A stretch of 55,088 bases of DNA, taken from Clostridia bacterium (lineage in GTDB: Bacteria; Bacillota; Clostridia; Oscillospirales; CAG-272). Below the pieces are notes generated by a model, which worked only from the letters and a program-made list of their open reading frames with translations, made no database searches and was not told where the DNA came from. The stretch spans positions 1 to 55,088 of the forward strand of contig JAFTKM010000002.1 in the NCBI GenBank assembly GCA_017453245.1. Direction: 5' to 3'. Shown here piece by piece: positions 1 to 55,088 of this stretch; position 1 is the first letter of the stretch; each line of letters begins with the position of its first letter. A program made the translations under genes and the position numbers.

Positions 1-33
1 AGTCCTCTGCTCTACCAACTGAGCTACAGAGGC
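1..33 (-). tRNA. partial tRNA (5' half; anticodon outside window)
   Basis: The reverse strand gives an acceptor 5' strand GCCTCTG, then TA and a standard D-arm (GCTC...GAGC) and the 5' side of the anticodon stem, ending at C32-T33. The anticodon and 3' half lie beyond the window start, so the amino acid cannot be assigned. It is third in a Val-Asp-X tRNA cluster transcribed leftward. Confidence 0.85.
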
Positions 34-61
34 GGATAGGTGGTTTTATTTTTTCGAAAAA

Positions 62-138
62 TGGCGACTCGGATGGGGCTCGAACCCACGACCTCTAGCG
101 TGACAGGCTAGCGCTCTAACCAACTGAGCTACCAAGCC
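62..138 (-). tRNA. tRNA-Asp (GTC)
   Basis: The reverse strand folds as a complete cloverleaf: acceptor GGCTTGG pairs with CCGAGTC (G-T pairs allowed), the D-arm is GCTC/GAGC, the anticodon loop CTGTCAC carries GTC, and the T-arm contains GTTCGAGCC. The discriminator base is G and the 3' CCA is encoded (62-64). It sits between tRNA-Val and a truncated tRNA. Confidence 0.96.
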
Positions 139-163
139 ATTTTTCGTATGGGATTGCTCCCTA

Positions 164-239
164 TGGTGGAAAGTACAGGGCTCGAACCTGTGACCCTCTG
201 CTTGTAAGGCAGATGCTCTCCCAACTGAGCTAACCTTCC
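164..239 (-). tRNA. tRNA-Val (TAC)
   Basis: The reverse strand gives acceptor GGAAGGT pairing with ACTTTCC, a standard D-arm, the anticodon loop CTTACAA (anticodon TAC) and a GTTCGAGCC T-loop. CCA is encoded (164-166). It is the first gene after a strong promoter at 254-282. Confidence 0.96.
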
Positions 240-253
240 ATAAACGCTCCACT

Positions 254-282
254 ATTATATCAAATAAAAAAAGGTTTGTCAA
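254..282 (-). promoter_or_regulatory. sigma-A promoter of the tRNA cluster
   Basis: On the reverse strand TTGACA (277-282) and TATAAT (254-259) are separated by exactly 17 bp. Transcription would start just before tRNA-Val. The rest of 283-463 is AT-rich and I see no gene in it. Confidence 0.85.
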
Positions 283-463
283 GGGGTTTTTAAAAAAATA
301 TCAAAAATATTTGCATACACTATTTTTAATTCGAAATGATTTTTTTATAGCAATAACCCTATTGTTAAAAGTCTTTCTCATTGCCCTGTAACACAACGAC
401 GATTTATTGTTTTGTTTATTCGCAAGCATTCTCGTCAGATATTCGATTATCAACAATAATAAC

Positions 464-506
464 AACTCCCCGTTATCTTTTCGTGTCAAGCATAAATCGG
501 GGAGTT
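464..506 (-). terminator. putative terminator of the ThrE-family gene
   Basis: A 9-bp stem (464-472 AACTCCCCG with 498-506 CGGGGAGTT) lies 20 bp past the stop codon at 526. The reverse strand after the stem reads TGTTATTATTG, only moderately T-rich, and the loop is long (25 nt), so this is a tentative call. Confidence 0.45.
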
Positions 507-525
507 ATTGCGATATTGTCTATTT

Positions 526-1800
526 TCATTTACATTTACTGTCGTTTTTGCGTTTTTTCGCAACGTGGTCGTTAACGATGTTAAACACCAATGACAGTGA
601 AATTACACCACCGGCGATACCCAACGCAACCGCTCCGGCATCACCAAGCCAAGAAAGAGCAGAGGGGATAAGCCCCCTTACGAAATCGCGGACAGCGCGG
701 TAGAGATACCCTCCGGGGACGGTGGGAATTACGCCCGCCATAAGGATAATTATCGAAGGAGCTTTTACGGCTCTCGCGTTCACCTCGGCAAAAAGCGCAG
801 CGACTGCGGTGGAAACAAACGCTGCCCAGAACAAGGATGACGTGATAGTATAAATGCCAAAGTAGGCGGCATAGGTAAGCGTACCGCATATGCCTCCATT
901 GATAAGATGGCGCTTGTTAGCCTTCAGGAGTATCGCGAACGTCACAGACGTGATAAAGGACGTGACAAGCTGTATGAGGAACAAATTCCCCTGCTCTGCG
1001 CTCACCTCGGGAATAAGTCTGTCCCCAAGTAACGCATAAGAAAGCATATAACCAAATCCGATCATCAACGTCTGGATAAGAGCTTGCAATATCTTAAGCG
1101 TGCCCGCGATTAGGTCACCGCACAAAAGGTCACGCATCGAAGTACCAAACATAAGTCCCGGGACAAGAAGCATGATCGCGCCGATAATTATCGCGTCGAC
1201 ATTTGTCTCGGGAAGAATTATCAAGGCGACACCCGCAAGCGTTGCAGCGACAAACGATGAAATTACCGTTTTTGCCATACTATTCAGCCTTGTCGACGGA
1301 TAATTCAAAATAACTGCAACCCCAAGACCTATAAAGAAGGTGATAATCGAGTCAATGACACCTCCACCAAAGAACAAGCAAAACGCACAAGCAACAAGCG
1401 CTGACGAAAGTGTATGAAGCCAAGCCTTATAAGGCTGATTTTTCTTCGCCTCGTGCAAGGCCTTGTCAAACTCGTCGAGCGAGGGCTTCTCACGACACAC
1501 CCTGCGCGAAAGAGCATTGAGCTCCTCAAGTGTGTTCAGATTGGTCGTTGTCTGCTTAACTCGTCTTAGCTGCGATGAATAAGAGCCGTCCGGCATTCTG
1601 ACCGCGGCATTAATCATTGATATAATGGTAAAGACCTCAACGTGCACCGCGCCGTAAGCGCGGCAGATACGCTCTATGGTATCCTCTACCCTGGCAACCT
1701 CGCCGCCGTTTTTAAGCATTCCCTCGCCGACGTCAAGCGCCAGACAAAGCAAATATTCGGTGAAGTTTTCCTTATATATTTCACGTGCCTTATTTTCCAC
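526..1800 (-). CDS. threonine/serine exporter family protein (ThrE-like, both halves)
   Basis: The 424-residue protein has the two-part architecture of the ThrE family: a soluble N-terminal part (about 1-105) carrying the family motif around NGGEVARVEDTIERI (31-45), then about ten hydrophobic segments covering the YjjP-type and YjjB-type membrane halves in one chain. Many bacteria encode these halves separately; here they are fused, as in Corynebacterium ThrE. The family exports threonine and serine; the substrate here is inferred from family only. The gene follows a lipoprotein gene by 35 nt and probably shares its promoter. The C-terminus ends in a lysine-rich tail. Confidence 0.85.
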   Translation of the reverse strand: MENKAREIYKENFTEYLLCLALDVGEGMLKNGGEVARVEDTIERICRAYGAVHVEVFTIISMINAAVRMPDGSYSSQLRRVKQTTTNLNTLEELNALSRRVCREKPSLDEFDKALHEAKKNQPYKAWLHTLSSALVACAFCLFFGGGVIDSIITFFIGLGVAVILNYPSTRLNSMAKTVISSFVAATLAGVALIILPETNVDAIIIGAIMLLVPGLMFGTSMRDLLCGDLIAGTLKILQALIQTLMIGFGYMLSYALLGDRLIPEVSAEQGNLFLIQLVTSFITSVTFAILLKANKRHLINGGICGTLTYAAYFGIYTITSSLFWAAFVSTAVAALFAEVNARAVKAPSIIILMAGVIPTVPGGYLYRAVRDFVRGLIPSALSWLGDAGAVALGIAGGVISLSLVFNIVNDHVAKKRKNDSKCK

Positions 1801-1835
1801 TTCCCTAACCTCTTTTAACGTCTTATAAAGCAGTC

Positions 1836-2315
1836 TTATTCAACCGTGAATTCGCAGACAAGATGAAACTCGTGAGCGTCAGCGGTCGCGGTCTTGTTTG
1901 CCCAGAAGGACTTGACTATGCGGTACTTACCGGGCGTGAGATTTCCGTATCTCTCTCGGAACTCGAAGGTGTGAGTCAACGTCTCACCGGGCGCGAAGAT
2001 CATAAGCTCCATAGTGTTCGCAAGCTCGCCTATCTGGGTAACCGTGTACCACTCTCCGTCCTTTTCTGCCTCAAGAGAGTAGTCTCTCATATTACCGCTC
2101 TGCCAGGTGGAATCGGTATTATTCTCAATCTTAACGGTAAGCGAGGACGAATCAGAGGAGACACGCGTTATAACCGCGCCCTGCTCCTCTGTCTTAGGAT
2201 TGTCGGACTTGTCTCCGAGCTTAATATCGTCACCAAAAAACTTATTTATCATATCACAACTCATAAGCGACGCGCAAAGTAAAAGGAGCGCCGCGGCAAT
2301 AATTATTTTTTTCAT
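1836..2315 (-). CDS. lipoprotein with Big_14-like immunoglobulin-like domain
   Basis: The protein has 159 residues, a hydrophobic signal peptide and a lipobox LMSC with Cys20 as the predicted lipidated residue. After an acidic linker, residues about 45-159 form a beta-rich domain containing ENNTDSTW, a W-Y-V/T core and LTPGKYRIVK. This pattern (polar strand, PGET turn, PGKYRIV strand) fits the bacterial Ig-like domain often found in clostridial lipoproteins. Function is unknown; the domain is structural or binding. It is first in a two-gene unit with the ThrE-like gene. Confidence 0.75.
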   Translation of the reverse strand: MKKIIIAAALLLLCASLMSCDMINKFFGDDIKLGDKSDNPKTEEQGAVITRVSSDSSSLTVKIENNTDSTWQSGNMRDYSLEAEKDGEWYTVTQIGELANTMELMIFAPGETLTHTFEFRERYGNLTPGKYRIVKSFWANKTATADAHEFHLVCEFTVE

Positions 2316-2343
2316 ATTATTCTCTCTTAATCGGGATACTCAC

Positions 2344-2372
2344 ATTTTATCACATAAGCGCGAAATGTGCAA
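2344..2372 (-). promoter_or_regulatory. promoter of the lipoprotein-ThrE unit
   Basis: On the reverse strand TTGCAC (2367-2372) and TAAAAT (2344-2349) have a 17-bp spacer, ending about 30 nt upstream of the lipoprotein start. Confidence 0.6.
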
Positions 2373-2473
2373 TATATTTTCAAGATATTTAGGAAAGTAT
2401 TTTTTGGTGAATAACACGCTTTATACCTGTCGAAAATATCCACATCACCCATAGGGAAAAGGAGGTAAACGAA

Positions 2474-2665
2474 ATGTCACCGAAGGAACTACTCTATATT
2501 GAGGATACGCTCAGCCACGAAAAGCAGGTTAAATGCACCTGCAAGGACAGCGTCGAGAAGCTTGAAAACAAGGAGCTGGCAAGCTTTGTCGACGGCTTGG
2601 CGGCAAGGCACACACAGTGCTTCAACAAATTTTACGGTCTTGTAGGAGGTAACAATGCAGGATAA
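2474..2665 (+). CDS. small spore-coat-associated protein (CotF-like partner)
   Basis: This 63-residue, mostly helical protein follows a strong GGAGG site at 2461-2465. Its ending (SFVDGLAARHTQCFNKFYGLV) resembles the short spore-coat proteins that precede CotF-domain genes in Clostridia. It overlaps the next gene by 11 nt, with that gene's ribosome binding site inside this frame, so the two are very likely translationally coupled. Four lysine-flanked cysteines or single Cys residues (Cys22, Cys24, Cys49) could allow cross-linking in a coat, which is only a suggestion. Confidence in a real gene is high, in the exact family moderate. Confidence 0.7.
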   Translation: MSPKELLYIEDTLSHEKQVKCTCKDSVEKLENKELASFVDGLAARHTQCFNKFYGLVGGNNAG

Positions 2666-2903
2666 GGAAATCATGGAGAACATTCTTTTGAACCTCAAGG
2701 GAGAGTGTGATCTTCTTATGCATGCTACGGTTGAGTCCTCGACACCAAACGTACACGCAGCGTTCAAATCCGCTCTCGACGAGACGCTCGCTATGCAGAG
2801 CGAAGTGTATGCAAAAATGGCAGCCCAAGGGTGGTATCCCCAGACTCCCGCGGAGCAGAAGCAAATCGACGCCGTAAAGCAGAAGTTCTCTGCAGGATGC
2901 TAA
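2655..2903 (+). CDS. CotF-family spore coat protein
   Basis: The 82-residue protein matches the pattern of the Coat F domain: an N-terminal helix (DKEIMENILLNLKGECDLL), a central ATVES...VHAAFKSALDE helix, then MQSEVYAKMAAQGWYPQTPA. The 'M..GWY' stretch near the C-terminus is typical of this family. CotF proteins are small structural proteins of the Bacillus/Clostridium spore coat. Start ATG at 2655 is supported by GTAGGAGGTAAC just upstream. With the preceding gene it forms a coupled pair, and it is the only evidence for sporulation in the window. Confidence 0.8.
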   Translation: MQDKEIMENILLNLKGECDLLMHATVESSTPNVHAAFKSALDETLAMQSEVYAKMAAQGWYPQTPAEQKQIDAVKQKFSAGC

Positions 2904-2940
2904 AATAAGTTTTTTGTAAACTTTATTTAGCTTTTTATCA

Positions 2941-2991
2941 AAAAAACGTGCGCTAAGTCTTTGCTACTCAGTTAGCATTGATTCAGCGCAC
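2941..2991 (-). terminator. terminator of the ECF S-component gene
   Basis: GTGCGCT (2948-2954) pairs with AGCGCAC (2985-2991), with a smaller GCTA/TAGC hairpin inside the loop. On the reverse strand the stem is followed by GTTTTTT, as expected for an intrinsic terminator of the leftward gene ending at 3017. Confidence 0.65.
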
Positions 2992-3016
2992 ATTTTACTT
3001 TTTATGCTTTCAGCAA

Positions 3017-3604
3017 TTATTTCTTCAAGAAGTTCTTCTTTGCGGCGAGCTCAATAATACGGATTATCGCAGGACACAGAACCACATTGAGAATAAGCTC
3101 GATGATAAAGTTCATTCCCGCAAGGCCGAACAGAAGCATACCGATGCCAACCCCGTTCTCCGCGGCGAGAGCGACAAGCTCGCTCCAGATGAAGATATAA
3201 CATCCGAGAACAAAAACGCTCGTGTTAACTACGGGAGCTACGACCGCCGCGCAAATCACACCGCCGGTAGGATGCTTTTTCGACATAAGCTTGTATACGA
3301 GTCCTGCAAGGTAGCCTGCCAGAAGTCCCTTGAGCATCAAGGTAAGAACCGTACCGAAGGGATTATAGGTAAGGAACAGTGCCGCCTCGCCAAATGAGGT
3401 AAGCGCGGGAATAACCGTCAGCCACGCTCCAACCCAAGTGCCGCAAACGATAGCGCCGATAACGACCACGGGTAAAACAAGAGTCACGGTCGCAGTACTT
3501 ACAACAGGTATCTTTATATAGCTGAGGACGGTAGCAAGGGCTGTCAGAATACCTATCAGGGCAACCTTGCGTACAACCTCGTCATTTCTTCTTTTCTGAT
3601 TCAT
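3017..3604 (-). CDS. ECF transporter S component (substrate unknown)
   Basis: The 195-residue protein has a short basic N-terminus, then about six hydrophobic helices. The first helix (VALIGILTALATVLSYIKIP) and the later TWVGAWLTVIPAL and NPFGTVLTLMLKGLLAGYLAGLVYKL segments are typical of energy-coupling-factor S components, membrane receptors for vitamins. These bind a vitamin and plug into a shared EcfAAT module, which is not present in this window. The vitamin cannot be read from the sequence. The start follows GGAGG. The gene lies 27 nt behind an alpha/beta hydrolase and probably shares its mRNA. Confidence 0.8.
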   Translation of the reverse strand: MNQKRRNDEVVRKVALIGILTALATVLSYIKIPVVSTATVTLVLPVVVIGAIVCGTWVGAWLTVIPALTSFGEAALFLTYNPFGTVLTLMLKGLLAGYLAGLVYKLMSKKHPTGGVICAAVVAPVVNTSVFVLGCYIFIWSELVALAAENGVGIGMLLFGLAGMNFIIELILNVVLCPAIIRIIELAAKKNFLKK

Positions 3605-3631
3605 TGTTTTTCCTCCAAAGTCAATTTACAG

Positions 3632-4591
3632 TCACTTTCCGAGATGCTCGAAAATGATACTCCAGACAGCCTCATCCTGCTCGGTCATTCTCTTCCAATC
3701 ATAGGACGCAACAAAGCTTGCCTTATCCTCTTTCGTAGCCTTTTTACTGCGGGCGATCTTCGCTCTCGCCTTACCGAATTCGCCAAGATACCTGACCGCG
3801 TCATCGGTGTAATTCGGGTTATGTCCCTTGCCGCTTACGTACAGGAAATCAACGTTATCTCTGCCCTCGAGCCCCGCCCTAAGTATCTCGTAATGCTTGG
3901 GACGGCACATAGCATCGTTATCCGAGTAAATGAGCAGAGCCTTAGTATTCGATTCGCTCAGCGTTTTCACCGCATTGAATTCTACGAAGTACGGATTCGA
4001 CTCTCTCTCAAGCTCAAGAATTGCCTTGCGATAAGGCTTAAGAATTCCCGAGAAGAAGGTGCCTATCATATCCTCAACAGAGACAAAGCCCGACATAGCG
4101 ACGATGTGAGAAATTTCGGGGTGAAGCGCAGAAATATTCAAGGTCGAAAACGCACCCCAGCTATGTCCCATAACCGAGATATCAAGGTGGGAGAAGCGCT
4201 CGTCGGATTTAAGCATATTGATTGCGTCGTTAAGGTCGCAGAGCGACTGCGAGAGTCCCCTCGGAGTTTCTCCGCCCGACTCCATACAGCCGGTGTGGTC
4301 ATATGCGAATACCTTGTATCCGCCCTTACAGAGCATATCAACTTCTCTCATATAAGCGCGATGACCGCCGCCGAAGCCGTGGTCAAACACAATGAGTCTA
4401 TCCTCTCTTGCGCCGTCGTATTGATATAGATACCCCTGAAGAGTATGTCCGAGCGACGAGGCGAAGGCTATCGGCTCGCTGCAAAGCCCCGGAAAATCCT
4501 CCGCGGAGAAATAGTAAACCGTCTCGGTATCATCGCACCGTGTGTGCATCATACCCTTATACATATTTACAACTTGCTTTTCAAAAATCAT
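3632..4591 (-). CDS. alpha/beta-fold hydrolase
   Basis: In this 319-residue protein the oxyanion-hole motif HGFGGG is at 71-76, the nucleophile elbow GHSWGA places Ser144 as nucleophile, YSDNDAM carries the probable catalytic Asp, and GKGHN the catalytic His. Strand order and spacing match serine-hydrolase (S33/esterase-like) folds. There is no signal peptide, so it should act in the cytoplasm on an ester, thioester or lactone of unknown identity. It precedes the ECF S-component gene by 27 nt. A link to vitamin handling is possible but not shown. Confidence 0.8.
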   Translation of the reverse strand: MIFEKQVVNMYKGMMHTRCDDTETVYYFSAEDFPGLCSEPIAFASSLGHTLQGYLYQYDGAREDRLIVFDHGFGGGHRAYMREVDMLCKGGYKVFAYDHTGCMESGGETPRGLSQSLCDLNDAINMLKSDERFSHLDISVMGHSWGAFSTLNISALHPEISHIVAMSGFVSVEDMIGTFFSGILKPYRKAILELERESNPYFVEFNAVKTLSESNTKALLIYSDNDAMCRPKHYEILRAGLEGRDNVDFLYVSGKGHNPNYTDDAVRYLGEFGKARAKIARSKKATKEDKASFVASYDWKRMTEQDEAVWSIIFEHLGK

Positions 4592-4665
4592 AATTATGCC
4601 TCATAGAAAATTAAGATTACTTTTACACAAGATAAATAGCGCGTCTTTAGCGTTACTCTCGTTGT

Positions 4666-4694
4666 ATTATAGCACAAAAAAATAATATATGCAA
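4666..4694 (-). promoter_or_regulatory. promoter of the hydrolase-ECF unit
   Basis: On the reverse strand TTGCAT (4689-4694) and TATAAT (4666-4671) are 17 bp apart, about 75 nt upstream of the hydrolase start. Confidence 0.75.
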
Positions 4695-4726
4695 GTGTAA
4701 GTTTCAAAATCAGTTTTCAAAACCGC

Positions 4727-4755
4727 TTGCAAAGAGCTCCTTTGGGTGGTATAAT
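4727..4755 (+). promoter_or_regulatory. promoter of the aldo/keto reductase
   Basis: TTGCAA (4727-4732), 17-bp spacer, TATAAT (4750-4755). It lies back-to-back with the leftward hydrolase promoter. Confidence 0.75.
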
Positions 4756-4827
4756 AATTATAGAATTCATTTTTTTAGCAAGAGAGAATAATACGTTCAT
4801 ATATTTTCTCTTGCCTAAGGAGTTAAT

Positions 4828-5832
4828 ATGCAGACCGTTAGACTTGGAAGAACCAATATTACAGTAAGCAAAAACGGCTTTGGAGCGCTCCCCATCCAGC
4901 GTATCTCAAAGGAGGATGCCGCCCACCTTTTAAGAAAGGCGTATGAGGGCGGAATCAACTACTTTGACACCGCGAGATTTTACACGGATAGCGAGGAAAA
5001 GATAGGCTACGCGCTCTCGGATGTCAGAGAGAATATTATAATTTCCACCAAAACAATGCGCACCACGGTCGAGGGCTTCTGGCGCGACCTTGAAGAAAGT
5101 CTCTCGCTCCTTAAGACCGACTATATCGATATTTATCAATTCCACAACCCCGCGTTTTGCCCGAAGCCGGGTGACGGCACGGGGCTCTACGAGGCTATGC
5201 TAGAGGCGAAAAGGCTCGGCAAAATACGCCATATAGGTATGACCAATCACCGTCTCGCGGTAGCCGAGGAGGCTGTACGCTCGGGACTTTACGATACCCT
5301 GCAATTCCCATTCTCCTACCTCGCGAGCGAAAAGGAGGAGGCGCTTGTAAGGCTCTGTGAGGAAATGGACGTCGGCTTCATCTGTATGAAGGCTCTGGCG
5401 GGCGGTCTTATCACCCGCTCGGATGCGGCATACGCCTTCCTCGCCGATTACCCCGTAGCTCCGATATGGGGTGTGCAAAGGGAGCATGAGCTCGACGAAT
5501 TCCTCGCCTACAACGAAAATCCGCCCGCGATGACAGACGAGATAAGAGCTTATATAGAAAAGGAGAAGGCAGAGCTCTCGGGTGACTTCTGCCGCGGCTG
5601 CGGATACTGTATGCCCTGCCCCGTTGGAATCCAGATAAACAATGCGGCGAGAATGTCCTTAATGATACGCCGAGCTCCCGTAGACGCTCAGCTTTCCGAG
5701 GCAAGTCAGGCGATGATGAAACAGATAGAAAAGTGCATAAACTGCGGAAAATGTAAATCTTTGTGTCCATATGGGCTCGATACGCCAAATCTACTCAAGA
5801 AAAACTACGAAGACTACAAAACATTCTTATAA
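4828..5832 (+). CDS. aldo/keto reductase with C-terminal 2x[4Fe-4S] ferredoxin domain
   Basis: Residues 1-265 form an AKR barrel: FDTAR with Asp47, Tyr52, Lys75 (ISTKT) and His106 (IYQFHNP) make the catalytic tetrad. Residues about 270-320 add two clusters of cysteines, CRGCGYCMPCP and CINCGKCKSLCP, each able to bind a [4Fe-4S] cluster. This arrangement is known in many anaerobe AKRs and suggests electron transfer between ferredoxin-type centres and a carbonyl or quinone substrate. The protein is cytoplasmic. Start ATG follows AAGGAG. It is a single gene between its own promoter and terminator. Confidence 0.9.
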   Translation: MQTVRLGRTNITVSKNGFGALPIQRISKEDAAHLLRKAYEGGINYFDTARFYTDSEEKIGYALSDVRENIIISTKTMRTTVEGFWRDLEESLSLLKTDYIDIYQFHNPAFCPKPGDGTGLYEAMLEAKRLGKIRHIGMTNHRLAVAEEAVRSGLYDTLQFPFSYLASEKEEALVRLCEEMDVGFICMKALAGGLITRSDAAYAFLADYPVAPIWGVQREHELDEFLAYNENPPAMTDEIRAYIEKEKAELSGDFCRGCGYCMPCPVGIQINNAARMSLMIRRAPVDAQLSEASQAMMKQIEKCINCGKCKSLCPYGLDTPNLLKKNYEDYKTFL

Positions 5833-5835
5833 TAA

Positions 5836-5867
5836 AAAGAGTCAGCATCACAGTGCTGACTCTTTTT
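5836..5867 (+). terminator. terminator of the aldo/keto reductase gene
   Basis: A stem of AAGAGTCAGCA with TGCTGACTCTT around a TCACAG loop is followed by a T run. The A-rich other side could also serve the leftward GH3 gene. Confidence 0.85.
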
Positions 5868-5899
5868 TAACTGTTATTCAATAAAGCGGACGTCACCTA

Positions 5900-7936
5900 T
5901 CAATCGAGCACGCCGATAAAATTGCTATTCTCTATCTTGCCTGCTGTATAAGGAGCATTTCCCGAAACAGATATTTGCTCCCTGAGCTTTATATCCCGTG
6001 ACGATGCTCCGATAAGAACGTCATACCTTCCGGGCTCTACGATCCACTCATCAAGAGAACGGTTATAATAGGCAATATCAATAAGAGGTACTTCGAGCAC
6101 AACCTCACAGCTATCACCGGCGGCGAGACTGTATTTTCCGAAGCATTTAAGCTCCTTTATCGGTCGGGTGAAGGCGGTCGTAGGATAGCCCACGTAAAGC
6201 TGTACTACCTCACTTCCCTCGCGCTCTCCCACGTTAGTAAGCTTAAGCTTCACGCTGATAGCATCATCGCTCGTCTCGACCTTCAGGTCCGAATAGGTGA
6301 ACGAGGTATAGGATAGTCCGTGGCCAAACGGATAGGCAATCTCCTCAGGATGCTTATCATAATATCTGTATCCGACGTCCAGCCCCTCGGTATAACGAAC
6401 GCGAACGCCGTCACCGGGATAATCAAGATCCTTTCGCTCCTTGCGCGGGAACGTCTCGGAAAGCTTGCCCGACGGATTTACTCTGCCCGTCAGAACATCG
6501 GCTATCGCGCCACCGCCGCCTTCACCTCCGAGCCACATTTCAACAACCGCGTCAGCTCGATCATTCCATATGTCAAGTATCGGAGCGGTGCCGGTCTGGA
6601 TCACTACCGCAACACGCCTTCCTGATGCAAGCGCCTGACGGATGTAAAACTCTTGATTCGGGTTGAGTCGGGCAGTATACTTATCGTGCTCCTCGGTGTC
6701 CTCGGACTCCATCGATCCAACGAAGAAGAGAAGCAGATCCGCGCCATCTATCGCCTTGTTAAACTCATCAAATCTTGACCAGATAAAGGTATCAACGTGC
6801 TCCGCCTTCTTATAAAACTCGGTATAAACAAATTCAACCTCATCGCCAAGCTGGCGGCGAAGCTCCTCTAACGGAGACTCGATATACTCGTCAGAGGTAT
6901 AGACCTCAGCGCTTCCCTGACCACCGAGCAGCGGACTCTTAGCATACTCACCAAAGACAGCAATTTTCTTGTACTTCTCCTTGGTTATGGGTAAGGTGTC
7001 ATTCTCATTTTTCAGAAGAACTATTCCCTCTCCGGCGAGCTCGCGCGCCAAGGCGTGCTGGGTGTCCCTGTTATATGCGGCGTCCTTTTCTCTGTCCTTC
7101 ATAGCAAAGCGGAGTATACGTTCAACCGCCTTATCAATATCGTCCTCTTCTATCTCTCCGCGCTCAAGAGCAGTCTTTAATTGCGGTAAAATGTCAGGTA
7201 TAGTTGGCATTTGAAGGTCCATACCCGCCTTCAGTGCTCTCGCGGAATTTTTCACCGCAGACCAATCCGACATAACAAAGCCTTCGTAACCCCACTTTTC
7301 TCTGAGCACGTCGCAAAGCAAATACTTATGCTCCGAGCACCATATTCCATCAACTTTATTCTCCGCGCACATAACGCTTGCGGGATTACTCTTTTTTATA
7401 ACGATCTCGAATGCCTTAAGGTACAGCTCGTGGAGAGTTCGCATATCAAGCTCCACGTTAACGTAGTTACGGTGCATCTCCTGATTATTAACGGCAAAAT
7501 GCTTAACACAGGTTCCGATTCCGTTTTCCTCAAGCCCCTTTACGTACTCCACCGCAAGCTCTCCCGTGAGGATGGGATCCTCTGAAAAGTATTCAAAATT
7601 TCGGCCGCAAAGATTATGTCTCTTAATATTGATTGCCGGAGCTAAGAGCATATCAACACCGTTTTGTACGCACTCCCCGGCGAGAACCTCGCCATATCTT
7701 TTTGCGCTCTGCTTACTCCACGTCGATGCAAGCGAGGAGATAGAGGGCAGGAACGTATTATTGCGTTTGGCGGTAAATTTATATCCCTCCCTGACGCCTG
7801 ACGGTCCGTCCGCAACAACCACCTCGGGTATCCCCAGACGCTCTATCGGCTCCGTTCCCATCGGCGTATAGCCTGTGAGCATCAATATTTTCTCATCGAG
7901 CGTCATTTTACTTATTATATCTTTTATATTTTTCAT
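5900..7936 (-). CDS. glycoside hydrolase family 3 (beta-glucosidase-like)
   Basis: The 678-residue protein holds the GH3 barrel (about 1-275), an alpha/beta sandwich domain (about 295-520) and a fibronectin-III-like C-terminal domain (about 555-650, with LTNVGEREGSEVVQLYV). The conserved GRNFEYFSEDP (111-121) and VKHFAVNNQE (144-153) are present, and the nucleophile is Asp224 in VMSDW. There is no signal peptide, so it should act inside the cell on imported beta-linked oligosaccharides. Start ATG follows AGGAGG. The exact sugar cannot be told; no transporter or regulator lies beside it. Confidence 0.93.
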   Translation of the reverse strand: MKNIKDIISKMTLDEKILMLTGYTPMGTEPIERLGIPEVVVADGPSGVREGYKFTAKRNNTFLPSISSLASTWSKQSAKRYGEVLAGECVQNGVDMLLAPAINIKRHNLCGRNFEYFSEDPILTGELAVEYVKGLEENGIGTCVKHFAVNNQEMHRNYVNVELDMRTLHELYLKAFEIVIKKSNPASVMCAENKVDGIWCSEHKYLLCDVLREKWGYEGFVMSDWSAVKNSARALKAGMDLQMPTIPDILPQLKTALERGEIEEDDIDKAVERILRFAMKDREKDAAYNRDTQHALARELAGEGIVLLKNENDTLPITKEKYKKIAVFGEYAKSPLLGGQGSAEVYTSDEYIESPLEELRRQLGDEVEFVYTEFYKKAEHVDTFIWSRFDEFNKAIDGADLLLFFVGSMESEDTEEHDKYTARLNPNQEFYIRQALASGRRVAVVIQTGTAPILDIWNDRADAVVEMWLGGEGGGGAIADVLTGRVNPSGKLSETFPRKERKDLDYPGDGVRVRYTEGLDVGYRYYDKHPEEIAYPFGHGLSYTSFTYSDLKVETSDDAISVKLKLTNVGEREGSEVVQLYVGYPTTAFTRPIKELKCFGKYSLAAGDSCEVVLEVPLIDIAYYNRSLDEWIVEPGRYDVLIGASSRDIKLREQISVSGNAPYTAGKIENSNFIGVLD

Positions 7937-7959
7937 CCTGACCTCCTCATTTTTTCTTC

Positions 7960-7988
7960 ATTATATCACAACAAAAAATGTTTTTCAA
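7960..7988 (-). promoter_or_regulatory. promoter of the GH3 gene
   Basis: On the reverse strand TTGAAA (7983-7988), 17-bp spacer, TATAAT (7960-7965), just upstream of an AGGAGG site. Confidence 0.75.
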
Positions 7989-8129
7989 TACGTTAATAAA
8001 AATCCCCGGGGGGGTATTTATTTTCGGGTAAAACCCTAAATGTTACTGGCGACTCACAAGTGCGTTTTAGATTTGCCTGCCAGCCATGCATTTGTTACCT
8101 GCTACCCGTAAACGGGTTGAAGAGAGAAT

Positions 8130-8325
8130 GCCTTCTCCTGTGGGAGAAGGTGGCACGAGCAAAGCGAGTGACGGATGAGGAGTTAGTTAAAACTCTTATC
8201 ATTATGGACACCTCATCCACCATAAATGGTCCCCTTGTCTCGCTTCGGCTCGGTCACGTTTCGGCTCTTGCGTTATTAACGCAATTCACTACCGAAACGC
8301 CGCTTCGCTACCCACTGGAGAAGGC
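8130..8325. repeat. MITE-like palindromic intergenic repeat, copy 1
   Basis: The element starts with GCCTTCTCC and ends with GGAGAAGGC, a perfect 9-bp terminal inverted repeat, and both arms contain GATGAGG or CCTCATC. The outer arm also forms a short hairpin (CCTTCTCC/GGGAGAAGG). A related element lies at 22604-22754. No protein is encoded. It fills most of the 507-bp gap between the GH3 gene and the surface operon; the rest of that gap holds only the GH3 promoter and a terminator. Confidence 0.75.
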
Positions 8326-8406
8326 TTTTTTTCACATCATTTTCCTCATCGGTTAACCTCTTTTGAACCTCGCGACTATCGCGTGGTTTTCGTTATACAA
8401 AGAAAA

Positions 8407-8438
8407 GACCTGCGGCATTTTTCCGCAGGCCTTTTTTG
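8407..8438 (-). terminator. terminator of the surface operon
   Basis: CCTGCGG (8409-8415) pairs with CCGCAGG (8423-8429). The leftward tail reads TCTTTTCTTT; the rightward tail is also T-rich, so it may work both ways. Confidence 0.75.
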
Positions 8439-8443
8439 ATAAT

Positions 8444-10363
8444 TCAGTTTGCCTTACCGCACTCGATAAGCTGACCTACCGTAGTGTCGGTATCCGTCAC
8501 GTAGACTGTAACCACATGTACGGTCTTGTTGCCCGAGAGGTCGGTTGCTGTAAGTGTTAACGTGTGAGTGCCCTCATAGAGTCTGCCTCCGAGGTCAATA
8601 GCGCCATCGCTCCACTCGCTGACGACGTCAACCTTATCGTAGTTATCAACGCAGGAGATGACCATACGGCAATACGTGCCGACGGATACGTATATCTCGC
8701 TCGTCTCAAAGAGTATCTCGGGAGCCTCGGTATCGGGAGGACCTACCGTGACGTTAAGAGTGAGAGTCGACCTGTTACCGTAGTAATCGGTAGCGCTGAC
8801 AACGCAGGTGTGCTCACCCTCGAGCATATTACCCTTCGAATCAAGAGCTCCCTCGCTCCACGCATATTCAACGTCAACGTATCTTCCCTCAAACTCATCA
8901 TAGGCGGTAATACCCGGCTCAAAGGGCTTGCCCGACGAGGTAAGTATATCGGTTTCACCATCATAATTCAACACGGGGGCGCACTTATCGTCATCCTTGA
9001 GCTTAATGACGACGCTGTCAATATAGTAGTTCGCGTAGGTTCCGCTGTTTCTTCCGATAAGGCAGAATGCACCGAGATTACCGTCGGAATTTACTAAAGT
9101 GTCCATCGATGACGAGCCGAAGAATCCCGAGCCCGTATGACTCAGGACTACCGTATTCCACTCACCCGTGGGAGCGGACGAGCATCTCATTATCCAATCC
9201 GTGGTATTGCCGTTTCTCATTCTGAGCTCGGAATAGGAGGTCGGCATAAGGACCTTGAAGCTGATGCTATCAACTATACCGATAGGTATTTCGTATCCGG
9301 AAAAATCTAGGCACACGCCGATATAGGATTTGCCGGAGTTATACGAGATCTCATATACAGTTCCGTTATAACCGTTTGCTATTCCCTTCGACTCTGCCTC
9401 CGCCTCCGTCAGCTCTGTATATTTACCGTCGTAGGTCGTGTCGGCTATCGACGTATCATGCGGAACAAACGGAACGCTCTCAAGTCTGATAAGAGAGGTG
9501 CTTGCCTTTACGGTTATGCGAAGCTCGATAAATGACTCATTACCCGAGCGGTCGGTCGCGATCACCTTGCAGGTATGCGTGCCTGCCTGAAGCTCTCCGA
9601 GGCTATTCGCCGCCCCTGCGCTCCACTCGTAGCTGATAGTGGCGGAGGAGTTATCGTATTCATCAAACGCGCTCAAGCCCTCAATCGAGAGCTTCTCGCC
9701 CTCGGATGCAGTAAGCTCGGTCGGACCGTTATAATTTATTACGGGTGGCGTCAAATCGTCCGATGCTCCTTCCTTGTACTTGATGCTGACAGAGTCAATG
9801 TACGCCGCGCTTTCCGACGGACTCTTCAGTCTGAAAATAATGCAGAATGAGCCGAGGTTTCCCTCAGAATTTGCCAAGGAATCAAGGCTAAAGCCCGACA
9901 TAAATCCCGAGGTATTATCAAGAACGACGTCTACCCACGCGGAGAATGCCGAGGGGGTAGCTCTGACTATCCAGGAGGATGCCTTCGCCTTGTTCATAAT
10001 TCTGAATTCGCTGGCTCCGCCCGAGGGAATATAGACACGGAAGGATATCTGCTCGACCGAATCGATCGGGATATTCTGATCGCTGTAATCAACGCAAACA
10101 CCTGCGTGTCCGGAGTCCGTCTTTGGAGCAAGCTTAAGAGCATATCCCGAGAAGCCCTCGGGAACACCCGCGTCAATACCGTCCTGACCGTAATACTCCG
10201 TGATTACGCTGTCATACGTCTGTTCCGCAACCGAGGTATCGTGCGAGGTGTACGGTATCTCGTCCTTTGCGGAGCCTGTGTCAGAGGCGTGTACGTTAAT
10301 ACTGCCGAGCATAAGAGCCGCAATAAGAGCAAGGCTTAAGCTAGTGTGAATAACGTTTTTCAT
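8444..10363 (-). CDS. secreted protein with repeated carbohydrate-binding-like and Ig-like (HYR-type) domains
   Basis: The chosen start is ATG at 10363 (639 residues); the longer frame begins with TTG-AGG-AGG-TGG, which is the ribosome binding site, not coding. A signal peptide (about 1-26, ending VHA) leads to two tandem modules. Each has a beta-rich domain of about 150 residues beginning HDTS(V/I)A and containing CVDYS or CLDFS, then an Ig-like domain of about 85 residues with EWSAG or AWSEG, then A(G/E)HTC and ATD(R/Y)-GN. A third Ig-like domain closes the protein. No sortase motif or S-layer domain is visible. It is likely a secreted or surface glycan-binding protein. It sits 2 bp after a Tyr-phosphatase lipoprotein gene in one operon. 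Confidence 0.75.
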   Translation of the reverse strand: MKNVIHTSLSLALIAALMLGSINVHASDTGSAKDEIPYTSHDTSVAEQTYDSVITEYYGQDGIDAGVPEGFSGYALKLAPKTDSGHAGVCVDYSDQNIPIDSVEQISFRVYIPSGGASEFRIMNKAKASSWIVRATPSAFSAWVDVVLDNTSGFMSGFSLDSLANSEGNLGSFCIIFRLKSPSESAAYIDSVSIKYKEGASDDLTPPVINYNGPTELTASEGEKLSIEGLSAFDEYDNSSATISYEWSAGAANSLGELQAGTHTCKVIATDRSGNESFIELRITVKASTSLIRLESVPFVPHDTSIADTTYDGKYTELTEAEAESKGIANGYNGTVYEISYNSGKSYIGVCLDFSGYEIPIGIVDSISFKVLMPTSYSELRMRNGNTTDWIMRCSSAPTGEWNTVVLSHTGSGFFGSSSMDTLVNSDGNLGAFCLIGRNSGTYANYYIDSVVIKLKDDDKCAPVLNYDGETDILTSSGKPFEPGITAYDEFEGRYVDVEYAWSEGALDSKGNMLEGEHTCVVSATDYYGNRSTLTLNVTVGPPDTEAPEILFETSEIYVSVGTYCRMVISCVDNYDKVDVVSEWSDGAIDLGGRLYEGTHTLTLTATDLSGNKTVHVVTVYVTDTDTTVGQLIECGKAN

Positions 10364-10364
10364 C

Positions 10365-11951
10365 TCACTCCACCTCCTCAAGCATAATGTCCTTTATCGA
10401 GGCTATCTCATCAGCGGTAACGCCGATGTCAAGAAGGAAGTCCTCAACCTTCTCCGAGAAGGTATCTCCCTCATAGTTGTTATCAATATAGAGATAAGTG
10501 TTGTGTATGGAATTGCGAAGGCCGTCATTATACTTAGTCGAGCCGTAAGCGCCCCAATAGGAGAATACCGAGAGCTCATATTCCATCATAAGAGTGTTCT
10601 CGTCAAGACCGAGAAGTCCGCCGAGCACTAAAGCAAGAGTACCCGTACGGTCACGTCCGAGAGAGCAATGGAAAATTATCGGATAGTTGTCGGGATCCGC
10701 AAAGACCTTGACGGCTTTAGCAAGCTCATCCTTATTGAACTCGTCATACCATATACCGTTCTCGCCGGTTGAATACCAGGGAGCGGCTACGGTTATATGC
10801 TCGAGCTCAGAGACGGGATGAGTCGTGTTCTTTAGATTGGAATAATATCCTCCGTTTCCATCGGACGTTCTTGCGCCTCTGAGGTCAAGATCGGTTTTTA
10901 CGCCTAAAATGTTAACCAGAGTGTACTTTCCAAGCTCTGTAATGTCATCAAGCTTTGCGGAGCGGTAAACCATTCCCTGCTTGATTCTCTTTCCGTCGGC
11001 TGTAATATATCCTCCGATATCGCGCGAGTTGCTGACACCGTCGATACAAACCGTCCTCGGTGTTTTAGCCGTTGTGAAGCTGAATATTTCGCTTCTCACG
11101 GTATGGTCACCGTACACCGCGTCAACGTACCAATAGTAGGTAGTATCTACGTACAAATGCTCAACCGAAAGCTCGGCGAGGTTTGTCAGATAGCACTGCG
11201 CGGAATTAAAGGCGGAGTTATTTGCTACGTAAACCTTGTAGTATTTCGCCGCCTCACCGACGCTCCACTTGAATACGGGAACGCTCGGGGTGAAGATATC
11301 CGACTCAAGCCAATGCGCGTCGGTATCGGTCGTCTTGTAATCGTAAGCCTCGTACCATTTTCTGATACGGTCGTTTGCAAGATAAACGATTGCGCCGTCG
11401 GTGGGAAGAAGCGCCTCGGTCTGCCAATCAATTACCAAATCGGGATACTCACCGTAGCGCGCTCCGCATATCTCACATTTTGCTCTTTCGTTCACGGTTG
11501 CTTCGCCTCCCGTGTGCTCTGCCTCATCGAGTTTATCACCGCACCTTGAGCACTCGATCCAGTGACCGTTATCATCGTGGGAATACTGCGCATTGTATGA
11601 ATGCGAAGCAACTCCCTCCGTGATACCGCAGTTAACACAGGTCTTGGGCTCGGTGCAGGTCGCGTCTGCAAAATCGTGCCCCAGCTCCTTGCCCTCGACT
11701 AATCCGCAAGCCTTGCAGGCCTTGGCAGACGTACAAGTCGCGTCGCTGAAGTCGTGATCAAGTTTTTCTCCGTAGCTCTCGCCGCACTCGTCGCAAACCG
11801 CCGCCTTAAGGCAGGTTGCCGAGCCGCCGGTATGCTCGTGCTCCTCCTTGCCGCTATCCTTACCTATAATGCTGTTAATGACGTCGCATCCGGTAAAAAC
11901 AAGCGTAAGCAGAGCTACAAGTAAAAAGCAGAATAAAAGCCTTCTCTTCAT
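10365..11951 (-). CDS. lipoprotein with CxxC repeats and a tyrosine-phosphatase domain
   Basis: The 528-residue protein has a lipobox FTGC with Cys22. Residues about 38-165 contain at least five short repeats of the form C..CG......H, resembling small zinc-ribbon-like surface repeats. A fibronectin-III-like stretch follows (about 208-285, with Y-W-Y-V-D). The C-terminal part is a protein tyrosine phosphatase: SNSRDIGGY near 300 and the P-loop HCSLGRDRTG (428-437) with Cys429 and Arg435, the form typical of the Tyr-phosphatase_3 family. It should be anchored on the outer face of the membrane. Its substrate could be a phosphoprotein or another phosphomonoester. It is the middle gene of the operon SGNH hydrolase - phosphatase - Ig-like protein. 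Confidence 0.85.
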   Translation of the reverse strand: MKRRLLFCFLLVALLTLVFTGCDVINSIIGKDSGKEEHEHTGGSATCLKAAVCDECGESYGEKLDHDFSDATCTSAKACKACGLVEGKELGHDFADATCTEPKTCVNCGITEGVASHSYNAQYSHDDNGHWIECSRCGDKLDEAEHTGGEATVNERAKCEICGARYGEYPDLVIDWQTEALLPTDGAIVYLANDRIRKWYEAYDYKTTDTDAHWLESDIFTPSVPVFKWSVGEAAKYYKVYVANNSAFNSAQCYLTNLAELSVEHLYVDTTYYWYVDAVYGDHTVRSEIFSFTTAKTPRTVCIDGVSNSRDIGGYITADGKRIKQGMVYRSAKLDDITELGKYTLVNILGVKTDLDLRGARTSDGNGGYYSNLKNTTHPVSELEHITVAAPWYSTGENGIWYDEFNKDELAKAVKVFADPDNYPIIFHCSLGRDRTGTLALVLGGLLGLDENTLMMEYELSVFSYWGAYGSTKYNDGLRNSIHNTYLYIDNNYEGDTFSEKVEDFLLDIGVTADEIASIKDIMLEEVE

Positions 11952-11984
11952 AATTGTGCTCCTATATAGAATTTTTAGTTTATT

Positions 11985-12629
11985 TCACACGCCTAGGGCC
12001 TTAAGGACCTGATCCTTGATCTCAGTCATACCGAGAGCAGTCGGATGTCCGTTTATCTTGTCTATCTTTTCAAGCACGATCGACTCGGCTCCGATTCTTT
12101 CAGAGGCGTTCTTTATTCCCTCAACTATTTCGGACTTTATCTCCGTGTTGCAGATTGCGTATATCCGAGCGCTCGGGAGCGTCTCTCTCAGCTTTGTGAA
12201 GAAGCAACCGATTGCGGGAAGGACTCTGTAAAGGTCCTCGCGCTCCCATCCCTCGTACATTTCCCCACCAAGAGGCGCACCGCACCAGCTATCGTTAGTA
12301 CCGCCGAAAACTAACACGGTATCCACCCCGGACATCTCAAAGAAGCCCTCGGCCTTAAGCCTTTCAAGTCTTGTGATAAACGAGCTCGTTCTTGAATAAT
12401 CTGCTCCGTCATAGCCGGTGTAGCCTATGGTCGAGCCGCTCCAGCTATCGTTTCTCACAAGCTTCCAGCCCGTCTGCTTGATCACCATCGCCCACCAGGA
12501 CTCGTCCCAAGAGCCTATGTCGGGAGGAGTCTCTCTTGCGCCCGAGTAGTAGGTCGCATAGCCCTCGGGAATACATCCCGCAAAGGTCGAGTAGCTGTCA
12601 CCGAATATAATTACGTTTTTGGGTTCCAT
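11985..12629 (-). CDS. SGNH/GDSL-type hydrolase
   Basis: The 214-residue protein begins with block I, FGDSYS (Ser12 nucleophile), and has a GGTND block III motif. Near the C-terminus the catalytic His lies in INGHPTALGM, but the usual Asp three residues before it is replaced by Ile, so the acid may come from elsewhere. No signal peptide is seen. The family contains esterases and deacetylases of glycans and lipids. It is the first gene of the surface operon, 33 nt ahead of the phosphatase lipoprotein, which suggests a shared role in modifying a surface or dietary glycan. Confidence 0.8.
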   Translation of the reverse strand: MEPKNVIIFGDSYSTFAGCIPEGYATYYSGARETPPDIGSWDESWWAMVIKQTGWKLVRNDSWSGSTIGYTGYDGADYSRTSSFITRLERLKAEGFFEMSGVDTVLVFGGTNDSWCGAPLGGEMYEGWEREDLYRVLPAIGCFFTKLRETLPSARIYAICNTEIKSEIVEGIKNASERIGAESIVLEKIDKINGHPTALGMTEIKDQVLKALGV

Positions 12630-12658
12630 AGGATGTCACCGCCTTTCTTTACGTCTAC

Positions 12659-12688
12659 ATTTTATCATACGTTCACGTGAGGAGTCAA
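12659..12688 (-). promoter_or_regulatory. promoter of the surface operon
   Basis: On the reverse strand TTGACT (12683-12688), 18-bp spacer, TAAAAT (12659-12664), about 30 nt upstream of the SGNH hydrolase start. Confidence 0.6.
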
Positions 12689-12701
12689 TAGAGTGGACAA
12701 A

Positions 12702-12727
12702 AAATGCGGCTCCTCCGAGCCGCATTT
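12702..12727 (-). terminator. terminator of the Glu-rich membrane protein gene
   Basis: AAATGCGGCTC pairs with GAGCCGCATTT around a CTCC loop; the leftward strand continues TTTTTTGTCC. Confidence 0.85.
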
Positions 12728-12745
12728 CAACTATGTATTTTCAGA

Positions 12746-13462
12746 TTATTCCTCTGTGGGAGCTTCCTCAATGGGAGTCTCTTCTGCAGGTGCTTCTTCA
12801 GCCACCTCGGGAGCTGCCTCCTCGGTCTGAGTCTCGGCATCAGCCTCCTCGGTAACTGTCTCCTCTGCGGGTGCAGTCTCAGCGGGCGCTACGGGATCAA
12901 CGTTAACGAAGCCTTCGCCCTCACCGTAAACAACCTCCTCGGTCGGAAGAGCGAGAAGCGCGTTATGCGCCTTGATGCCGCTTACAAGCGACCAGATAAC
13001 GTAGCCGTGGAAGAGTATGTCGACAATGGAGTCGAGAGATATACCGTAAAGAGCAAACATACCTACGGTATCGATCACAAAGAGAATAAGCGCCGCCATA
13101 AGGAATCCGGGCTTCTTCTTAGAGAAGAACCAGAAAACGAGATATACCGACACGATAAGCAACGCAATTACAGCGAAGATGGGGAAAACAGACGGCTCGA
13201 AAACGATCATCTCCTCAAGACCGTCGACGTATGCCTCAGGCGGATACTTACCGCACAAAAGCATACCCATATCCGCGATAAAATACGGAATGGATGCCGA
13301 GAAGAGGAAGTAGGTGAAGCTTCCCGTCGCAAGAAGGATAATGTTTATAGCGGTGAAAGCAACAACGAGCAAAAGATTCACTCTCGCATTCGTGTACTTT
13401 GTCTCATACGCTCTGCGCTGAGCCGCCACGGGGCTGAAATTGTTCATAATATTATTTGCCAT
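12746..13462 (-). CDS. hypothetical membrane protein with Glu/Ala/Pro-rich tail
   Basis: The 238-residue protein has about five hydrophobic helices (residues about 25-175), then a low-complexity acidic tail of about 60 residues built of EEAP/EETP-like units. No domain is recognised. The tail probably lies in the cytoplasm and may bind partners or metal; that is a guess. It has its own promoter and terminator. Confidence 0.6.
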   Translation of the reverse strand: MANNIMNNFSPVAAQRRAYETKYTNARVNLLLVVAFTAINIILLATGSFTYFLFSASIPYFIADMGMLLCGKYPPEAYVDGLEEMIVFEPSVFPIFAVIALLIVSVYLVFWFFSKKKPGFLMAALILFVIDTVGMFALYGISLDSIVDILFHGYVIWSLVSGIKAHNALLALPTEEVVYGEGEGFVNVDPVAPAETAPAEETVTEEADAETQTEEAAPEVAEEAPAEETPIEEAPTEE

Positions 13463-13494
13463 ATTAGACTCCTTTTCTAAATGTTATTACTTAG

Positions 13495-13523
13495 ATTATA
13501 TATCTTTTGTCTTTATTTGTCAA
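13495..13523 (-). promoter_or_regulatory. promoter of the Glu-rich membrane protein gene
   Basis: On the reverse strand TTGACA (13518-13523), 17-bp spacer, TATAAT (13495-13500). Confidence 0.8.
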
Positions 13524-13530
13524 TATCTTC

Positions 13531-13968
13531 CTACTCATAGGCAACAACAAGCAAAGCCAAGGCAAAGACAGGAAGTACAATAAATATTGCAGGAGCAAAT
13601 AAGAACGGAATAAAGGCGCAATAAGCATCCCAAACCAAATCAGGAATAATGCTATACGCTAAGCTTACAGCAGCAAACGCCGCGCCAAAATATATCGCCA
13701 TCCACAGCGCAAGACCTAATCTGCGATTGTACCTGAAGTAATACTTTCTGATAAACCAGAAATTAAGCTCGAAATACAGATACACGGTATTAAAAACACA
13801 TATCGGTATCATCACCGCAAGCACTTCTCTGCACCGCGTGTATAAAAACAAATCAACCGCACAGATGAGTGCTCCTATAAGCGTCAACAAAACAGTTATC
13901 CAAAAGCCTTGCGACGTATCTCCCGGAGTATTATGATACATTGCATATATATCGTCTTTCTCTTGCAT
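13531..13968 (-). CDS. hypothetical four-helix membrane protein
   Basis: This 145-residue protein has four clear transmembrane segments, a short charged N-terminus (QEKDDIYAMY) and an aromatic-rich middle (FELNFWFIRKYYFRYNRR). I do not recognise a family. The 38-nt gap from the similar-sized membrane protein upstream suggests the two are co-transcribed. An AGGAG site precedes the start. Confidence 0.6.
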   Translation of the reverse strand: MQEKDDIYAMYHNTPGDTSQGFWITVLLTLIGALICAVDLFLYTRCREVLAVMIPICVFNTVYLYFELNFWFIRKYYFRYNRRLGLALWMAIYFGAAFAAVSLAYSIIPDLVWDAYCAFIPFLFAPAIFIVLPVFALALLVVAYE

Positions 13969-14006
13969 ATCCTTCTCCTTTCACGGCTTTTAAATGCAAC
14001 AAAATC

Positions 14007-14447
14007 TTAAATAAAGGAAATTACCTCAAAATATATCGAGAGAATTAACAGTGGAATTCCGATAATATATGCCCACTTTTTCTCTTTTTTTGCGTTTTCC
14101 TTTTCCTTGGCATAAAGAAGAATTATCGCCATAAAGCATACCGGAAGACAAACAGGCAAAATAAGAGTAAAGAGTTCACCGCTCACGATAAATCTTGCGG
14201 TACCAATAACTACCATATCAACAAAGATTACGATACCACAGATGACAAGGAGCTTGTTTATACCGTTTGGCAGTTGATTCCTAAAGCCCCAATTTATTAT
14301 GCTGATTGCCATAATAACAACTAAGCACTCTGTCACTATATAGTCAAGAACATCAACGATAAAGTATTCGTTCGGTTCGAATAGAAGAGCGCTTATCATC
14401 AAGAAGAAAAATAGCACCAGCACTATGTAATTTCTGATATTTTTCAT
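14007..14447 (-). CDS. hypothetical four-helix membrane protein
   Basis: This 146-residue protein has four hydrophobic segments and a basic cytoplasmic loop (AKEKENAKKEKKW) before the last helix. No family is recognised. It leads the two-gene membrane unit with 13531-13968. The 185 bp upstream (14448-14632) hold no other gene I can support. Confidence 0.6.
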   Translation of the reverse strand: MKNIRNYIVLVLFFFLMISALLFEPNEYFIVDVLDYIVTECLVVIMAISIINWGFRNQLPNGINKLLVICGIVIFVDMVVIGTARFIVSGELFTLILPVCLPVCFMAIILLYAKEKENAKKEKKWAYIIGIPLLILSIYFEVISFI

Positions 14448-14632
14448 CAGAGCATCATCCTTTCACATAATTCGTACTAAACTTCATTTTTGCCTATAAA
14501 TGCAAATTATTGTTGTCTTTTAACAACTTATATCACAATCACGACAAAGCCGAGAGCAAGCTGTACACTTACAATGCACAACGGAATACAAGTCAGTATC
14601 CTTTCAGAGTTGTACCGTTGCACGAATTCCGC

Positions 14633-15244
14633 TTAAAATTTCTCGCTCCTGCGTCTTTCCGAGAGGAAGTGCGCCTTGCCGCCGTCCTCGGGGTAAAGAT
14701 AGTTGCTGAACGCCTGGCGTCCGCCCTTGATCAGCATCTCAAGCTCACCGCCGTTAAGAAGCACGACCTGAAGGCAGGTCGCAGTCTTGAAAAGACCGGT
14801 TTTGCAGCGCAGTATTCCCGCGTCCTCAATAACCTGCGGGAACTCGATAAATGCGGCAATCATCTCATCATCGGGATCCTCGTTCTTCCACTCAAAGCTG
14901 TGCGAGTAAGTTATGTGAGTCTTATTGTAATACGCAAAAGTCGCGACCAGCATCAGCTTATTGTAATACCATACGAGTGTTTCCTTATCGCTAAGGTCCT
15001 CCTCTTTGTCTACGAACATCACGTATTCATTGTTTGATCCAACGGTGTTTTGGATCTTAGGCATTTTGTAATCGCTCGCGCCCATAGTCGCAAGCTTCCA
15101 GAAGGGGTATTTCTCGGTCGGCTTGTATACAAGAACGTCGACGTGGAATCCCGCGTCAACGATCGGATGCAGGACCATACTGTCACTCTGCTCGAAATAT
15201 TTGTCAAAATGCTTTGTCAAAGCTTCCATTTCTTTTACTTTCAT
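14633..15244 (-). CDS. suppressor-of-fused (SUFU) domain protein
   Basis: The 203-residue protein matches the bacterial SUFU domain: HVDVLVYKPT, then PFWKLATMGASDYKMP, NEYVMFVDKEED, and a C-terminal strand set ending in LLPI-like hydrophobic residues. In bacteria such single-domain proteins are often linked to polymorphic toxin immunity or are of unknown role. No toxin gene is adjacent here. It is cytoplasmic, with its own promoter. Confidence 0.8.
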   Translation of the reverse strand: MKVKEMEALTKHFDKYFEQSDSMVLHPIVDAGFHVDVLVYKPTEKYPFWKLATMGASDYKMPKIQNTVGSNNEYVMFVDKEEDLSDKETLVWYYNKLMLVATFAYYNKTHITYSHSFEWKNEDPDDEMIAAFIEFPQVIEDAGILRCKTGLFKTATCLQVVLLNGGELEMLIKGGRQAFSNYLYPEDGGKAHFLSERRRSEKF

Positions 15245-15267
15245 AATTGCACCGCCTTTCTGTGTTC

Positions 15268-15296
15268 AGTATAGCATATAAACCTCAGTATGTCAA
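15268..15296 (-). promoter_or_regulatory. promoter of the SUFU-domain gene
   Basis: On the reverse strand TTGACA (15291-15296), 17-bp spacer, TATACT (15268-15273). Confidence 0.8.
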
Positions 15297-15356
15297 TCCG
15301 TTGCACCGAAGTCATACGGAACCGCATTAAATTCGAGCTTTGCCCCGCAAAAACGA

Positions 15357-15385
15357 AAAAGGACACCCACACGGAGTGTCCTTTT
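15357..15385 (-). terminator. terminator of tRNA-Cys
   Basis: AAAAGGACAC (15357-15366) pairs with GTGTCCTTTT (15376-15385); the leftward strand ends in a T run, directly after the tRNA. Confidence 0.85.
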
Positions 15386-15389
15386 GTTT

Positions 15390-15464
15390 TGGAGGTGCAG
15401 GCCGGATTTGAACCGGCGGATAACGGTGTTGCAGACCGGGGCCTTACCACTTGGCTACTGCACC
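15390..15464 (-). tRNA. tRNA-Cys (GCA)
   Basis: The reverse strand gives acceptor GGTGCAG pairing with CTGCACC, D-loop GCCAAGTGGTAAGGC, anticodon loop TCTGCAA with GCA, and a GGTTCAAATCC T-arm. The discriminator is T and CCA is encoded (15390-15392). It is a single tRNA with its own promoter and terminator. Confidence 0.96.
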
Positions 15465-15484
15465 AAATATTTAATTACTTTGAT

Positions 15485-15513
15485 ATTATAGCAAAGTTTT
15501 TTTACTTTGTCAA
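15485..15513 (-). promoter_or_regulatory. promoter of tRNA-Cys
   Basis: On the reverse strand TTGACA (15508-15513), 17-bp spacer, TATAAT (15485-15490). Confidence 0.85.
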
Positions 15514-15606
15514 TAGGGTGTCGGGAAATTAATAAAAGATTTTTGCATTGCTAGCTCCCGAATATAGATTATGCTTTATGATGACTTTTTGCCATTGCTG
15601 TTGCGC

Positions 15607-15636
15607 TTGACACGTTGAACAGTTCTATGGTATACT
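15607..15636 (+). promoter_or_regulatory. promoter of the TPR-like membrane protein
   Basis: TTGACA (15607-15612), 18-bp spacer, TATACT (15631-15636), with a leader of about 90 nt before the coding region. Confidence 0.75.
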
Positions 15637-15728
15637 AAACACAAAAAAAGCGGTGTGGATATAAAATGAATTAAATCATTGTTTAAAAAGTAATCATTAT
15701 AAATTTTAATATCACGAAGAAAGGCGAT

Positions 15729-16538
15729 GTGAATATGTTCTTAACGAAAAAGGGATTAAGAAAAATAATACTTGTAGCTCTTTGTTATTTTGTTCTTGGC
15801 AGCTTTTGCATAGTAAGAGGTATATCGAATATCGACGTAAGCTCATACTCCAAGTTTTTAATTGTCTTAGGAGTAATTTGCTACGTTCTCTGCCCTTTTA
15901 TAACGTTTACGGGGTATTTTTCAGAAGGAACGGGTAAGGTTATCAATTTAGGTAACAAGCTAGTGCGCCATGAGCTCAAGCCTGCTGAATTTATTAAGGA
16001 ATATCACCAATTAACGAACGCATCCGATCTCATCGTCAATAAACCGAATATCTACGTGCTGCAACTGGTTGCTATGGCGTACGATTGTTTAGATGAGAGA
16101 GAAAAAGCCCTCTCATCCGCAGATGAAATGATAGCTACGGCAAACGAGAAAAAAAGAACGTATGCAAAGCTTATCAAATCCTCGCTTTTATTCGCCTACG
16201 GTATGAAAGAAGATGCTGAGGCTCTTTTCACGGAAGCTTGTGCTTCTAAGCAGGATTTTACCAGCAGAACAATAACAGAGATGATTATAAGAACCGATCG
16301 CGCCTTCGCTATGGAAGACTATAAAACGGTGGAGCTATACAATCTCGACCTACTCACACATAGCCTTGCTAAGCAAAACAAGCTCTCGCTCCTGACCATC
16401 CATTTCAAGCTGGGAGAGGTGTACGAAAAGACAAATAATAACGAAAAGGCCATCCCTCATTATCAATACTGCGTTGAAAACGGTGGAGAGACAGCGCTCA
16501 AGAATTCTGCGAAAGTAGCATTGGAAAGAATTCAATAA
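15729..16538 (+). CDS. membrane-anchored protein with TPR-like helical repeats
   Basis: The 269-residue protein opens with two hydrophobic helices (about 12-65). The soluble remainder looks like helical repeats: LQLVAMAYDCLDEREKALSS, SLLFAYGMKEDAEALFTEA and FKLGEVYEKTNNNEKAIPHY, the last a classic tetratricopeptide unit. Such proteins usually scaffold other proteins at the membrane. The start may be GTG at 15729 or ATG at 15735 in the same frame; the GAAAGG site (15719-15724) fits either. No partner gene is evident. Confidence 0.7.
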   Translation: MNMFLTKKGLRKIILVALCYFVLGSFCIVRGISNIDVSSYSKFLIVLGVICYVLCPFITFTGYFSEGTGKVINLGNKLVRHELKPAEFIKEYHQLTNASDLIVNKPNIYVLQLVAMAYDCLDEREKALSSADEMIATANEKKRTYAKLIKSSLLFAYGMKEDAEALFTEACASKQDFTSRTITEMIIRTDRAFAMEDYKTVELYNLDLLTHSLAKQNKLSLLTIHFKLGEVYEKTNNNEKAIPHYQYCVENGGETALKNSAKVALERIQ

Positions 16539-16567
16539 TAGATATTTTCATCATACGTATAAACAAA

Positions 16568-16590
16568 AAAGCCGGCTTTATGCCGGCTTT
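16568..16590. terminator. bidirectional terminator
   Basis: AAAGCCGGC (16568-16576) pairs with GCCGGCTTT (16582-16590), with A and T runs on both sides, between two converging genes. Confidence 0.8.
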
Positions 16591-16594
16591 AACT

Positions 16595-16822
16595 TTACTT
16601 TTTATCAAACTCTTTTCCGTTTACTAAATAATCTATTGATACGCCAAAATACCTAGACAGCTTGCGGAGCATCTCAAGATCAGGGTTTCTCTTTCCGTTT
16701 TCGTAGTGAGAGAGGGCTTCGCGACTAATGTTCAAATCAAGAGCTACCTTTAATTGGTTCAGTTTCTTTTGTTTTCTGACCTTTTTCAGACCGATAAGGC
16801 CGGCTTTCTCGTCCATATTCAC
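16595..16822 (-). CDS. XRE-family HTH regulator
   Basis: Starting at GTG 16822 (7 nt after AGGAG) the protein has about 75 residues: an HTH_3 domain with KKVRKQKKLNQLKVALDLNIS, REALSHYENGKRNPD and LEMLRKLSRYFGVSIDYLV, the standard five-helix Cro/CI layout. A longer frame upstream would run through the promoter/operator region and is rejected. The gene diverges from a lipoprotein gene, and two perfect palindromes lie between them. It very likely represses one or both genes. ATG 16816 is the alternative start. Confidence 0.85.
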   Translation of the reverse strand: MNMDEKAGLIGLKKVRKQKKLNQLKVALDLNISREALSHYENGKRNPDLEMLRKLSRYFGVSIDYLVNGKEFDKK

Positions 16823-16850
16823 ACTTATTCTCCTTTTTTCGAAAAACCTC

Positions 16851-16901
16851 TTGACTTTATTGTAACAAAATGTTACAATGTAAATGTTACAATATGTAAC
16901 A
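16851..16901 (+). promoter_or_regulatory. lipoprotein promoter overlapped by two TGTTACA palindromes
   Basis: TTGACT (16851-16856), 17-bp spacer and TACAAT (16874-16879) drive the lipoprotein. Palindrome 1, TTGTAACA-AAA-TGTTACAA (16860-16878), covers the spacer and -10 box. Palindrome 2, TGTTACA-ATA-TGTAACA (16885-16901), covers the start region. The likely ligand is the divergent XRE regulator. Confidence 0.75.
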
Positions 16902-16926
16902 AGCATTTTGTTTGGGAGGATACACT

Positions 16927-17544
16927 ATGAAAAAGCTATTGGCTATGCTGCTTGTTATCGCCGCTCTTACGTCCTTTATGGCGTGCGACCTTCTTCCGTT
17001 TGGAAAGGAAAAGCTCTCGCGCGGAGCAATCGACGGCAACGCTTACGTTAACGAATACGTCGGTTTCACCTTTACCAAGCCCTCGAGCTGGGTTTATGCC
17101 ACCGATGAAGAAATTGCCGAGACTATGAACATTGGCATCGAGCAATTCGCAGACGAGGACTTCAAGAAAGCTCTTGACGCGAGCGGATCACTCTACGATA
17201 TGATGGCGGTAGATAAGTCCACCGGAGCCAACATAAGCTTCGGATATGAGAATCTCGCAAGAACGTTATCCACGAGAATCACTATTGAGGAGTACGTTGA
17301 TGCTCTTGAGGAGCAGACCAAAAATCTGAGCGGAATGACCGTGACCTTCCCCGATGAATACGATACCGTAACCCTCGGCGAGAAGGACTATACCCGTGTA
17401 ATATGCAGTGTAACCGCAAACGGTATAAAGATGCAGCAGATATACTATATCGTCAAGGTAGATAAATACATGGCATTCGCGATCGTAACTATTCCAAACG
17501 GAAGTAAATATACGGTTTCCGACATAGAGAATATGTTTAGCTGA
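16927..17544 (+). CDS. lipoprotein of unknown function (PsbP-like fold suggested)
   Basis: Starting at ATG 16927, after GGGAGGA (16914-16920), the protein has 205 residues; the longer frame begins inside the ribosome binding site. The lipobox FMAC gives Cys20. The mature part starts YVNEYVGFTFTKPSSW, a pattern seen in small clostridial lipoproteins with a PsbP/MOG1-like alpha/beta fold, and continues with alternating strands to a C-terminal YIVKVDKYMAFAIVTI. No catalytic motif is visible. It is controlled from an operator-rich promoter beside an XRE gene, so its expression is probably conditional. Confidence 0.7.
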   Translation: MKKLLAMLLVIAALTSFMACDLLPFGKEKLSRGAIDGNAYVNEYVGFTFTKPSSWVYATDEEIAETMNIGIEQFADEDFKKALDASGSLYDMMAVDKSTGANISFGYENLARTLSTRITIEEYVDALEEQTKNLSGMTVTFPDEYDTVTLGEKDYTRVICSVTANGIKMQQIYYIVKVDKYMAFAIVTIPNGSKYTVSDIENMFS

Positions 17545-17553
17545 TTACATATA

Positions 17554-17582
17554 GACCGAGTCAGACGACTCGGTCTTTTTTT
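17554..17582 (+). terminator. terminator of the XRE-linked lipoprotein gene
   Basis: GACCGAGTC pairs with GACTCGGTC around an AGAC loop, followed by seven T residues. Confidence 0.9.
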
Positions 17583-17584
17583 AT

Positions 17585-17671
17585 CCAAGCCACAGGCTTG
17601 GTATATCATCAGCCTCTGTGTGGCCGGATATTATCACGGCAAAGCCGTGTATCTCATCACGCGCCAGCGTG
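17585..17671. repeat. array of four short hairpins joined by TATATCATCA-like linkers
   Basis: Hairpins: CCAAGCC-ACA-GGCTTGG (17585-17601), a weaker GCC...GGC (17612-17624), CACGGC-AAA-GCCGTG (17635-17649) and CACGC-GCCA-GCGTG (17658-17671). Linkers are TATATCATCA (17602-17611), ATATTATCA and TATCTCATCA (17650-17659). Stems differ while linkers are kept, so this is a structural repeat. It lies between the lipoprotein terminator and the permease promoter; 17672-17798 holds nothing else I can identify, and no purine riboswitch. Confidence 0.7.
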
Positions 17672-17798
17672 CATTTTCCTGCGGCGTAATCGGGATATAC
17701 TCCCCCTCTCTTTTAGTGCAAATTCACCCACTTAAACTTCTCTCTTTCTTCAAGTTTATCTATTCCTACAAAATTATGTCGAAAAAGTGAATTTTATA

Positions 17799-17827
17799 TT
17801 GTAAAGATTTTAAGCGCGTGTTATAAT
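17799..17827 (+). promoter_or_regulatory. promoter of the purine permease gene
   Basis: TTGTAA (17799-17804), 17-bp spacer, TATAAT (17822-17827). Confidence 0.65.
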
Positions 17828-17864
17828 ACCCTTGTCATAAAAATTAAATAAAAGGAGACTTCTA

Positions 17865-19220
17865 ATGGAAAAACTGTTTCATCTGAAAGAGAACGGTACT
17901 AAGGTTTCCACCGAAATCATGGCCGGTCTCACGACGTTCTTCGCGATGTCCTACATCATCGTCGTTAACCCCAGCATTCTCTCGCAGTCGGGCATGGAAT
18001 GGGGCGCAGTATTCCTCGCGACCATCATTTCCGCCATCGTGGGCACACTCGTAATGGGTCTTGTTGCCAACGTTCCCTACGCGCAGGCACCCGGTATGGG
18101 ACTCAACGCCTTCTTCGTATACACGGTTTGCTTTACTCTCAAGTTTACTTGGCAGCAGGCACTCTCTATGGTTTTCATTTGCGGTGTCCTTAACATAGTA
18201 ATCACCGTAACCAAGATCCGTAAGTACATAATCAAGGCTATTCCCTTAAGCCTCCAGCACGCTATCGGCGGCGGTATCGGTATCTTCGTAGCTTACATCG
18301 GCTTCCTCAACGTTGGTATGGTAGACTTCAGCGCAGGCGTACCTGCTCTCCCCACCTTGAACCAGCCTAACTACTGGGTATTCCTCATCGGTCTTATCCT
18401 CATCGTAGTTCTCCTCGTTCTCAAGGTTAAGGGCGCGATCCTCATCGCGATCGCCGCTACCACCGTTATCGGTATTCCCTTCGGCGTAACCAAGCTTGGC
18501 GAGACCATCAGCTTTGTTGACGCTTGCTCTCAGCTCCCCACCACCTTCCTCGCTATCTTCAAGGAGGGCGGCATTGGCAGTCTGTTCACAGACCTCAGTA
18601 AGCTTCCCCTCGTTCTTATAACCATCTTCTCCTTCAGCATTTCCGATACCTTTGACACCATCGGAACCTTCATCGGTACAGGACGCCGCTCGGGAATCTT
18701 CTCCGAGGAGGATGAAAAGGCTATGGAGGAAGGCACCGGCTTCAAGTCCAAGATGGACAAGGCTCTCTTCGCAGACGCGACTGCTACCTCTGTTGGCGCG
18801 CTCTTCGGTACCTCCAACACCACCACCTTCGTTGAGAGTGCGGCAGGCATCGGCGCAGGCGGACGCACCGGTCTTACATCGGTTGTTGTTTCCATCTGCT
18901 TTGCTATCTCCGCGTTCTTCGCAACCTTCGTCAGCGCAGTTCCCTCCGCGGCAACCGCTCCCGCTCTTGTTGTGGTTGGTATCATGATGATCTCCTCCTT
19001 CAAGGATATTGATTGGGGCGACTTCGACGAGGCTGTACCCGCGTTCTTCGCAGGTATCTTCATGGCTCTTTGCTACAGCATTTCCTACGGTATTGCTGCA
19101 GGCTTTATCTTCCACATACTCGTTAAGGTATGTAAGGGTAAGGTAAAGGAGATCAATCCCATTCTCTGGGTATGCACCGGCTTGTTCGTGCTTAACTTCA
19201 TTCTCCTTGCAGTAATCTAA
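17865..19220 (+). CDS. NCS2-family purine permease (AzgA/PbuG-like)
   Basis: The 451-residue protein has about 12-13 membrane helices and the AzgA-type NCS2 signatures: EIMAGLTTFFAMSYIIVVNP, QAPGMGLNAFF, IPLSLQHAIGGGIGIFVAYIG and FSISDTFDTIGTFIGTGRR, plus TSNTTTFVESAAGIGAGGRTGLT. Characterised members (B. subtilis PbuG/PbuO, E. coli GhxP/AdeP) carry hypoxanthine, guanine or adenine with protons. It is a single gene. It can supply free bases and complements the nucleoside breakdown genes at 49-54 kb, although it is not linked to them. The exact base is uncertain. Confidence 0.9.
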   Translation: MEKLFHLKENGTKVSTEIMAGLTTFFAMSYIIVVNPSILSQSGMEWGAVFLATIISAIVGTLVMGLVANVPYAQAPGMGLNAFFVYTVCFTLKFTWQQALSMVFICGVLNIVITVTKIRKYIIKAIPLSLQHAIGGGIGIFVAYIGFLNVGMVDFSAGVPALPTLNQPNYWVFLIGLILIVVLLVLKVKGAILIAIAATTVIGIPFGVTKLGETISFVDACSQLPTTFLAIFKEGGIGSLFTDLSKLPLVLITIFSFSISDTFDTIGTFIGTGRRSGIFSEEDEKAMEEGTGFKSKMDKALFADATATSVGALFGTSNTTTFVESAAGIGAGGRTGLTSVVVSICFAISAFFATFVSAVPSAATAPALVVVGIMMISSFKDIDWGDFDEAVPAFFAGIFMALCYSISYGIAAGFIFHILVKVCKGKVKEINPILWVCTGLFVLNFILLAVI

Positions 19221-19230
19221 ATTACATAAT

Positions 19231-19276
19231 AAAAGGCTTTCTCTCATCCGAAAGGGCGGGAGAAAGCCTTTTTTAT
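19231..19276 (+). terminator. terminator of the purine permease gene
   Basis: AAAAGGCTTTCTC (19231-19243) pairs with GAGAAAGCCTTTT (19260-19272), followed by more T residues. Confidence 0.9.
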
Positions 19277-19301
19277 TTCTCAAAAAAGAAAACGCAACAA
19301 A

Positions 19302-19330
19302 TTGACACTCGTTATAATATGTGGTATAAT
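19302..19330 (+). promoter_or_regulatory. promoter of the YwaF-ATPase-phosphodiesterase operon
   Basis: TTGACA (19302-19307), 17-bp spacer, TATAAT (19325-19330). An apparent earlier start codon of the next gene falls inside this -35 box and is not used. Confidence 0.85.
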
Positions 19331-19367
19331 TAATTTAAGAAATGAATGTATAGGAGGTTGGCAAACG

Positions 19368-20132
19368 ATGTATCAGATACTGAACAACCTATTATCCGAC
19401 AAAAAGGGCGGCGAGATATTCTCCTGCTTTGGGCTATGGCACTTTATCTATATTGCTCTTGCGGCTCTGACATTTACGGCTGTATTTCTCTTGTTAAAGA
19501 ACAAGGATGAAAACGCAAAACGCAAGGTTATGCTAACCTTAATTAACATTTCCTTTGGTTTATACGTTCTCGACTTTTTCCTTATGCCGTTCGCATATGG
19601 AGAGATAGATATTGAGAAGCTACCGTTCCATATCTGCACCGCGATGTGTGTTATGTGCTTTCTCTCAAGCCACGTCGAGTGGCTGAAGCCACTGCGAGTA
19701 CACTTTGCCCTGCTAGGCTTTATCTCAAACCTCGTGTATCTCATCTACCCTGCGGGCGTTATGTGGCACGCGACGCACCCCCTCTCCTACCGCGTGGTGC
19801 AGACGCTTATCTTCCACGGGATTATGACTGTGTACGGTCTTTTAACGCTTGTTTATGACGGCAAGGAGCTGAGCTTCAAGACCTGCTACCGCGACCTAGC
19901 GATAATTTCGGGCATGACGGTATGGGCGCTTATCGGTAACCTCTTATATAACGGTGAGGCGGGCGAGTATTCCCACTTCTTCAACTGGTTCTTTGTTATA
20001 CGCGATCCATTCTACATACTCCCTGCTGATATCGCGCCGTTTATTATGCCGTTTGTGAATATCGGTCTGTTCTTCGGTGCCGAGATGCTTGTGTATTTGA
20101 TAATCAAGAAAACGAAAAGAGAAAACGTATGA
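19368..20132 (+). CDS. YwaF/TIGR02206-family membrane protein
   Basis: Starting at ATG 19368, preceded by AGGAGG (19352-19357), the protein has 254 residues and six or seven transmembrane helices. The family pattern is visible: a FGLWHFIYI first helix, LPFHICTAMCVMCF, and later THPLSYRVVQTLIFHGIMTVYG. The TIGR02206 (YwaF) family has no well-defined function in bacteria. The gene overlaps the ATPase gene by 4 nt (ATGA), indicating translational coupling. A more distant family member is at 25059. Confidence 0.75.
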   Translation: MYQILNNLLSDKKGGEIFSCFGLWHFIYIALAALTFTAVFLLLKNKDENAKRKVMLTLINISFGLYVLDFFLMPFAYGEIDIEKLPFHICTAMCVMCFLSSHVEWLKPLRVHFALLGFISNLVYLIYPAGVMWHATHPLSYRVVQTLIFHGIMTVYGLLTLVYDGKELSFKTCYRDLAIISGMTVWALIGNLLYNGEAGEYSHFFNWFFVIRDPFYILPADIAPFIMPFVNIGLFFGAEMLVYLIIKKTKRENV

Positions 20133-21010
20133 TATATCTTCAGAGCTTTACTATGCCGACGGCGAGTCAGGAGGAGGATTTCTTCCTTGGCAGCCTTAAA
20201 GCTAAAAAGACGTGCTATACGTCAAAATACCCCTTTGGACTTTTCAGATACAGGAACCTTCCCGAATTCTTCTTTTACGATGTGACTATTTTCTACGGTA
20301 ACAACGGCTCGGGAAAAAGCACGGTGCTTAACGTCATAGCCGAGAAGCTTGGGCTTAAGAGAAATACACCGTACAACCGCACCGACTTCTTCGATGACTA
20401 CGTTGAGCTCGCAGACTATACCCTCGGTATGGCCCTGCCAAGGCAGAGCGAGATAATAACGAGCGACGGCGTCTTTGAAAGAGTGCTTGAGATACGCCGC
20501 CTCAACGACGGTATCGACGACATGCGCGAGGAGCTGGTCAAGGAATACATCGAGGAGGTATCGAAGGAGGAGCCGAATCTCTTGCGAGGTCTTGACGACT
20601 TTGACAGATGGAAGAGGGCGAGCGATATGCGCAACCCCAACAAGTCGCAGTCATCCTTCCTACGCAGGAATCTTGTCAGAAACTTTGAGGAGAGGTCCAA
20701 CGGCGAGAGCGCGCTTGCCTTCTTTGTCGATTCTATCAAGGACAATACTCTCTACCTGCTCGACGAGCCCGAAAACAGTCTCTCTGCGGAGAATCAGCTT
20801 CAGCTCAAGTATTTTATTGAGGACTGCGTGAGAAATCACGGCTGTCAGTTTATAATATCCACACACTCGCCCTTCCTTCTCTCGATAGCGCACGCAACTA
20901 TCTACGATATAGACAGTACACCGCCCGAGGCAAGAAGGTGGACAGAGCTTGAGTCGGTCAGAGTGTTTTATGACTTTTTCAAGGAAAACGAGTGGAAATT
21001 TGAGGACTGA
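20129..21010 (+). CDS. AAA/ABC-type ATPase (AAA_21-like)
   Basis: The 293-residue protein carries Walker A GNNGSGKS (57-64), a signature-like ERSNGES before the Walker B line LYLLDEPENSLS, and an H-loop IISTHSPFL. There is no transmembrane or nuclease domain; the insert between Walker A and the signature is short. It belongs with the compact stand-alone ATPases related to RecF/SMC-type ABC ATPases. It is the second gene of a three-gene operon, overlapping the membrane protein by 4 nt and 14 nt ahead of the phosphodiesterase. Function is unknown. Confidence 0.8.
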   Translation: MIYLQSFTMPTASQEEDFFLGSLKAKKTCYTSKYPFGLFRYRNLPEFFFYDVTIFYGNNGSGKSTVLNVIAEKLGLKRNTPYNRTDFFDDYVELADYTLGMALPRQSEIITSDGVFERVLEIRRLNDGIDDMREELVKEYIEEVSKEEPNLLRGLDDFDRWKRASDMRNPNKSQSSFLRRNLVRNFEERSNGESALAFFVDSIKDNTLYLLDEPENSLSAENQLQLKYFIEDCVRNHGCQFIISTHSPFLLSIAHATIYDIDSTPPEARRWTELESVRVFYDFFKENEWKFED

Positions 21011-21024
21011 AAGGAAAAGTAACA

Positions 21025-21798
21025 ATGGATAAAAAGGTCATACTTATTTCAATCGACGGAATGCGTCCTGACGGACTCAAAAAATGCGGCAATCCGTACG
21101 TCGAATATCTCGAGAAAAACTGCACTTACACATACACGGGTGCCTCCGTCGTCCCTTCCGTGACACTTCCCTGCCACTACTCGATGGCGCACTCGGTCTT
21201 GCCCGACAGACACGGAATTCTAACCAATACCTACGTCCCCGAAGTGCGCCCCGTGGTAGGAATCTTTGACAAGGTGGGCAGCTTTGGCGGTGTCGGCGCA
21301 TTCTTCTACGGCTGGGACCCTCTCAGAGATATTGCAAGGCCTGGAGCATTCAAATTCACTACCCATATACAGTCATATACGTCCGAGAGCGTTGATACCA
21401 AGCTGACCGACGAGGCTATACGAGTTATCGGTGAGCACAAGCCCGACCTAGCCTTCCTCTATCTTGTCGACACCGACGAGAAGGGCGGACACGACAACGG
21501 CTGGATGAGTGAGGAATACCTCCGCAGAATATCCATCGCGATAGACAATACCAAGAGAATTATCGATAACTTCGGTGACGAGTACACAGTCATAATTATG
21601 GCTGACCACGGCGGTCACGAGCGCTCACACGGCACTACCCTGCCCGAGGATATGACCATTCCCTTCTTCTTCTGCGGTGAAGAGTTTGAGCGCGGCAAGG
21701 AAATCGATGGCGTCTCCCTTCTCGACATCGCACCAACTATCGCAAAGCTGCTCGGTATCCCACCAGAAAAGGAATGGGAAGGCAGGAGCGTGTGCTGA
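21025..21798 (+). CDS. alkaline-phosphatase superfamily phosphodiesterase (NPP-like)
   Basis: The 257-residue protein has ISIDGMRPD (metal Asp11), a probable nucleophile Thr47 in SVTLPCHYS, DRHGI (61-65), DEKGGHDNG and ADHGGHERSHG, which supply the remaining metal-binding Asp/His residues. This set is the type I phosphodiesterase/nucleotide pyrophosphatase layout of the alkaline phosphatase superfamily. It is shorter than eukaryotic NPPs and lacks a signal peptide, so it should act in the cytoplasm on a phosphodiester or nucleotide-like compound. It ends the YwaF-ATPase operon. Confidence 0.8.
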   Translation: MDKKVILISIDGMRPDGLKKCGNPYVEYLEKNCTYTYTGASVVPSVTLPCHYSMAHSVLPDRHGILTNTYVPEVRPVVGIFDKVGSFGGVGAFFYGWDPLRDIARPGAFKFTTHIQSYTSESVDTKLTDEAIRVIGEHKPDLAFLYLVDTDEKGGHDNGWMSEEYLRRISIAIDNTKRIIDNFGDEYTVIIMADHGGHERSHGTTLPEDMTIPFFFCGEEFERGKEIDGVSLLDIAPTIAKLLGIPPEKEWEGRSVC

Positions 21799-21825
21799 CC
21801 TTGAACTCCAAGACTATTTCAATAA

Positions 21826-21857
21826 AATAAGAGCGTTCAACTTCGAACGCTCTTATT
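21826..21857. terminator. bidirectional terminator
   Basis: AATAAGAGCGTTC pairs with GAACGCTCTTATT around AACTTC. It ends the rightward operon and overlaps the last codons of the leftward XRE gene. Confidence 0.8.
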
Positions 21858-22068
21858 TCTTTATTTTCGGGTTATCGCTTATACCGAGGATATAATCAAC
21901 GGAAACGTTGTAAAATGCAGAAAGCTTGATCAATATATCTGTCGGGATATCTCTCTGCCCCAGCTCATAGTTGCTGTACACCTGCTGTGAGCAGTTCAAC
22001 GCTTTGGCCATTTCCTTCTGCGTCAGATCCCTATCTTCCCTTAAATCTCTGATTCTTTTATACACCAT
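21853..22068 (-). CDS. XRE-family HTH regulator
   Basis: This 71-residue Cro/CI-type protein reads RIRDLREDRDLTQKEMAKALNCSQQVYSNYELGQRDIPTDILIKLSAFYNVSVDYILG, a full HTH_3 domain with almost nothing else. It diverges from a small membrane-protein gene, and a perfect palindrome lies in that gene's promoter. It is most likely the local repressor. The arrangement copies that of the regulator at 16595. Confidence 0.88.
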   Translation of the reverse strand: MVYKRIRDLREDRDLTQKEMAKALNCSQQVYSNYELGQRDIPTDILIKLSAFYNVSVDYILGISDNPKIKK

Positions 22069-22109
22069 ATCAACTCCACTTTTGACAGTTTATGAAAAAA
22101 TTATACCAA

Positions 22110-22154
22110 ACCGCAAAATGCAGTATTGACTTTTACCGCAAATTGCGGTATAAT
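22110..22154 (+). promoter_or_regulatory. promoter with ACCGCAA palindromic operator
   Basis: TTGACT (22126-22131), 17-bp spacer, TATAAT (22149-22154). The palindrome TACCGCAA-A-TTGCGGTA (22134-22150) fills the spacer and touches the -10 box. A second, imperfect site (ACCGCA-AAA... at 22110-22125) lies just upstream, closer to the XRE gene. Binding by the XRE protein is inferred. Confidence 0.75.
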
Positions 22155-22250
22155 ATATTTACATTTAGTCGAAGTTGATGTTTTTCGGTGCGCTGACTTT
22201 GATTACAAAATTGAACAAATATTTTTCAAGAGAAGAAATGAGGAAGAAAT

Positions 22251-22517
22251 ATGGTAGATTATAAAGCTGCTTATGAAACCTACAAGAAGTTCCCATCAAT
22301 TAATTTCGTCATCACACTCATTTTATCCATAGCTTGGGCTATTATAGATTTCAGCGTAGAAATAACCGACATTGAGGGATTTTTATGCTTCATCGTTTGG
22401 CCTATGGCAGGAGTAGTACTTGGCTTGTTCATTATGTACATAACAATGATCGCAATATCTCCAACCATCGTAAGAACCGATGCTATTTGCGAGTTGGTAG
22501 ATTTGGCGAAAGAGTAA
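22251..22517 (+). CDS. small two-helix membrane protein under XRE control
   Basis: The 88-residue protein has hydrophobic helices at about 17-36 and 47-74, with few charged residues between. No family is recognised. A GAGGAAG site precedes the start, and the 96-nt leader follows an operator-bearing promoter. Pairing with the divergent XRE gene could mean a stress-response or toxin-like peptide, but no sequence proves that. Confidence 0.6.
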   Translation: MVDYKAAYETYKKFPSINFVITLILSIAWAIIDFSVEITDIEGFLCFIVWPMAGVVLGLFIMYITMIAISPTIVRTDAICELVDLAKE

Positions 22518-22575
22518 TTGAAATAATAATCAGCTATAAACCGTAGACCGAAACGTCGGTTATGTTAGCTAACTG

Positions 22576-22603
22576 CGAGCCTCGTTTGAGGCTCGTTTTT
22601 TTT
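22576..22603 (+). terminator. terminator of the small membrane protein gene
   Basis: CGAGCCTC (22576-22583) pairs with GAGGCTCG (22588-22595) around GTTT, followed by eight T residues. Confidence 0.92.
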
Positions 22604-22754
22604 GCCTTCTCCGGCGGGAGAAGGGGGCCGACCACTTGTGGTGGATGAGGCGTCCAACAAAGTACCGCATTACGCACTTGTTTCAAGCAATACAAACGCC
22701 TCATCCGTCGTACTCGACAAGACTCGTACGCCACCTTCTCCCACCGGAGAAGGC
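22604..22754. repeat. MITE-like palindromic intergenic repeat, copy 2
   Basis: The element starts with GCCTTCTCC and ends with GGAGAAGGC, the same ends as the copy at 8130-8325, and contains GATGAGG and CCTCATC in opposite arms. The arms are nearly self-complementary, so the whole unit can fold into one long hairpin. It begins right at the T run of the preceding terminator. The rest of the gap to 23049 holds a promoter only. Confidence 0.75.
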
Positions 22755-22938
22755 TTCATACAACCTCGCCTTATGCCTAAATCTCGCCGGCATGCTAATC
22801 ACACTTCCCCGTCTCATCGCGGTAATTCTTTCTAAAAATCAAGTCTGATATTTGCCCGAATAAAGTGCTAAATAACGTCAATTACGCTACACGGGTATGC
22901 CTTATGTCTATAATTGGCAGGGTATGCCACATTTACTA

Positions 22939-22967
22939 TTGACTCTTATATATTTTTGTGTTAAAAT
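22939..22967 (+). promoter_or_regulatory. promoter of the MATE-kinase fusion gene
   Basis: TTGACT (22939-22944), 17-bp spacer, TAAAAT (22962-22967). Confidence 0.65.
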
Positions 22968-23048
22968 AAAGGGCACAAATTAAACTGCCCGAGGCGGTCG
23001 ATAATAATATCGCGAAATTCGAGCGAAATACGTATCAAAGGAGATACC

Positions 23049-25043
23049 GTGAAAACACAGGAAAATATGATCTCATTCGGCGAGGGGAATCTCAGCAGGC
23101 TGATGCTGAAATTCTCGATACCCTGCATACTCTCGCAGCTGGTAAGCTCGCTATACAATATAGTCGACCAGATATTCATTGGCAACAGTGAGCTGAGCGC
23201 ACTCGGTAACGCCGCGACGGGCGTTGTCTTCCCCGTCTTTATCATAGCGCAGGCATTTGCCTGGTGCTTCGGTGACGGATGTGCGGCATACCTCAACATC
23301 TGCCAGGGTAAGAACGACTATGAAAACGCGCACCGCGCGATAGGCGCGAGCATTACTGCGGCATTTGTTGCAGGACTTGCTATGATGGCGGTGATATACC
23401 CATTCAAGGTGCCGATCCTCACGCTCTTCGGCGCGTCTGAGAATACCATCGGCTACGCTATAGAATATCTCGACATAGTCTTGGCGATGATGCCCATCTT
23501 CATACTATGCAATATGATGAACTCGGCGATAAGGGCGGACGGCAGTCCGACGTGGGCGATGGTTTCCATGCTTGCGGGCGCTGTAACCAACATTATCCTC
23601 GACCCCGTGTTCATTTTCGGCTTCAAGTGGGGTATGGCTGGCGCCGCCTGGGCGACCGTTATCGGTCAGGGCGTGACCTTTATTCTCACGCTCATCTACT
23701 TCACCAGAACAAAGACCTTCAAGCTGACAAAATCAAGCTTTATCCCGAGACTCGATGCACTCGTAGAGGTTGTGAAGCTCGGTATATCCACCTTCTTCAC
23801 TCAGCTTGCGATAGTTATCGTAGCGATACTCTCGAATATTCAGCTCGCTAAATTCGGCGCCCTCTCGAAATACGGCGCGGACATTCCTATTGCTATCATC
23901 GGTATACAGAGCAAGGTGTTCACGCTTGTCCTTAACCTCGTAGTCGGTATCGTGCTCGGCTGTCAGCCTATCATCAGCTTCAATATGGGCGCGAGAAAAT
24001 ACGACAGAGTCAAGGAGCTCTACCGCAAGATCATGGGCTGTACGATAGTTATCGGCCTTGCCGCGACGCTCCTCTTTGAGCTCGCTCCCGATTTCGTCAT
24101 CGGTCTTTTCGGCACTCCGAGCAATATCCCCAATCCCGAGGATTACTGGGAGTTCGGCAGAAAGACGCTTCGTATCTTCCTCTCCTTGACGACTATAAGC
24201 TGTCTTATCAAGATGAACTCCATCTTCTTCCAGGCGGTGGGTAAGCCCGTACACGCGGTCGTAGCCTCTATGATACGCGACGTGGTCTGCTTCACTCCCC
24301 TGATACTGATACTTCCCCTTATTTCTCCCGACGTTATTCTTATCCTTTACGCCGCGCCTATATCCGACATTATCGCGATGATCGTTACGGCATTTTTGTC
24401 AGTTTCCTTCATAAAATCGCTACACGCCCCCGTGGTAAGCGAAGAAGTGGAGGCCGTCCTTAAGCCCTCGCGCCCCGGTGTTATCATCACTATCGCGCGT
24501 GAGCACGGCTCGTCGGGTAAGCAGATCGGCAAGCTTGTCGCAGAGAAGCTCGGCATACCCTTCTACTACAAGGAAATGACCGCTCTGGCGGCTAAGGAGA
24601 GCGGACTTGACCGCGAGTTTATCGCGGACATCAACACAAACTCCCCTGCCATACTCCACAGTCTGTATCTCAGCACCGACGTTATACAGCAGGCGGTAGC
24701 GGCGCAGGACAAGGTGATAAAGATGATCGCCGATCAGGGTAGCTGTGTCATCGTAGGCAGAGCCGCAGATCACGTGCTGAGAGATAACCCGAATCTCTTG
24801 CGCGTATTCATCTATGCTCCCGAGGAATTCCGTATCGGACGAATCATGGAGGTCTACGGCGACACGCGCGAGGAGGCGATCAAATATATCCGCCGCTCGG
24901 ACGACGCCCGCGCTTCCTACTACAAGAGCATCTCGGGCAAGACCTGGGGCTCAAGACACAACTACGACCTCGTGGTCAACAGCTCGGTCGGACTTGAAAA
25001 AGCCGCCGAGATCATCTGTGGCCACGCAGGATACAAATCATAA
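23049..25043 (+). CDS. MATE transporter fused to a cytidylate-kinase-like domain
   Basis: Residues about 1-455 form a complete MATE-family transporter: 12 helices, opening GEGNLSRLMLKFSIPCILSQLVSSLYNIVDQIFIG, with the second MATE half starting near 230. A linker (about 455-475) leads to residues 476-664, a Cytidylate_kin2-type P-loop domain: ITIAREHGSSGKQIGKLVAEKLG (P-loop about 484-494), then SCVIVGRAADHVL, RRSDDARASYYKSISGKTWG and NYDLVVNSS. One frame spans both parts, with no stop or shift. The kinase half would face the cytoplasm. Start is GTG after AAAGGAG. The substrate of either half is unknown; the MATE part probably exports a drug-like or metabolic cation. Confidence 0.88.
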   Translation: MKTQENMISFGEGNLSRLMLKFSIPCILSQLVSSLYNIVDQIFIGNSELSALGNAATGVVFPVFIIAQAFAWCFGDGCAAYLNICQGKNDYENAHRAIGASITAAFVAGLAMMAVIYPFKVPILTLFGASENTIGYAIEYLDIVLAMMPIFILCNMMNSAIRADGSPTWAMVSMLAGAVTNIILDPVFIFGFKWGMAGAAWATVIGQGVTFILTLIYFTRTKTFKLTKSSFIPRLDALVEVVKLGISTFFTQLAIVIVAILSNIQLAKFGALSKYGADIPIAIIGIQSKVFTLVLNLVVGIVLGCQPIISFNMGARKYDRVKELYRKIMGCTIVIGLAATLLFELAPDFVIGLFGTPSNIPNPEDYWEFGRKTLRIFLSLTTISCLIKMNSIFFQAVGKPVHAVVASMIRDVVCFTPLILILPLISPDVILILYAAPISDIIAMIVTAFLSVSFIKSLHAPVVSEEVEAVLKPSRPGVIITIAREHGSSGKQIGKLVAEKLGIPFYYKEMTALAAKESGLDREFIADINTNSPAILHSLYLSTDVIQQAVAAQDKVIKMIADQGSCVIVGRAADHVLRDNPNLLRVFIYAPEEFRIGRIMEVYGDTREEAIKYIRRSDDARASYYKSISGKTWGSRHNYDLVVNSSVGLEKAAEIICGHAGYKS

Positions 25044-25058
25044 CTTCGGAGATTTGCT

Positions 25059-25859
25059 ATGAGAGAATTTTTCGCATACTTTTTCGGTGCGGGTGAGCCC
25101 GGCGAATACAAGGACTTCACCTTCGCGCACCTTGCCCCCATACTTATCGCGGCAGGTGTCATCTACCTCATCTTCCGCTATCGCAACGAGCTAAGAAGCA
25201 GTAAGCACGATATGAAGATAAGATACGCTATGGCGTTTATTATGATCGTATCCGAGATGTCCTACTTCTGGCGTCTTGTCGGCATCGAGTCACTCGGCGC
25301 TAACCCCGTAGACCACCTACCCATCACGGTGTGCGGCTGGTCTATCGTATTCTGCAGTTATCTCGTTATAGGTAAGTCGCAGACTCTGTTCGACATCGCG
25401 TACTTCTGGCTCTTCGCGGGAACGATATTCGCGCTGATCACTCCCGGCGCGGTGCTTGCATCGACAGGTCCCACCAGATACCGTTACTATCAGTTCTGGG
25501 TTGAGCACACCTTCGGCTACTTCGCAATATTCTATATGATGTTCGTACACAAGATGCGCCCAACTATTAAATCAGCGATCAAGTCCTACTCTGCCCTCGC
25601 GATACTCGCGGTAATTGCCTATATTGCAAACGATATGCTCCCCGGAGCAAACTACCTCTTTATGGCGAAGCCCGAGAGCGCACCCTCGATCCTCGATATT
25701 CTCCCGCCCATCTTTATCGTCCGTATCCTTATTATGGCGGTTGCGGTAACCGCGCTGTTTGTCCTCGCATACCTTCCCTGGTATCTTATGGACAGAAAGG
25801 CGAAGCTCAGTGAGAGTGTCAAAGCAGAAGAAAAAACCGAGTGCGAATCAACCGTATAA
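25059..25859 (+). CDS. YwaF/TIGR02206-like membrane protein
   Basis: The 266-residue protein has about seven membrane helices. It shares with the protein at 19368 the central pattern (D)HLPITVCGWSIVFCSYLVIGKSQTLFDIAYFWLFAGTIFALITPG, where the first carries LPFHICTAMCVMCF, and a conserved FWVEHTFGYFAIFYMM. Function is unknown. It starts 15 nt after the fusion gene and likely shares its mRNA. The lysine/glutamate-rich tail is cytoplasmic. Confidence 0.72.
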   Translation: MREFFAYFFGAGEPGEYKDFTFAHLAPILIAAGVIYLIFRYRNELRSSKHDMKIRYAMAFIMIVSEMSYFWRLVGIESLGANPVDHLPITVCGWSIVFCSYLVIGKSQTLFDIAYFWLFAGTIFALITPGAVLASTGPTRYRYYQFWVEHTFGYFAIFYMMFVHKMRPTIKSAIKSYSALAILAVIAYIANDMLPGANYLFMAKPESAPSILDILPPIFIVRILIMAVAVTALFVLAYLPWYLMDRKAKLSESVKAEEKTECESTV

Positions 25860-25869
25860 ATAATAAAGG

Positions 25870-25896
25870 CGCCCATCAGCGATGGGCGTTTTACTT
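25870..25896 (+). terminator. terminator of the MATE-YwaF unit
   Basis: CGCCCATC (25870-25877) pairs with GATGGGCG (25881-25888) around AGC, followed by TTTTACTTTCTT. Confidence 0.8.
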
Positions 25897-25929
25897 TCTT
25901 TGAAGTACGTTTATTTATGTATTTATCAA

Positions 25930-25959
25930 AAAACGGCTCCACGTCGGTGGAGCCGTTTT
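25930..25959 (-). terminator. terminator of the methyltransferase gene
   Basis: AAAACGGCTCCA pairs with TGGAGCCGTTTT around CGTCGG; the leftward strand continues as a T run. Confidence 0.85.
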
Positions 25960-25963
25960 AATT

Positions 25964-27490
25964 TTACTGATCCTGTTTTGTCTTAATATGTAAAGTAGGA
26001 TTTACAATACTGTCGCATGCGGCAACGCTCGCCTGACGGAGCGCCATAAGACGCATACCCATATTCTCGATGATATTTCTCGGAGGCAAGGGCAGATTCT
26101 TCATCTCCTTGGAGTTGATCTGCTTGGACTTCGATACTATCGAGAGGTATCTGTCGTAGATGGTGGAGTTAAGCAGCGCGAACAGACCGAATACAAGACG
26201 CGCGCACATCTCACCGTTCTTATCCTTGGTGTCGATGAAGTTGATCTTGTTATGGGTACTGATGTATCTGTACTGCGGAAGCTGGCTTGCCATATAGATA
26301 GCCGCGTTCACGAATCTCTCATCACTCTTCGCGGGTACACGCTTTACGATAACCATATTCTTGTTCTTCTGAACGAGGGAGGGATTAACGGGAGCGATGT
26401 ACTGATGCTTGATAGGAAGGGGGAAGCGGATCTGTCCGCCGCGGATAGCCGTGGGGCGGATAAGAGGCACGCAGCCCTTGATCGGCTCGGTAAAGAGAAG
26501 CCCTTCACAGCGGGAGTCGATAACGAGACCGGTGGACATCTTCAGACCGAGAGAGGAAAGAGTCTCGGGGAAATCGGAGATATACTGAACTATTCTCGAC
26601 TCCTCAACGCTCTTGGGAAGAGTGAGAGTGCCGTCCTTCTCATCAACAACGAAGTTGTAGTCAAGCTCGGGAAGCATAACGGTGTTCTCGGGCTTGCCCC
26701 AGTCGGTCGAGGTAGTGATGGTAACGGATACGGGCTTCGAACATTTTCCGTAGGAAAGAATAATAGACTTCTTAAGAGGAATAGCGCGGCTCTCGTTCTT
26801 CTGCTTGCCGATGAAGAGATGGATCTTATCAAGAGCAAGATTCTCCGCCATCTCGCGGCGGAAGGAGGTAAGAGCGGATGCGCTCGCAACGGTGGTCGGG
26901 AGCATGATCACGAGTCTGCCGTTCTCCTCAAGGTGCTTGCCCGCCATCTTGGCAAAGAGGTAAGCGGCACTGATCTTGACCTGAGTAACACCGCCTGCGC
27001 GGTTAGCCTCGCTCGTGCCCTTCTCTACAAACTCTGTCGGAGGATTGCAGATAATGATATCAAACTTGTCCTCCACAACGTCAAGGAAGGTGACGGTATA
27101 GTGATTCTGAGACTCGGTGATATAGTTCTCCTCGTAGACGGTAACGTATACTCTGACGTCGTAGTCGTGACGAGCCTTTCTTCTCACACGCTCGAGGTTG
27201 TCCTGAAGCATGGGAATGAAGTCGGGATTATTCTCATAGCAGGTAACGAAGATCTGACGGCAATTCTTGCATCTTTGGCATATCTCCTCGATAACCGCGG
27301 AGGCAAGGATACCTGTACCCGCGCCGGGATCGAGAACGGTGTACGCCGTCTTGCTCTCATCGAGGGTAAGCATATTTGCCATAAGGCGCGCGGTTTCCTT
27401 CTTGGTGAAGAATCTTCCGAGACGGACGTTCTCACTCTTGGACTTTGCGCGTATGAGCTTCGCTGTATTTCTGACTGTCATATTTAACAT
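25964..27490 (-). CDS. orphan Eco57I-like N6-adenine DNA methyltransferase
   Basis: In this 508-residue protein GRFFTKKETARLMA (25-38) precedes motif I VLDPGAGTG (52-60), and motif IV is NPPT (149-152) within DIIICNPPTEFV. The family standard is NPPY or NPPF, so Thr152 is unusual. A C-terminal part (about 290-490) resembles a target-recognition domain (PLIRPTAIRGG, KNMVIVKRVPAKSDERF, ending KNLPLPP). No restriction nuclease domain or adjacent nuclease is visible, so it may be an epigenetic orphan, or a decayed type IIG/BREX-like enzyme. Start follows AAGGAGGG. Confidence 0.78.
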   Translation of the reverse strand: MLNMTVRNTAKLIRAKSKSENVRLGRFFTKKETARLMANMLTLDESKTAYTVLDPGAGTGILASAVIEEICQRCKNCRQIFVTCYENNPDFIPMLQDNLERVRRKARHDYDVRVYVTVYEENYITESQNHYTVTFLDVVEDKFDIIICNPPTEFVEKGTSEANRAGGVTQVKISAAYLFAKMAGKHLEENGRLVIMLPTTVASASALTSFRREMAENLALDKIHLFIGKQKNESRAIPLKKSIILSYGKCSKPVSVTITTSTDWGKPENTVMLPELDYNFVVDEKDGTLTLPKSVEESRIVQYISDFPETLSSLGLKMSTGLVIDSRCEGLLFTEPIKGCVPLIRPTAIRGGQIRFPLPIKHQYIAPVNPSLVQKNKNMVIVKRVPAKSDERFVNAAIYMASQLPQYRYISTHNKINFIDTKDKNGEMCARLVFGLFALLNSTIYDRYLSIVSKSKQINSKEMKNLPLPPRNIIENMGMRLMALRQASVAACDSIVNPTLHIKTKQDQ

Positions 27491-27556
27491 AGACTTTACC
27501 CTCCTTGGTGATGCATTTCGGGGCAGATTTTTTCTGCCCGAGAATATCTTGAATAT

Positions 27557-27585
27557 ATTTTATCACACTTTTTTACCTTATGCAA
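27557..27585 (-). promoter_or_regulatory. promoter of the methyltransferase gene
   Basis: On the reverse strand TTGCAT (27580-27585), 17-bp spacer, TAAAAT (27557-27562). Confidence 0.7.
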
Positions 27586-27614
27586 GGGATTTTTACATTT
27601 TTTTCGTAAAAATA

Positions 27615-27643
27615 TTGCAAAAGCTTAAAATAAATGTTATACT
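27615..27643 (+). promoter_or_regulatory. promoter of the phosphoesterase gene
   Basis: TTGCAA (27615-27620), 17-bp spacer, TATACT (27638-27643); divergent from the methyltransferase promoter. Confidence 0.7.
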
Positions 27644-27690
27644 TATTAAAAGACAAGATTTTTTCTTACGTTTGAAAGGAAAATGCGACA

Positions 27691-28836
27691 ATGGATGAAA
27701 ACAGAAAGAAAATAAAAATACTCCACTGCAGTGACATTCACCTCGACGCTCCCTTTGTGGGAATGACTACCGAGAAGGCGGATGAAAGACGCAGGGAGCT
27801 CAGAAACACCTTCTCCAGAATGATGGAATTCGTACGCGAGAGAAAGATCGACTACGTGCTTATCGCGGGCGACCTCTTCGAGACCAAGTACGCTACCAAT
27901 ATGACAGCGGAGATACTTATCAGAGAGTTCAGAAATTGTATGGACACCAAGTTCATCATCGCTCCCGGTAAGAATGACTGCTACGATAACAACCCCCTCT
28001 ACCTCTCGGGCAGACTCCCCGACAACTGCTACGTATTCTCGTCGGATACGCTCTCCCGCTTTGACTTTGAGGAGGATAAGATCACCATCTACGGCTGGGC
28101 ATTCAAGGGCGAGGAGCTCACCGCGAGCCCCATCTTTGACAAGCACGTGGACGACAGCTCCAAGATCAACATTGTGTGCGGATATGCAGACCTCGACGGT
28201 GAGATCGGCTCTACCGACTGCCCCATCTCCAGCCAGGAGATGAACCGCTTCGGCGCAGATTACTACGCCTTCGGCTCTCACCATCAGAAGACCGACTTTG
28301 CTAAGAAGGGCGGCTCTATGTACAGCTACTGCGGCTCGCTTGAGTGCACCGGATTTGAGAATCCTCACGTCGGCGGCGTTAAGTTCCTTAACATCGACTA
28401 TGCGGGCGGCGAGCTCTCTATGGACGGCAAGCACATCACCTTCGGCCATCTTCAGTTCGTGACCGAGACTATCGATATCACGGGTGTCGGCGCAAACAAC
28501 GAGATCACAAACCGTATCAGCCAGCTCATCAGCCGTAAGAAGTACGGCTCGGAGACCGCGCTCCGTATCGAGCTTGTCGGAGACATCGACCCGAGATTCA
28601 TCGTTCCTAAGCACCTTGAGTGCGACGCGTTCGGTCTTTACTTCTTCGATATGGTGGATAAGACTCTGCCCCTCTATGGCACAGAGCACTTCAAGAGAGA
28701 TATGTCGGTTGCGGGTGAGATATTCCGCAGAATGTATCCTATGCTCACCAGCCCCAACGAGAACGACAGACTCACTGCGGCAAGAGCCTTCAGAGTAGGA
28801 CTTGCAGCCCTCGAAAACAGAGATATTGACCTTTAA
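27691..28836 (+). CDS. Mre11/YhaO-like metallophosphoesterase (DNA repair nuclease family)
   Basis: The 381-residue protein opens with HCSDIHLDAPFVGM (motif I) and has IAGDLFE (motif II), then GKND where the family has GNHD (motif III), GYAD and FGSHHQ for the later metal-binding His motifs. Overall layout matches YhaO/SbcD/Mre11-type nucleases of about 400 residues. The loss of His in motif III would be expected to impair catalysis. No SbcC/YhaN-like ATPase is adjacent. It is a single gene; RidA follows a terminator. Confidence 0.75.
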   Translation: MDENRKKIKILHCSDIHLDAPFVGMTTEKADERRRELRNTFSRMMEFVRERKIDYVLIAGDLFETKYATNMTAEILIREFRNCMDTKFIIAPGKNDCYDNNPLYLSGRLPDNCYVFSSDTLSRFDFEEDKITIYGWAFKGEELTASPIFDKHVDDSSKINIVCGYADLDGEIGSTDCPISSQEMNRFGADYYAFGSHHQKTDFAKKGGSMYSYCGSLECTGFENPHVGGVKFLNIDYAGGELSMDGKHITFGHLQFVTETIDITGVGANNEITNRISQLISRKKYGSETALRIELVGDIDPRFIVPKHLECDAFGLYFFDMVDKTLPLYGTEHFKRDMSVAGEIFRRMYPMLTSPNENDRLTAARAFRVGLAALENRDIDL

Positions 28837-28843
28837 TTTCACA

Positions 28844-28880
28844 CGGGGTTGTCGTAAAAGCTCGACAACCCCGATTTTGT
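28844..28880 (+). terminator. terminator of the phosphoesterase gene
   Basis: CGGGGTTGTCG (28844-28854) pairs with CGACAACCCCG (28863-28873), followed by ATTTTGTT. Confidence 0.75.
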
Positions 28881-28915
28881 TAGCCAATACCAACTTGAAT
28901 AAGGAGAACTATAAA

Positions 28916-29290
28916 ATGAAAAAGATACACACAGATAAAGCACCCGCGGCAATAGGTCCGTATTCGCAGGCTATGGCGGTAGGCAAGCTCGTCTACACCT
29001 CGGGACAGATACCGATCAATCCCGCCTCGGGTAATATTGAGGCAACCGATATATCCTCCCAGACCGAGCAGGTCATGAAGAATCTTGTAGCAGTCCTCGA
29101 GGCGGCGGGAGCATCCGCGGATTCCGTGGTAAAGACCACCTGCTTCCTTGCCGATATGGCTGATTTTGCCGCATTCAACGAGGTGTATGCAAGGTATCTT
29201 CCCTCTTGCCCCGCTCGCTCCTGCGTTGCGGTAAAGGCGTTGCCTAAGGGCTCGCTCGTCGAGGTAGAGGCGATAGCCGAGATAAAGTAA
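28916..29290 (+). CDS. ridA: RidA-family enamine/imine deaminase
   Basis: Starting at ATG 28916, after AAGGAG, the protein has 124 residues, the usual RidA length. It reads APAAIGPYSQAM, LVYTSGQIPINP, CFLADMADFAAFNEVYARY and CPARSCVAVKALPKGSLVEVEAIA, the family signatures including the Arg and Glu that bind the substrate carboxylate. RidA hydrolyses reactive 2-aminoacrylate and related imines formed by PLP enzymes. It lies 26 nt ahead of gpsA. Confidence 0.93.
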   Translation: MKKIHTDKAPAAIGPYSQAMAVGKLVYTSGQIPINPASGNIEATDISSQTEQVMKNLVAVLEAAGASADSVVKTTCFLADMADFAAFNEVYARYLPSCPARSCVAVKALPKGSLVEVEAIAEIK

Positions 29291-29316
29291 AATGCCAAAG
29301 ATGTGAGGGCAATAAT

Positions 29317-30318
29317 ATGAAAATAGGAATACTTGGCGCAGGCACGTGGGGCACCGCCCTTGCCGCGCTTTTAGTCAGAAACGGACACGACGTCACGCTC
29401 TGGTCCGCAATCCCCGAGGAGATAGATACCTTAAGAGAAACCAAGGCACACAGGAATCTCCCCGGAGCTACGCTGCCCGATGAGCTTAAGTATACAAAAT
29501 CCATAGCCGAGGCGTGTGACTCACCGCTTATCATTTACGTTGTGCCCTCGGAGTTTATAAGAGCAACCGCAAGAGCCGCGGCGCCTTACGTAAAGGACGG
29601 TGCTGTGCTTGTCAGCGCGGCTAAGGGCATTGAGCCTAAGAGCCTCAAAACGATGACCGAGATAATCGACGATGAGATGAAAAACAGCGGAATATCCTAC
29701 ACGCTTGCCGCTCTTTCCGGTCCCACTCACGCAGAGGAGGTTGCCCTAGGTCAGCCGACCTCAATAGTGGCGGCATCGGAGAATGATGAGGCGGCGCTTA
29801 TGATAGCGAAGATCTTCTCAAACTCCTGCATGAGAGTATACACCAACACCGACGTAATGGGCGTTGAGATAGCGGGAGCTCTAAAGAATATCATCGCGAT
29901 AGCCTCGGGTATAAACCGCGGCATGGGCTTTGGCGACAACGCTCAGGCTATGCTGATAACCCGCGGTGTGGCTGAGATAACACGTATGGGCCTTGCTTTG
30001 GGATGTAAGAGAAGGACGTTTATGGGCCTTGCGGGAATCGGTGACCTTATCGTTACCTGCACCTCGCGCCACAGCCGTAACAACCGTTGCGGAGAGCTCA
30101 TCGGCAAGGGAAAGACCTACGAGGAGGCAAAGGCCGAGATCGGAATGGTCGTTGAGGGCTACCACGCTCTCGAGGCGGCAATGGAGCTTTCAAGAAAGCT
30201 TGAGGTCGAGATGCCGATAACCGAGGCGGTATACAGAGTTATCAAAGAGGGCGAGAGCGTAAAGGATGCTATGATCTCCCTGATGAACAGAAATATCAAG
30301 AGCGAGCTCGACGGTTGA
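29317..30318 (+). CDS. gpsA: NAD(P)-dependent glycerol-3-phosphate dehydrogenase
   Basis: This 333-residue GpsA has the nucleotide-binding GAGTWGTALA near the N-terminus, the AAKGIE and LSGPTHAEEVA blocks, and the catalytic-region GALKNIIAIASGI with GDNAQAMLITRG. It reduces dihydroxyacetone phosphate to sn-glycerol-3-phosphate for phospholipid synthesis in the cytoplasm. The gene follows ridA and precedes a shared terminator with pflA. Confidence 0.95.
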   Translation: MKIGILGAGTWGTALAALLVRNGHDVTLWSAIPEEIDTLRETKAHRNLPGATLPDELKYTKSIAEACDSPLIIYVVPSEFIRATARAAAPYVKDGAVLVSAAKGIEPKSLKTMTEIIDDEMKNSGISYTLAALSGPTHAEEVALGQPTSIVAASENDEAALMIAKIFSNSCMRVYTNTDVMGVEIAGALKNIIAIASGINRGMGFGDNAQAMLITRGVAEITRMGLALGCKRRTFMGLAGIGDLIVTCTSRHSRNNRCGELIGKGKTYEEAKAEIGMVVEGYHALEAAMELSRKLEVEMPITEAVYRVIKEGESVKDAMISLMNRNIKSELDG

Positions 30319-30370
30319 TATTCAATCACAAAACTCAATAAAAAGCAAACCGAACTTTTCAAAATATAAG

Positions 30371-30420
30371 AAAAAGCACTTGTGACAGACGATCTTGGTC
30401 GTATATCATAAGTGCTTTTT
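30371..30420. terminator. bidirectional terminator between gpsA and pflA
   Basis: AAAAAGCACTT (30371-30381) pairs with AAGTGCTTTTT (30410-30420); the loop holds a smaller ACGA/TCGT hairpin. It lies between converging genes. Confidence 0.75.
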
Positions 30421-31168
30421 ATTTACTTCTTCTTGCTTCTCTTACACCTTCGAGAATGTGCATCTTTGCACACTCGGCCTCCGACCTTTCAAGCGCCTTC
30501 ATGCCCTCGAGCGGATACTTCATTCCAAGCTCGCGGTACTTGGACTCGCCCATCGCGTGATACGGAAGGACGTCGAGCGCCTTAACGTTTCTAAGGCCGC
30601 CGATGAATCTTCCGAGTGAGCGAAGGTCCTCGGGGCTGTCGGTATATCCCTTCACAATAACGTGGCGTATCCAGACGGGTATATCCCTCTCGGCGAGGTA
30701 TCTTGCAAAGGCGAGTATACCGCCGTTGTCACGCGAGGTGAGGGCTCTGTGCTTCACGGGGTCGATATGCTTTATATCCAGCATAACGAGGTCTACGTAC
30801 TGCATCAGGGTATCGAGCTTCAGGATATAGTCCTTTGCCTCAGGTGAATAGGTGATGCCGGAGGTATCTATGCAGGTATGTATACCCCTCTGCTTAGCAA
30901 GTGAAAGAAGCTCGATAAGAAAGTCGAGCTGTAAAAGAGGCTCGCCGCCCGTGACGGTTATTCCGCCGCCGCGGTAGAACATCTTATTCTTCTCATACTC
31001 CTCTATCAGCTCCATCGCCTCGACCTCCCTGCCCTTGCCTATCGCCCAGGTGTCGGGGTTGTGGCAGTACAGACAGCGCATCGGACAGCCCTGAAGAAAT
31101 ACGACGTAGCGTATACCCGGGCCGTCGACACTGCCGAAGGTTTCGATCGAATGAACGTAACCCTTCAT
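30419..31168 (-). CDS. pflA: pyruvate formate-lyase activating enzyme
   Basis: This 249-residue radical-SAM protein has the cluster motif CPMRCLYC (Cys28, Cys32, Cys35), GGGITVTGGEPL, and DIKHIDPVKHRALT with the family's later conserved blocks. It uses S-adenosylmethionine to abstract hydrogen from the glycyl residue of pyruvate formate-lyase. Here the glycine lies in a separate small protein (31174-31416), whose gene ends 5 nt upstream, so that protein should be the direct substrate. It is the last gene of the pfl operon. Confidence 0.95.
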   Translation of the reverse strand: MKGYVHSIETFGSVDGPGIRYVVFLQGCPMRCLYCHNPDTWAIGKGREVEAMELIEEYEKNKMFYRGGGITVTGGEPLLQLDFLIELLSLAKQRGIHTCIDTSGITYSPEAKDYILKLDTLMQYVDLVMLDIKHIDPVKHRALTSRDNGGILAFARYLAERDIPVWIRHVIVKGYTDSPEDLRSLGRFIGGLRNVKALDVLPYHAMGESKYRELGMKYPLEGMKALERSEAECAKMHILEGVREARRSK

Positions 31169-31173
31169 AGGTC

Positions 31174-31416
31174 TTATATCTTATCGTGGAAGGTTCTGGA
31201 GATAACCTCATCCTGCTGCTCCTTGGTGAGCTTGATGAAGTTTACCGCGTATCCGGAGATACGGATGGTGAGCTGAGGATATTTTTCGGGATGAGCCTGA
31301 GCATCAAGAAGCGTCTCACGTGTGAAAACGTTGACGTTGAGATGGTGGCCTCCCTTCTCTACGTAGCCGTCAAGAAGCGCTACGAGATTGTCTATCTGAT
31401 TCTGTGTTGCTGCCAT
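31174..31416 (-). CDS. stand-alone glycyl-radical subunit of a split pyruvate formate-lyase
   Basis: The 80-residue protein is nearly all PFL C-terminus: [40 protein letters not shown] and [15 protein letters not shown]. Gly55 in RISGYAV is the predicted radical site. It resembles E. coli GrcA/YfiD and the last 80 residues of PflB, but lacks the YfiD N-terminal extension. It has its own ATG with a GAAAGGA site. Since the neighbouring PflB stops before this domain, this should be an obligate subunit rather than a spare part. Confidence 0.88.
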
Positions 31417-31444
31417 AGCGTTTTCCTTTCGTTTATTATGTCTT

Positions 31445-31471
31445 CCACCCGCTTTTTCTTAACACGGGTGG
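31445..31471 (-). other. stem-loop between pflB and the glycyl-radical gene
   Basis: CCACCCG (31445-31451) pairs with CGGGTGG (31465-31471). The leftward strand after the stem is AAGACATAAT, without a T run, so it is not a normal terminator. It may set mRNA stability or the ratio of the two subunits. Confidence 0.5.
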
Positions 31472-31496
31472 GTATTATTTTGTTTAAAGCCAAAAA

Positions 31497-33596
31497 TTAC
31501 TCCGCGTCAAGTCCCTCAAAGAGATTGGGGATATCCTGACAAGTCGGGCAATCGTTAAGGTCGATTGCGAGGTCGCCTACAAAGATCCTGTCATCCTTGC
31601 CGAGCGCGCCGGGAACGATGGAGAAGGTATTGGATATACCGTCCTGCGCATCCTTGAACGGAAGCTTTGCAACCGAGGAAAGCGATGCGACCGCGCCGTG
31701 GCTGTCACGACCGTGCATGGGGTTGGCGCCGGGAGCGAATGCCTCACCCTTCTTACGTCCGTCGGGAGTAGATCCCGTAGCCTTACCGTAAACAACGTTG
31801 GAGGTAATGGTAAGGATGGAGGTAGTGGGAATACCGTCACGGTAGGTATGATTCTTTCTGATATGCTCCATAAATCTGTGTACGATGTCGTAAGCGATGG
31901 AGTCAACTCGGTCATCGTCGTTACCGTACTTGGGGAAGTCACCCTCTACCTCGTAATCGGTAGCGATGCCCTGCTCGTTTCTGATAACCTTTACCTTAGC
32001 GTACTTAATAGCCGAGAGCGAGTCTGCAACTACCGAAAGACCTGCGATACCGGTCGCGAACCAACGGGTAACGTGCTGATCGTGAAGAGCCATCTGGATC
32101 TTCTCGTAGCAATACTTATCGTGCATATAATGGATGATGTTAAGCGTATTTACGTACACGCCCGCAAGCCATCTCATCATATCGTCGTATCTCTCCATAA
32201 CCTCGTCGTAATCGAGATACTCGGACTGAATGGGAAGATACTTAGGACCGATCTGCTTGCCGGAGATCTCGTCTACACCGCCGTTGATAGCGTAAAGAAG
32301 ACACTTGGCAAGGTTTGCTCTCGCGCCGAAGAACTGCATCTCCTTACCTACTCTCATAGAGGATACGCAGCACGCGATAGCGTAATCGTCACCGTGGGTG
32401 AAGCGCATAAGATCGTCGTTCTCATACTGAACGGACGAGGTCTCGATAGAGGTCTTTGCGCAGAAGCGCTTGAAGTTATCGGGAAGTCTTGTGGACCAGA
32501 GAACGGTGAGGTTGGGCTCGGGAGCCGCGCCGAGGTTCTCAAGAGTGTGGAGGTAACGGTAGGACATCTTGGTTACCATATGACGGCCGTCGATCGCAAC
32601 GCCCGCGATGGACTCGGTTACCCACTGGGGATCGCCCGAGAAGAGCGCATTGTACTCGGGAGTACGCGCGAACTTGATAAGACGGAGCTTCATAATGAAG
32701 TGATCGATGAACTCCTGGATCTCACTCTCGGTAAATCTGCCCTCTTTAAGGTCACGCTCGGAATAGATGTCGAGGAAGGTCGAGGTTCTGCCAAGTGACA
32801 TAGCCGCGCCGTTCTGCTCCTTAACCGCCGCGAGATAGCCGAAGTAGAGCCACTGAATAGCCTCCTGGGTATTCTCTGCGGGTCTCGAAATATCGAAGCC
32901 GTAGCTCATCGCCATTTTCTTGAGATCCTCGAGCGCTCTGATCTGATCGGAGAGCTCCTCGCGGTCACGGATAACGTCCGCGTACATTGCGGATCTGGTG
33001 GTGATCTTCTGCTGCTGCTTGTCCTCGATAAGACGGTCTACACCGTAGAGCGCAACTCGTCTGTAATCGCCTATGATTCTGCCTCTGCCGTACGCATCGG
33101 GAAGACCGGTGATGATGTGGCTGGAGCGGCAGGCTCTCATCTCGGGAGTGTACGCGTCAAACACGCCCGCGTTATGTGTTTTTCTGTGGATCTCGAAGAA
33201 CTCCTTAACGGTAGGATCGAGCTCATATCCGTTATCCTTGCACGCCTTCTCCGCCATACGGATACCGCCGTAGGTGTGAAGCGCTCTCTTGAAGGGCTTG
33301 TCGGTCTGGAAGCCGACGATCTTTTCCTTGTCCTTGTTAAGGTAACCTGCCGCGTGGCTGGTTATGGTGGAGATGACCTTGGTGTCCATATCGAGAACAC
33401 CGCCCTTCTCACGCTCCTGCTTCGAAAGATCAAGAACCTGATCCCAAAGCGCGAGAGTATCCTCCGTAGGGCCCTCAAGGAAGGACTCATCCCCGTCGTA
33501 GGGTGTGTAATTGTGCTTTATAAAGCTACGTACGTTTATCTCACGAACCCACGTACCGCTTTCAAAGCCGCGCCAAGCGCTTGTTATTTCTGACAT
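31497..33596 (-). CDS. pflB: pyruvate formate-lyase catalytic subunit lacking the glycyl-radical domain
   Basis: The 699-residue protein matches PflB from its start to the GALGKDD region, including the catalytic pair Cys409-Cys410 ([12 protein letters not shown]) and the C-terminal [18 protein letters not shown] and ANPMHGRD. It then ends in a short unique tail ([19 protein letters not shown]) where E. coli PflB (759 residues) continues into the glycyl-radical loop. That loop is encoded by the next gene. The enzyme cleaves pyruvate with CoA to acetyl-CoA and formate under anaerobic conditions. Confidence 0.93.
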
Positions 33597-33655
33597 ATCT
33601 ATATCTCCTTGGAATATTAATCGTTTTTTTAGACTCGTTCTAAATTTGCATCTCT

Positions 33656-33684
33656 ATTATAAATGATGAATTAGCAGTTGTCAA
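33656..33684 (-). promoter_or_regulatory. promoter of the pfl operon
   Basis: On the reverse strand TTGACA (33679-33684), 17-bp spacer, TATAAT (33656-33661). The 33597-34048 gap is AT-rich and holds this and one rightward promoter; I see no clear Rex or CcpA site and no gene in it. Confidence 0.75.
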
Positions 33685-33949
33685 TGGGGTTTTATAATTT
33701 TCTTTGCCGTCATTTGAAAAATTATACGGTATTTATTCCATATTATCCCCACCATATTATTATATCACACGCGCGAATATCTTGTCAACGAGATTTGGTT
33801 GGTTAAAATGACGTATTCGAGGCATTTTATGATATTTTTGCATTGTTTTTGCCCAAAATCGTTAAAAAAACATCAATATTCGTCATTTTTTGCTTTTTGT
33901 CGCAATCCGGACATTTTCCCATTAAAAATCACTTTTCTCTGAAAACGTC

Positions 33950-33978
33950 TTGAAATACCTATCAAGTTATAGTATAAT
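33950..33978 (+). promoter_or_regulatory. promoter of the nrnA-nrnA-surE operon
   Basis: TTGAAA (33950-33955), 17-bp spacer, TATAAT (33973-33978). Confidence 0.75.
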
Positions 33979-34048
33979 ATAATGTTAGGAATAATATTCG
34001 GCGGGTATCTACGCCTTCCCTTTCATAAATAATAATTTTGGAGGACAT

Positions 34049-34993
34049 ATGTTTTCAGAGCTTCTTGAAAAAATTAAGGAATACAACACAATAATTATTC
34101 ACAGACACTCAAATCCCGACGGCGACGCTCTCGGCAGTCAGATAGGTCTGAAGAATATCATCAAGGAAAACTTCCCTGAGAAAACAGTCTATGTTGTGGG
34201 AGATATGACCGCAAGATTCGCCTTTATGGATGACTCGATAATGGATGAGATCGAGGATTCGGTATATGAGGGCGCTCTGGCGATAGTGCTTGATACCTCT
34301 GCCTCCGCACTCATAAGCGATCCGAGATACAAGACGGCAAAGGCTACCGCGAGAATGGACCACCACATCTTCTGCGAGAAGATATGCGACGTCGAGGTGA
34401 CCGACACCTCCTTTGAGAGCTGCTGCGGTCTTATAACCGAATTTGCGGTACAGACGGGACTTAAGCTTAACTCCTTGGCGGCAAAGTCGCTCTACACCGG
34501 TATGGTGACCGACTCGGGCAGATTCCGCTATGACTCCACCACGTCTAAGACCTTCCGCCTCGCGTCAAGACTCCTTGAGGAGGAATTTGATACGAATGAA
34601 ATCTACGCGGGACTTTACGCGGATGATTTTGAGCACGTAAAGCTCCGCGCTCAGTTCATACTCAAGATACGCTTTACCGAGCAGAACGTCGGATACATCT
34701 ACACCGACCTTGAGGAAGCAAAGAGCTACGGAGTAAGTACCTTTACCATCTCGCGCGGTATGGTTGGTACTATGGGCGACCTCAGAGGCGTTGACATCTG
34801 GGTAAACTTCACAGAGACCGAGGAAGGCGTGCTCGCAGAGCTGCGCTCAAGCAAGTACAACATCAATCCCGTAGCCGTAAAGTACGGAGGCGGCGGACAC
34901 CAGAAGGCTTCGGGCGCCACCCTCAAGAACCGCGAAGAAGCGATGTCTATGCTCGAGGATCTCAATAACATCATAAAGGAAAATGCAAAATGA
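34049..34993 (+). CDS. DHH/DHHA1 phosphoesterase (NrnA-like), copy 1
   Basis: The 314-residue protein has RHSNPDGDALGSQIG (DHH motif I form), VLDTSAS, the MDHH motif, GMVTDSGRFR and a C-terminal DHHA1 domain with GGGGHQKASGA. NrnA proteins degrade short oligoribonucleotides and convert 3'-phosphoadenosine 5'-phosphate to AMP. It is the first of three genes with 4-nt overlaps, followed by a paralogue and surE. Exact substrate is inferred from the family. Confidence 0.88.
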   Translation: MFSELLEKIKEYNTIIIHRHSNPDGDALGSQIGLKNIIKENFPEKTVYVVGDMTARFAFMDDSIMDEIEDSVYEGALAIVLDTSASALISDPRYKTAKATARMDHHIFCEKICDVEVTDTSFESCCGLITEFAVQTGLKLNSLAAKSLYTGMVTDSGRFRYDSTTSKTFRLASRLLEEEFDTNEIYAGLYADDFEHVKLRAQFILKIRFTEQNVGYIYTDLEEAKSYGVSTFTISRGMVGTMGDLRGVDIWVNFTETEEGVLAELRSSKYNINPVAVKYGGGGHQKASGATLKNREEAMSMLEDLNNIIKENAK

Positions 34994-35964
34994 AGGAAAA
35001 TATGACAACCATACTTAACAAAATCAAGGAATATAACAAGATAATCATTTTCAGACATTTCAGACCTGACGGAGACGCGGTTGGTTCCACAAAGGGCTTG
35101 CAGAGAATCCTCAAGCTCACCTACCCCGAGAAGACCGTGCTCCTCATCAACGACGACTATGCGGATTATCTTAGCTTTCTCGGCGGTGAGGACGGCCCTA
35201 TAGCGGACGAGGAATATTCCGACGCGCTCGGTATAGTATGCGATACCGCAACTGCCAAGAGGATCTCCAACCAGAAGTTCTCGCTCTGTAAGGAAATAGT
35301 GAAAATAGACCACCACATTCCGATCGAGAGCTACGGAAACTACGAGTGGGTTGAGGAGGAGAGATCCTCCTGCTGTGAAATGATCGCTCATTTCTATGAC
35401 ACCTTCTCGGACGAGCTTAAGATAGACACCGAGGCCGCGACCTACATCTATGCGGGTATGGTAACCGACTCGGGCAGATTCCGCTTCAGAGACGTTTCCT
35501 CCGAGACAATGCGTCTTGCGGGCGTTATGCTCAAAAACAATATCGATACCGAAATCCTCTTCGCCAATCTCTACCTCAAGGACTTTGAGGAGTTCAAGTT
35601 TGAGTCTCACGCTCACAAGAAGATGCAGATAACGAAGAATGGCGTGGCATATCTCTTTGTAACAAAGAGAATGCAGAAGAAGCTCGGCATCACCAAGGAG
35701 CAGGCAAGCGCGAGCGTATCCTTTATGGACTCCATCAAGGGCTCGCTTGTGTGGATCGCATTTATCGAGGGTGACACCGAGATCAGAGTAAGACTCCGCT
35801 CAAGATTCGTGAAGATCAGCGACCTTGCGGAACAGTACAGAGGCGGCGGACACGCCTGCGCGGCGGGAGCTACTCTCTACTCCAAGGCGGAGATGAAGGA
35901 GCTTATCGCAAAGGCGGATGCCCTCCTCGGCGAGTACAAGGCTAACAACGAGGGCTGGCTATGA
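34990..35964 (+). CDS. DHH/DHHA1 phosphoesterase (NrnA-like), copy 2
   Basis: The 324-residue paralogue of the preceding gene has RHFRPDGDAVGSTKG, VCDTATA, KIDHH, AGMVTDSGRFRF and RGGGHACAAGA. The two proteins share architecture and motif spacing but are clearly diverged, so the duplication is old. It overlaps both neighbours by 4 nt. The pair may have split substrates (for example oligonucleotide length or PAP), or may act as a heteromer. Confidence 0.87.
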   Translation: MKENMTTILNKIKEYNKIIIFRHFRPDGDAVGSTKGLQRILKLTYPEKTVLLINDDYADYLSFLGGEDGPIADEEYSDALGIVCDTATAKRISNQKFSLCKEIVKIDHHIPIESYGNYEWVEEERSSCCEMIAHFYDTFSDELKIDTEAATYIYAGMVTDSGRFRFRDVSSETMRLAGVMLKNNIDTEILFANLYLKDFEEFKFESHAHKKMQITKNGVAYLFVTKRMQKKLGITKEQASASVSFMDSIKGSLVWIAFIEGDTEIRVRLRSRFVKISDLAEQYRGGGHACAAGATLYSKAEMKELIAKADALLGEYKANNEGWL

Positions 35965-36671
35965 GAATACTGATAACAAACGACGACGGCATATGGGCTC
36001 CGGGCATACGTATGCTCGCAGAGTGGGCAAGGACCATTGGCGAGGTAACAGTGGTTGCTCCCAAGGTTGAGCAGAGCGGAATGAGCCACGCGATACAGTT
36101 TGTCGAGCCTATCGAGATAAAAAAGGTAGACCTTATGGAGGGCGTCGAGGCGTGGCAGATGGACTCCACCCCCGCGGACTGCGTAAGATTCGGTATAGTC
36201 GGACTTGAGAGAGAGTATGACCTCGTCCTCTCGGGTATCAACCGCGGTGTAAACGTAGGAGTCGATCTCGTCTACTCGGGCACCGTAGCGGCAATATTCG
36301 AGGCGGCAAGACTCGGACATCGCGGCATTGCATTCTCCACCTTCCCCGATAGTCAGGAATTTGCCTCACAGTACTTCTCTGACGTGTATAAATTTATCAC
36401 GGATAGGGACTTATTTGAGAAAAACCTCATCTTCAACGTAAATATTCCCGACGAGGTAAAGGGTATGCACCTCACCTACCAGGGCTCGCAGTATTTCTCC
36501 GACACCTTCAAAAAGGGCGAGGGAGATATGTATCTGCAGGTCGGCTCGAGGATCGAGGACGTGTGCCCCGATGATATAAAGCGCGACACGGTAGCGATCC
36601 ACAAGGGATATATTTCCGTAACTCCCCTGCTCCGCTTAAGAACAAACATGGAGCTTGTAAACGAAAAATAA
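35961..36671 (+). CDS. surE: 5'/3'-nucleotidase SurE
   Basis: The 236-residue SurE has the metal-binding ITNDDG (5-10), the loop APKVEQSGMSHAI, TPADCVR and VLSGINRGVNVG, then SGTVAAIFEA. SurE removes phosphate from nucleoside monophosphates and short polyphosphates in the cytoplasm. Placed behind two NrnA-like enzymes, it would finish the breakdown of oligonucleotides to nucleosides. Confidence 0.93.
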   Translation: MRILITNDDGIWAPGIRMLAEWARTIGEVTVVAPKVEQSGMSHAIQFVEPIEIKKVDLMEGVEAWQMDSTPADCVRFGIVGLEREYDLVLSGINRGVNVGVDLVYSGTVAAIFEAARLGHRGIAFSTFPDSQEFASQYFSDVYKFITDRDLFEKNLIFNVNIPDEVKGMHLTYQGSQYFSDTFKKGEGDMYLQVGSRIEDVCPDDIKRDTVAIHKGYISVTPLLRLRTNMELVNEK

Positions 36672-36677
36672 ATAATT

Positions 36678-36735
36678 AAAGACCTGCCTTTGGCATTGTG
36701 TCCTTAGTGACGCAACGTTAAAGGCAGGTCTTTTA
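36678..36735 (+). terminator. terminator of the nrnA-surE operon
   Basis: AAAGACCTGCCTTT (36678-36691) pairs with AAAGGCAGGTCTTT (36720-36733), followed by TATT; it may also serve the converging leftward unit. Confidence 0.8.
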
Positions 36736-36747
36736 TTAACTCGTAAT

Positions 36748-38106
36748 TTAGTTTTTAAGAGAATGGATAGGCGCGGGAATTCTGCCGCCGCGCTTGATAA
36801 ATGCCTCGCAGGACTTCTGCTTTACGGGCATTATGGGAGCGTAGCCGAGGAGTCCGCCAAACTCAGCGGAGTCTCCGACGTCCTTGCCAACAACGGGAAT
36901 TACTCTTACCGCCGTGGTCTTATTATTTACCACGCCTATGGAGATCTCGTCGGCAATAATTCCTGATATCGTAGATGCGGGAGTGTCACCCGGTATCGCT
37001 ATCATATCAAGACCGACCGAGCAGACCGCGGTCATAGCCTCAAGCTTATCAAGAGTGAGCGCGCCATCCGTAGCCGCGGCTATCATACCTCTGTCCTCGG
37101 AAACGGGGATAAATGCGCCCGAGAGTCCGCCGACGTGGTTGGACGCCATAACGCCGCCCTTCTTGACCGCATCGTTAAGAAGCGCAAGAGCCGCCGTCGT
37201 GCCGTGAGCGCCGGTCATTTCAAGGCCCATATTCTCAAGTATCTCCGCAACAGAATCGCCCGCCGCAGGAGTGGGAGCAAGAGAAAGGTCTACTATGCCG
37301 TAGGGAGTGCCAAGTCTCTTTGATGCCTCGGACGCGATAAGCTGGCCGACTCTCGTAATTTTAAACGCTATGCGCTTTACGGTCTCGGCAAGCACGGAGA
37401 AATCACAATCTCCCGCCTCCTTAATAGCCGCCGCAACAACACCGGGGCCGCTGACACCTACGTTGATAACCGTATCGGGCTCGCCTATGCCGTGCACAGC
37501 GCCCGCCATAAAGGGGTTATCCTCAGGGATATTCGCAAACACAACGAGCTTTGCGCAGCCTATGGAGTCTCTGTCCGCGGTAAGTGTCGCAGTCTTTTTG
37601 ATTATCTCACCCATCCTGGCAACGGCATCCATATTGATGCCCGCCTTGGTAGTCGCAACGTTGATCGAGGAGCAGATCCTATTGGTTCTCGCAAGCGCCT
37701 CGGGTATAGCCTCGATAAGATTCTTCGCGCCGAGGATCTCGCCCTTCTGCACGTGAGCGGAAAATCCGCCGATAAAGTTTACACCGAGCTCCTCTGCCGC
37801 CGCCTCAAGCACCTCGGCAAGCTCAACGAAGCCCTCGGGAGAAAGCCCCGCGCCGATATAAGAAAGAGGGGTTATGGAAATACGCTTATTTACGATCGGA
37901 ATACCGTACATTTTCTCGAGCTCCTCGCAAACGCTGACGAGGTTCTTAGCCGAGCGGGTTACCTTATCGAATATTTTGACCTTAAGTCTGTCCTTGTCGT
38001 CACTTATACAGTCGAAGAGAGAGATACCCATTGTAACCGTTCTGATATCAAGGTTCTTTTCCCTGATCATATCGACGGTTTCGAGTATGTCGTGTACGTT
38101 GATCAT
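36748..38106 (-). CDS. UPF0210 (DUF711, 'PFL family') protein
   Basis: The 452-residue protein matches UPF0210 over its length: [70 protein letters not shown], then [18 protein letters not shown] and a glycine-rich end. The family has distant similarity to glycyl-radical enzymes in some databases but no radical site is visible here, and no function is established. It overlaps the upstream ACT-domain gene by 4 nt, a conserved pair in many Bacillota. Confidence 0.88.
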
Positions 38107-38372
38107 ATCTGGTGCATGGTGTTGAAGATATCCTCGTGCATTACGCGGATGTCAACGCCGTTCTCCTCTCCCGCTTCCTTCATAGCAGTAGCGAATGATG
38201 AAAAATCGCAGTTGAGATTTTCAAGCTCAACAAGCATTATCATTGCAAAATATTCTCTGATAACCGTCTGGCTTATATCAATTATGTTCGCTCCAAAGCG
38301 TGCGCACTCTCGGCTCGCCATTGCGATAATACCGACTTTATCTTTTCCCGTTACAGTAACAACCGCTTTCAT
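38103..38372 (-). CDS. UPF0237 ACT-domain protein
   Basis: This 89-residue single ACT domain reads [48 protein letters not shown]. Such proteins are thought to be small regulatory, ligand-binding partners. Its gene precedes the UPF0210 gene, with the ATGA overlap pointing to coupled translation and probably a joint complex. Confidence 0.88.
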
Positions 38373-38440
38373 TTTCTCTTCATTCCTTTCAATATTTGAC
38401 TATGTTGGTTTGCATTTTGTGGGTAATTCTGTTTTATACT

Positions 38441-39601
38441 TTATACTTCCTCGCGCTTGGGCATCCATACGATGATTACAGTCTCAACCTTTGCGGCAGG
38501 TGTTCCGTCCGTATAGACAAAGGACCTGTGAGCAACCTCAACGTAAGGCGTGGGATTGCAGTCATACTTAGAGGATAGAGTTCCGCCGCCGGTGATATTG
38601 CCGAAGATCTCACCCCAGCCGCCCTCGTAATTAAGGTACTCCTGGAAGTCGTTATAGTGGTTATATGTATAGAATACGTAATTCTCTCCGATCTCGATCA
38701 CACCGTCTCTGTCAAGGTCATATCTTGCGTGTACGATACGCGCCGCGCCGCGGGTGATCTTTGTGCCGTTATTATAGGGGGCAACCGCATATCCGTTGCC
38801 GGTATCGGTGCCTGTTGTGCCTATATCCATCTCATAGTAGTAGAGATCGCCGCCGCAGCCCGAAATGTTGGGAAGCACGGGCTCGTAGGGGTATCTCGAG
38901 GTATCACCCGAGAAGTTAGTGTGATTGACTCTCAGGTATATGCCCCAAGGGCTTTGGGAGGGCTTGGTCTTCTTGGACTCGGAGTGGTTTGCGGGAATAT
39001 CTCCAAAGGCGAATACGTATGCCGCAACCTCCTCAAGAGTGACGTAAGCGCCGCCCTTGTATATCTTATTCACTATCTCACCGTATGCGTTAACAACGTA
39101 ATAAGTATTGCCATCCTCGGAGAAGATGTATGTGCTGTTGGAAACCAGAAGTCCGTCGATTTCGGGCTGATAACTCGACACGGTAGGCGCCGCTGCCTGA
39201 TCCGCGATGGATCCGGACATCAGATTGTGCTTGGTTCTGTAGTAGGAATCCATATAGCTTATAGCGGGGGTGTAGTTAGCGTAGAACTCGGTCACGTCCA
39301 CGTTTACGTACGGATCGCTTGTAACGGGGTCCTCCTCATTGGGAAGATAGAGTATACCTCCCTCGTGGAGCTCGGGCGCAGGCTTCTCATCCTGACCTTC
39401 GTCCTCGGTTTTGTCTCCCTCGCTGTCGGTTGAGCCGTCCCCTGCTCCGTCGTCATTTTTGTCATCGCCACGATTGATGATCAAGCTGATAAAGCCCTCA
39501 ACATCTATGCCCTTGCTTGCGAGAAGATCGCAGGAGGTTACGTTAAAGACAATAGCGAGTATCAGAAGAACCGATATCAACAGTCTTTTCATAGATTTCA
39601 C
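38441..39601 (-). CDS. lipoprotein with probable barnase-type ribonuclease domain
   Basis: The 386-residue protein has a GTG start 7 nt after GAGGT and a lipobox VTSC (Cys24), then an acidic, low-complexity linker (about 45-80). Residues about 185-325 read like barnase: VTLEEVAAYVFAFGDIP (compare the N-terminal VA.Y....LP helix), LPNISG...YYYEMDI placing Glu257 at the catalytic Glu73, AARIV with Arg288 at Arg87, and YTYNHYNDF with His315 at His102. All three key positions are kept in order. It would be a membrane-anchored RNase acting outside the cell. No barstar-like inhibitor is adjacent. Alignment is by eye and needs confirmation. Confidence 0.65.
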   Translation of the reverse strand: MKSMKRLLISVLLILAIVFNVTSCDLLASKGIDVEGFISLIINRGDDKNDDGAGDGSTDSEGDKTEDEGQDEKPAPELHEGGILYLPNEEDPVTSDPYVNVDVTEFYANYTPAISYMDSYYRTKHNLMSGSIADQAAAPTVSSYQPEIDGLLVSNSTYIFSEDGNTYYVVNAYGEIVNKIYKGGAYVTLEEVAAYVFAFGDIPANHSESKKTKPSQSPWGIYLRVNHTNFSGDTSRYPYEPVLPNISGCGGDLYYYEMDIGTTGTDTGNGYAVAPYNNGTKITRGAARIVHARYDLDRDGVIEIGENYVFYTYNHYNDFQEYLNYEGGWGEIFGNITGGGTLSSKYDCNPTPYVEVAHRSFVYTDGTPAAKVETVIIVWMPKREEV

Positions 39602-39635
39602 AAAAAATACCTCATTTCACATAATTCGCTATTTT

Positions 39636-39664
39636 ATTATAACACGGCAAGATAAATAATTCAA
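39636..39664 (-). promoter_or_regulatory. promoter of the barnase-like gene
   Basis: On the reverse strand TTGAAT (39659-39664), 17-bp spacer, TATAAT (39636-39641). Confidence 0.7.
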
Positions 39665-39712
39665 TAGCATATAAACAATAGAACAAATAATATTAATAAA
39701 TCGCATAATGTA

Positions 39713-39741
39713 AAAAAGCACGCACCCGAAGGTGCGTGCTC
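39713..39741 (-). terminator. terminator of the importer-nuclease operon
   Basis: AGCACGCACC (39717-39726) pairs with GGTGCGTGCT (39731-39740) around CGAA; the leftward strand follows with TTTTTT. It ends the operon after the OB-fold lipoprotein. Confidence 0.9.
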
Positions 39742-39767
39742 TAATTATTCATTAATTGCCATTGATA

Positions 39768-42059
39768 TTATGCAACAGTGCAGATAACGATATCTTCCTG
39801 AGTTCCCTTGTAGCCGGAGAAACGAGGGCTGGAAGCATTCCACTGGATATATCTCTCATCAGCTCCATCATTAAGATGAACCTTAAGAACACCGTCAATA
39901 AACTCAATATTCCACTTTGCAAGAGCATCAGTCTTGTCATCAGTAACCTTGAGATAGTTGCTTCCCTTAACTGCAAGGAGATAACCTTCCTCAGACTTTA
40001 TTGCCCAAGTTCCATCAGCATTAAGCTCAAGGGTAAGAACGGAAACAGCTGCGCCGGAAGCGTAAGTAAGAGAACCATCATCATTTCTTGTAGCCTCAAC
40101 ACCAACTCTGAAATTACCATTGCTGCTCGGAACGGAGCAAACCTGAGCGGTAGTGCTGCCTGCAATTACGATCTTTGTGCCATCTGCAAGCTGAGCAACA
40201 TCAGTGATGGGAGCAGAAGTGGTTGTGGTGGGCACATCGGTATCGGAATCATCGGGAGTTGTGGGAACATCACCGCTACCGGTGTTGTCGTTTCCGCCAT
40301 TGCCCGAAGTAGCAACAACGATAGACTTGAAGTACATAGCACCGCTAGAGGTATTGCTGATAACAAGATCACCGGCTACATCCGAGTTAGTAGCAACGGT
40401 AATAGTAAATGCGGATACATCGTAACCATTAGAGTTCGTAGTACCGGTAGCCTCCTTGGTAGCAAGAACTGCATTGGAGTCGTAGGTAAGCTCAACACCA
40501 CCGAAGGTGATGGTGGGCATGTAAGGAGAATCGTAGCTGGAAACGAGAATAATGGTAACGGATTCTACTTTTAAATTGCTAATGGTAATAACACCGCTTG
40601 CCTTCTTAACCTGGAATACATAAGGAAGACCATGAGCGTTTCTAAGAACATCGGCGGTGGTAATAGTAAGGCCATCGCATGTATATGTACCGTTGTAATT
40701 ACCGTAAGAGGGGTAGCTACCGCTCTCCTCAGCGGGAATGCTAGCATAAACTTTGTCAGAAGTAAGCTCTATGCCGTCCACAGGAGTAGGATTAGGATCT
40801 ACGGGAGTGTCGCCACCCTCAGCGGGAGTGTGAGAGGTGATCCAACCGTCCTTCATCTGAGGATCATTGTACTTACCGATGATACCGTAAACAGTGATGG
40901 TATCGCCTGCAACGGGCTTAACTGCCATATCCTTGTAGGAGTTAGTACCTGTAGCGTCATAAGTACCATAGATACAAAGAGTGTTAGTACCGTCGGTGAT
41001 ATACATATTACCGTAGGTATCGTTGTAAACTTCTGTGATTACACCGGTAACGTAGTACTTGCCCTCGGTGTACTGATCCTTAACCTTGGTGTTACCAAGG
41101 TCAATAGCCTGCTTGATGGTAAGAGTGCTATCAGCTGCAGGATCATCTGCAACGGGTCTCTCATCGGGAGTGAGAGTCTCAGCGTAAGCCTTGGTCATGA
41201 AAGTAAGGGGGAACTGACCGCCTTCAACGTTGATGTTGTCAGGCTTGAAGTAAGTAACCTCGGAAATACAAACAGTCTCAAACGCGTTGTAGGTACCTAC
41301 ACCGTACTTGATACCGTCAATAGTGGTCTGCCAGGTGGAGATTTCCTGAACGTAGGTGAATACGCTTGCCTTCTCGGTAGAGAAGCCGATGTACTTGGAA
41401 ACCTTGCCTGCATCATTAGCGATACCCTGAGCAAGAACGTAGGTCTTAGTGCCGTTGATAGTGGTGTACCACTTGTAACCGCCGTCAACCTTCTCTACGT
41501 AGTAATCAGCAGCAGCCTTGGGATCAAGAGTGGTCTCGATATACTTCTCATTCTGCTGAGACTTACTGGTAGCGAAGAGAGTAAGGCCAAGGTTAACCTG
41601 CTCGAGGAAGAGCTTGTAAGCTACGCCCTCTTCAGGCTCGGTAACGATACCGGTGGAATCAATAACGGGGAGAGTCTTGTTGAACTTAACCTCAACCTTG
41701 TTGCCATCTGCATCGGTGATGGTAGCGGTAAGAACGTAAGCTACCTCAGTTGCATTGGTGTCGGGGAGATCTACAGTCCAGAAGTTTGCCTTGCTGCTTT
41801 CCTTGATGGTAATGGTATCAAGGTCTACAGTCCAGGTAACAGCGAAGGATGTGCCGTCGATAATAACCTTACCAACAAGGTCATAGTCGCCGGGGATAGC
41901 AGTAGCTGCATCCTTGTAGGTGCTGAAGAGGTAAGTCTTAGCCTCTTCGAGAGTGGGGCCTTCCTCGCCACCGCCAATAAGGCCGTTGATCACGTCACAG
42001 CCTACCATAGAGGTAAGAGCCATAACGAGGACGAGAAGGAATGCCAGAATCTTTTTCAT
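39768..42059 (-). CDS. large lipoprotein with Ig-like and OB-fold-like domains
   Basis: The 763-residue protein has a lipobox MVGC (Cys21). Residues about 35-130 look like an Ig-like domain. Residues about 310-410 resemble an OB-fold of the kind found with extracellular nucleases: GKYYVTGVITEVYNDTYGNMYITDGTNTLCIYG, then GDTITVYGIIGKYNDPQMKDGW. A Thr/Asp-rich linker near 610 leads to a C-terminal beta-rich domain. No catalytic motif is visible. OB-folds of this kind bind nucleic acid or glycans; here it may hold nucleic acid near the nuclease encoded 42 nt upstream. Confidence 0.68.
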   Translation of the reverse strand: MKKILAFLLVLVMALTSMVGCDVINGLIGGGEEGPTLEEAKTYLFSTYKDAATAIPGDYDLVGKVIIDGTSFAVTWTVDLDTITIKESSKANFWTVDLPDTNATEVAYVLTATITDADGNKVEVKFNKTLPVIDSTGIVTEPEEGVAYKLFLEQVNLGLTLFATSKSQQNEKYIETTLDPKAAADYYVEKVDGGYKWYTTINGTKTYVLAQGIANDAGKVSKYIGFSTEKASVFTYVQEISTWQTTIDGIKYGVGTYNAFETVCISEVTYFKPDNINVEGGQFPLTFMTKAYAETLTPDERPVADDPAADSTLTIKQAIDLGNTKVKDQYTEGKYYVTGVITEVYNDTYGNMYITDGTNTLCIYGTYDATGTNSYKDMAVKPVAGDTITVYGIIGKYNDPQMKDGWITSHTPAEGGDTPVDPNPTPVDGIELTSDKVYASIPAEESGSYPSYGNYNGTYTCDGLTITTADVLRNAHGLPYVFQVKKASGVITISNLKVESVTIILVSSYDSPYMPTITFGGVELTYDSNAVLATKEATGTTNSNGYDVSAFTITVATNSDVAGDLVISNTSSGAMYFKSIVVATSGNGGNDNTGSGDVPTTPDDSDTDVPTTTTSAPITDVAQLADGTKIVIAGSTTAQVCSVPSSNGNFRVGVEATRNDDGSLTYASGAAVSVLTLELNADGTWAIKSEEGYLLAVKGSNYLKVTDDKTDALAKWNIEFIDGVLKVHLNDGADERYIQWNASSPRFSGYKGTQEDIVICTVA

Positions 42060-42101
42060 CTTTTTGCTCCTTTATATTTTATTTTTGGGAAACCAAGATA
42101 A

Positions 42102-43412
42102 TTAGTGCTTAACAACGTCGTCAAGCGAGTAAACCTTGATCTGATAAGTACCGTTACCGGTATCGTTGAGATCAAAGTAATCAACTATACCCTGCACGTC
42201 TATGGTAGCGCCGGTGAAGTAGCTCTCGGTAATAACGTTGCCGTTAGCATCCTTGAGAAGAGCGGTTCTTACAGAGATCGTCTTGCCGTCAACCTGACAG
42301 GTAAGAGTCATCTCGCCATTAGACTGAGTGGTATAGGTGTCTACAACCTTAAGGCTCTTCATCGAGATAGAGGTGGAAACCGCAAGCTTGGTGAAAGCGA
42401 GGTCAAGAGTCTCTTCCTCGGTCTCAATCTTTACGCTGCCGTAGAATTCCTCCGCAGTAGTCTCACGGAAGGCAATCTCGTTCTCCTTGCTGATAACAGC
42501 GGTGTTAGCGGGATCATTCGGCTTCATACGGTTGTAGGAAAGGCTGGAAACCTGATAGGTGCCGTGGAAGGAGCCTACAACGCCGACAACACGTACTCTG
42601 TTGCCCTGCGCAAGAGGCTTGATAAGGTTGGAATCATATCCGTAGAAGAGCTGGATGCCGTAGTACATATCTGTCTCGGGATCATACTCCTCTATGTAAG
42701 CGGTCCAGTCACTGTTGTAGGTGATAACACCCTCAAAAGCAACCTTAGCGCCATTGTAATCCTCGATATTTACTCTGAGCTCCTTGAGGGTAACGCTTGT
42801 AGCCTCACCGTAGGGGAACTGAGGGTCAATATCATCAGAGAAGATGTAAAGCTTTTCACTGGATGCCTGAGCAATAGCGGCAACTGCAGCCTCACCGTAA
42901 ATGGTGCCGCCTGCCTTGGAGCCTACTGCCAAGCCGTTCTGAAGAATTTCAAGGTTGAGGTTGCGGTAATCCGCGCCCTCTGCGGGCTTATACCATACCC
43001 ATACAAGGAATCTGCCATTGCCGTCGAAGTTCCAGCTTGAATCCTCGGACTCAACTATGATAGAAACGGCATTGGTGAGCTTTTCCTTAGTAAAAGCGGA
43101 TGCAGCCTTGCCCCACTCCTCGATCTTACCGGTAGACTCGGGAGTGTTGATAGCGAGGTATCTCGCCTTCATAACACCGGTAACGTCAACGCTGGTAGGA
43201 ACGTAGAAATGAGTGGTGTCACCGTCGATGTGTGACTTCATGGTAACCTCAAGCTTCTTTGTGCTTGAGTTCATATCGAGCTTGGTCTGTTCAACGTAAT
43301 CTACGTGAATCGGACCGTCTTCGCCATCATCGTCCCTATTGCAGGAAGCAAAGCTTCCCACAATAAGACAAAGAAGGAGAATAATCGACAAAACTTTAAT
43401 ATTGGTTTTCAT
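42102..43412 (-). CDS. staphylococcal-nuclease-like lipoprotein with OB-like C-terminal region
   Basis: Start ATG 43412 is preferred (AAAGG 5 nt upstream); GTG 43418 is too close to that site. The 436-residue protein has a lipobox FASC (Cys24). The SNase domain (about 55-190) has GDTTHF (Asp65, Thr66), ARYLAINTPES (Arg84, Asn89, Glu92) and GNGRFLVWVW (Arg134), equivalent to Asp21, Arg35, Asp40, Glu43 and Arg87 of staphylococcal nuclease; Asp40 is Asn here. Residues about 205-300 and the C-terminus show OB-like strands (AKVAFEGVITYNSD, GNRVRVVGVVGSFHGTYQV). It is expected to cut DNA and RNA at the cell surface. It lies 26 nt behind the binding-protein gene. Confidence 0.83.
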   Translation of the reverse strand: MKTNIKVLSIILLLCLIVGSFASCNRDDDGEDGPIHVDYVEQTKLDMNSSTKKLEVTMKSHIDGDTTHFYVPTSVDVTGVMKARYLAINTPESTGKIEEWGKAASAFTKEKLTNAVSIIVESEDSSWNFDGNGRFLVWVWYKPAEGADYRNLNLEILQNGLAVGSKAGGTIYGEAAVAAIAQASSEKLYIFSDDIDPQFPYGEATSVTLKELRVNIEDYNGAKVAFEGVITYNSDWTAYIEEYDPETDMYYGIQLFYGYDSNLIKPLAQGNRVRVVGVVGSFHGTYQVSSLSYNRMKPNDPANTAVISKENEIAFRETTAEEFYGSVKIETEEETLDLAFTKLAVSTSISMKSLKVVDTYTTQSNGEMTLTCQVDGKTISVRTALLKDANGNVITESYFTGATIDVQGIVDYFDLNDTGNGTYQIKVYSLDDVVKH

Positions 43413-43444
43413 ATTCACCTTTAGTTATAGGTTGTATTTTTGAA

Positions 43445-44851
43445 TTACTGACCTGCCTGATACTTACACTCAGCTACTGCGTCAGCAAACGCCTTCTTGA
43501 TAGCAGCCTCAAGGCCTGCATCAGGAAGAACGAAGCACTTCTGAAGAAGGAGACCAACCTGGTCACGAGCAACAGAAGAACCGTTGAATGCGGGAGATGC
43601 GTAGTAAGCCTCCTCCTGCTCAAGAGCAACCTTAACAGCGTAAGCCTGGATGTTCTCGGTGCTTGCCTCAGCAAGGAACTCAGCGTAAACCTCGTTCTGC
43701 TGAACGGACTTGATAACGGGAGCATAACCATTGTTCATGGAAACTCTTGCCTGGAAGTTAACGTCGGTGGTAAGGAACTTAGCGAAGAGCCAGGTTGCAA
43801 GTACTTCCTGAGGATTGTCCTTCTTGAAGATACAGAGAGAGGGACCCTGAGAAATTACCTTGGGAGCAGAGGGATTAACCTGAGGAATGGAGGTAATACC
43901 AACCTCGAACTCGAACTTACCGTTGGTCTGGCTGGGCTGCTGATAGGTAGCACCGCCGGTAGAACCGATACACATATAGCAACGGGTACCCTTGGATGCC
44001 TCGCTGCCTTCGGTAGAAGAGCTGCTGTTACCGGTGAAGAGCGCGGAGGTGTAACCGCCGGAAAGCTCCTCAGTGGTTACCCACTTGTTCTGGTACCAGG
44101 TACGGAACTTGGTAACGAAGTCGATATTCTGCTGGTTGTTGAAGATGAAGTTCTCGCCGGTAGCAGAGGTGTATGCAGAGTTGTACTGCTCACACATGGT
44201 GATGAACCAGTTGGACTCGGAGTCGTAGCCAAGAGGAATAGAGGTGGGCTCAATTGCCTTGATTGCCTTACAAACCTCTTCCATCTCGTCCCAGGTGGTG
44301 GGAACGGTAAGGTTGTGCTCCTCGAAGAAGGTCTTGTTGTAGTAAAGAACCTCGGTGGACTTGGAAAGAGGAAGAGTGTACATCTTGCCGTCGCCGAAGG
44401 TCTTACCCTCGTTGTAGTAACCCTGAATGAAATCGTCGATCTGCGCCTGAGTGAAGCCAACGGTCTCGTCCTCGATGAAAACGTCGAGAGTCTGAACTGC
44501 GCCTGCTACGTTGTAAAGAGCAACGTGGTCGGGATAGCAGTAAGCAAGGTTAGGCTGGTTGCCAACGGAGATCTCAGTCTTGATCTGGTCACGAACGCCG
44601 TTGTAATCGCCGTAAGACTCGTGCTCAACGGTGATGTTGGGATAGATCTCATTGAACTCAGCGATTGCGTCGTTGAGGATTGCCTGAAGACCTGCGCCCA
44701 TAGAGTGATAGAACTTAATAGTAACTGCGCTTCCGTCATAGCCACCCTCGGGCATAACGAAATCAGCAGCACTATTCTTCTTGCCGCCGCAGCTTGCAAG
44801 CATGGTAACTGCCATTGCAAGCATGAGAATCAGTGCAATAATTCTTTTCAT
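43445..44851 (-). CDS. ABC importer substrate-binding lipoprotein (family 1, UgpB-like)
   Basis: The 468-residue protein has a lipobox LASC (Cys21). The mature part begins VTIKFYHSMGAGLQAILNDAIAEFNE and continues with the family 1 binding-protein layout (YYNKTFFEEHNLTVPTTWDEMEEVCKAI, SQGPSLCIFKKDNPQEVLATWLFAKFLT). Relatives bind sugars or glycerol-3-phosphate. In this operon it sits between two permeases and nuclease lipoproteins, so a nucleoside, nucleotide or deoxyribose-phosphate ligand is plausible but unproven. Confidence 0.9.
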   Translation of the reverse strand: MKRIIALILMLAMAVTMLASCGGKKNSAADFVMPEGGYDGSAVTIKFYHSMGAGLQAILNDAIAEFNEIYPNITVEHESYGDYNGVRDQIKTEISVGNQPNLAYCYPDHVALYNVAGAVQTLDVFIEDETVGFTQAQIDDFIQGYYNEGKTFGDGKMYTLPLSKSTEVLYYNKTFFEEHNLTVPTTWDEMEEVCKAIKAIEPTSIPLGYDSESNWFITMCEQYNSAYTSATGENFIFNNQQNIDFVTKFRTWYQNKWVTTEELSGGYTSALFTGNSSSSTEGSEASKGTRCYMCIGSTGGATYQQPSQTNGKFEFEVGITSIPQVNPSAPKVISQGPSLCIFKKDNPQEVLATWLFAKFLTTDVNFQARVSMNNGYAPVIKSVQQNEVYAEFLAEASTENIQAYAVKVALEQEEAYYASPAFNGSSVARDQVGLLLQKCFVLPDAGLEAAIKKAFADAVAECKYQAGQ

Positions 44852-44910
44852 TGTTTTTTCGTCCTTTTTGTTTGTTATTTTTTAAGACTTACGTCATTAA
44901 AACTAATTAA

Positions 44911-45804
44911 TTATCCCTTGATACCGGATCTCGATACACCCTTCATGATATACTTACGAAGGAAGATGAATACGAGGAAGAGGGGAGTGGAAACAACTGC
45001 TACCGCAGCCATCTGAACGGGGATATCCGTTACACCCGAGGCATCGGTGAACGCAGTACGAAGACCGTTGGTGATAAGTCTGTGCGCGTCATCGTTGGCA
45101 ACGAGTCTGGGCCACATGTAAGAGTTCCAGGAACCCATCATCTTAAGTATCGTAATGGAAATAATTGTTGGCAAAGCAAGGGGGATCATGACCTTCCAGA
45201 GATATTTGATGTCACTGGTACCGTCAACCTTTGCCGCCAGATAAAGCTCATTGGGAACCTGCATGAAGTTCTGCTTGAGAAGGTAGATGTAGAAGATACT
45301 TACAAGGAACGGAACGATAAGAACCGTGTAAGTCTTCATCCATCCGAAGGTGTTTACCGTCTGATAATTCGTAATAGTGAAAAGCTCACCGGGAATCATC
45401 ATTGTAGCGAGAAGGAGAGCGAAGAGAGCATCCTTGCCCTTGAACTCAAGTCTTGCAAATGCGAAAGCGGAAAGAACCGTGATCACAAGAGAAAGTGCGG
45501 TAGACACAACACCTACGTAAAGAGTGTTGAGGAAGAGTCTGCCGAGAATAAGGTCCTTGCTCGTAAATACGTCAACGTAGTTACGGAAGTCAAAGTACTG
45601 AGGGATAAGAGTAGGGATCGCGAGTCTGTACTCATCCATAGTCTTAAGGGAGGAGATGATCATCCAATAGAACGGGAACAGAACGATTATACCCATTGTA
45701 ATAAGGAAAGCGTAAAGCATAATTTTTACTATTATCTTTACTACCTTCTGCTGGGCCGATACCTTTTTCATATCTCTGTTTTGCATTACATTCAAATCTG
45801 ACAT
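44911..45804 (-). CDS. ABC importer permease (UgpE/CUT1 type)
   Basis: This 297-residue membrane protein has six helices and the EAA loop, NELYLAAKVDGTSDIKYLWKVMIPLALPTI, that docks to the ATPase. Its N-terminus starts with a basic segment, then MLYAFLITMGIIVLFPFYWMIISSLK. It pairs with the preceding permease gene (15-nt gap). Confidence 0.93.
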   Translation of the reverse strand: MSDLNVMQNRDMKKVSAQQKVVKIIVKIMLYAFLITMGIIVLFPFYWMIISSLKTMDEYRLAIPTLIPQYFDFRNYVDVFTSKDLILGRLFLNTLYVGVVSTALSLVITVLSAFAFARLEFKGKDALFALLLATMMIPGELFTITNYQTVNTFGWMKTYTVLIVPFLVSIFYIYLLKQNFMQVPNELYLAAKVDGTSDIKYLWKVMIPLALPTIISITILKMMGSWNSYMWPRLVANDDAHRLITNGLRTAFTDASGVTDIPVQMAAVAVVSTPLFLVFIFLRKYIMKGVSRSGIKG

Positions 45805-45819
45805 TGTATCGACACCTCC

Positions 45820-46836
45820 TTAATAATGAGTCTTCTTCTTGCTGACGTAGAGGTTGACCATCGTTACAGCAAAGATGATAAAGAAGAGGATAATAGCTGC
45901 CGCAGAAGCAGTACCCTCCTGGTTACCGATAGCCCTGTAAATGAAACCAACCATCGTGTCAAGCGCATAAGCATCGCCAACAGGGCCCATGCTCTCGCCG
46001 AAGATACCTACTATACTGGAATACTCCTTGAATCCGCCGATGAAGCCCGTGATAATAACGTAAGCAAGCATGGGAGAAAGGAGCGGAACGGTGATTCTCC
46101 AGAAGGTTCTCGCTCTGGACGTGCCGTCAACCTTAGCAGCCTCGTAGTACTGCTTGTTAACGCTCTGAAGTCCGCCGAGAAGAATGAGAATCTTGAAGGG
46201 GAGCGCGTTCCACACGATATATACTGTCATAACAACGATGTTAGCCCAGTATTCGGAGCCCGCGTTTACCCAGTTTACGTAATTGAAGCCAAGAGCCTCA
46301 AGCACGTTGTTTACGATACCTACAGAGTCAGGTCTTACGCTTCCGCCGATGATCATATTAAACATTGCGGCAAATACCATTCCTATCGCGATGGAGTTGG
46401 TAACGTAAGGAAGGAAGAATACTGTCTGAAGGAATCTGTTAAGGAACTTGATAGAGTTAAGGCAAACCGCGATAAGAAGTGCTAAGAAGGTAGAGATCGG
46501 AACGGTCAGTACGCAAAGAAGCACCGTGTTCTTAAGACAGGTGATGAAGCCGGGATACTTAAGAACTCTCGTAAAGTTGCCTATACCAAATGCAAACGAC
46601 TGACCGTTTACGGCCTTCATCGTCGTATATCCCTCAAGCAAGGACATTCTTATGGTATTGAAGATAGGCCAGATGGTAAATATCGCAAGAAGCACAAGTG
46701 CCGGCGACAGATACAGCCAACCCTTCCATTTATCGAACTTTTTATAAACGAGGTTTACGCAGAATTTCTGCCAGACCCACTGCTTACAGAAAACTTCAAC
46801 AAACCACTGGAAAACGTTTTGTTTGCTTTCTGTCAT
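45820..46836 (-). CDS. ABC importer permease (UgpA/CUT1 type)
   Basis: This 338-residue membrane protein has an extended basic N-terminus (about 1-35), then six helices starting GWLYLSPALVLLAIFTIWPIFNTI. The EAA loop NKQYYEAAKVDGTSRARTFWRITVPLLSPM is clear. Its ribosome binding site lies within the end of the ATPase gene, one base away, so the genes are tightly coupled. Confidence 0.93.
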   Translation of the reverse strand: MTESKQNVFQWFVEVFCKQWVWQKFCVNLVYKKFDKWKGWLYLSPALVLLAIFTIWPIFNTIRMSLLEGYTTMKAVNGQSFAFGIGNFTRVLKYPGFITCLKNTVLLCVLTVPISTFLALLIAVCLNSIKFLNRFLQTVFFLPYVTNSIAIGMVFAAMFNMIIGGSVRPDSVGIVNNVLEALGFNYVNWVNAGSEYWANIVVMTVYIVWNALPFKILILLGGLQSVNKQYYEAAKVDGTSRARTFWRITVPLLSPMLAYVIITGFIGGFKEYSSIVGIFGESMGPVGDAYALDTMVGFIYRAIGNQEGTASAAAIILFFIIFAVTMVNLYVSKKKTHY

Positions 46837-46837
46837 A

Positions 46838-47941
46838 TCAGTTCACCTCGAAATATATTCTTTCTTCTGTTTCCTTATCAAAGAGGAATACCTTATGAGG
46901 CTTAAGATTGAGCTTAACGGTCTCGGAAGCTCTGTCTATCTTGTAGTCCGCGTCAACGATGGAACGAACAACGGGATTGAGAGATGCGGAATGTGTGGAA
47001 ACGATGGAAACGTCACGGCCCATAACCTCAACGTTGCTAAGGTTAGCCTCGAGAACGCCGTCCTCCGCGGGAACAAATCCCTCGGGACGGATACCTACGT
47101 AAACCGCGCGGTCATCCACGCCGGGCACGTCAAGAACTGCGGACTCGCCAAGATAGAGCTTGCCGCCCTTAACCTCGCCGTCGAATACGTTGATGGGGGG
47201 AGTTCCAAGGAACTTGGCTACGAAGAGATTGGTAGGATTGTCGTAAACCTCCTGAGGCTTACCAACCTGCTGAACAACGCCGAGCTTCATAACTACGATA
47301 ACGTCGGAAATGGACATAGCCTCTTCCTGGTCGTGGGTTACGAATACGGTGGTGATGCCGGTCTCTCTCTGAATTCTTCTGATCTCCTCACGGGTCTGAA
47401 GACGGAGTCTTGCATCAAGGTTGGAGAGGGGCTCGTCGAGAAGAAGCACGCGAGGCATCTTTACAAGCGCACGCGCGATAGCAACTCTCTGCTGCTGACC
47501 ACCGGAAAGCTCACTGGGCTTTCTGTCCATAAGCTCGTCGATCTGAACAAGCTTAGCAGCCTCGTAAGCACGCTTAAGCATAGTCTCCTTGTCCATCTTA
47601 TCCTCGCCCTTAAGATTCTGAAGGGGGAAGAGGATGTTCTGCTTTACCGTCATATGAGGATAAAGCGCGTAGTTCTGGAACACAAGTCCAATACCTCTGT
47701 TCTCGGGAGTGAGCTCGGTAACGTCCTCATCTCCGAAGAAGATCTTACCTGACGTGGGCTTCTGAAGACCACTGATCATGTAAAGCGTTGTGCTCTTTCC
47801 GCAACCCGAGGGTCCGAGAAGACCAACGAGCTTGCCGTCGGGAATTTCGAAGGTGAAGTTGTTTACTGCGATTACTTCACTGTTCTCCTTCTTGTTACGG
47901 CTGGGAAAGATTTTCGTTAGATTTTGTAATTCAACCTTCAT
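46838..47941 (-). CDS. ABC importer ATPase (UgpC/MsmK type)
   Basis: This 367-residue ATPase has Walker A GPSGCGKST, signature LSGGQQQR, Walker B RVLLLDEPLSNLD and an H-loop VFVTHDQEEAM, with a C-terminal TOBE/MsmK regulatory domain (about 240-367). Start ATG follows AAGGAGG. Unlike many Bacillota, which share one such ATPase among importers, this operon has its own. Confidence 0.94.
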   Translation of the reverse strand: MKVELQNLTKIFPSRNKKENSEVIAVNNFTFEIPDGKLVGLLGPSGCGKSTTLYMISGLQKPTSGKIFFGDEDVTELTPENRGIGLVFQNYALYPHMTVKQNILFPLQNLKGEDKMDKETMLKRAYEAAKLVQIDELMDRKPSELSGGQQQRVAIARALVKMPRVLLLDEPLSNLDARLRLQTREEIRRIQRETGITTVFVTHDQEEAMSISDVIVVMKLGVVQQVGKPQEVYDNPTNLFVAKFLGTPPINVFDGEVKGGKLYLGESAVLDVPGVDDRAVYVGIRPEGFVPAEDGVLEANLSNVEVMGRDVSIVSTHSASLNPVVRSIVDADYKIDRASETVKLNLKPHKVFLFDKETEERIYFEVN

Positions 47942-47996
47942 CTAACATAACCTCCTTGAAAGTCGTGTTTTGTATTTTATAAAAAAGATATGCTCT

Positions 47997-48758
47997 TTAA
48001 TATTCCTTTTTGTTGACCTCTTCCTCGTGGATTCTGGTCTTGTACGCGATAAGCTCGTCCTCGCTCTCGAAGATCATCTGGCTCTGATAGTCTACCACAA
48101 CCGTATCCGAAATGAGATCGTGTATGGTGGAGCGTGTCTTGGTGTAGCACATAGTGAAAATCTCAAGCAGGAGAATAAGAATAAGTAAGACGGTTCCGAC
48201 AACGCCGAGATTGCCGAACAGTATCATCAGGAGAATGTAGATGGGTACCATAGTCTCCATCGTGTACTTTCCGATTATCGACCTGATGAAGTGAGCCTGT
48301 CCGCCGAGCTTTACGCCGTTGGTTCTCATTACCGCCAGACCGAATATCTTCTTTCCGAGCGTCCTGCCGTGCTTGAATAAGATCGGAACGACAAGCTCAA
48401 GGCCGATAAACGCCAGAAGCAAGCTCATCGTCAGAGTTATCAGGGAAAGGTTGAGAAGCATATTGTAAGCGTAAATTACCTTCTCATCCTTCGCAAATTC
48501 GGCGTCCGCCGCTTCGTATTTCTGTTTTTCCTCCTCGCTGAGCTTCTCATATTCCTCGGGAGAAAGATTAAGATCTATACCGTATTTTTCGGAATATTCT
48601 CTCTCTGCCTCGCTGAGCACGTCGTAATGATCACCGTAGCTCAGAAAAAGCGAGAATATAGCAGCAAGACCGACCGAAACTATTACGATCATTACCGCGT
48701 CAAACAAAAATGCAGAAATTCTCTTCCAGAAATCCGCTCTTTGCAATTCAAATCTCAT
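47997..48758 (-). CDS. RDD-family membrane protein
   Basis: Starting at ATG 48758, after GGAAGG (the longer frame's TTG start lies in the leader), the protein has 253 residues. It opens RADFWKRISAFLFDAVMI, the RDD signature, and has about four helices with a Glu/Lys-rich loop (YSEKYGIDLNLSPEEYEKLSEEEKQKYEA) and LGKKIFGLAVMRTNG. RDD proteins are poorly understood; some act in ion or solute export. It lies 55 nt ahead of the importer genes and may be in the same operon. Confidence 0.85.
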   Translation of the reverse strand: MRFELQRADFWKRISAFLFDAVMIVIVSVGLAAIFSLFLSYGDHYDVLSEAEREYSEKYGIDLNLSPEEYEKLSEEEKQKYEAADAEFAKDEKVIYAYNMLLNLSLITLTMSLLLAFIGLELVVPILFKHGRTLGKKIFGLAVMRTNGVKLGGQAHFIRSIIGKYTMETMVPIYILLMILFGNLGVVGTVLLILILLLEIFTMCYTKTRSTIHDLISDTVVVDYQSQMIFESEDELIAYKTRIHEEEVNKKEY

Positions 48759-48782
48759 TGGTTTACCTTCCAGCAAAAAACA

Positions 48783-48839
48783 AAGTGTTTATCATACAAC
48801 TTGACGGAACACACAGCAGATCAAATCCAATAAACACTT
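48783..48839 (-). promoter_or_regulatory. leader inverted repeat upstream of the RDD gene
   Basis: AAGTGTTTAT (48783-48792) pairs with ATAAACACTT (48830-48839) across a 37-nt loop. On the leftward strand the stem is followed by TGTTTTTTGC just before the RDD ribosome binding site, so it could act as a leader terminator (attenuator). No clear promoter for this operon was found upstream. Confidence 0.4.
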
Positions 48840-49008
48840 ATTAATTTATTTATATAGCATAAAATATAATAGCACACCAAAAGGTAAAAAACAACCGTTT
48901 TTAAGAAATTTTATGAGTTTTTTTACGAAAGACGTCGAATAGTTAAAAAATTATTGTACAGGTTTGTTCATATTGACCACTGACCGAGTCAAAAATCTTC
49001 CTTGTTTA

Positions 49009-49037
49009 TTGACACGGTGATTTTTTTGGGTTATAAT
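49009..49037 (+). promoter_or_regulatory. promoter of the deo genes
   Basis: TTGACA (49009-49014), 17-bp spacer, TATAAT (49032-49037), about 85 nt upstream of deoC. A small hairpin TACCGC-CAATCA-GCGGTA (49071-49088) lies in the leader. The rest of 48840-49008 is AT-rich with no gene. Confidence 0.8.
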
Positions 49038-49125
49038 GGACAATGGATAGGAATCCCCACGGACAAGGTATACCGCCAATCAGCGGTAAAGCCGCCGTGA
49101 ATTACATACAATGAAAGGAATAAAA

Positions 49126-49794
49126 ATGGCAGACGTAAAAAAGATTTTATCAATGTGTGACCACACCCTTCTCGGTGTGACCTCCACCTGGGAGGAGATA
49201 CGCAAGATATGTGACGACGGAATCAAATTCGGTACCGCATCGGTATGCATTCCCCCGAGCTACGTAAAGAAGGCTAAGGAGTACGTCGGCGATAAGCTCA
49301 CGATCTGTACCGTAATCGGCTTCCCTAACGGATATAACACCACCGAGGTAAAGGTATTTGAGACCAAGGACGCAATCGCAAAGGGCGCTGATGAGATAGA
49401 TATGGTAATCAACGTCGGCAATCTCAAGGACGGTCTTGAGGACGAGATCCGCGAGGAGATAAGAGCGATCAAGGAGGCCTGCGGCGATCATATACTCAAG
49501 GTTATTATTGAAACCTGCCTTCTCACCGAGGAGGAAAAGATCACTATGTGTCGCCTTGTTACCGAGGCAGGCGCAGACTATATCAAGACATCGACCGGTT
49601 TCTCAAAAGCGGGCGCAACCCTTGAAGATGTGGCTTTAATGAAAACAAATGTTGGCAAAAACGTGCTTGTTAAAGCTGCGGGCGGTATTTCCGGAATTGA
49701 GGATGCCGAGAAGTTTATCGAGATCGGCGCTTCCCGCCTCGGCACCAGCAGAGTCGTAAAAGCAGTCCAGGGGCTTGAAGGATCGGGATACTGA
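49126..49794 (+). CDS. deoC: deoxyribose-phosphate aldolase
   Basis: Starting at ATG 49126, just after GAAAGGA (the earlier ATG at 49111 would put this site inside the gene), the protein has 222 residues. Schiff-base Lys154 is in DYIKTSTGF, Lys183 in VKAAGGI, and Asp92 in EIDMVINVG, the full catalytic set. It splits 2-deoxyribose-5-phosphate into glyceraldehyde-3-phosphate and acetaldehyde, the final step of deoxynucleoside use. It leads a set of five nucleoside-breakdown genes. Confidence 0.96.
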
Positions 49795-49854
49795 GTAAAT
49801 GCAAAATGCAGAATGCAAAATGCAAAATGAAATGCGGAATGCGAAGCGCAAAGC

Positions 49855-49984
49855 GCGAAGTGAAGGACGAGGAAGGCCCCGTAGGGACCGGCGTCCTCGA
49901 CGGTCCGTAAATGCGAAGTGCGAAGTGAAGGACGAGGAAGGCCCCGTAGGGACCGGCGTCCTCGACGGTCCGTAAATGCAAAAT
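49855..49984. repeat. 65-bp tandem duplication between deoC and deoD
   Basis: A unit of 65 bp occurs twice (49855-49919 and 49920-49984), almost identical until the right edge. Each contains GGACGAGGAAGGCC...GGCGTCCTCGACGGTCC, which can fold as GAGGAC/GTCCTC. On both sides are degenerate AATGCAAAATGC-like and AATGAATAATGA-like short repeats (49800-49854, 49975-50010). It fills the 227-bp gap. Confidence 0.85.
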
Positions 49985-50021
49985 GAATAATGAATAATGA
50001 AGAATCGAAAGGAATATAAAA

Positions 50022-50723
50022 ATGGCAACTCCACATATTAACGCCGAGATCGGCGCATTTGCGAAAACAGTTCTTATGCCCGGAGATCCTCTCCGTGCAA
50101 AATATATTGCGGAAAACTATCTTGAGGACGCGGTCCTCGTCAACAACGTAAGAGGTGTACAGGGCTACACCGGCTATTACAAGGGCAAGAAGGTATCGGT
50201 TATGGCTTCCGGTATGGGACAGCCCTCCATCGGCATCTACTCCTATGAGCTCTTCAACTTCTTCGGCGTTGAGGCAATCATCCGCGTAGGCTCCTGCGGC
50301 TCCTTCCACCCCGACCTCCACGCCCGTGACATAGTTGTGGCTATGGGCGCTTGCACCAACGGTAACTACGCTTCTCAGTACAATCTCCCCGGCACCTTCT
50401 CCCCTATTGCTGACTTCGACCTTGTGCGTCGCGCGGCAGAGGAATGTGAGAAGAAGGGCGTTAACTATAAGGTAGGAAACATTCTTTCCTCCGATATGTT
50501 CTACGACGACGCAAACTCGGGTATGACCTGGTCCAAGATGGGCGTTCTCGGAGTTGAGATGGAGTCTGCGGCTCTCTACTGCAACGCGGCAAGAGCAGGC
50601 AAGAAGGCGCTGTGCATCTGCACCGTCAGCGACTCCTTCATTTATCCCGAGGAAAACACTACCGCAGAGGAAAGACAGAATTCCTTCACTCAGATGATGG
50701 AAATCGCGCTTGAACTCGCATAA
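50022..50723 (+). CDS. deoD: purine-nucleoside phosphorylase, DeoD type
   Basis: This 233-residue DeoD-type PNP reads TPHINA, VLMPGDPLRAKYIAE, GMGQPSIGIYSYELF, IRVGSCGSF, GVLGVEMESAALY and CTVSDSF, the hexameric family signatures. It splits (deoxy)inosine, (deoxy)guanosine and adenosine with phosphate into base and (deoxy)ribose-1-phosphate. Its product feeds DeoB. The start follows GAAAGGA. Confidence 0.96.
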   Translation: MATPHINAEIGAFAKTVLMPGDPLRAKYIAENYLEDAVLVNNVRGVQGYTGYYKGKKVSVMASGMGQPSIGIYSYELFNFFGVEAIIRVGSCGSFHPDLHARDIVVAMGACTNGNYASQYNLPGTFSPIADFDLVRRAAEECEKKGVNYKVGNILSSDMFYDDANSGMTWSKMGVLGVEMESAALYCNAARAGKKALCICTVSDSFIYPEENTTAEERQNSFTQMMEIALELA

Positions 50724-50814
50724 AAGTGCGATAAAAGCATACACGGGTAGGCACATAGGCGAAAAATCGTCAATCGGATATGCCGCTCGCAAAAGATGGA
50801 GCGCAGGCTCATGA

Positions 50815-50862
50815 GACTGCATCTTACGTGTCATTTAGAGCGTAGCGAGTTCCCTGCCCACC
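50815..50862 (+). repeat. possible remnant of a common dispersed intergenic element
   Basis: TGTCATTTAGAGCGTAGCGA (about 50829-50848) resembles the TGTCAT-CTGAGCG-AGCGA-type element scattered through many bacterial genomes. Only one imperfect copy is seen here and there are no clear edges. It lies in the 162-bp deoD-deoB gap, which has no other feature. Confidence 0.35.
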
Positions 50863-50885
50863 CAAAAAAAACACAGGAGTTATTT

Positions 50886-52049
50886 ATGGCAAAAAGAGTA
50901 TTTTTAATTGTTCTTGACAGCGTTGGAATCGGTGAAATGCCCGACGCCCATCTTTGGGGCGACGAGGGCAGCAACACGGTCGGCGCGATACGCCGCCATC
51001 CCGATTTCTCCTGTCCCAATCTTGAAAAGCTCGGCTTCTTCAACATAGATACCGTCGGTGGCGGAGTTAAATCTCCGCTCGGCTCCTTTGCCCGTATGCA
51101 CGAGGCGTCAAAGGGCAAGGATACCACCATCGGACACTGGGAAATAGCCGGCATTTATTCACCACGCCCCCTGCCTACCTACCCCAAGGGCTTCCCAAAG
51201 GAGGTAATGGAGGAGTTCGAAAAGAGAACGGGCAGAGGCACGCTTTGTAATCTTCCCTACTCCGGCACGGACGTGCTCCGTGACTATGGAGAGGAGCACT
51301 TAAAAACAGGTAAGCTTATAGTTTACACCTCGGCGGACAGCGTATTCCAGATAGCGGCGCACGAATCCATCGTAAGCCGTGAGGAGCTCTACCGCTACTG
51401 CGAGATCGCCAGAGAAATTCTCCAGGGTGAGCACGGAGTCGGCAGAGTAATAGCGCGCCCCTTCGATGGCGAGCACCCCTTCAGAAGAACGTCGGGAAGA
51501 CACGACTTCTCACTCATCCCCCCTGCTCTCACAGTACCCGAGCAGCTTAAGAGCGCAGGATACGACTCTATATCGGTTGGTAAGATCTATGACATCTTTG
51601 CGGGAGTAGGCTATACCGAGAGTCATCCCACCGTAAGCAATGACGACGGATGCAATAAGTCTATTGAAATAATGAAGCGCGATTTCAACGGTCTTTGCTT
51701 CATCAACCTCGTAGACTTCGATATGGTATACGGACACAGAAATAATCTTGAGGGCTACGCAAAGGCTATGACCGCCTTTGACGAAAGGCTCGGAGAGATG
51801 CTTCCCCTCCTTCGCGATGAGGATATACTCATCATCACCGCGGACCACGGCTGCGACCCCTCCACCCCCTCGACCGACCACTCTAGAGAATACACTCCTA
51901 TGGTCATTTACGGAAAAGGTATCAAGGCGGGAGTAAATCTCGGAACGAGAGAGACCTTTGCCGACATAGGCGCAACCGTGCTTGAATGGTTCGGTGAGCC
52001 GACAGACAAGGTTTACGGCAACGGCTTCCTTCACGAGGTGGCAAAATGA
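50886..52049 (+). CDS. deoB: phosphopentomutase
   Basis: Starting at ATG 50886, after CAGGAG, the protein has 387 residues, the normal DeoB length; a longer upstream frame runs through the dispersed repeat. It reads VFLIVLDSVGIGEMPDA, GSNTVGAI, GKDTTIGHWEIAG, CNLPYSGTDVL, NLVDFDMVYGHRN and ITADHGCDPSTPSTDHSREYTPM, the alkaline-phosphatase-fold metal residues. It converts (deoxy)ribose-1-phosphate to the 5-phosphate for DeoC or the pentose phosphate pathway. It overlaps cdd by 4 nt. Confidence 0.96.
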   Translation: MAKRVFLIVLDSVGIGEMPDAHLWGDEGSNTVGAIRRHPDFSCPNLEKLGFFNIDTVGGGVKSPLGSFARMHEASKGKDTTIGHWEIAGIYSPRPLPTYPKGFPKEVMEEFEKRTGRGTLCNLPYSGTDVLRDYGEEHLKTGKLIVYTSADSVFQIAAHESIVSREELYRYCEIAREILQGEHGVGRVIARPFDGEHPFRRTSGRHDFSLIPPALTVPEQLKSAGYDSISVGKIYDIFAGVGYTESHPTVSNDDGCNKSIEIMKRDFNGLCFINLVDFDMVYGHRNNLEGYAKAMTAFDERLGEMLPLLRDEDILIITADHGCDPSTPSTDHSREYTPMVIYGKGIKAGVNLGTRETFADIGATVLEWFGEPTDKVYGNGFLHEVAK

Positions 52050-52453
52050 CAGATAAAGAACTGTTACTTAAAGCAATAGAGGCAAGAGCCTTTGCCTACG
52101 CCCCCTATTCAAATCACAAGGTTGGCGCGGCGCTCGTCGGCAAGAGCGGTAAGATCTATACCGGATGCAACGTCGAAAACGCCGCGTACACCCCCACCAA
52201 CTGCGCCGAGAGGACTGCAATCTTCAAGGCGGTGAGCAAGGGAGAAAGAGAATTCACGGCAATTGCCATTGTCGGGGGCCTCGGTGATAATCTCTCGGAG
52301 CTTTGCGCCCCCTGCGGTGTATGCCGTCAGGTGCTCTCCGAGTTCTGCGACGGAGATCTCAGGATCATACTCGGAACTCCGGAGAAGATCACGGTAACGA
52401 CTCTTTCCAATATCCTCCCCTATTCCTTCGGCAAGAGTGATCTCGCAAAATAG
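52046..52453 (+). CDS. cdd: cytidine deaminase
   Basis: The 135-residue tetrameric-type Cdd has zinc ligands Cys53 (TNCAERTA, with Glu55 catalytic) and Cys90/Cys93 (PCGVCRQ). It deaminates cytidine and deoxycytidine to uridine and deoxyuridine, making them substrates for the next enzyme. Its ATG overlaps the deoB stop codon. Confidence 0.96.
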   Translation: MTDKELLLKAIEARAFAYAPYSNHKVGAALVGKSGKIYTGCNVENAAYTPTNCAERTAIFKAVSKGEREFTAIAIVGGLGDNLSELCAPCGVCRQVLSEFCDGDLRIILGTPEKITVTTLSNILPYSFGKSDLAK

Positions 52454-52538
52454 TAAAAAACAAAGATTATGATTGTCAAAACCGGCTTATTTCGTAAGTT
52501 TTTTGGCAATAGCAGTATTTTTTCAGGAGAAAGCGCTT

Positions 52539-53840
52539 ATGCGTATGTTTGACATTATCCGAAAGAAGCGAGACGGTCTCGCACTCTCGGAAAAGGAAAT
52601 ACAGTGGTTCGTTGACGGCTACGTAAAGGGAGAGATTCCCGACTATCAGGCCTCAGCGCTCTGTATGGCAATATACTTCAGGGGTATGAACGTTGAGGAG
52701 ACGACAGCCCTCACCTTCGCTATCCGCGACTCGGGTGAAAAGCTGAAGTTCAACAATATTAACGGTCTGAGAGTAGATAAGCACTCTACGGGCGGTGTCG
52801 GTGACAAGACGAGCCTCGTTGTAACACCCATCGTTGCGACTCTCGGCGTGAAAGTAGCAAAAATGAGCGGACGCGGTCTCGGTCACACAGGCGGCACCGT
52901 TGACAAGCTCGAGGCTATCCCCGGCTTCAAGACCGACCTCCCCACAGAGGAGTTTGAAGAAATAGTAAACCGCGTTGGTATCGCGATAGTAGGTCAGAAT
53001 GCAACTCTCGCGCCTGCGGATAAGCTGCTCTACGCTCTGCGCGACGTAACGGCAACCGTTGACAGTCTGCCCCTTATAGTTTCAAGCATTATGAGTAAGA
53101 AGCTGGCGGCGGACGACGACTGTGTAGTACTTGACGTAAAGACCGGCTCCGGTTCGTTTATGAAAACAAAGGAGCAAAGCCGCGAGCTTGCCGAGTGGAT
53201 GGTAGCCATCGGTAAGGCGGCAGGCAAGAGAATGCGCGCACTGATCACGGATATGGACCGACCTCTCGGTCACGCAATCGGAAACTCGCTTGAGGTTGTC
53301 GAGGCAATCGAAACACTCAAGGGCAATGGTCCCGAGGACCTCACAGAGCTCTCGGTTGCTCTTGCAGCTCATATGCTCGTTATCTCGGACAGAGGCAGCT
53401 ATGAGGAATGCGAGAGAAACGTAAGACGCGTTATTGAAAACGGTGAGGCTCTTATGACCTTTGCAAATATGGTTGAGGCGCAGGGGGGCAATAAGGAGTG
53501 GATACTCCACCCCGAGCTCTTCCCTACCGCGCCCTATTCGCTTGAGGTCAAGGCGGGTGCAAGCGGCTACATAACCGGTGTTGATACCGAGGGCTACGGC
53601 ACGGCAAGTCTCCTTCTTGGCGCGGGCAGAAATACCAAGGAGGACAAAATCGACTTCGCGGCGGGCATTAAGCTTGTCAAAAAGACGGGCGACAAGGTAG
53701 AAAAGGGCGACGTTATCGCAGTGCTCTACACAAGCGATAAAGGACGTCTTGATGTTGCGGCAAAGAGACTTAGTGACGCAACATTTATCGGTGATGATAA
53801 ACCCGAAGATGTTCCTCTTATCTACGATATCGTAGAATAA
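52539..53840 (+). CDS. pdp: pyrimidine-nucleoside phosphorylase
   Basis: Starting at ATG 52539, after CAGGAG (52524-52529), the protein has 433 residues, the standard length; an extra upstream stretch lacks a site. It reads RMFDIIRKKRDG, LRVDKHSTGGVGDKTSLV, KMSGRGLGHTGGTVDKLEAIPG and DVKTGSGSFMKT, the family signatures. It splits uridine, deoxyuridine and thymidine with phosphate. It completes the pathway with Cdd upstream and DeoB/DeoC downstream in metabolism. Confidence 0.96.
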   Translation: MRMFDIIRKKRDGLALSEKEIQWFVDGYVKGEIPDYQASALCMAIYFRGMNVEETTALTFAIRDSGEKLKFNNINGLRVDKHSTGGVGDKTSLVVTPIVATLGVKVAKMSGRGLGHTGGTVDKLEAIPGFKTDLPTEEFEEIVNRVGIAIVGQNATLAPADKLLYALRDVTATVDSLPLIVSSIMSKKLAADDDCVVLDVKTGSGSFMKTKEQSRELAEWMVAIGKAAGKRMRALITDMDRPLGHAIGNSLEVVEAIETLKGNGPEDLTELSVALAAHMLVISDRGSYEECERNVRRVIENGEALMTFANMVEAQGGNKEWILHPELFPTAPYSLEVKAGASGYITGVDTEGYGTASLLLGAGRNTKEDKIDFAAGIKLVKKTGDKVEKGDVIAVLYTSDKGRLDVAAKRLSDATFIGDDKPEDVPLIYDIVE

Positions 53841-53870
53841 TGTAAAGCTTTATTAGCAATTAATAACAAG

Positions 53871-53912
53871 AAGCAGGCTGATGTCCGATAGGATATACAG
53901 TCTGCTTTTTTT
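53871..53912 (+). terminator. terminator of the deo gene set
   Basis: AAGCAGGCTG (53871-53880) pairs with CAGTCTGCTT (53898-53907) with one G-T pair, followed by a T run. Confidence 0.85.
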
Positions 53913-53959
53913 GCATATTATCCGTTTATTGTGAAAACAATATAGAAAAAGGAGTTTTT

Positions 53960-54910
53960 ATGTGCACAGCAATTCACTTTAACAAATACGCAGGTCGAAA
54001 CCTGGATATTGAAAAAAGCTATGGCGAAGCGGTAATAATCACGCCGAGAAAATATACTCTCCCTCACCGTCGGGCAGATAATCTTGACGATCATTTTGCT
54101 CTTATCGGAATAGGCACGGTAAGCCGCGGATATCCTCTTTACTACGATGCGGCAAACGAGCACGGTCTTTATATGGCGGGACTTAACTACGTCGGAAATG
54201 CGAAATATCACGCGCCGAAATCCAACTTTACAAACCTTGCCCCGTATGAGCTCATACCGTATATTCTATCCTCTTGTAAAAGCGTCTGCGAAGCCGAAAG
54301 CAAGCTTGCAAAAATCAACCTCGTCGACATCCCCTTCAGCAGAGAGCTCCCCTCAGCCGAGCTTCACTTTATCCTTGCCGACAAGGAGCGCGCAATCACA
54401 GTTGAGCCCGACGAAAATGGGCTCAATATATATGAAAACAAGGTTGGGATTCTCTCCAATAACCCTTCATTTCCATACCAGATGCATAACCTCAACAACT
54501 ACGCCGCATTGACGAATGAGCCTATAATCAACAGATTCCCCGAGGTCGTAGACTTTGACGAATACAGCCGCGGAATGGGAGCGCTCGGTCTGCCCGGTGA
54601 CCTGTCAAGCGAGTCGCGATTTGTAAGAGCGGCATTTCACAAGCTCCATCATATGCCAAACGGTGACGTAACCGATATATTCCATCTACTCTCCACGGTA
54701 GCAATGCCACACGGCTCGCTGAAGCTCGGTGAGGACTACGAGATCACGGCATATTCCTCGGCTGTAAATCTTAATAGTCTGACCTATTACTACAAAACCT
54801 ATGGCTCGACCTCCCTTTGCTCGGCAAGTCTTTTTAATGAGAATCTTTCATCCCCGTCACTTGTATCCTATCCTCTTGTCACGCTAAAGGACGTTTCATC
54901 ACATAACTAA
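53960..54910 (+). CDS. choloylglycine hydrolase-family enzyme (bile salt hydrolase-like)
   Basis: The 316-residue Ntn-type protein has the nucleophile Cys2 exposed by removal of Met1 (MCTAIHF). The other conserved positions are Arg13 and Asp16 (GRNLDIE), Asn76 (GLNYVG), Asn167 or Asn168 (ILSNNPSFPYQ) and Arg220 (SESRFVRAAF), matching the catalytic set of bile salt hydrolases. There is no signal peptide; these enzymes are cytoplasmic. It would cleave glycine- or taurine-conjugated bile acids, though a penicillin-V-acylase or N-acyl-lactone activity is possible in this family. Its start follows AAAGGAG. It is a single gene after the deo terminator. Confidence 0.88.
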   Translation: MCTAIHFNKYAGRNLDIEKSYGEAVIITPRKYTLPHRRADNLDDHFALIGIGTVSRGYPLYYDAANEHGLYMAGLNYVGNAKYHAPKSNFTNLAPYELIPYILSSCKSVCEAESKLAKINLVDIPFSRELPSAELHFILADKERAITVEPDENGLNIYENKVGILSNNPSFPYQMHNLNNYAALTNEPIINRFPEVVDFDEYSRGMGALGLPGDLSSESRFVRAAFHKLHHMPNGDVTDIFHLLSTVAMPHGSLKLGEDYEITAYSSAVNLNSLTYYYKTYGSTSLCSASLFNENLSSPSLVSYPLVTLKDVSSHN

Positions 54911-54924
54911 AGGGGCTGAGTCAT

Positions 54925-54986
54925 TAAGAATTCAGTCAAATCAAGGACATAAATATGATTTTTAGGTAAAAACGACTGAATTCTTA
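54925..54986. repeat. 13-bp inverted repeat near the window end
   Basis: TAAGAATTCAGTC (54925-54937) is the exact reverse complement of GACTGAATTCTTA (54974-54986), with a 36-nt loop. No T run follows on the + side, so it is not a clear terminator. The rest, to 55088, has small hairpins (ATGTAT-ATGA-ATACAT near 55051) and no gene; the element may continue outside the window. Confidence 0.6.
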
Positions 54987-55088
54987 GTGCGAAGCGCCTT
55001 TCGGGGCTAGATTAATTTAGGATGGAAATCGTCGGCTGACGAGCGAGAGATGTATATGAATACATCGAGCGAGGAAACGGCGATAGAA

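Follow-up and report, generated by a model that had tools for sequence, protein, structure and literature searches.

A conserved locus of surface nucleases, an ABC importer and nucleotide-processing enzymes suggests nucleic-acid feeding in gut Clostridia

Here, we describe the gene content, order, family membership, conservation and co-occurrence of a locus in a Clostridia bacterium (a stretch of 55,088 nucleotides of contig JAFTKM010000002.1, hereafter the window) that probably serves the utilisation of nucleic acids: these would be digested at the surface, and their small products imported, dephosphorylated in the cytoplasm and passed on to deo catabolism. The arrangement is kept in relatives, which suggests, at the level of sequence, dedicated feeding on nucleic acids. 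Intestinal DNA and RNA, derived from microbes, host cells and food, form a large nutrient pool, the consumers of which are, to our knowledge, poorly known. A conserved locus of this kind could provide a marker for gut consumers of DNA and RNA: among the genomes of 84,980 species, one each, 515 stretches that match a short pattern of SNase lipoproteins encode a relative.

Layout of the locus

Each gene named by an initial annotation of this DNA was found where it had been placed, and the genes listed for the locus stand; its extent does not, as an RDD-family gene and a DHH1-DHH2-surE operon had been overlooked and the locus is larger. The features are as follows, in whole-window coordinates.

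34049..34993, + strand: DHH1, NrnA-like DHH/DHHA1 phosphoesterase (PF01368/PF02272 matches)
34990..35964, + strand: DHH2, NrnA-like DHH/DHHA1 phosphoesterase
35961..36671, + strand: surE, 5'/3'-nucleotidase (PF01975; TIGR00087 above cut-off)
38441..39601, - strand: probable barnase-like ribonuclease lipoprotein (PF00545 E=0.006, under cut-off)
39715..39742, - strand: intrinsic terminator 3' of the OB-fold lipoprotein gene (12-pair stem, 7 G-C pairs, T tail)
39768..42059, - strand: OB-fold lipoprotein, nucleic-acid binding probable (PF01336 matches in same-place relatives)
42102..43418, - strand: SNase lipoprotein, predicted surface nuclease (PF00565 E=3.5e-10)
43445..44851, - strand: substrate-binding lipoprotein of the ABC importer (SBP_bac_8 E=1.7e-36)
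44911..45804, - strand: UgpE-like importer permease (family profile matches)
45820..46836, - strand: UgpA-like importer permease (family profile matches)
46838..47941, - strand: UgpC-like importer ATPase (family profile matches)
47997..48776, - strand: RDD-family membrane protein, first gene of the operon here (PF06271 E=1.7e-15)
49009..49037, + strand: consensus promoter 5' of deoC (TTGACA-17-TATAAT, 12/12; pattern match only)
49111..49794, + strand: deoC, deoxyribose-phosphate aldolase (TIGR00126 above cut-off)
50022..50723, + strand: deoD, purine nucleoside phosphorylase (TIGR00107 above cut-off)
50796..52049, + strand: deoB, phosphopentomutase (TIGR01696 above cut-off)
52046..52453, + strand: cdd, cytidine deaminase (TIGR01354 above cut-off)
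52473..53840, + strand: pdp, pyrimidine-nucleoside phosphorylase (TIGR02644 above cut-off)

The importer operon and its surface lipoproteins

The leftward operon runs from the RDD gene through the UgpC-type ATPase, two permeases, the binding lipoprotein, the SNase lipoprotein and the OB-fold lipoprotein to the terminator. The RDD gene lies 55 nt before the ATPase gene, and from there to the OB-fold lipoprotein the gaps are 1, 15, 59, 26 and 42 nt, just as the 1-59 nt spacing reported earlier would have it; the single strong terminator at the operon's end (39742-39715) was likewise recovered. With an SBP_bac_1/8 binding protein, two BPD_transp_1 permeases and a MalK/UgpC-type ATPase, the importer is of the CUT1/Ugp type. 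Against the NCBIfam models of the sn-glycerol-3-phosphate (Ugp) transporter, all four components score under their cut-offs (in bits, UgpA 79.1/335, UgpB 64.5/411, UgpC 354.9/432 and UgpE 103/297), and the closest solved relatives of the binding protein are proteins named sugar-binding. A search for an operator common to the regions ahead of RDD and DHH1 returned mainly A/T-rich dyads and weak repeats, with no clear candidate.

The SNase domain (PF00565) lies above its cut-off and retains the catalytic Arg/Glu/Arg. Across 73 sequences - the window's protein and 72 complete ones from the 80 named loci introduced below - D67, R86, E94 and R136 are present in all 73, and the position equivalent to Asp40 is Asn in 66; the correspondence to S. 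aureus residues follows a PDB alignment and is in part our assumption. The lipoprotein at 38441..39601 is likely, on its sequence, a barnase-like ribonuclease. As regards that earlier description, E257, R284, R288 and H315, which we take to correspond to the Glu/Arg/Arg/His set of barnase, do not vary in two alignments, one of 8 and one of 9 sequences; the domain match is under the gathering cut-off, with PF00545 at 17.5 bits against 24, and PDB searches with the protein and with its profile gave no match. As for the promoter of its own ascribed to this gene, a consensus match is present, as a pattern match only. Similarly, no OB domain is called in the window's 'OB-fold-like' lipoprotein, and it is the relatives in the same place that carry PF01336, above cut-off in five of eight same-position lipoproteins of related loci. 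The window's protein shares 37% identity (E=7e-60) with its counterpart in locus L126, which is itself under the PF01336 cut-off.

The DHH-surE operon and the deo genes

DHH1, DHH2 and surE form an overlapping operon (34049-36671) to the left of where the initial annotation began, with DHH2 overlapping DHH1, and surE overlapping DHH2, by 4 nt each; by eye, a signal peptide is not visible in any of the three products. Both DHH proteins contain DHH and DHHA1 domains and score below the cut-off of the NrnA equivalog model NF053633 (238.6 and 231.6 against 350 bits for the two, with E=7.6e-71 for DHH1). SurE exceeds the nucleotidase model TIGR00087 (164.1 against 135.1 bits) and is under the individual cut-off of each of twelve further SurE-related models listed. 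That such phosphatases are predicted in the cytoplasm suggests an importer cargo of nucleotides or short oligonucleotides.

The rightward deoC-deoD-deoB-cdd-pdp series, divergent from the importer operon, was confirmed, all five genes lying above their NCBIfam cut-offs. The series is not continuous: a gap of 227 nt containing repeats lies between deoC and deoD. The true start of deoB is probably near 50886, to judge from a TIGR01696 match that begins at residue 34, and no riboswitch or leader RNA was found near deoC. As deoC is general in the family (115/146 genomes), and therefore not specific to this system, carbon-source use argued from deoC alone was dropped as specific evidence.

Conservation and co-occurrence in relatives

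Two sets were compared: 146 genomes of the family, 34 with the operon and 112 without, and 80 named loci, the best of the 515 stretches encoding a relative that a short pattern of SNase lipoproteins retrieved from 84,980 genomes, each standing for one species. Partly the same genomes underlie both, so the counts are not to be added. Among the named loci, which as the best 80 of 515 are biased towards close relatives, the binding protein adjoins the SNase in 79/79 testable cases, all four ABC genes are present in 62/63, an OB-type lipoprotein follows directly in 72/74, RDD is found in all 63 loci with enough upstream sequence, and surE occurs in 37/53, against 0/53 for three control neighbours taken from the window. 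In the family, the SNase and the orthologue of the binding protein share one distribution: 34 of the 146 genomes encode both and the others neither. Rather than lying with sugar-use genes and never with nucleases, the importer orthologues are thus accompanied by the SNase throughout these two sets, the opposite of the outcome that the initial annotation had set against its own proposal.

The link extends to the facing operon. surE is found in 32/34 operon genomes (undetected in G038 and G065) versus 5/112 of those without, and DHH2, at an orthologue threshold of E <= 1e-70 fixed before the search, in 34/34 versus 7/112. A within-genus control over all 146 genomes, of which 14 genera vary for the operon, gave the same picture: surE accompanies 20/21 carriers and 1/19 non-carriers, and DHH2 21/21 and 4/19. 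PF02608, which we take to be the PnrA-like (BMP-type) binding-protein family, is unlinked to the operon in the same 14 genera (12/21 versus 11/19). The linkage spans 21 genera of the family, plus a few other families. deo genes lie within the fetched stretch of 20/80 named loci (12/30 where 10 kb was available on both sides); in three loci, deoC-deoD-deoB-(cdd in two)-deoD'-DHH1-DHH2-surE stand close together in a single series that faces the importer operon. The earlier idea of a single functional locus joining nucleases, importer and deo genes is supported.

Other genes recur beside the operon, counted jointly over loci L032-L069 and L086-L165, such that one genome may count twice, with distances to RDD that are approximate, being measured from the BLAST match. 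Nineteen loci contain a fusion of NT5C and guanylate kinase (20 genes in all), of which 12 precede RDD on its strand by at most 64 nt. Eight loci have one gene each for a PHP phosphoesterase most similar to 3',5'-nucleoside bisphosphate phosphatase / RNase RNM, and seven of these likewise precede RDD on its strand, by at most 200 nt. A signal peptide is not visible in the one example inspected of each family. A calcineurin/5'-nucleotidase gene is found in 15 loci, in 14 of them divergent and within 3 kb upstream of RDD, and its product is a lipoprotein in the one example inspected. Thymidine kinase lies nearby in nine.

Further afield, 17/397 other genomes of the phylum match the SNase, in parts of the profile only, and of 10 such loci fetched, 0/10 have the permeases or the binding protein. 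A search of the class gave SNase matches in 13 other genomes; of 12 loci, four have importer genes, seven do not and one is cut by a contig end. Weaker paralogues of the binding protein (34-38% identity; 12 of 50 loci, 7-12 kb) have importer genes beside them, but nothing in these stretches matched SNase, surE, DHH or deo genes. A Pfam scan of 71/113 ORFs from these loci, which left out most transporter ORFs (two binding proteins were kept) and some short or overlapping ones, matched 78 families; GH3, GH42 and GH130 are among the 25 listed, which contain neither a nuclease nor a nucleotidase.

Comparison with known systems

Similar loci are already known in Izemoplasmatales and mycoplasmas, going by the accounts cited here. 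Candidatus Izemoplasmatales have putative DNA-degradation loci (Wasmund et al. 2021, PMC8289736; Xianfuyuplasma, PMC8397711; Hujiaoplasma, PMC10470597) in which extracellular nucleases, an ABC transporter and phosphohydrolases are co-located, as in the window; NrnA is included in Hujiaoplasma (PMC10470597), and DNA is reported to promote growth of Xianfuyuplasma (PMC8397711). However, these bacteria belong to another lineage and to marine sediment and cold seep habitats, and the cited descriptions name neither an SNase-binding-protein-ABC-RDD operon nor a facing SurE/DHH/deo operon.

In mycoplasmas, the operon MAG_5030-5070 and its homologues are described as co-transcribed, with import of nucleic-acid precursors proposed; they share with the window a surface SNase lipoprotein, a sugar-type binding lipoprotein and ABC genes, but in the order binding protein, SNase, ATPase, permeases, and that account makes no mention of deo, SurE or NrnA (PMC3585158). 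M. bovis needs MBOVPG45_0747-0751 to use nucleosides derived from extracellular DNA efficiently; this operon too has a UgpE-type permease, with an ATPase, two permeases, a lipoprotein and a membrane protein, but is described without a nuclease gene, and the measured cargo is nucleosides (PMC12838404). Nucleoside importers of the PnrA/BMP type, such as P48, also pair a surface lipoprotein with an ABC system for nucleic-acid products, but their binding protein is of another, PnrA-like family (PMC12892991), and PF02608 does not co-occur with the window-type operon. Among the open-access papers listed by our searches, we found no report of a nucleic-acid utilisation locus in gut Clostridia, or of an ABC nucleotide importer.

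Discussion

Every activity, as well as cargo, regulation and advantage to the cell, is inferred here. The SNase and, probably, the barnase-like lipoprotein would cut DNA and RNA at the cell surface, where the OB-fold lipoprotein is the probable anchor of the polymer, and the UgpC-type importer would take up small products, mainly still phosphorylated, as nucleotides or short oligonucleotides. Cytoplasmic steps would follow, with trimming of the oligonucleotides by both NrnA-like DHH proteins and removal of 5' or 3' phosphates by SurE; the purine and pyrimidine nucleoside phosphorylases and cytidine deaminase would then yield bases and (deoxy)ribose-1-phosphate, which DeoB would convert to the 5-phosphate, and DeoC could split deoxyribose-5-phosphate into glyceraldehyde-3-phosphate and acetaldehyde.

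The more specific proposal, that the importer of these free-living gut Clostridia is an ABC system dedicated to phosphorylated products (3'- or 5'-nucleotides or short oligonucleotides) and acts together with SurE and NrnA-type enzymes in the cytoplasm, we put forward tentatively, as a reading somewhat short of probable. If true, such loci would be the nucleic-acid counterpart of polysaccharide utilisation loci, and they bear on whether ABC importers of free-living bacteria take up more than nucleosides and bases, namely nucleotides or short oligonucleotides. Or could the importer carry nucleosides, dephosphorylated outside by a surface 5'-nucleotidase, with SurE and NrnA serving internal RNA turnover? 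This is a serious possibility, if a doubtful one: the same genome encodes a 514-aa lipoprotein of the 5'-nucleotidase family that could make nucleosides outside, as could the calcineurin/5'-nucleotidase divergent from related operons in 14 of 15 loci, and the M. bovis operon with a UgpE-type permease is described as a nucleoside transporter (PMC12838404). However, internal turnover would not predict that SurE and DHH2 should track the operon within genera; BMP-type candidates for nucleoside import are already present in 18/34 operon genomes; and phosphatase genes join importer operons in relatives, with no signal peptide visible in the example inspected of each of the two families.

Perhaps what the locus provides is not carbon but phosphate, or nucleotides that auxotrophs salvage. 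PyrB is absent from 11/34 operon genomes versus 17/112 others (p=0.044), PurH from 10/34 versus 19/112 (p=0.14) and both from 7/34, and the thymidine kinase and NT5C-kinase fusion near related operons point the same way; on the other hand, PurH and PyrB are both encoded in the genome of the window, and in 20/34 operon genomes, and the linked deoC, deoB, pdp and cdd of the window make up the catabolic set, such that we judge this explanation unlikely, if worth weighing beside nucleic-acid utilisation. A plain sugar or glycerophosphodiester transporter, with a neighbourhood owed to chance or inherited synteny, is a very improbable alternative: the closest families of the importer are indeed of sugar/UgpB types, and the 12 paralogue loci have mixed neighbours including glycoside hydrolase genes, but the linkage is strict over the 21 family genera and the few other families, in loci that kept none of the three other neighbours from the window.

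Conservation of the importer operon and its SNase lipoprotein

The SNase lipoprotein is encoded in 34 of the 146 genomes of the window's family, and a binding protein of at least 49% identity occurs in exactly those 34, the further binding proteins of the family listing reaching 38% at most. As the initial annotation had anticipated, the SNase gene lies beside the importer in relatives: the binding protein gene adjoins it in 33 of the 34 genomes, with the pair in G117 split by a contig end, and in 79 of 79 testable loci among the named loci (the best 80 of 515). Within this same best 80 of 515, RDD is present in 63/63 loci, the complete four-gene ABC set in 62/63, and the OB-type lipoprotein is the adjacent next gene in 72/74; 49 of the 80 record titles name ruminant caecum, colon or rectum. 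The 34 stretches fetched from the family (33 genomes) show RDD in 27 cases; the remaining seven stop or break too early to include it. In one fetched locus, a second OB-type surface protein (L120:13110-15461) gave a weak match to the LPXTG cell-wall anchor (PF00746, 20.6 bits against a cut-off of 20), making attachment to the wall possible for some OB-type proteins.

The window is a contig in its entirety and belongs to a 1.59-Mb draft genome that is 64% complete. The tight leftward operon first described there, with gaps of 1-59 nt from the ATPase to the large lipoprotein and a strong terminator 3' of the latter, is confirmed. The genes claimed for the wider locus are likewise present, but its extent was drawn too short, leaving RDD and DHH1-DHH2-surE unlisted:

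34049-36671, + strand: DHH1 and DHH2 (NrnA-like phosphoesterases) and surE (5'/3'-nucleotidase), left of the originally annotated 38441..53840, successive genes overlapping by 4 nt
Importer operon, - strand: RDD, UgpC-like ATPase, UgpA-like permease, UgpE-like permease, binding lipoprotein, SNase lipoprotein (42102-43418), large lipoprotein; successive gaps 55, 1, 15, 59, 26 and 42 nt
166 nt past the operon's last gene: barnase-like lipoprotein gene
+ strand: deoC, deoD, deoB, cdd, pdp, preceded by a full sigma-70 consensus match (candidate promoter)

Between surE and the barnase-like gene stand a DUF711 gene and an ACT gene, neither of which had a match in any of the 53 named loci tested. A choloylglycine hydrolase family gene (PF02275, 53960-54910), immediately 3' of pdp, was matched in 0/53 related loci, and an NCS2-type xanthine/uracil permease gene (PF00860, 17865-19220) in 2/53; this permease is a possible route for released bases.

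SNase residues D67, R86, E94 and R136 are conserved in all 73 sequences compared (the window's and 72 complete ones from named loci). At the position taken to correspond to the calcium ligand Asp40, 66 of them have Asn, which may alter metal preference, and seven have Asp. The barnase-like protein retains its presumed catalytic residues and scores under the Pfam cut-off; as only 7/53 named loci (from the best 80 of 515) carry its gene, we consider it an accessory part.

Predicted intracellular phosphatases and deo genes

The presence of surE and DHH2 follows that of the operon; neither gene is general to the family. Of the 53 named loci (from the best 80 of 515) that extend at least 6 kb downstream, 37 contain surE, against 0/53 for three control neighbours from the window and 2/53 for a fourth, the NCS2 permease. 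Across the 146 family genomes, surE occurs in 32/34 operon carriers versus 5/112 others (one of these five being a 57-residue fragment), and DHH2 in 34/34 versus 7/112. The pattern holds within the 14 genera that vary for the operon (21 carriers, 19 non-carriers): 20/21 versus 1/19 for surE and 21/21 versus 4/19 for DHH2, while BMP-type binding proteins (PF02608), unlinked to the operon, stand at 12/21 versus 11/19. Near the operon in L066, L069, L106, L107, L115 and L130 lies a gene of a cluster whose representative encodes an Endonuclease I family protein (PF04231, L106:96-1664); the L130 member overlaps surE on the same strand.

The proposed association of nucleases and importer with deo genes is supported: deoC by itself is widespread in the family (115/146), but deo genes lie within the fetched stretch of 20/80 named loci, and of 12/30 with 10 kb on both sides (best 80 of 515 in each case). 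They are either divergent from RDD (L144, L153, L155, and G013 and G011 of the family set) or located beyond DHH1. L097, L105 and L121 carry deoC-deoD-deoB-(cdd)-second deoD-like-DHH1-DHH2-surE as a single tight run opposite the importer operon (cdd only in L105 and L121; deoC truncated at the stretch end in L097 and L121), and L126 a similarly placed tight run of thymidine kinase, deoC, deoD, dGTPase-like, DHH1, DHH2 and surE. In the window's deoC-deoD gap (49790-50020), ATGC-rich short repeats surround two 65-nt direct copies (97% alike); of 189 loci, L153 alone matches the short repeat exactly (18 nt), between its deoD and deoC genes. In its 5' part (50796-50886; translation CHLERSE...) the deoB ORF resembles a common repeat, which puts the probable start of deoB near 50886.

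Cargo and physiological role

SNase and barnase products carry 3'-phosphates, and SurE accepts 3'-nucleotides, which fits the family name, 5'/3'-nucleotidase, of the matched model. In relatives, a gene that fuses an NT5C-type 5'-nucleotidase to a guanylate-kinase domain joins the operon (20 genes, 19 loci); 12 of the 20 precede RDD on the same strand by about 64 nt or less, and two lie on the opposite strand (as at L087:714-1829). In eight loci the gene that joins the operon encodes a PHP phosphoesterase similar in sequence to RNase RNM and 3',5'-nucleoside bisphosphate phosphatase; in seven of them it precedes RDD on the same strand by about 200 nt or less. No signal peptide was seen in one example each of fusion and PHP protein or, by eye, in the window's DHH1, DHH2 and SurE, so phosphate is probably removed inside the cell. 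The opposing, nucleoside reading draws on a calcineurin/5'-nucleotidase gene in 15 loci (14 divergent, within about 3 kb of RDD), whose product is a lipoprotein in a single example, and on a 514-aa lipoprotein of this family encoded elsewhere in the window's genome. On balance we rank nucleotides or oligonucleotides as cargo somewhat, though not far, above nucleosides.

Would such a system feed the cell, or spare it synthesis? PurH and PyrB are both present in the window's genome and in 20/34 operon genomes. PyrB is absent more often in carriers (11/34 versus 17/112 others, p=0.044) and PurH shows no clear difference (10/34 versus 19/112, p=0.14), absences being uncertain in draft genomes. Nutrient use and salvage alike are plausible, depending on lineage.

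Known systems and wider distribution

Excerpts of published accounts offer several parallels. Izemoplasmatales loci combine extracellular nucleases, phosphohydrolases and ABC transporters, multipartite organisations that were, to those authors' knowledge, undescribed in other microorganisms (Wasmund et al., PMC8289736); NrnA is also part of a Hujiaoplasma locus (PMC10470597). Mycoplasma SNase-ABC operons, to which the initial annotation had pointed, are the older parallel (PMC3585158), and in M. bovis the normal uptake of nucleosides and use of DNA require a UgpE-type permease (PMC12838404). The window locus is predicted to work like the Izemoplasmatales, mycoplasma and M. bovis systems. Its hosts are gut Clostridia, its core is strictly conserved, and it links more steps than these excerpts describe.

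Among 391 class genomes, three further families have SNase lipoproteins that match the profile over a long stretch (G379, G401, G506). The importer is complete in two of these cases, and the third gene is close to the end of a contig that also bears DHH1-DHH2-surE; the importer-SNase order is retained in two more divergent loci, L069 and L070. In 398 phylum genomes, all 17 SNase matches outside the window's genome were partial, and the importer was absent from the 10 loci fetched for them. The RDD-to-SNase operon also occurs in L157, a horse-faeces record that bears the title Sphaerochaetaceae, reflecting either transfer or a mis-binned contig.
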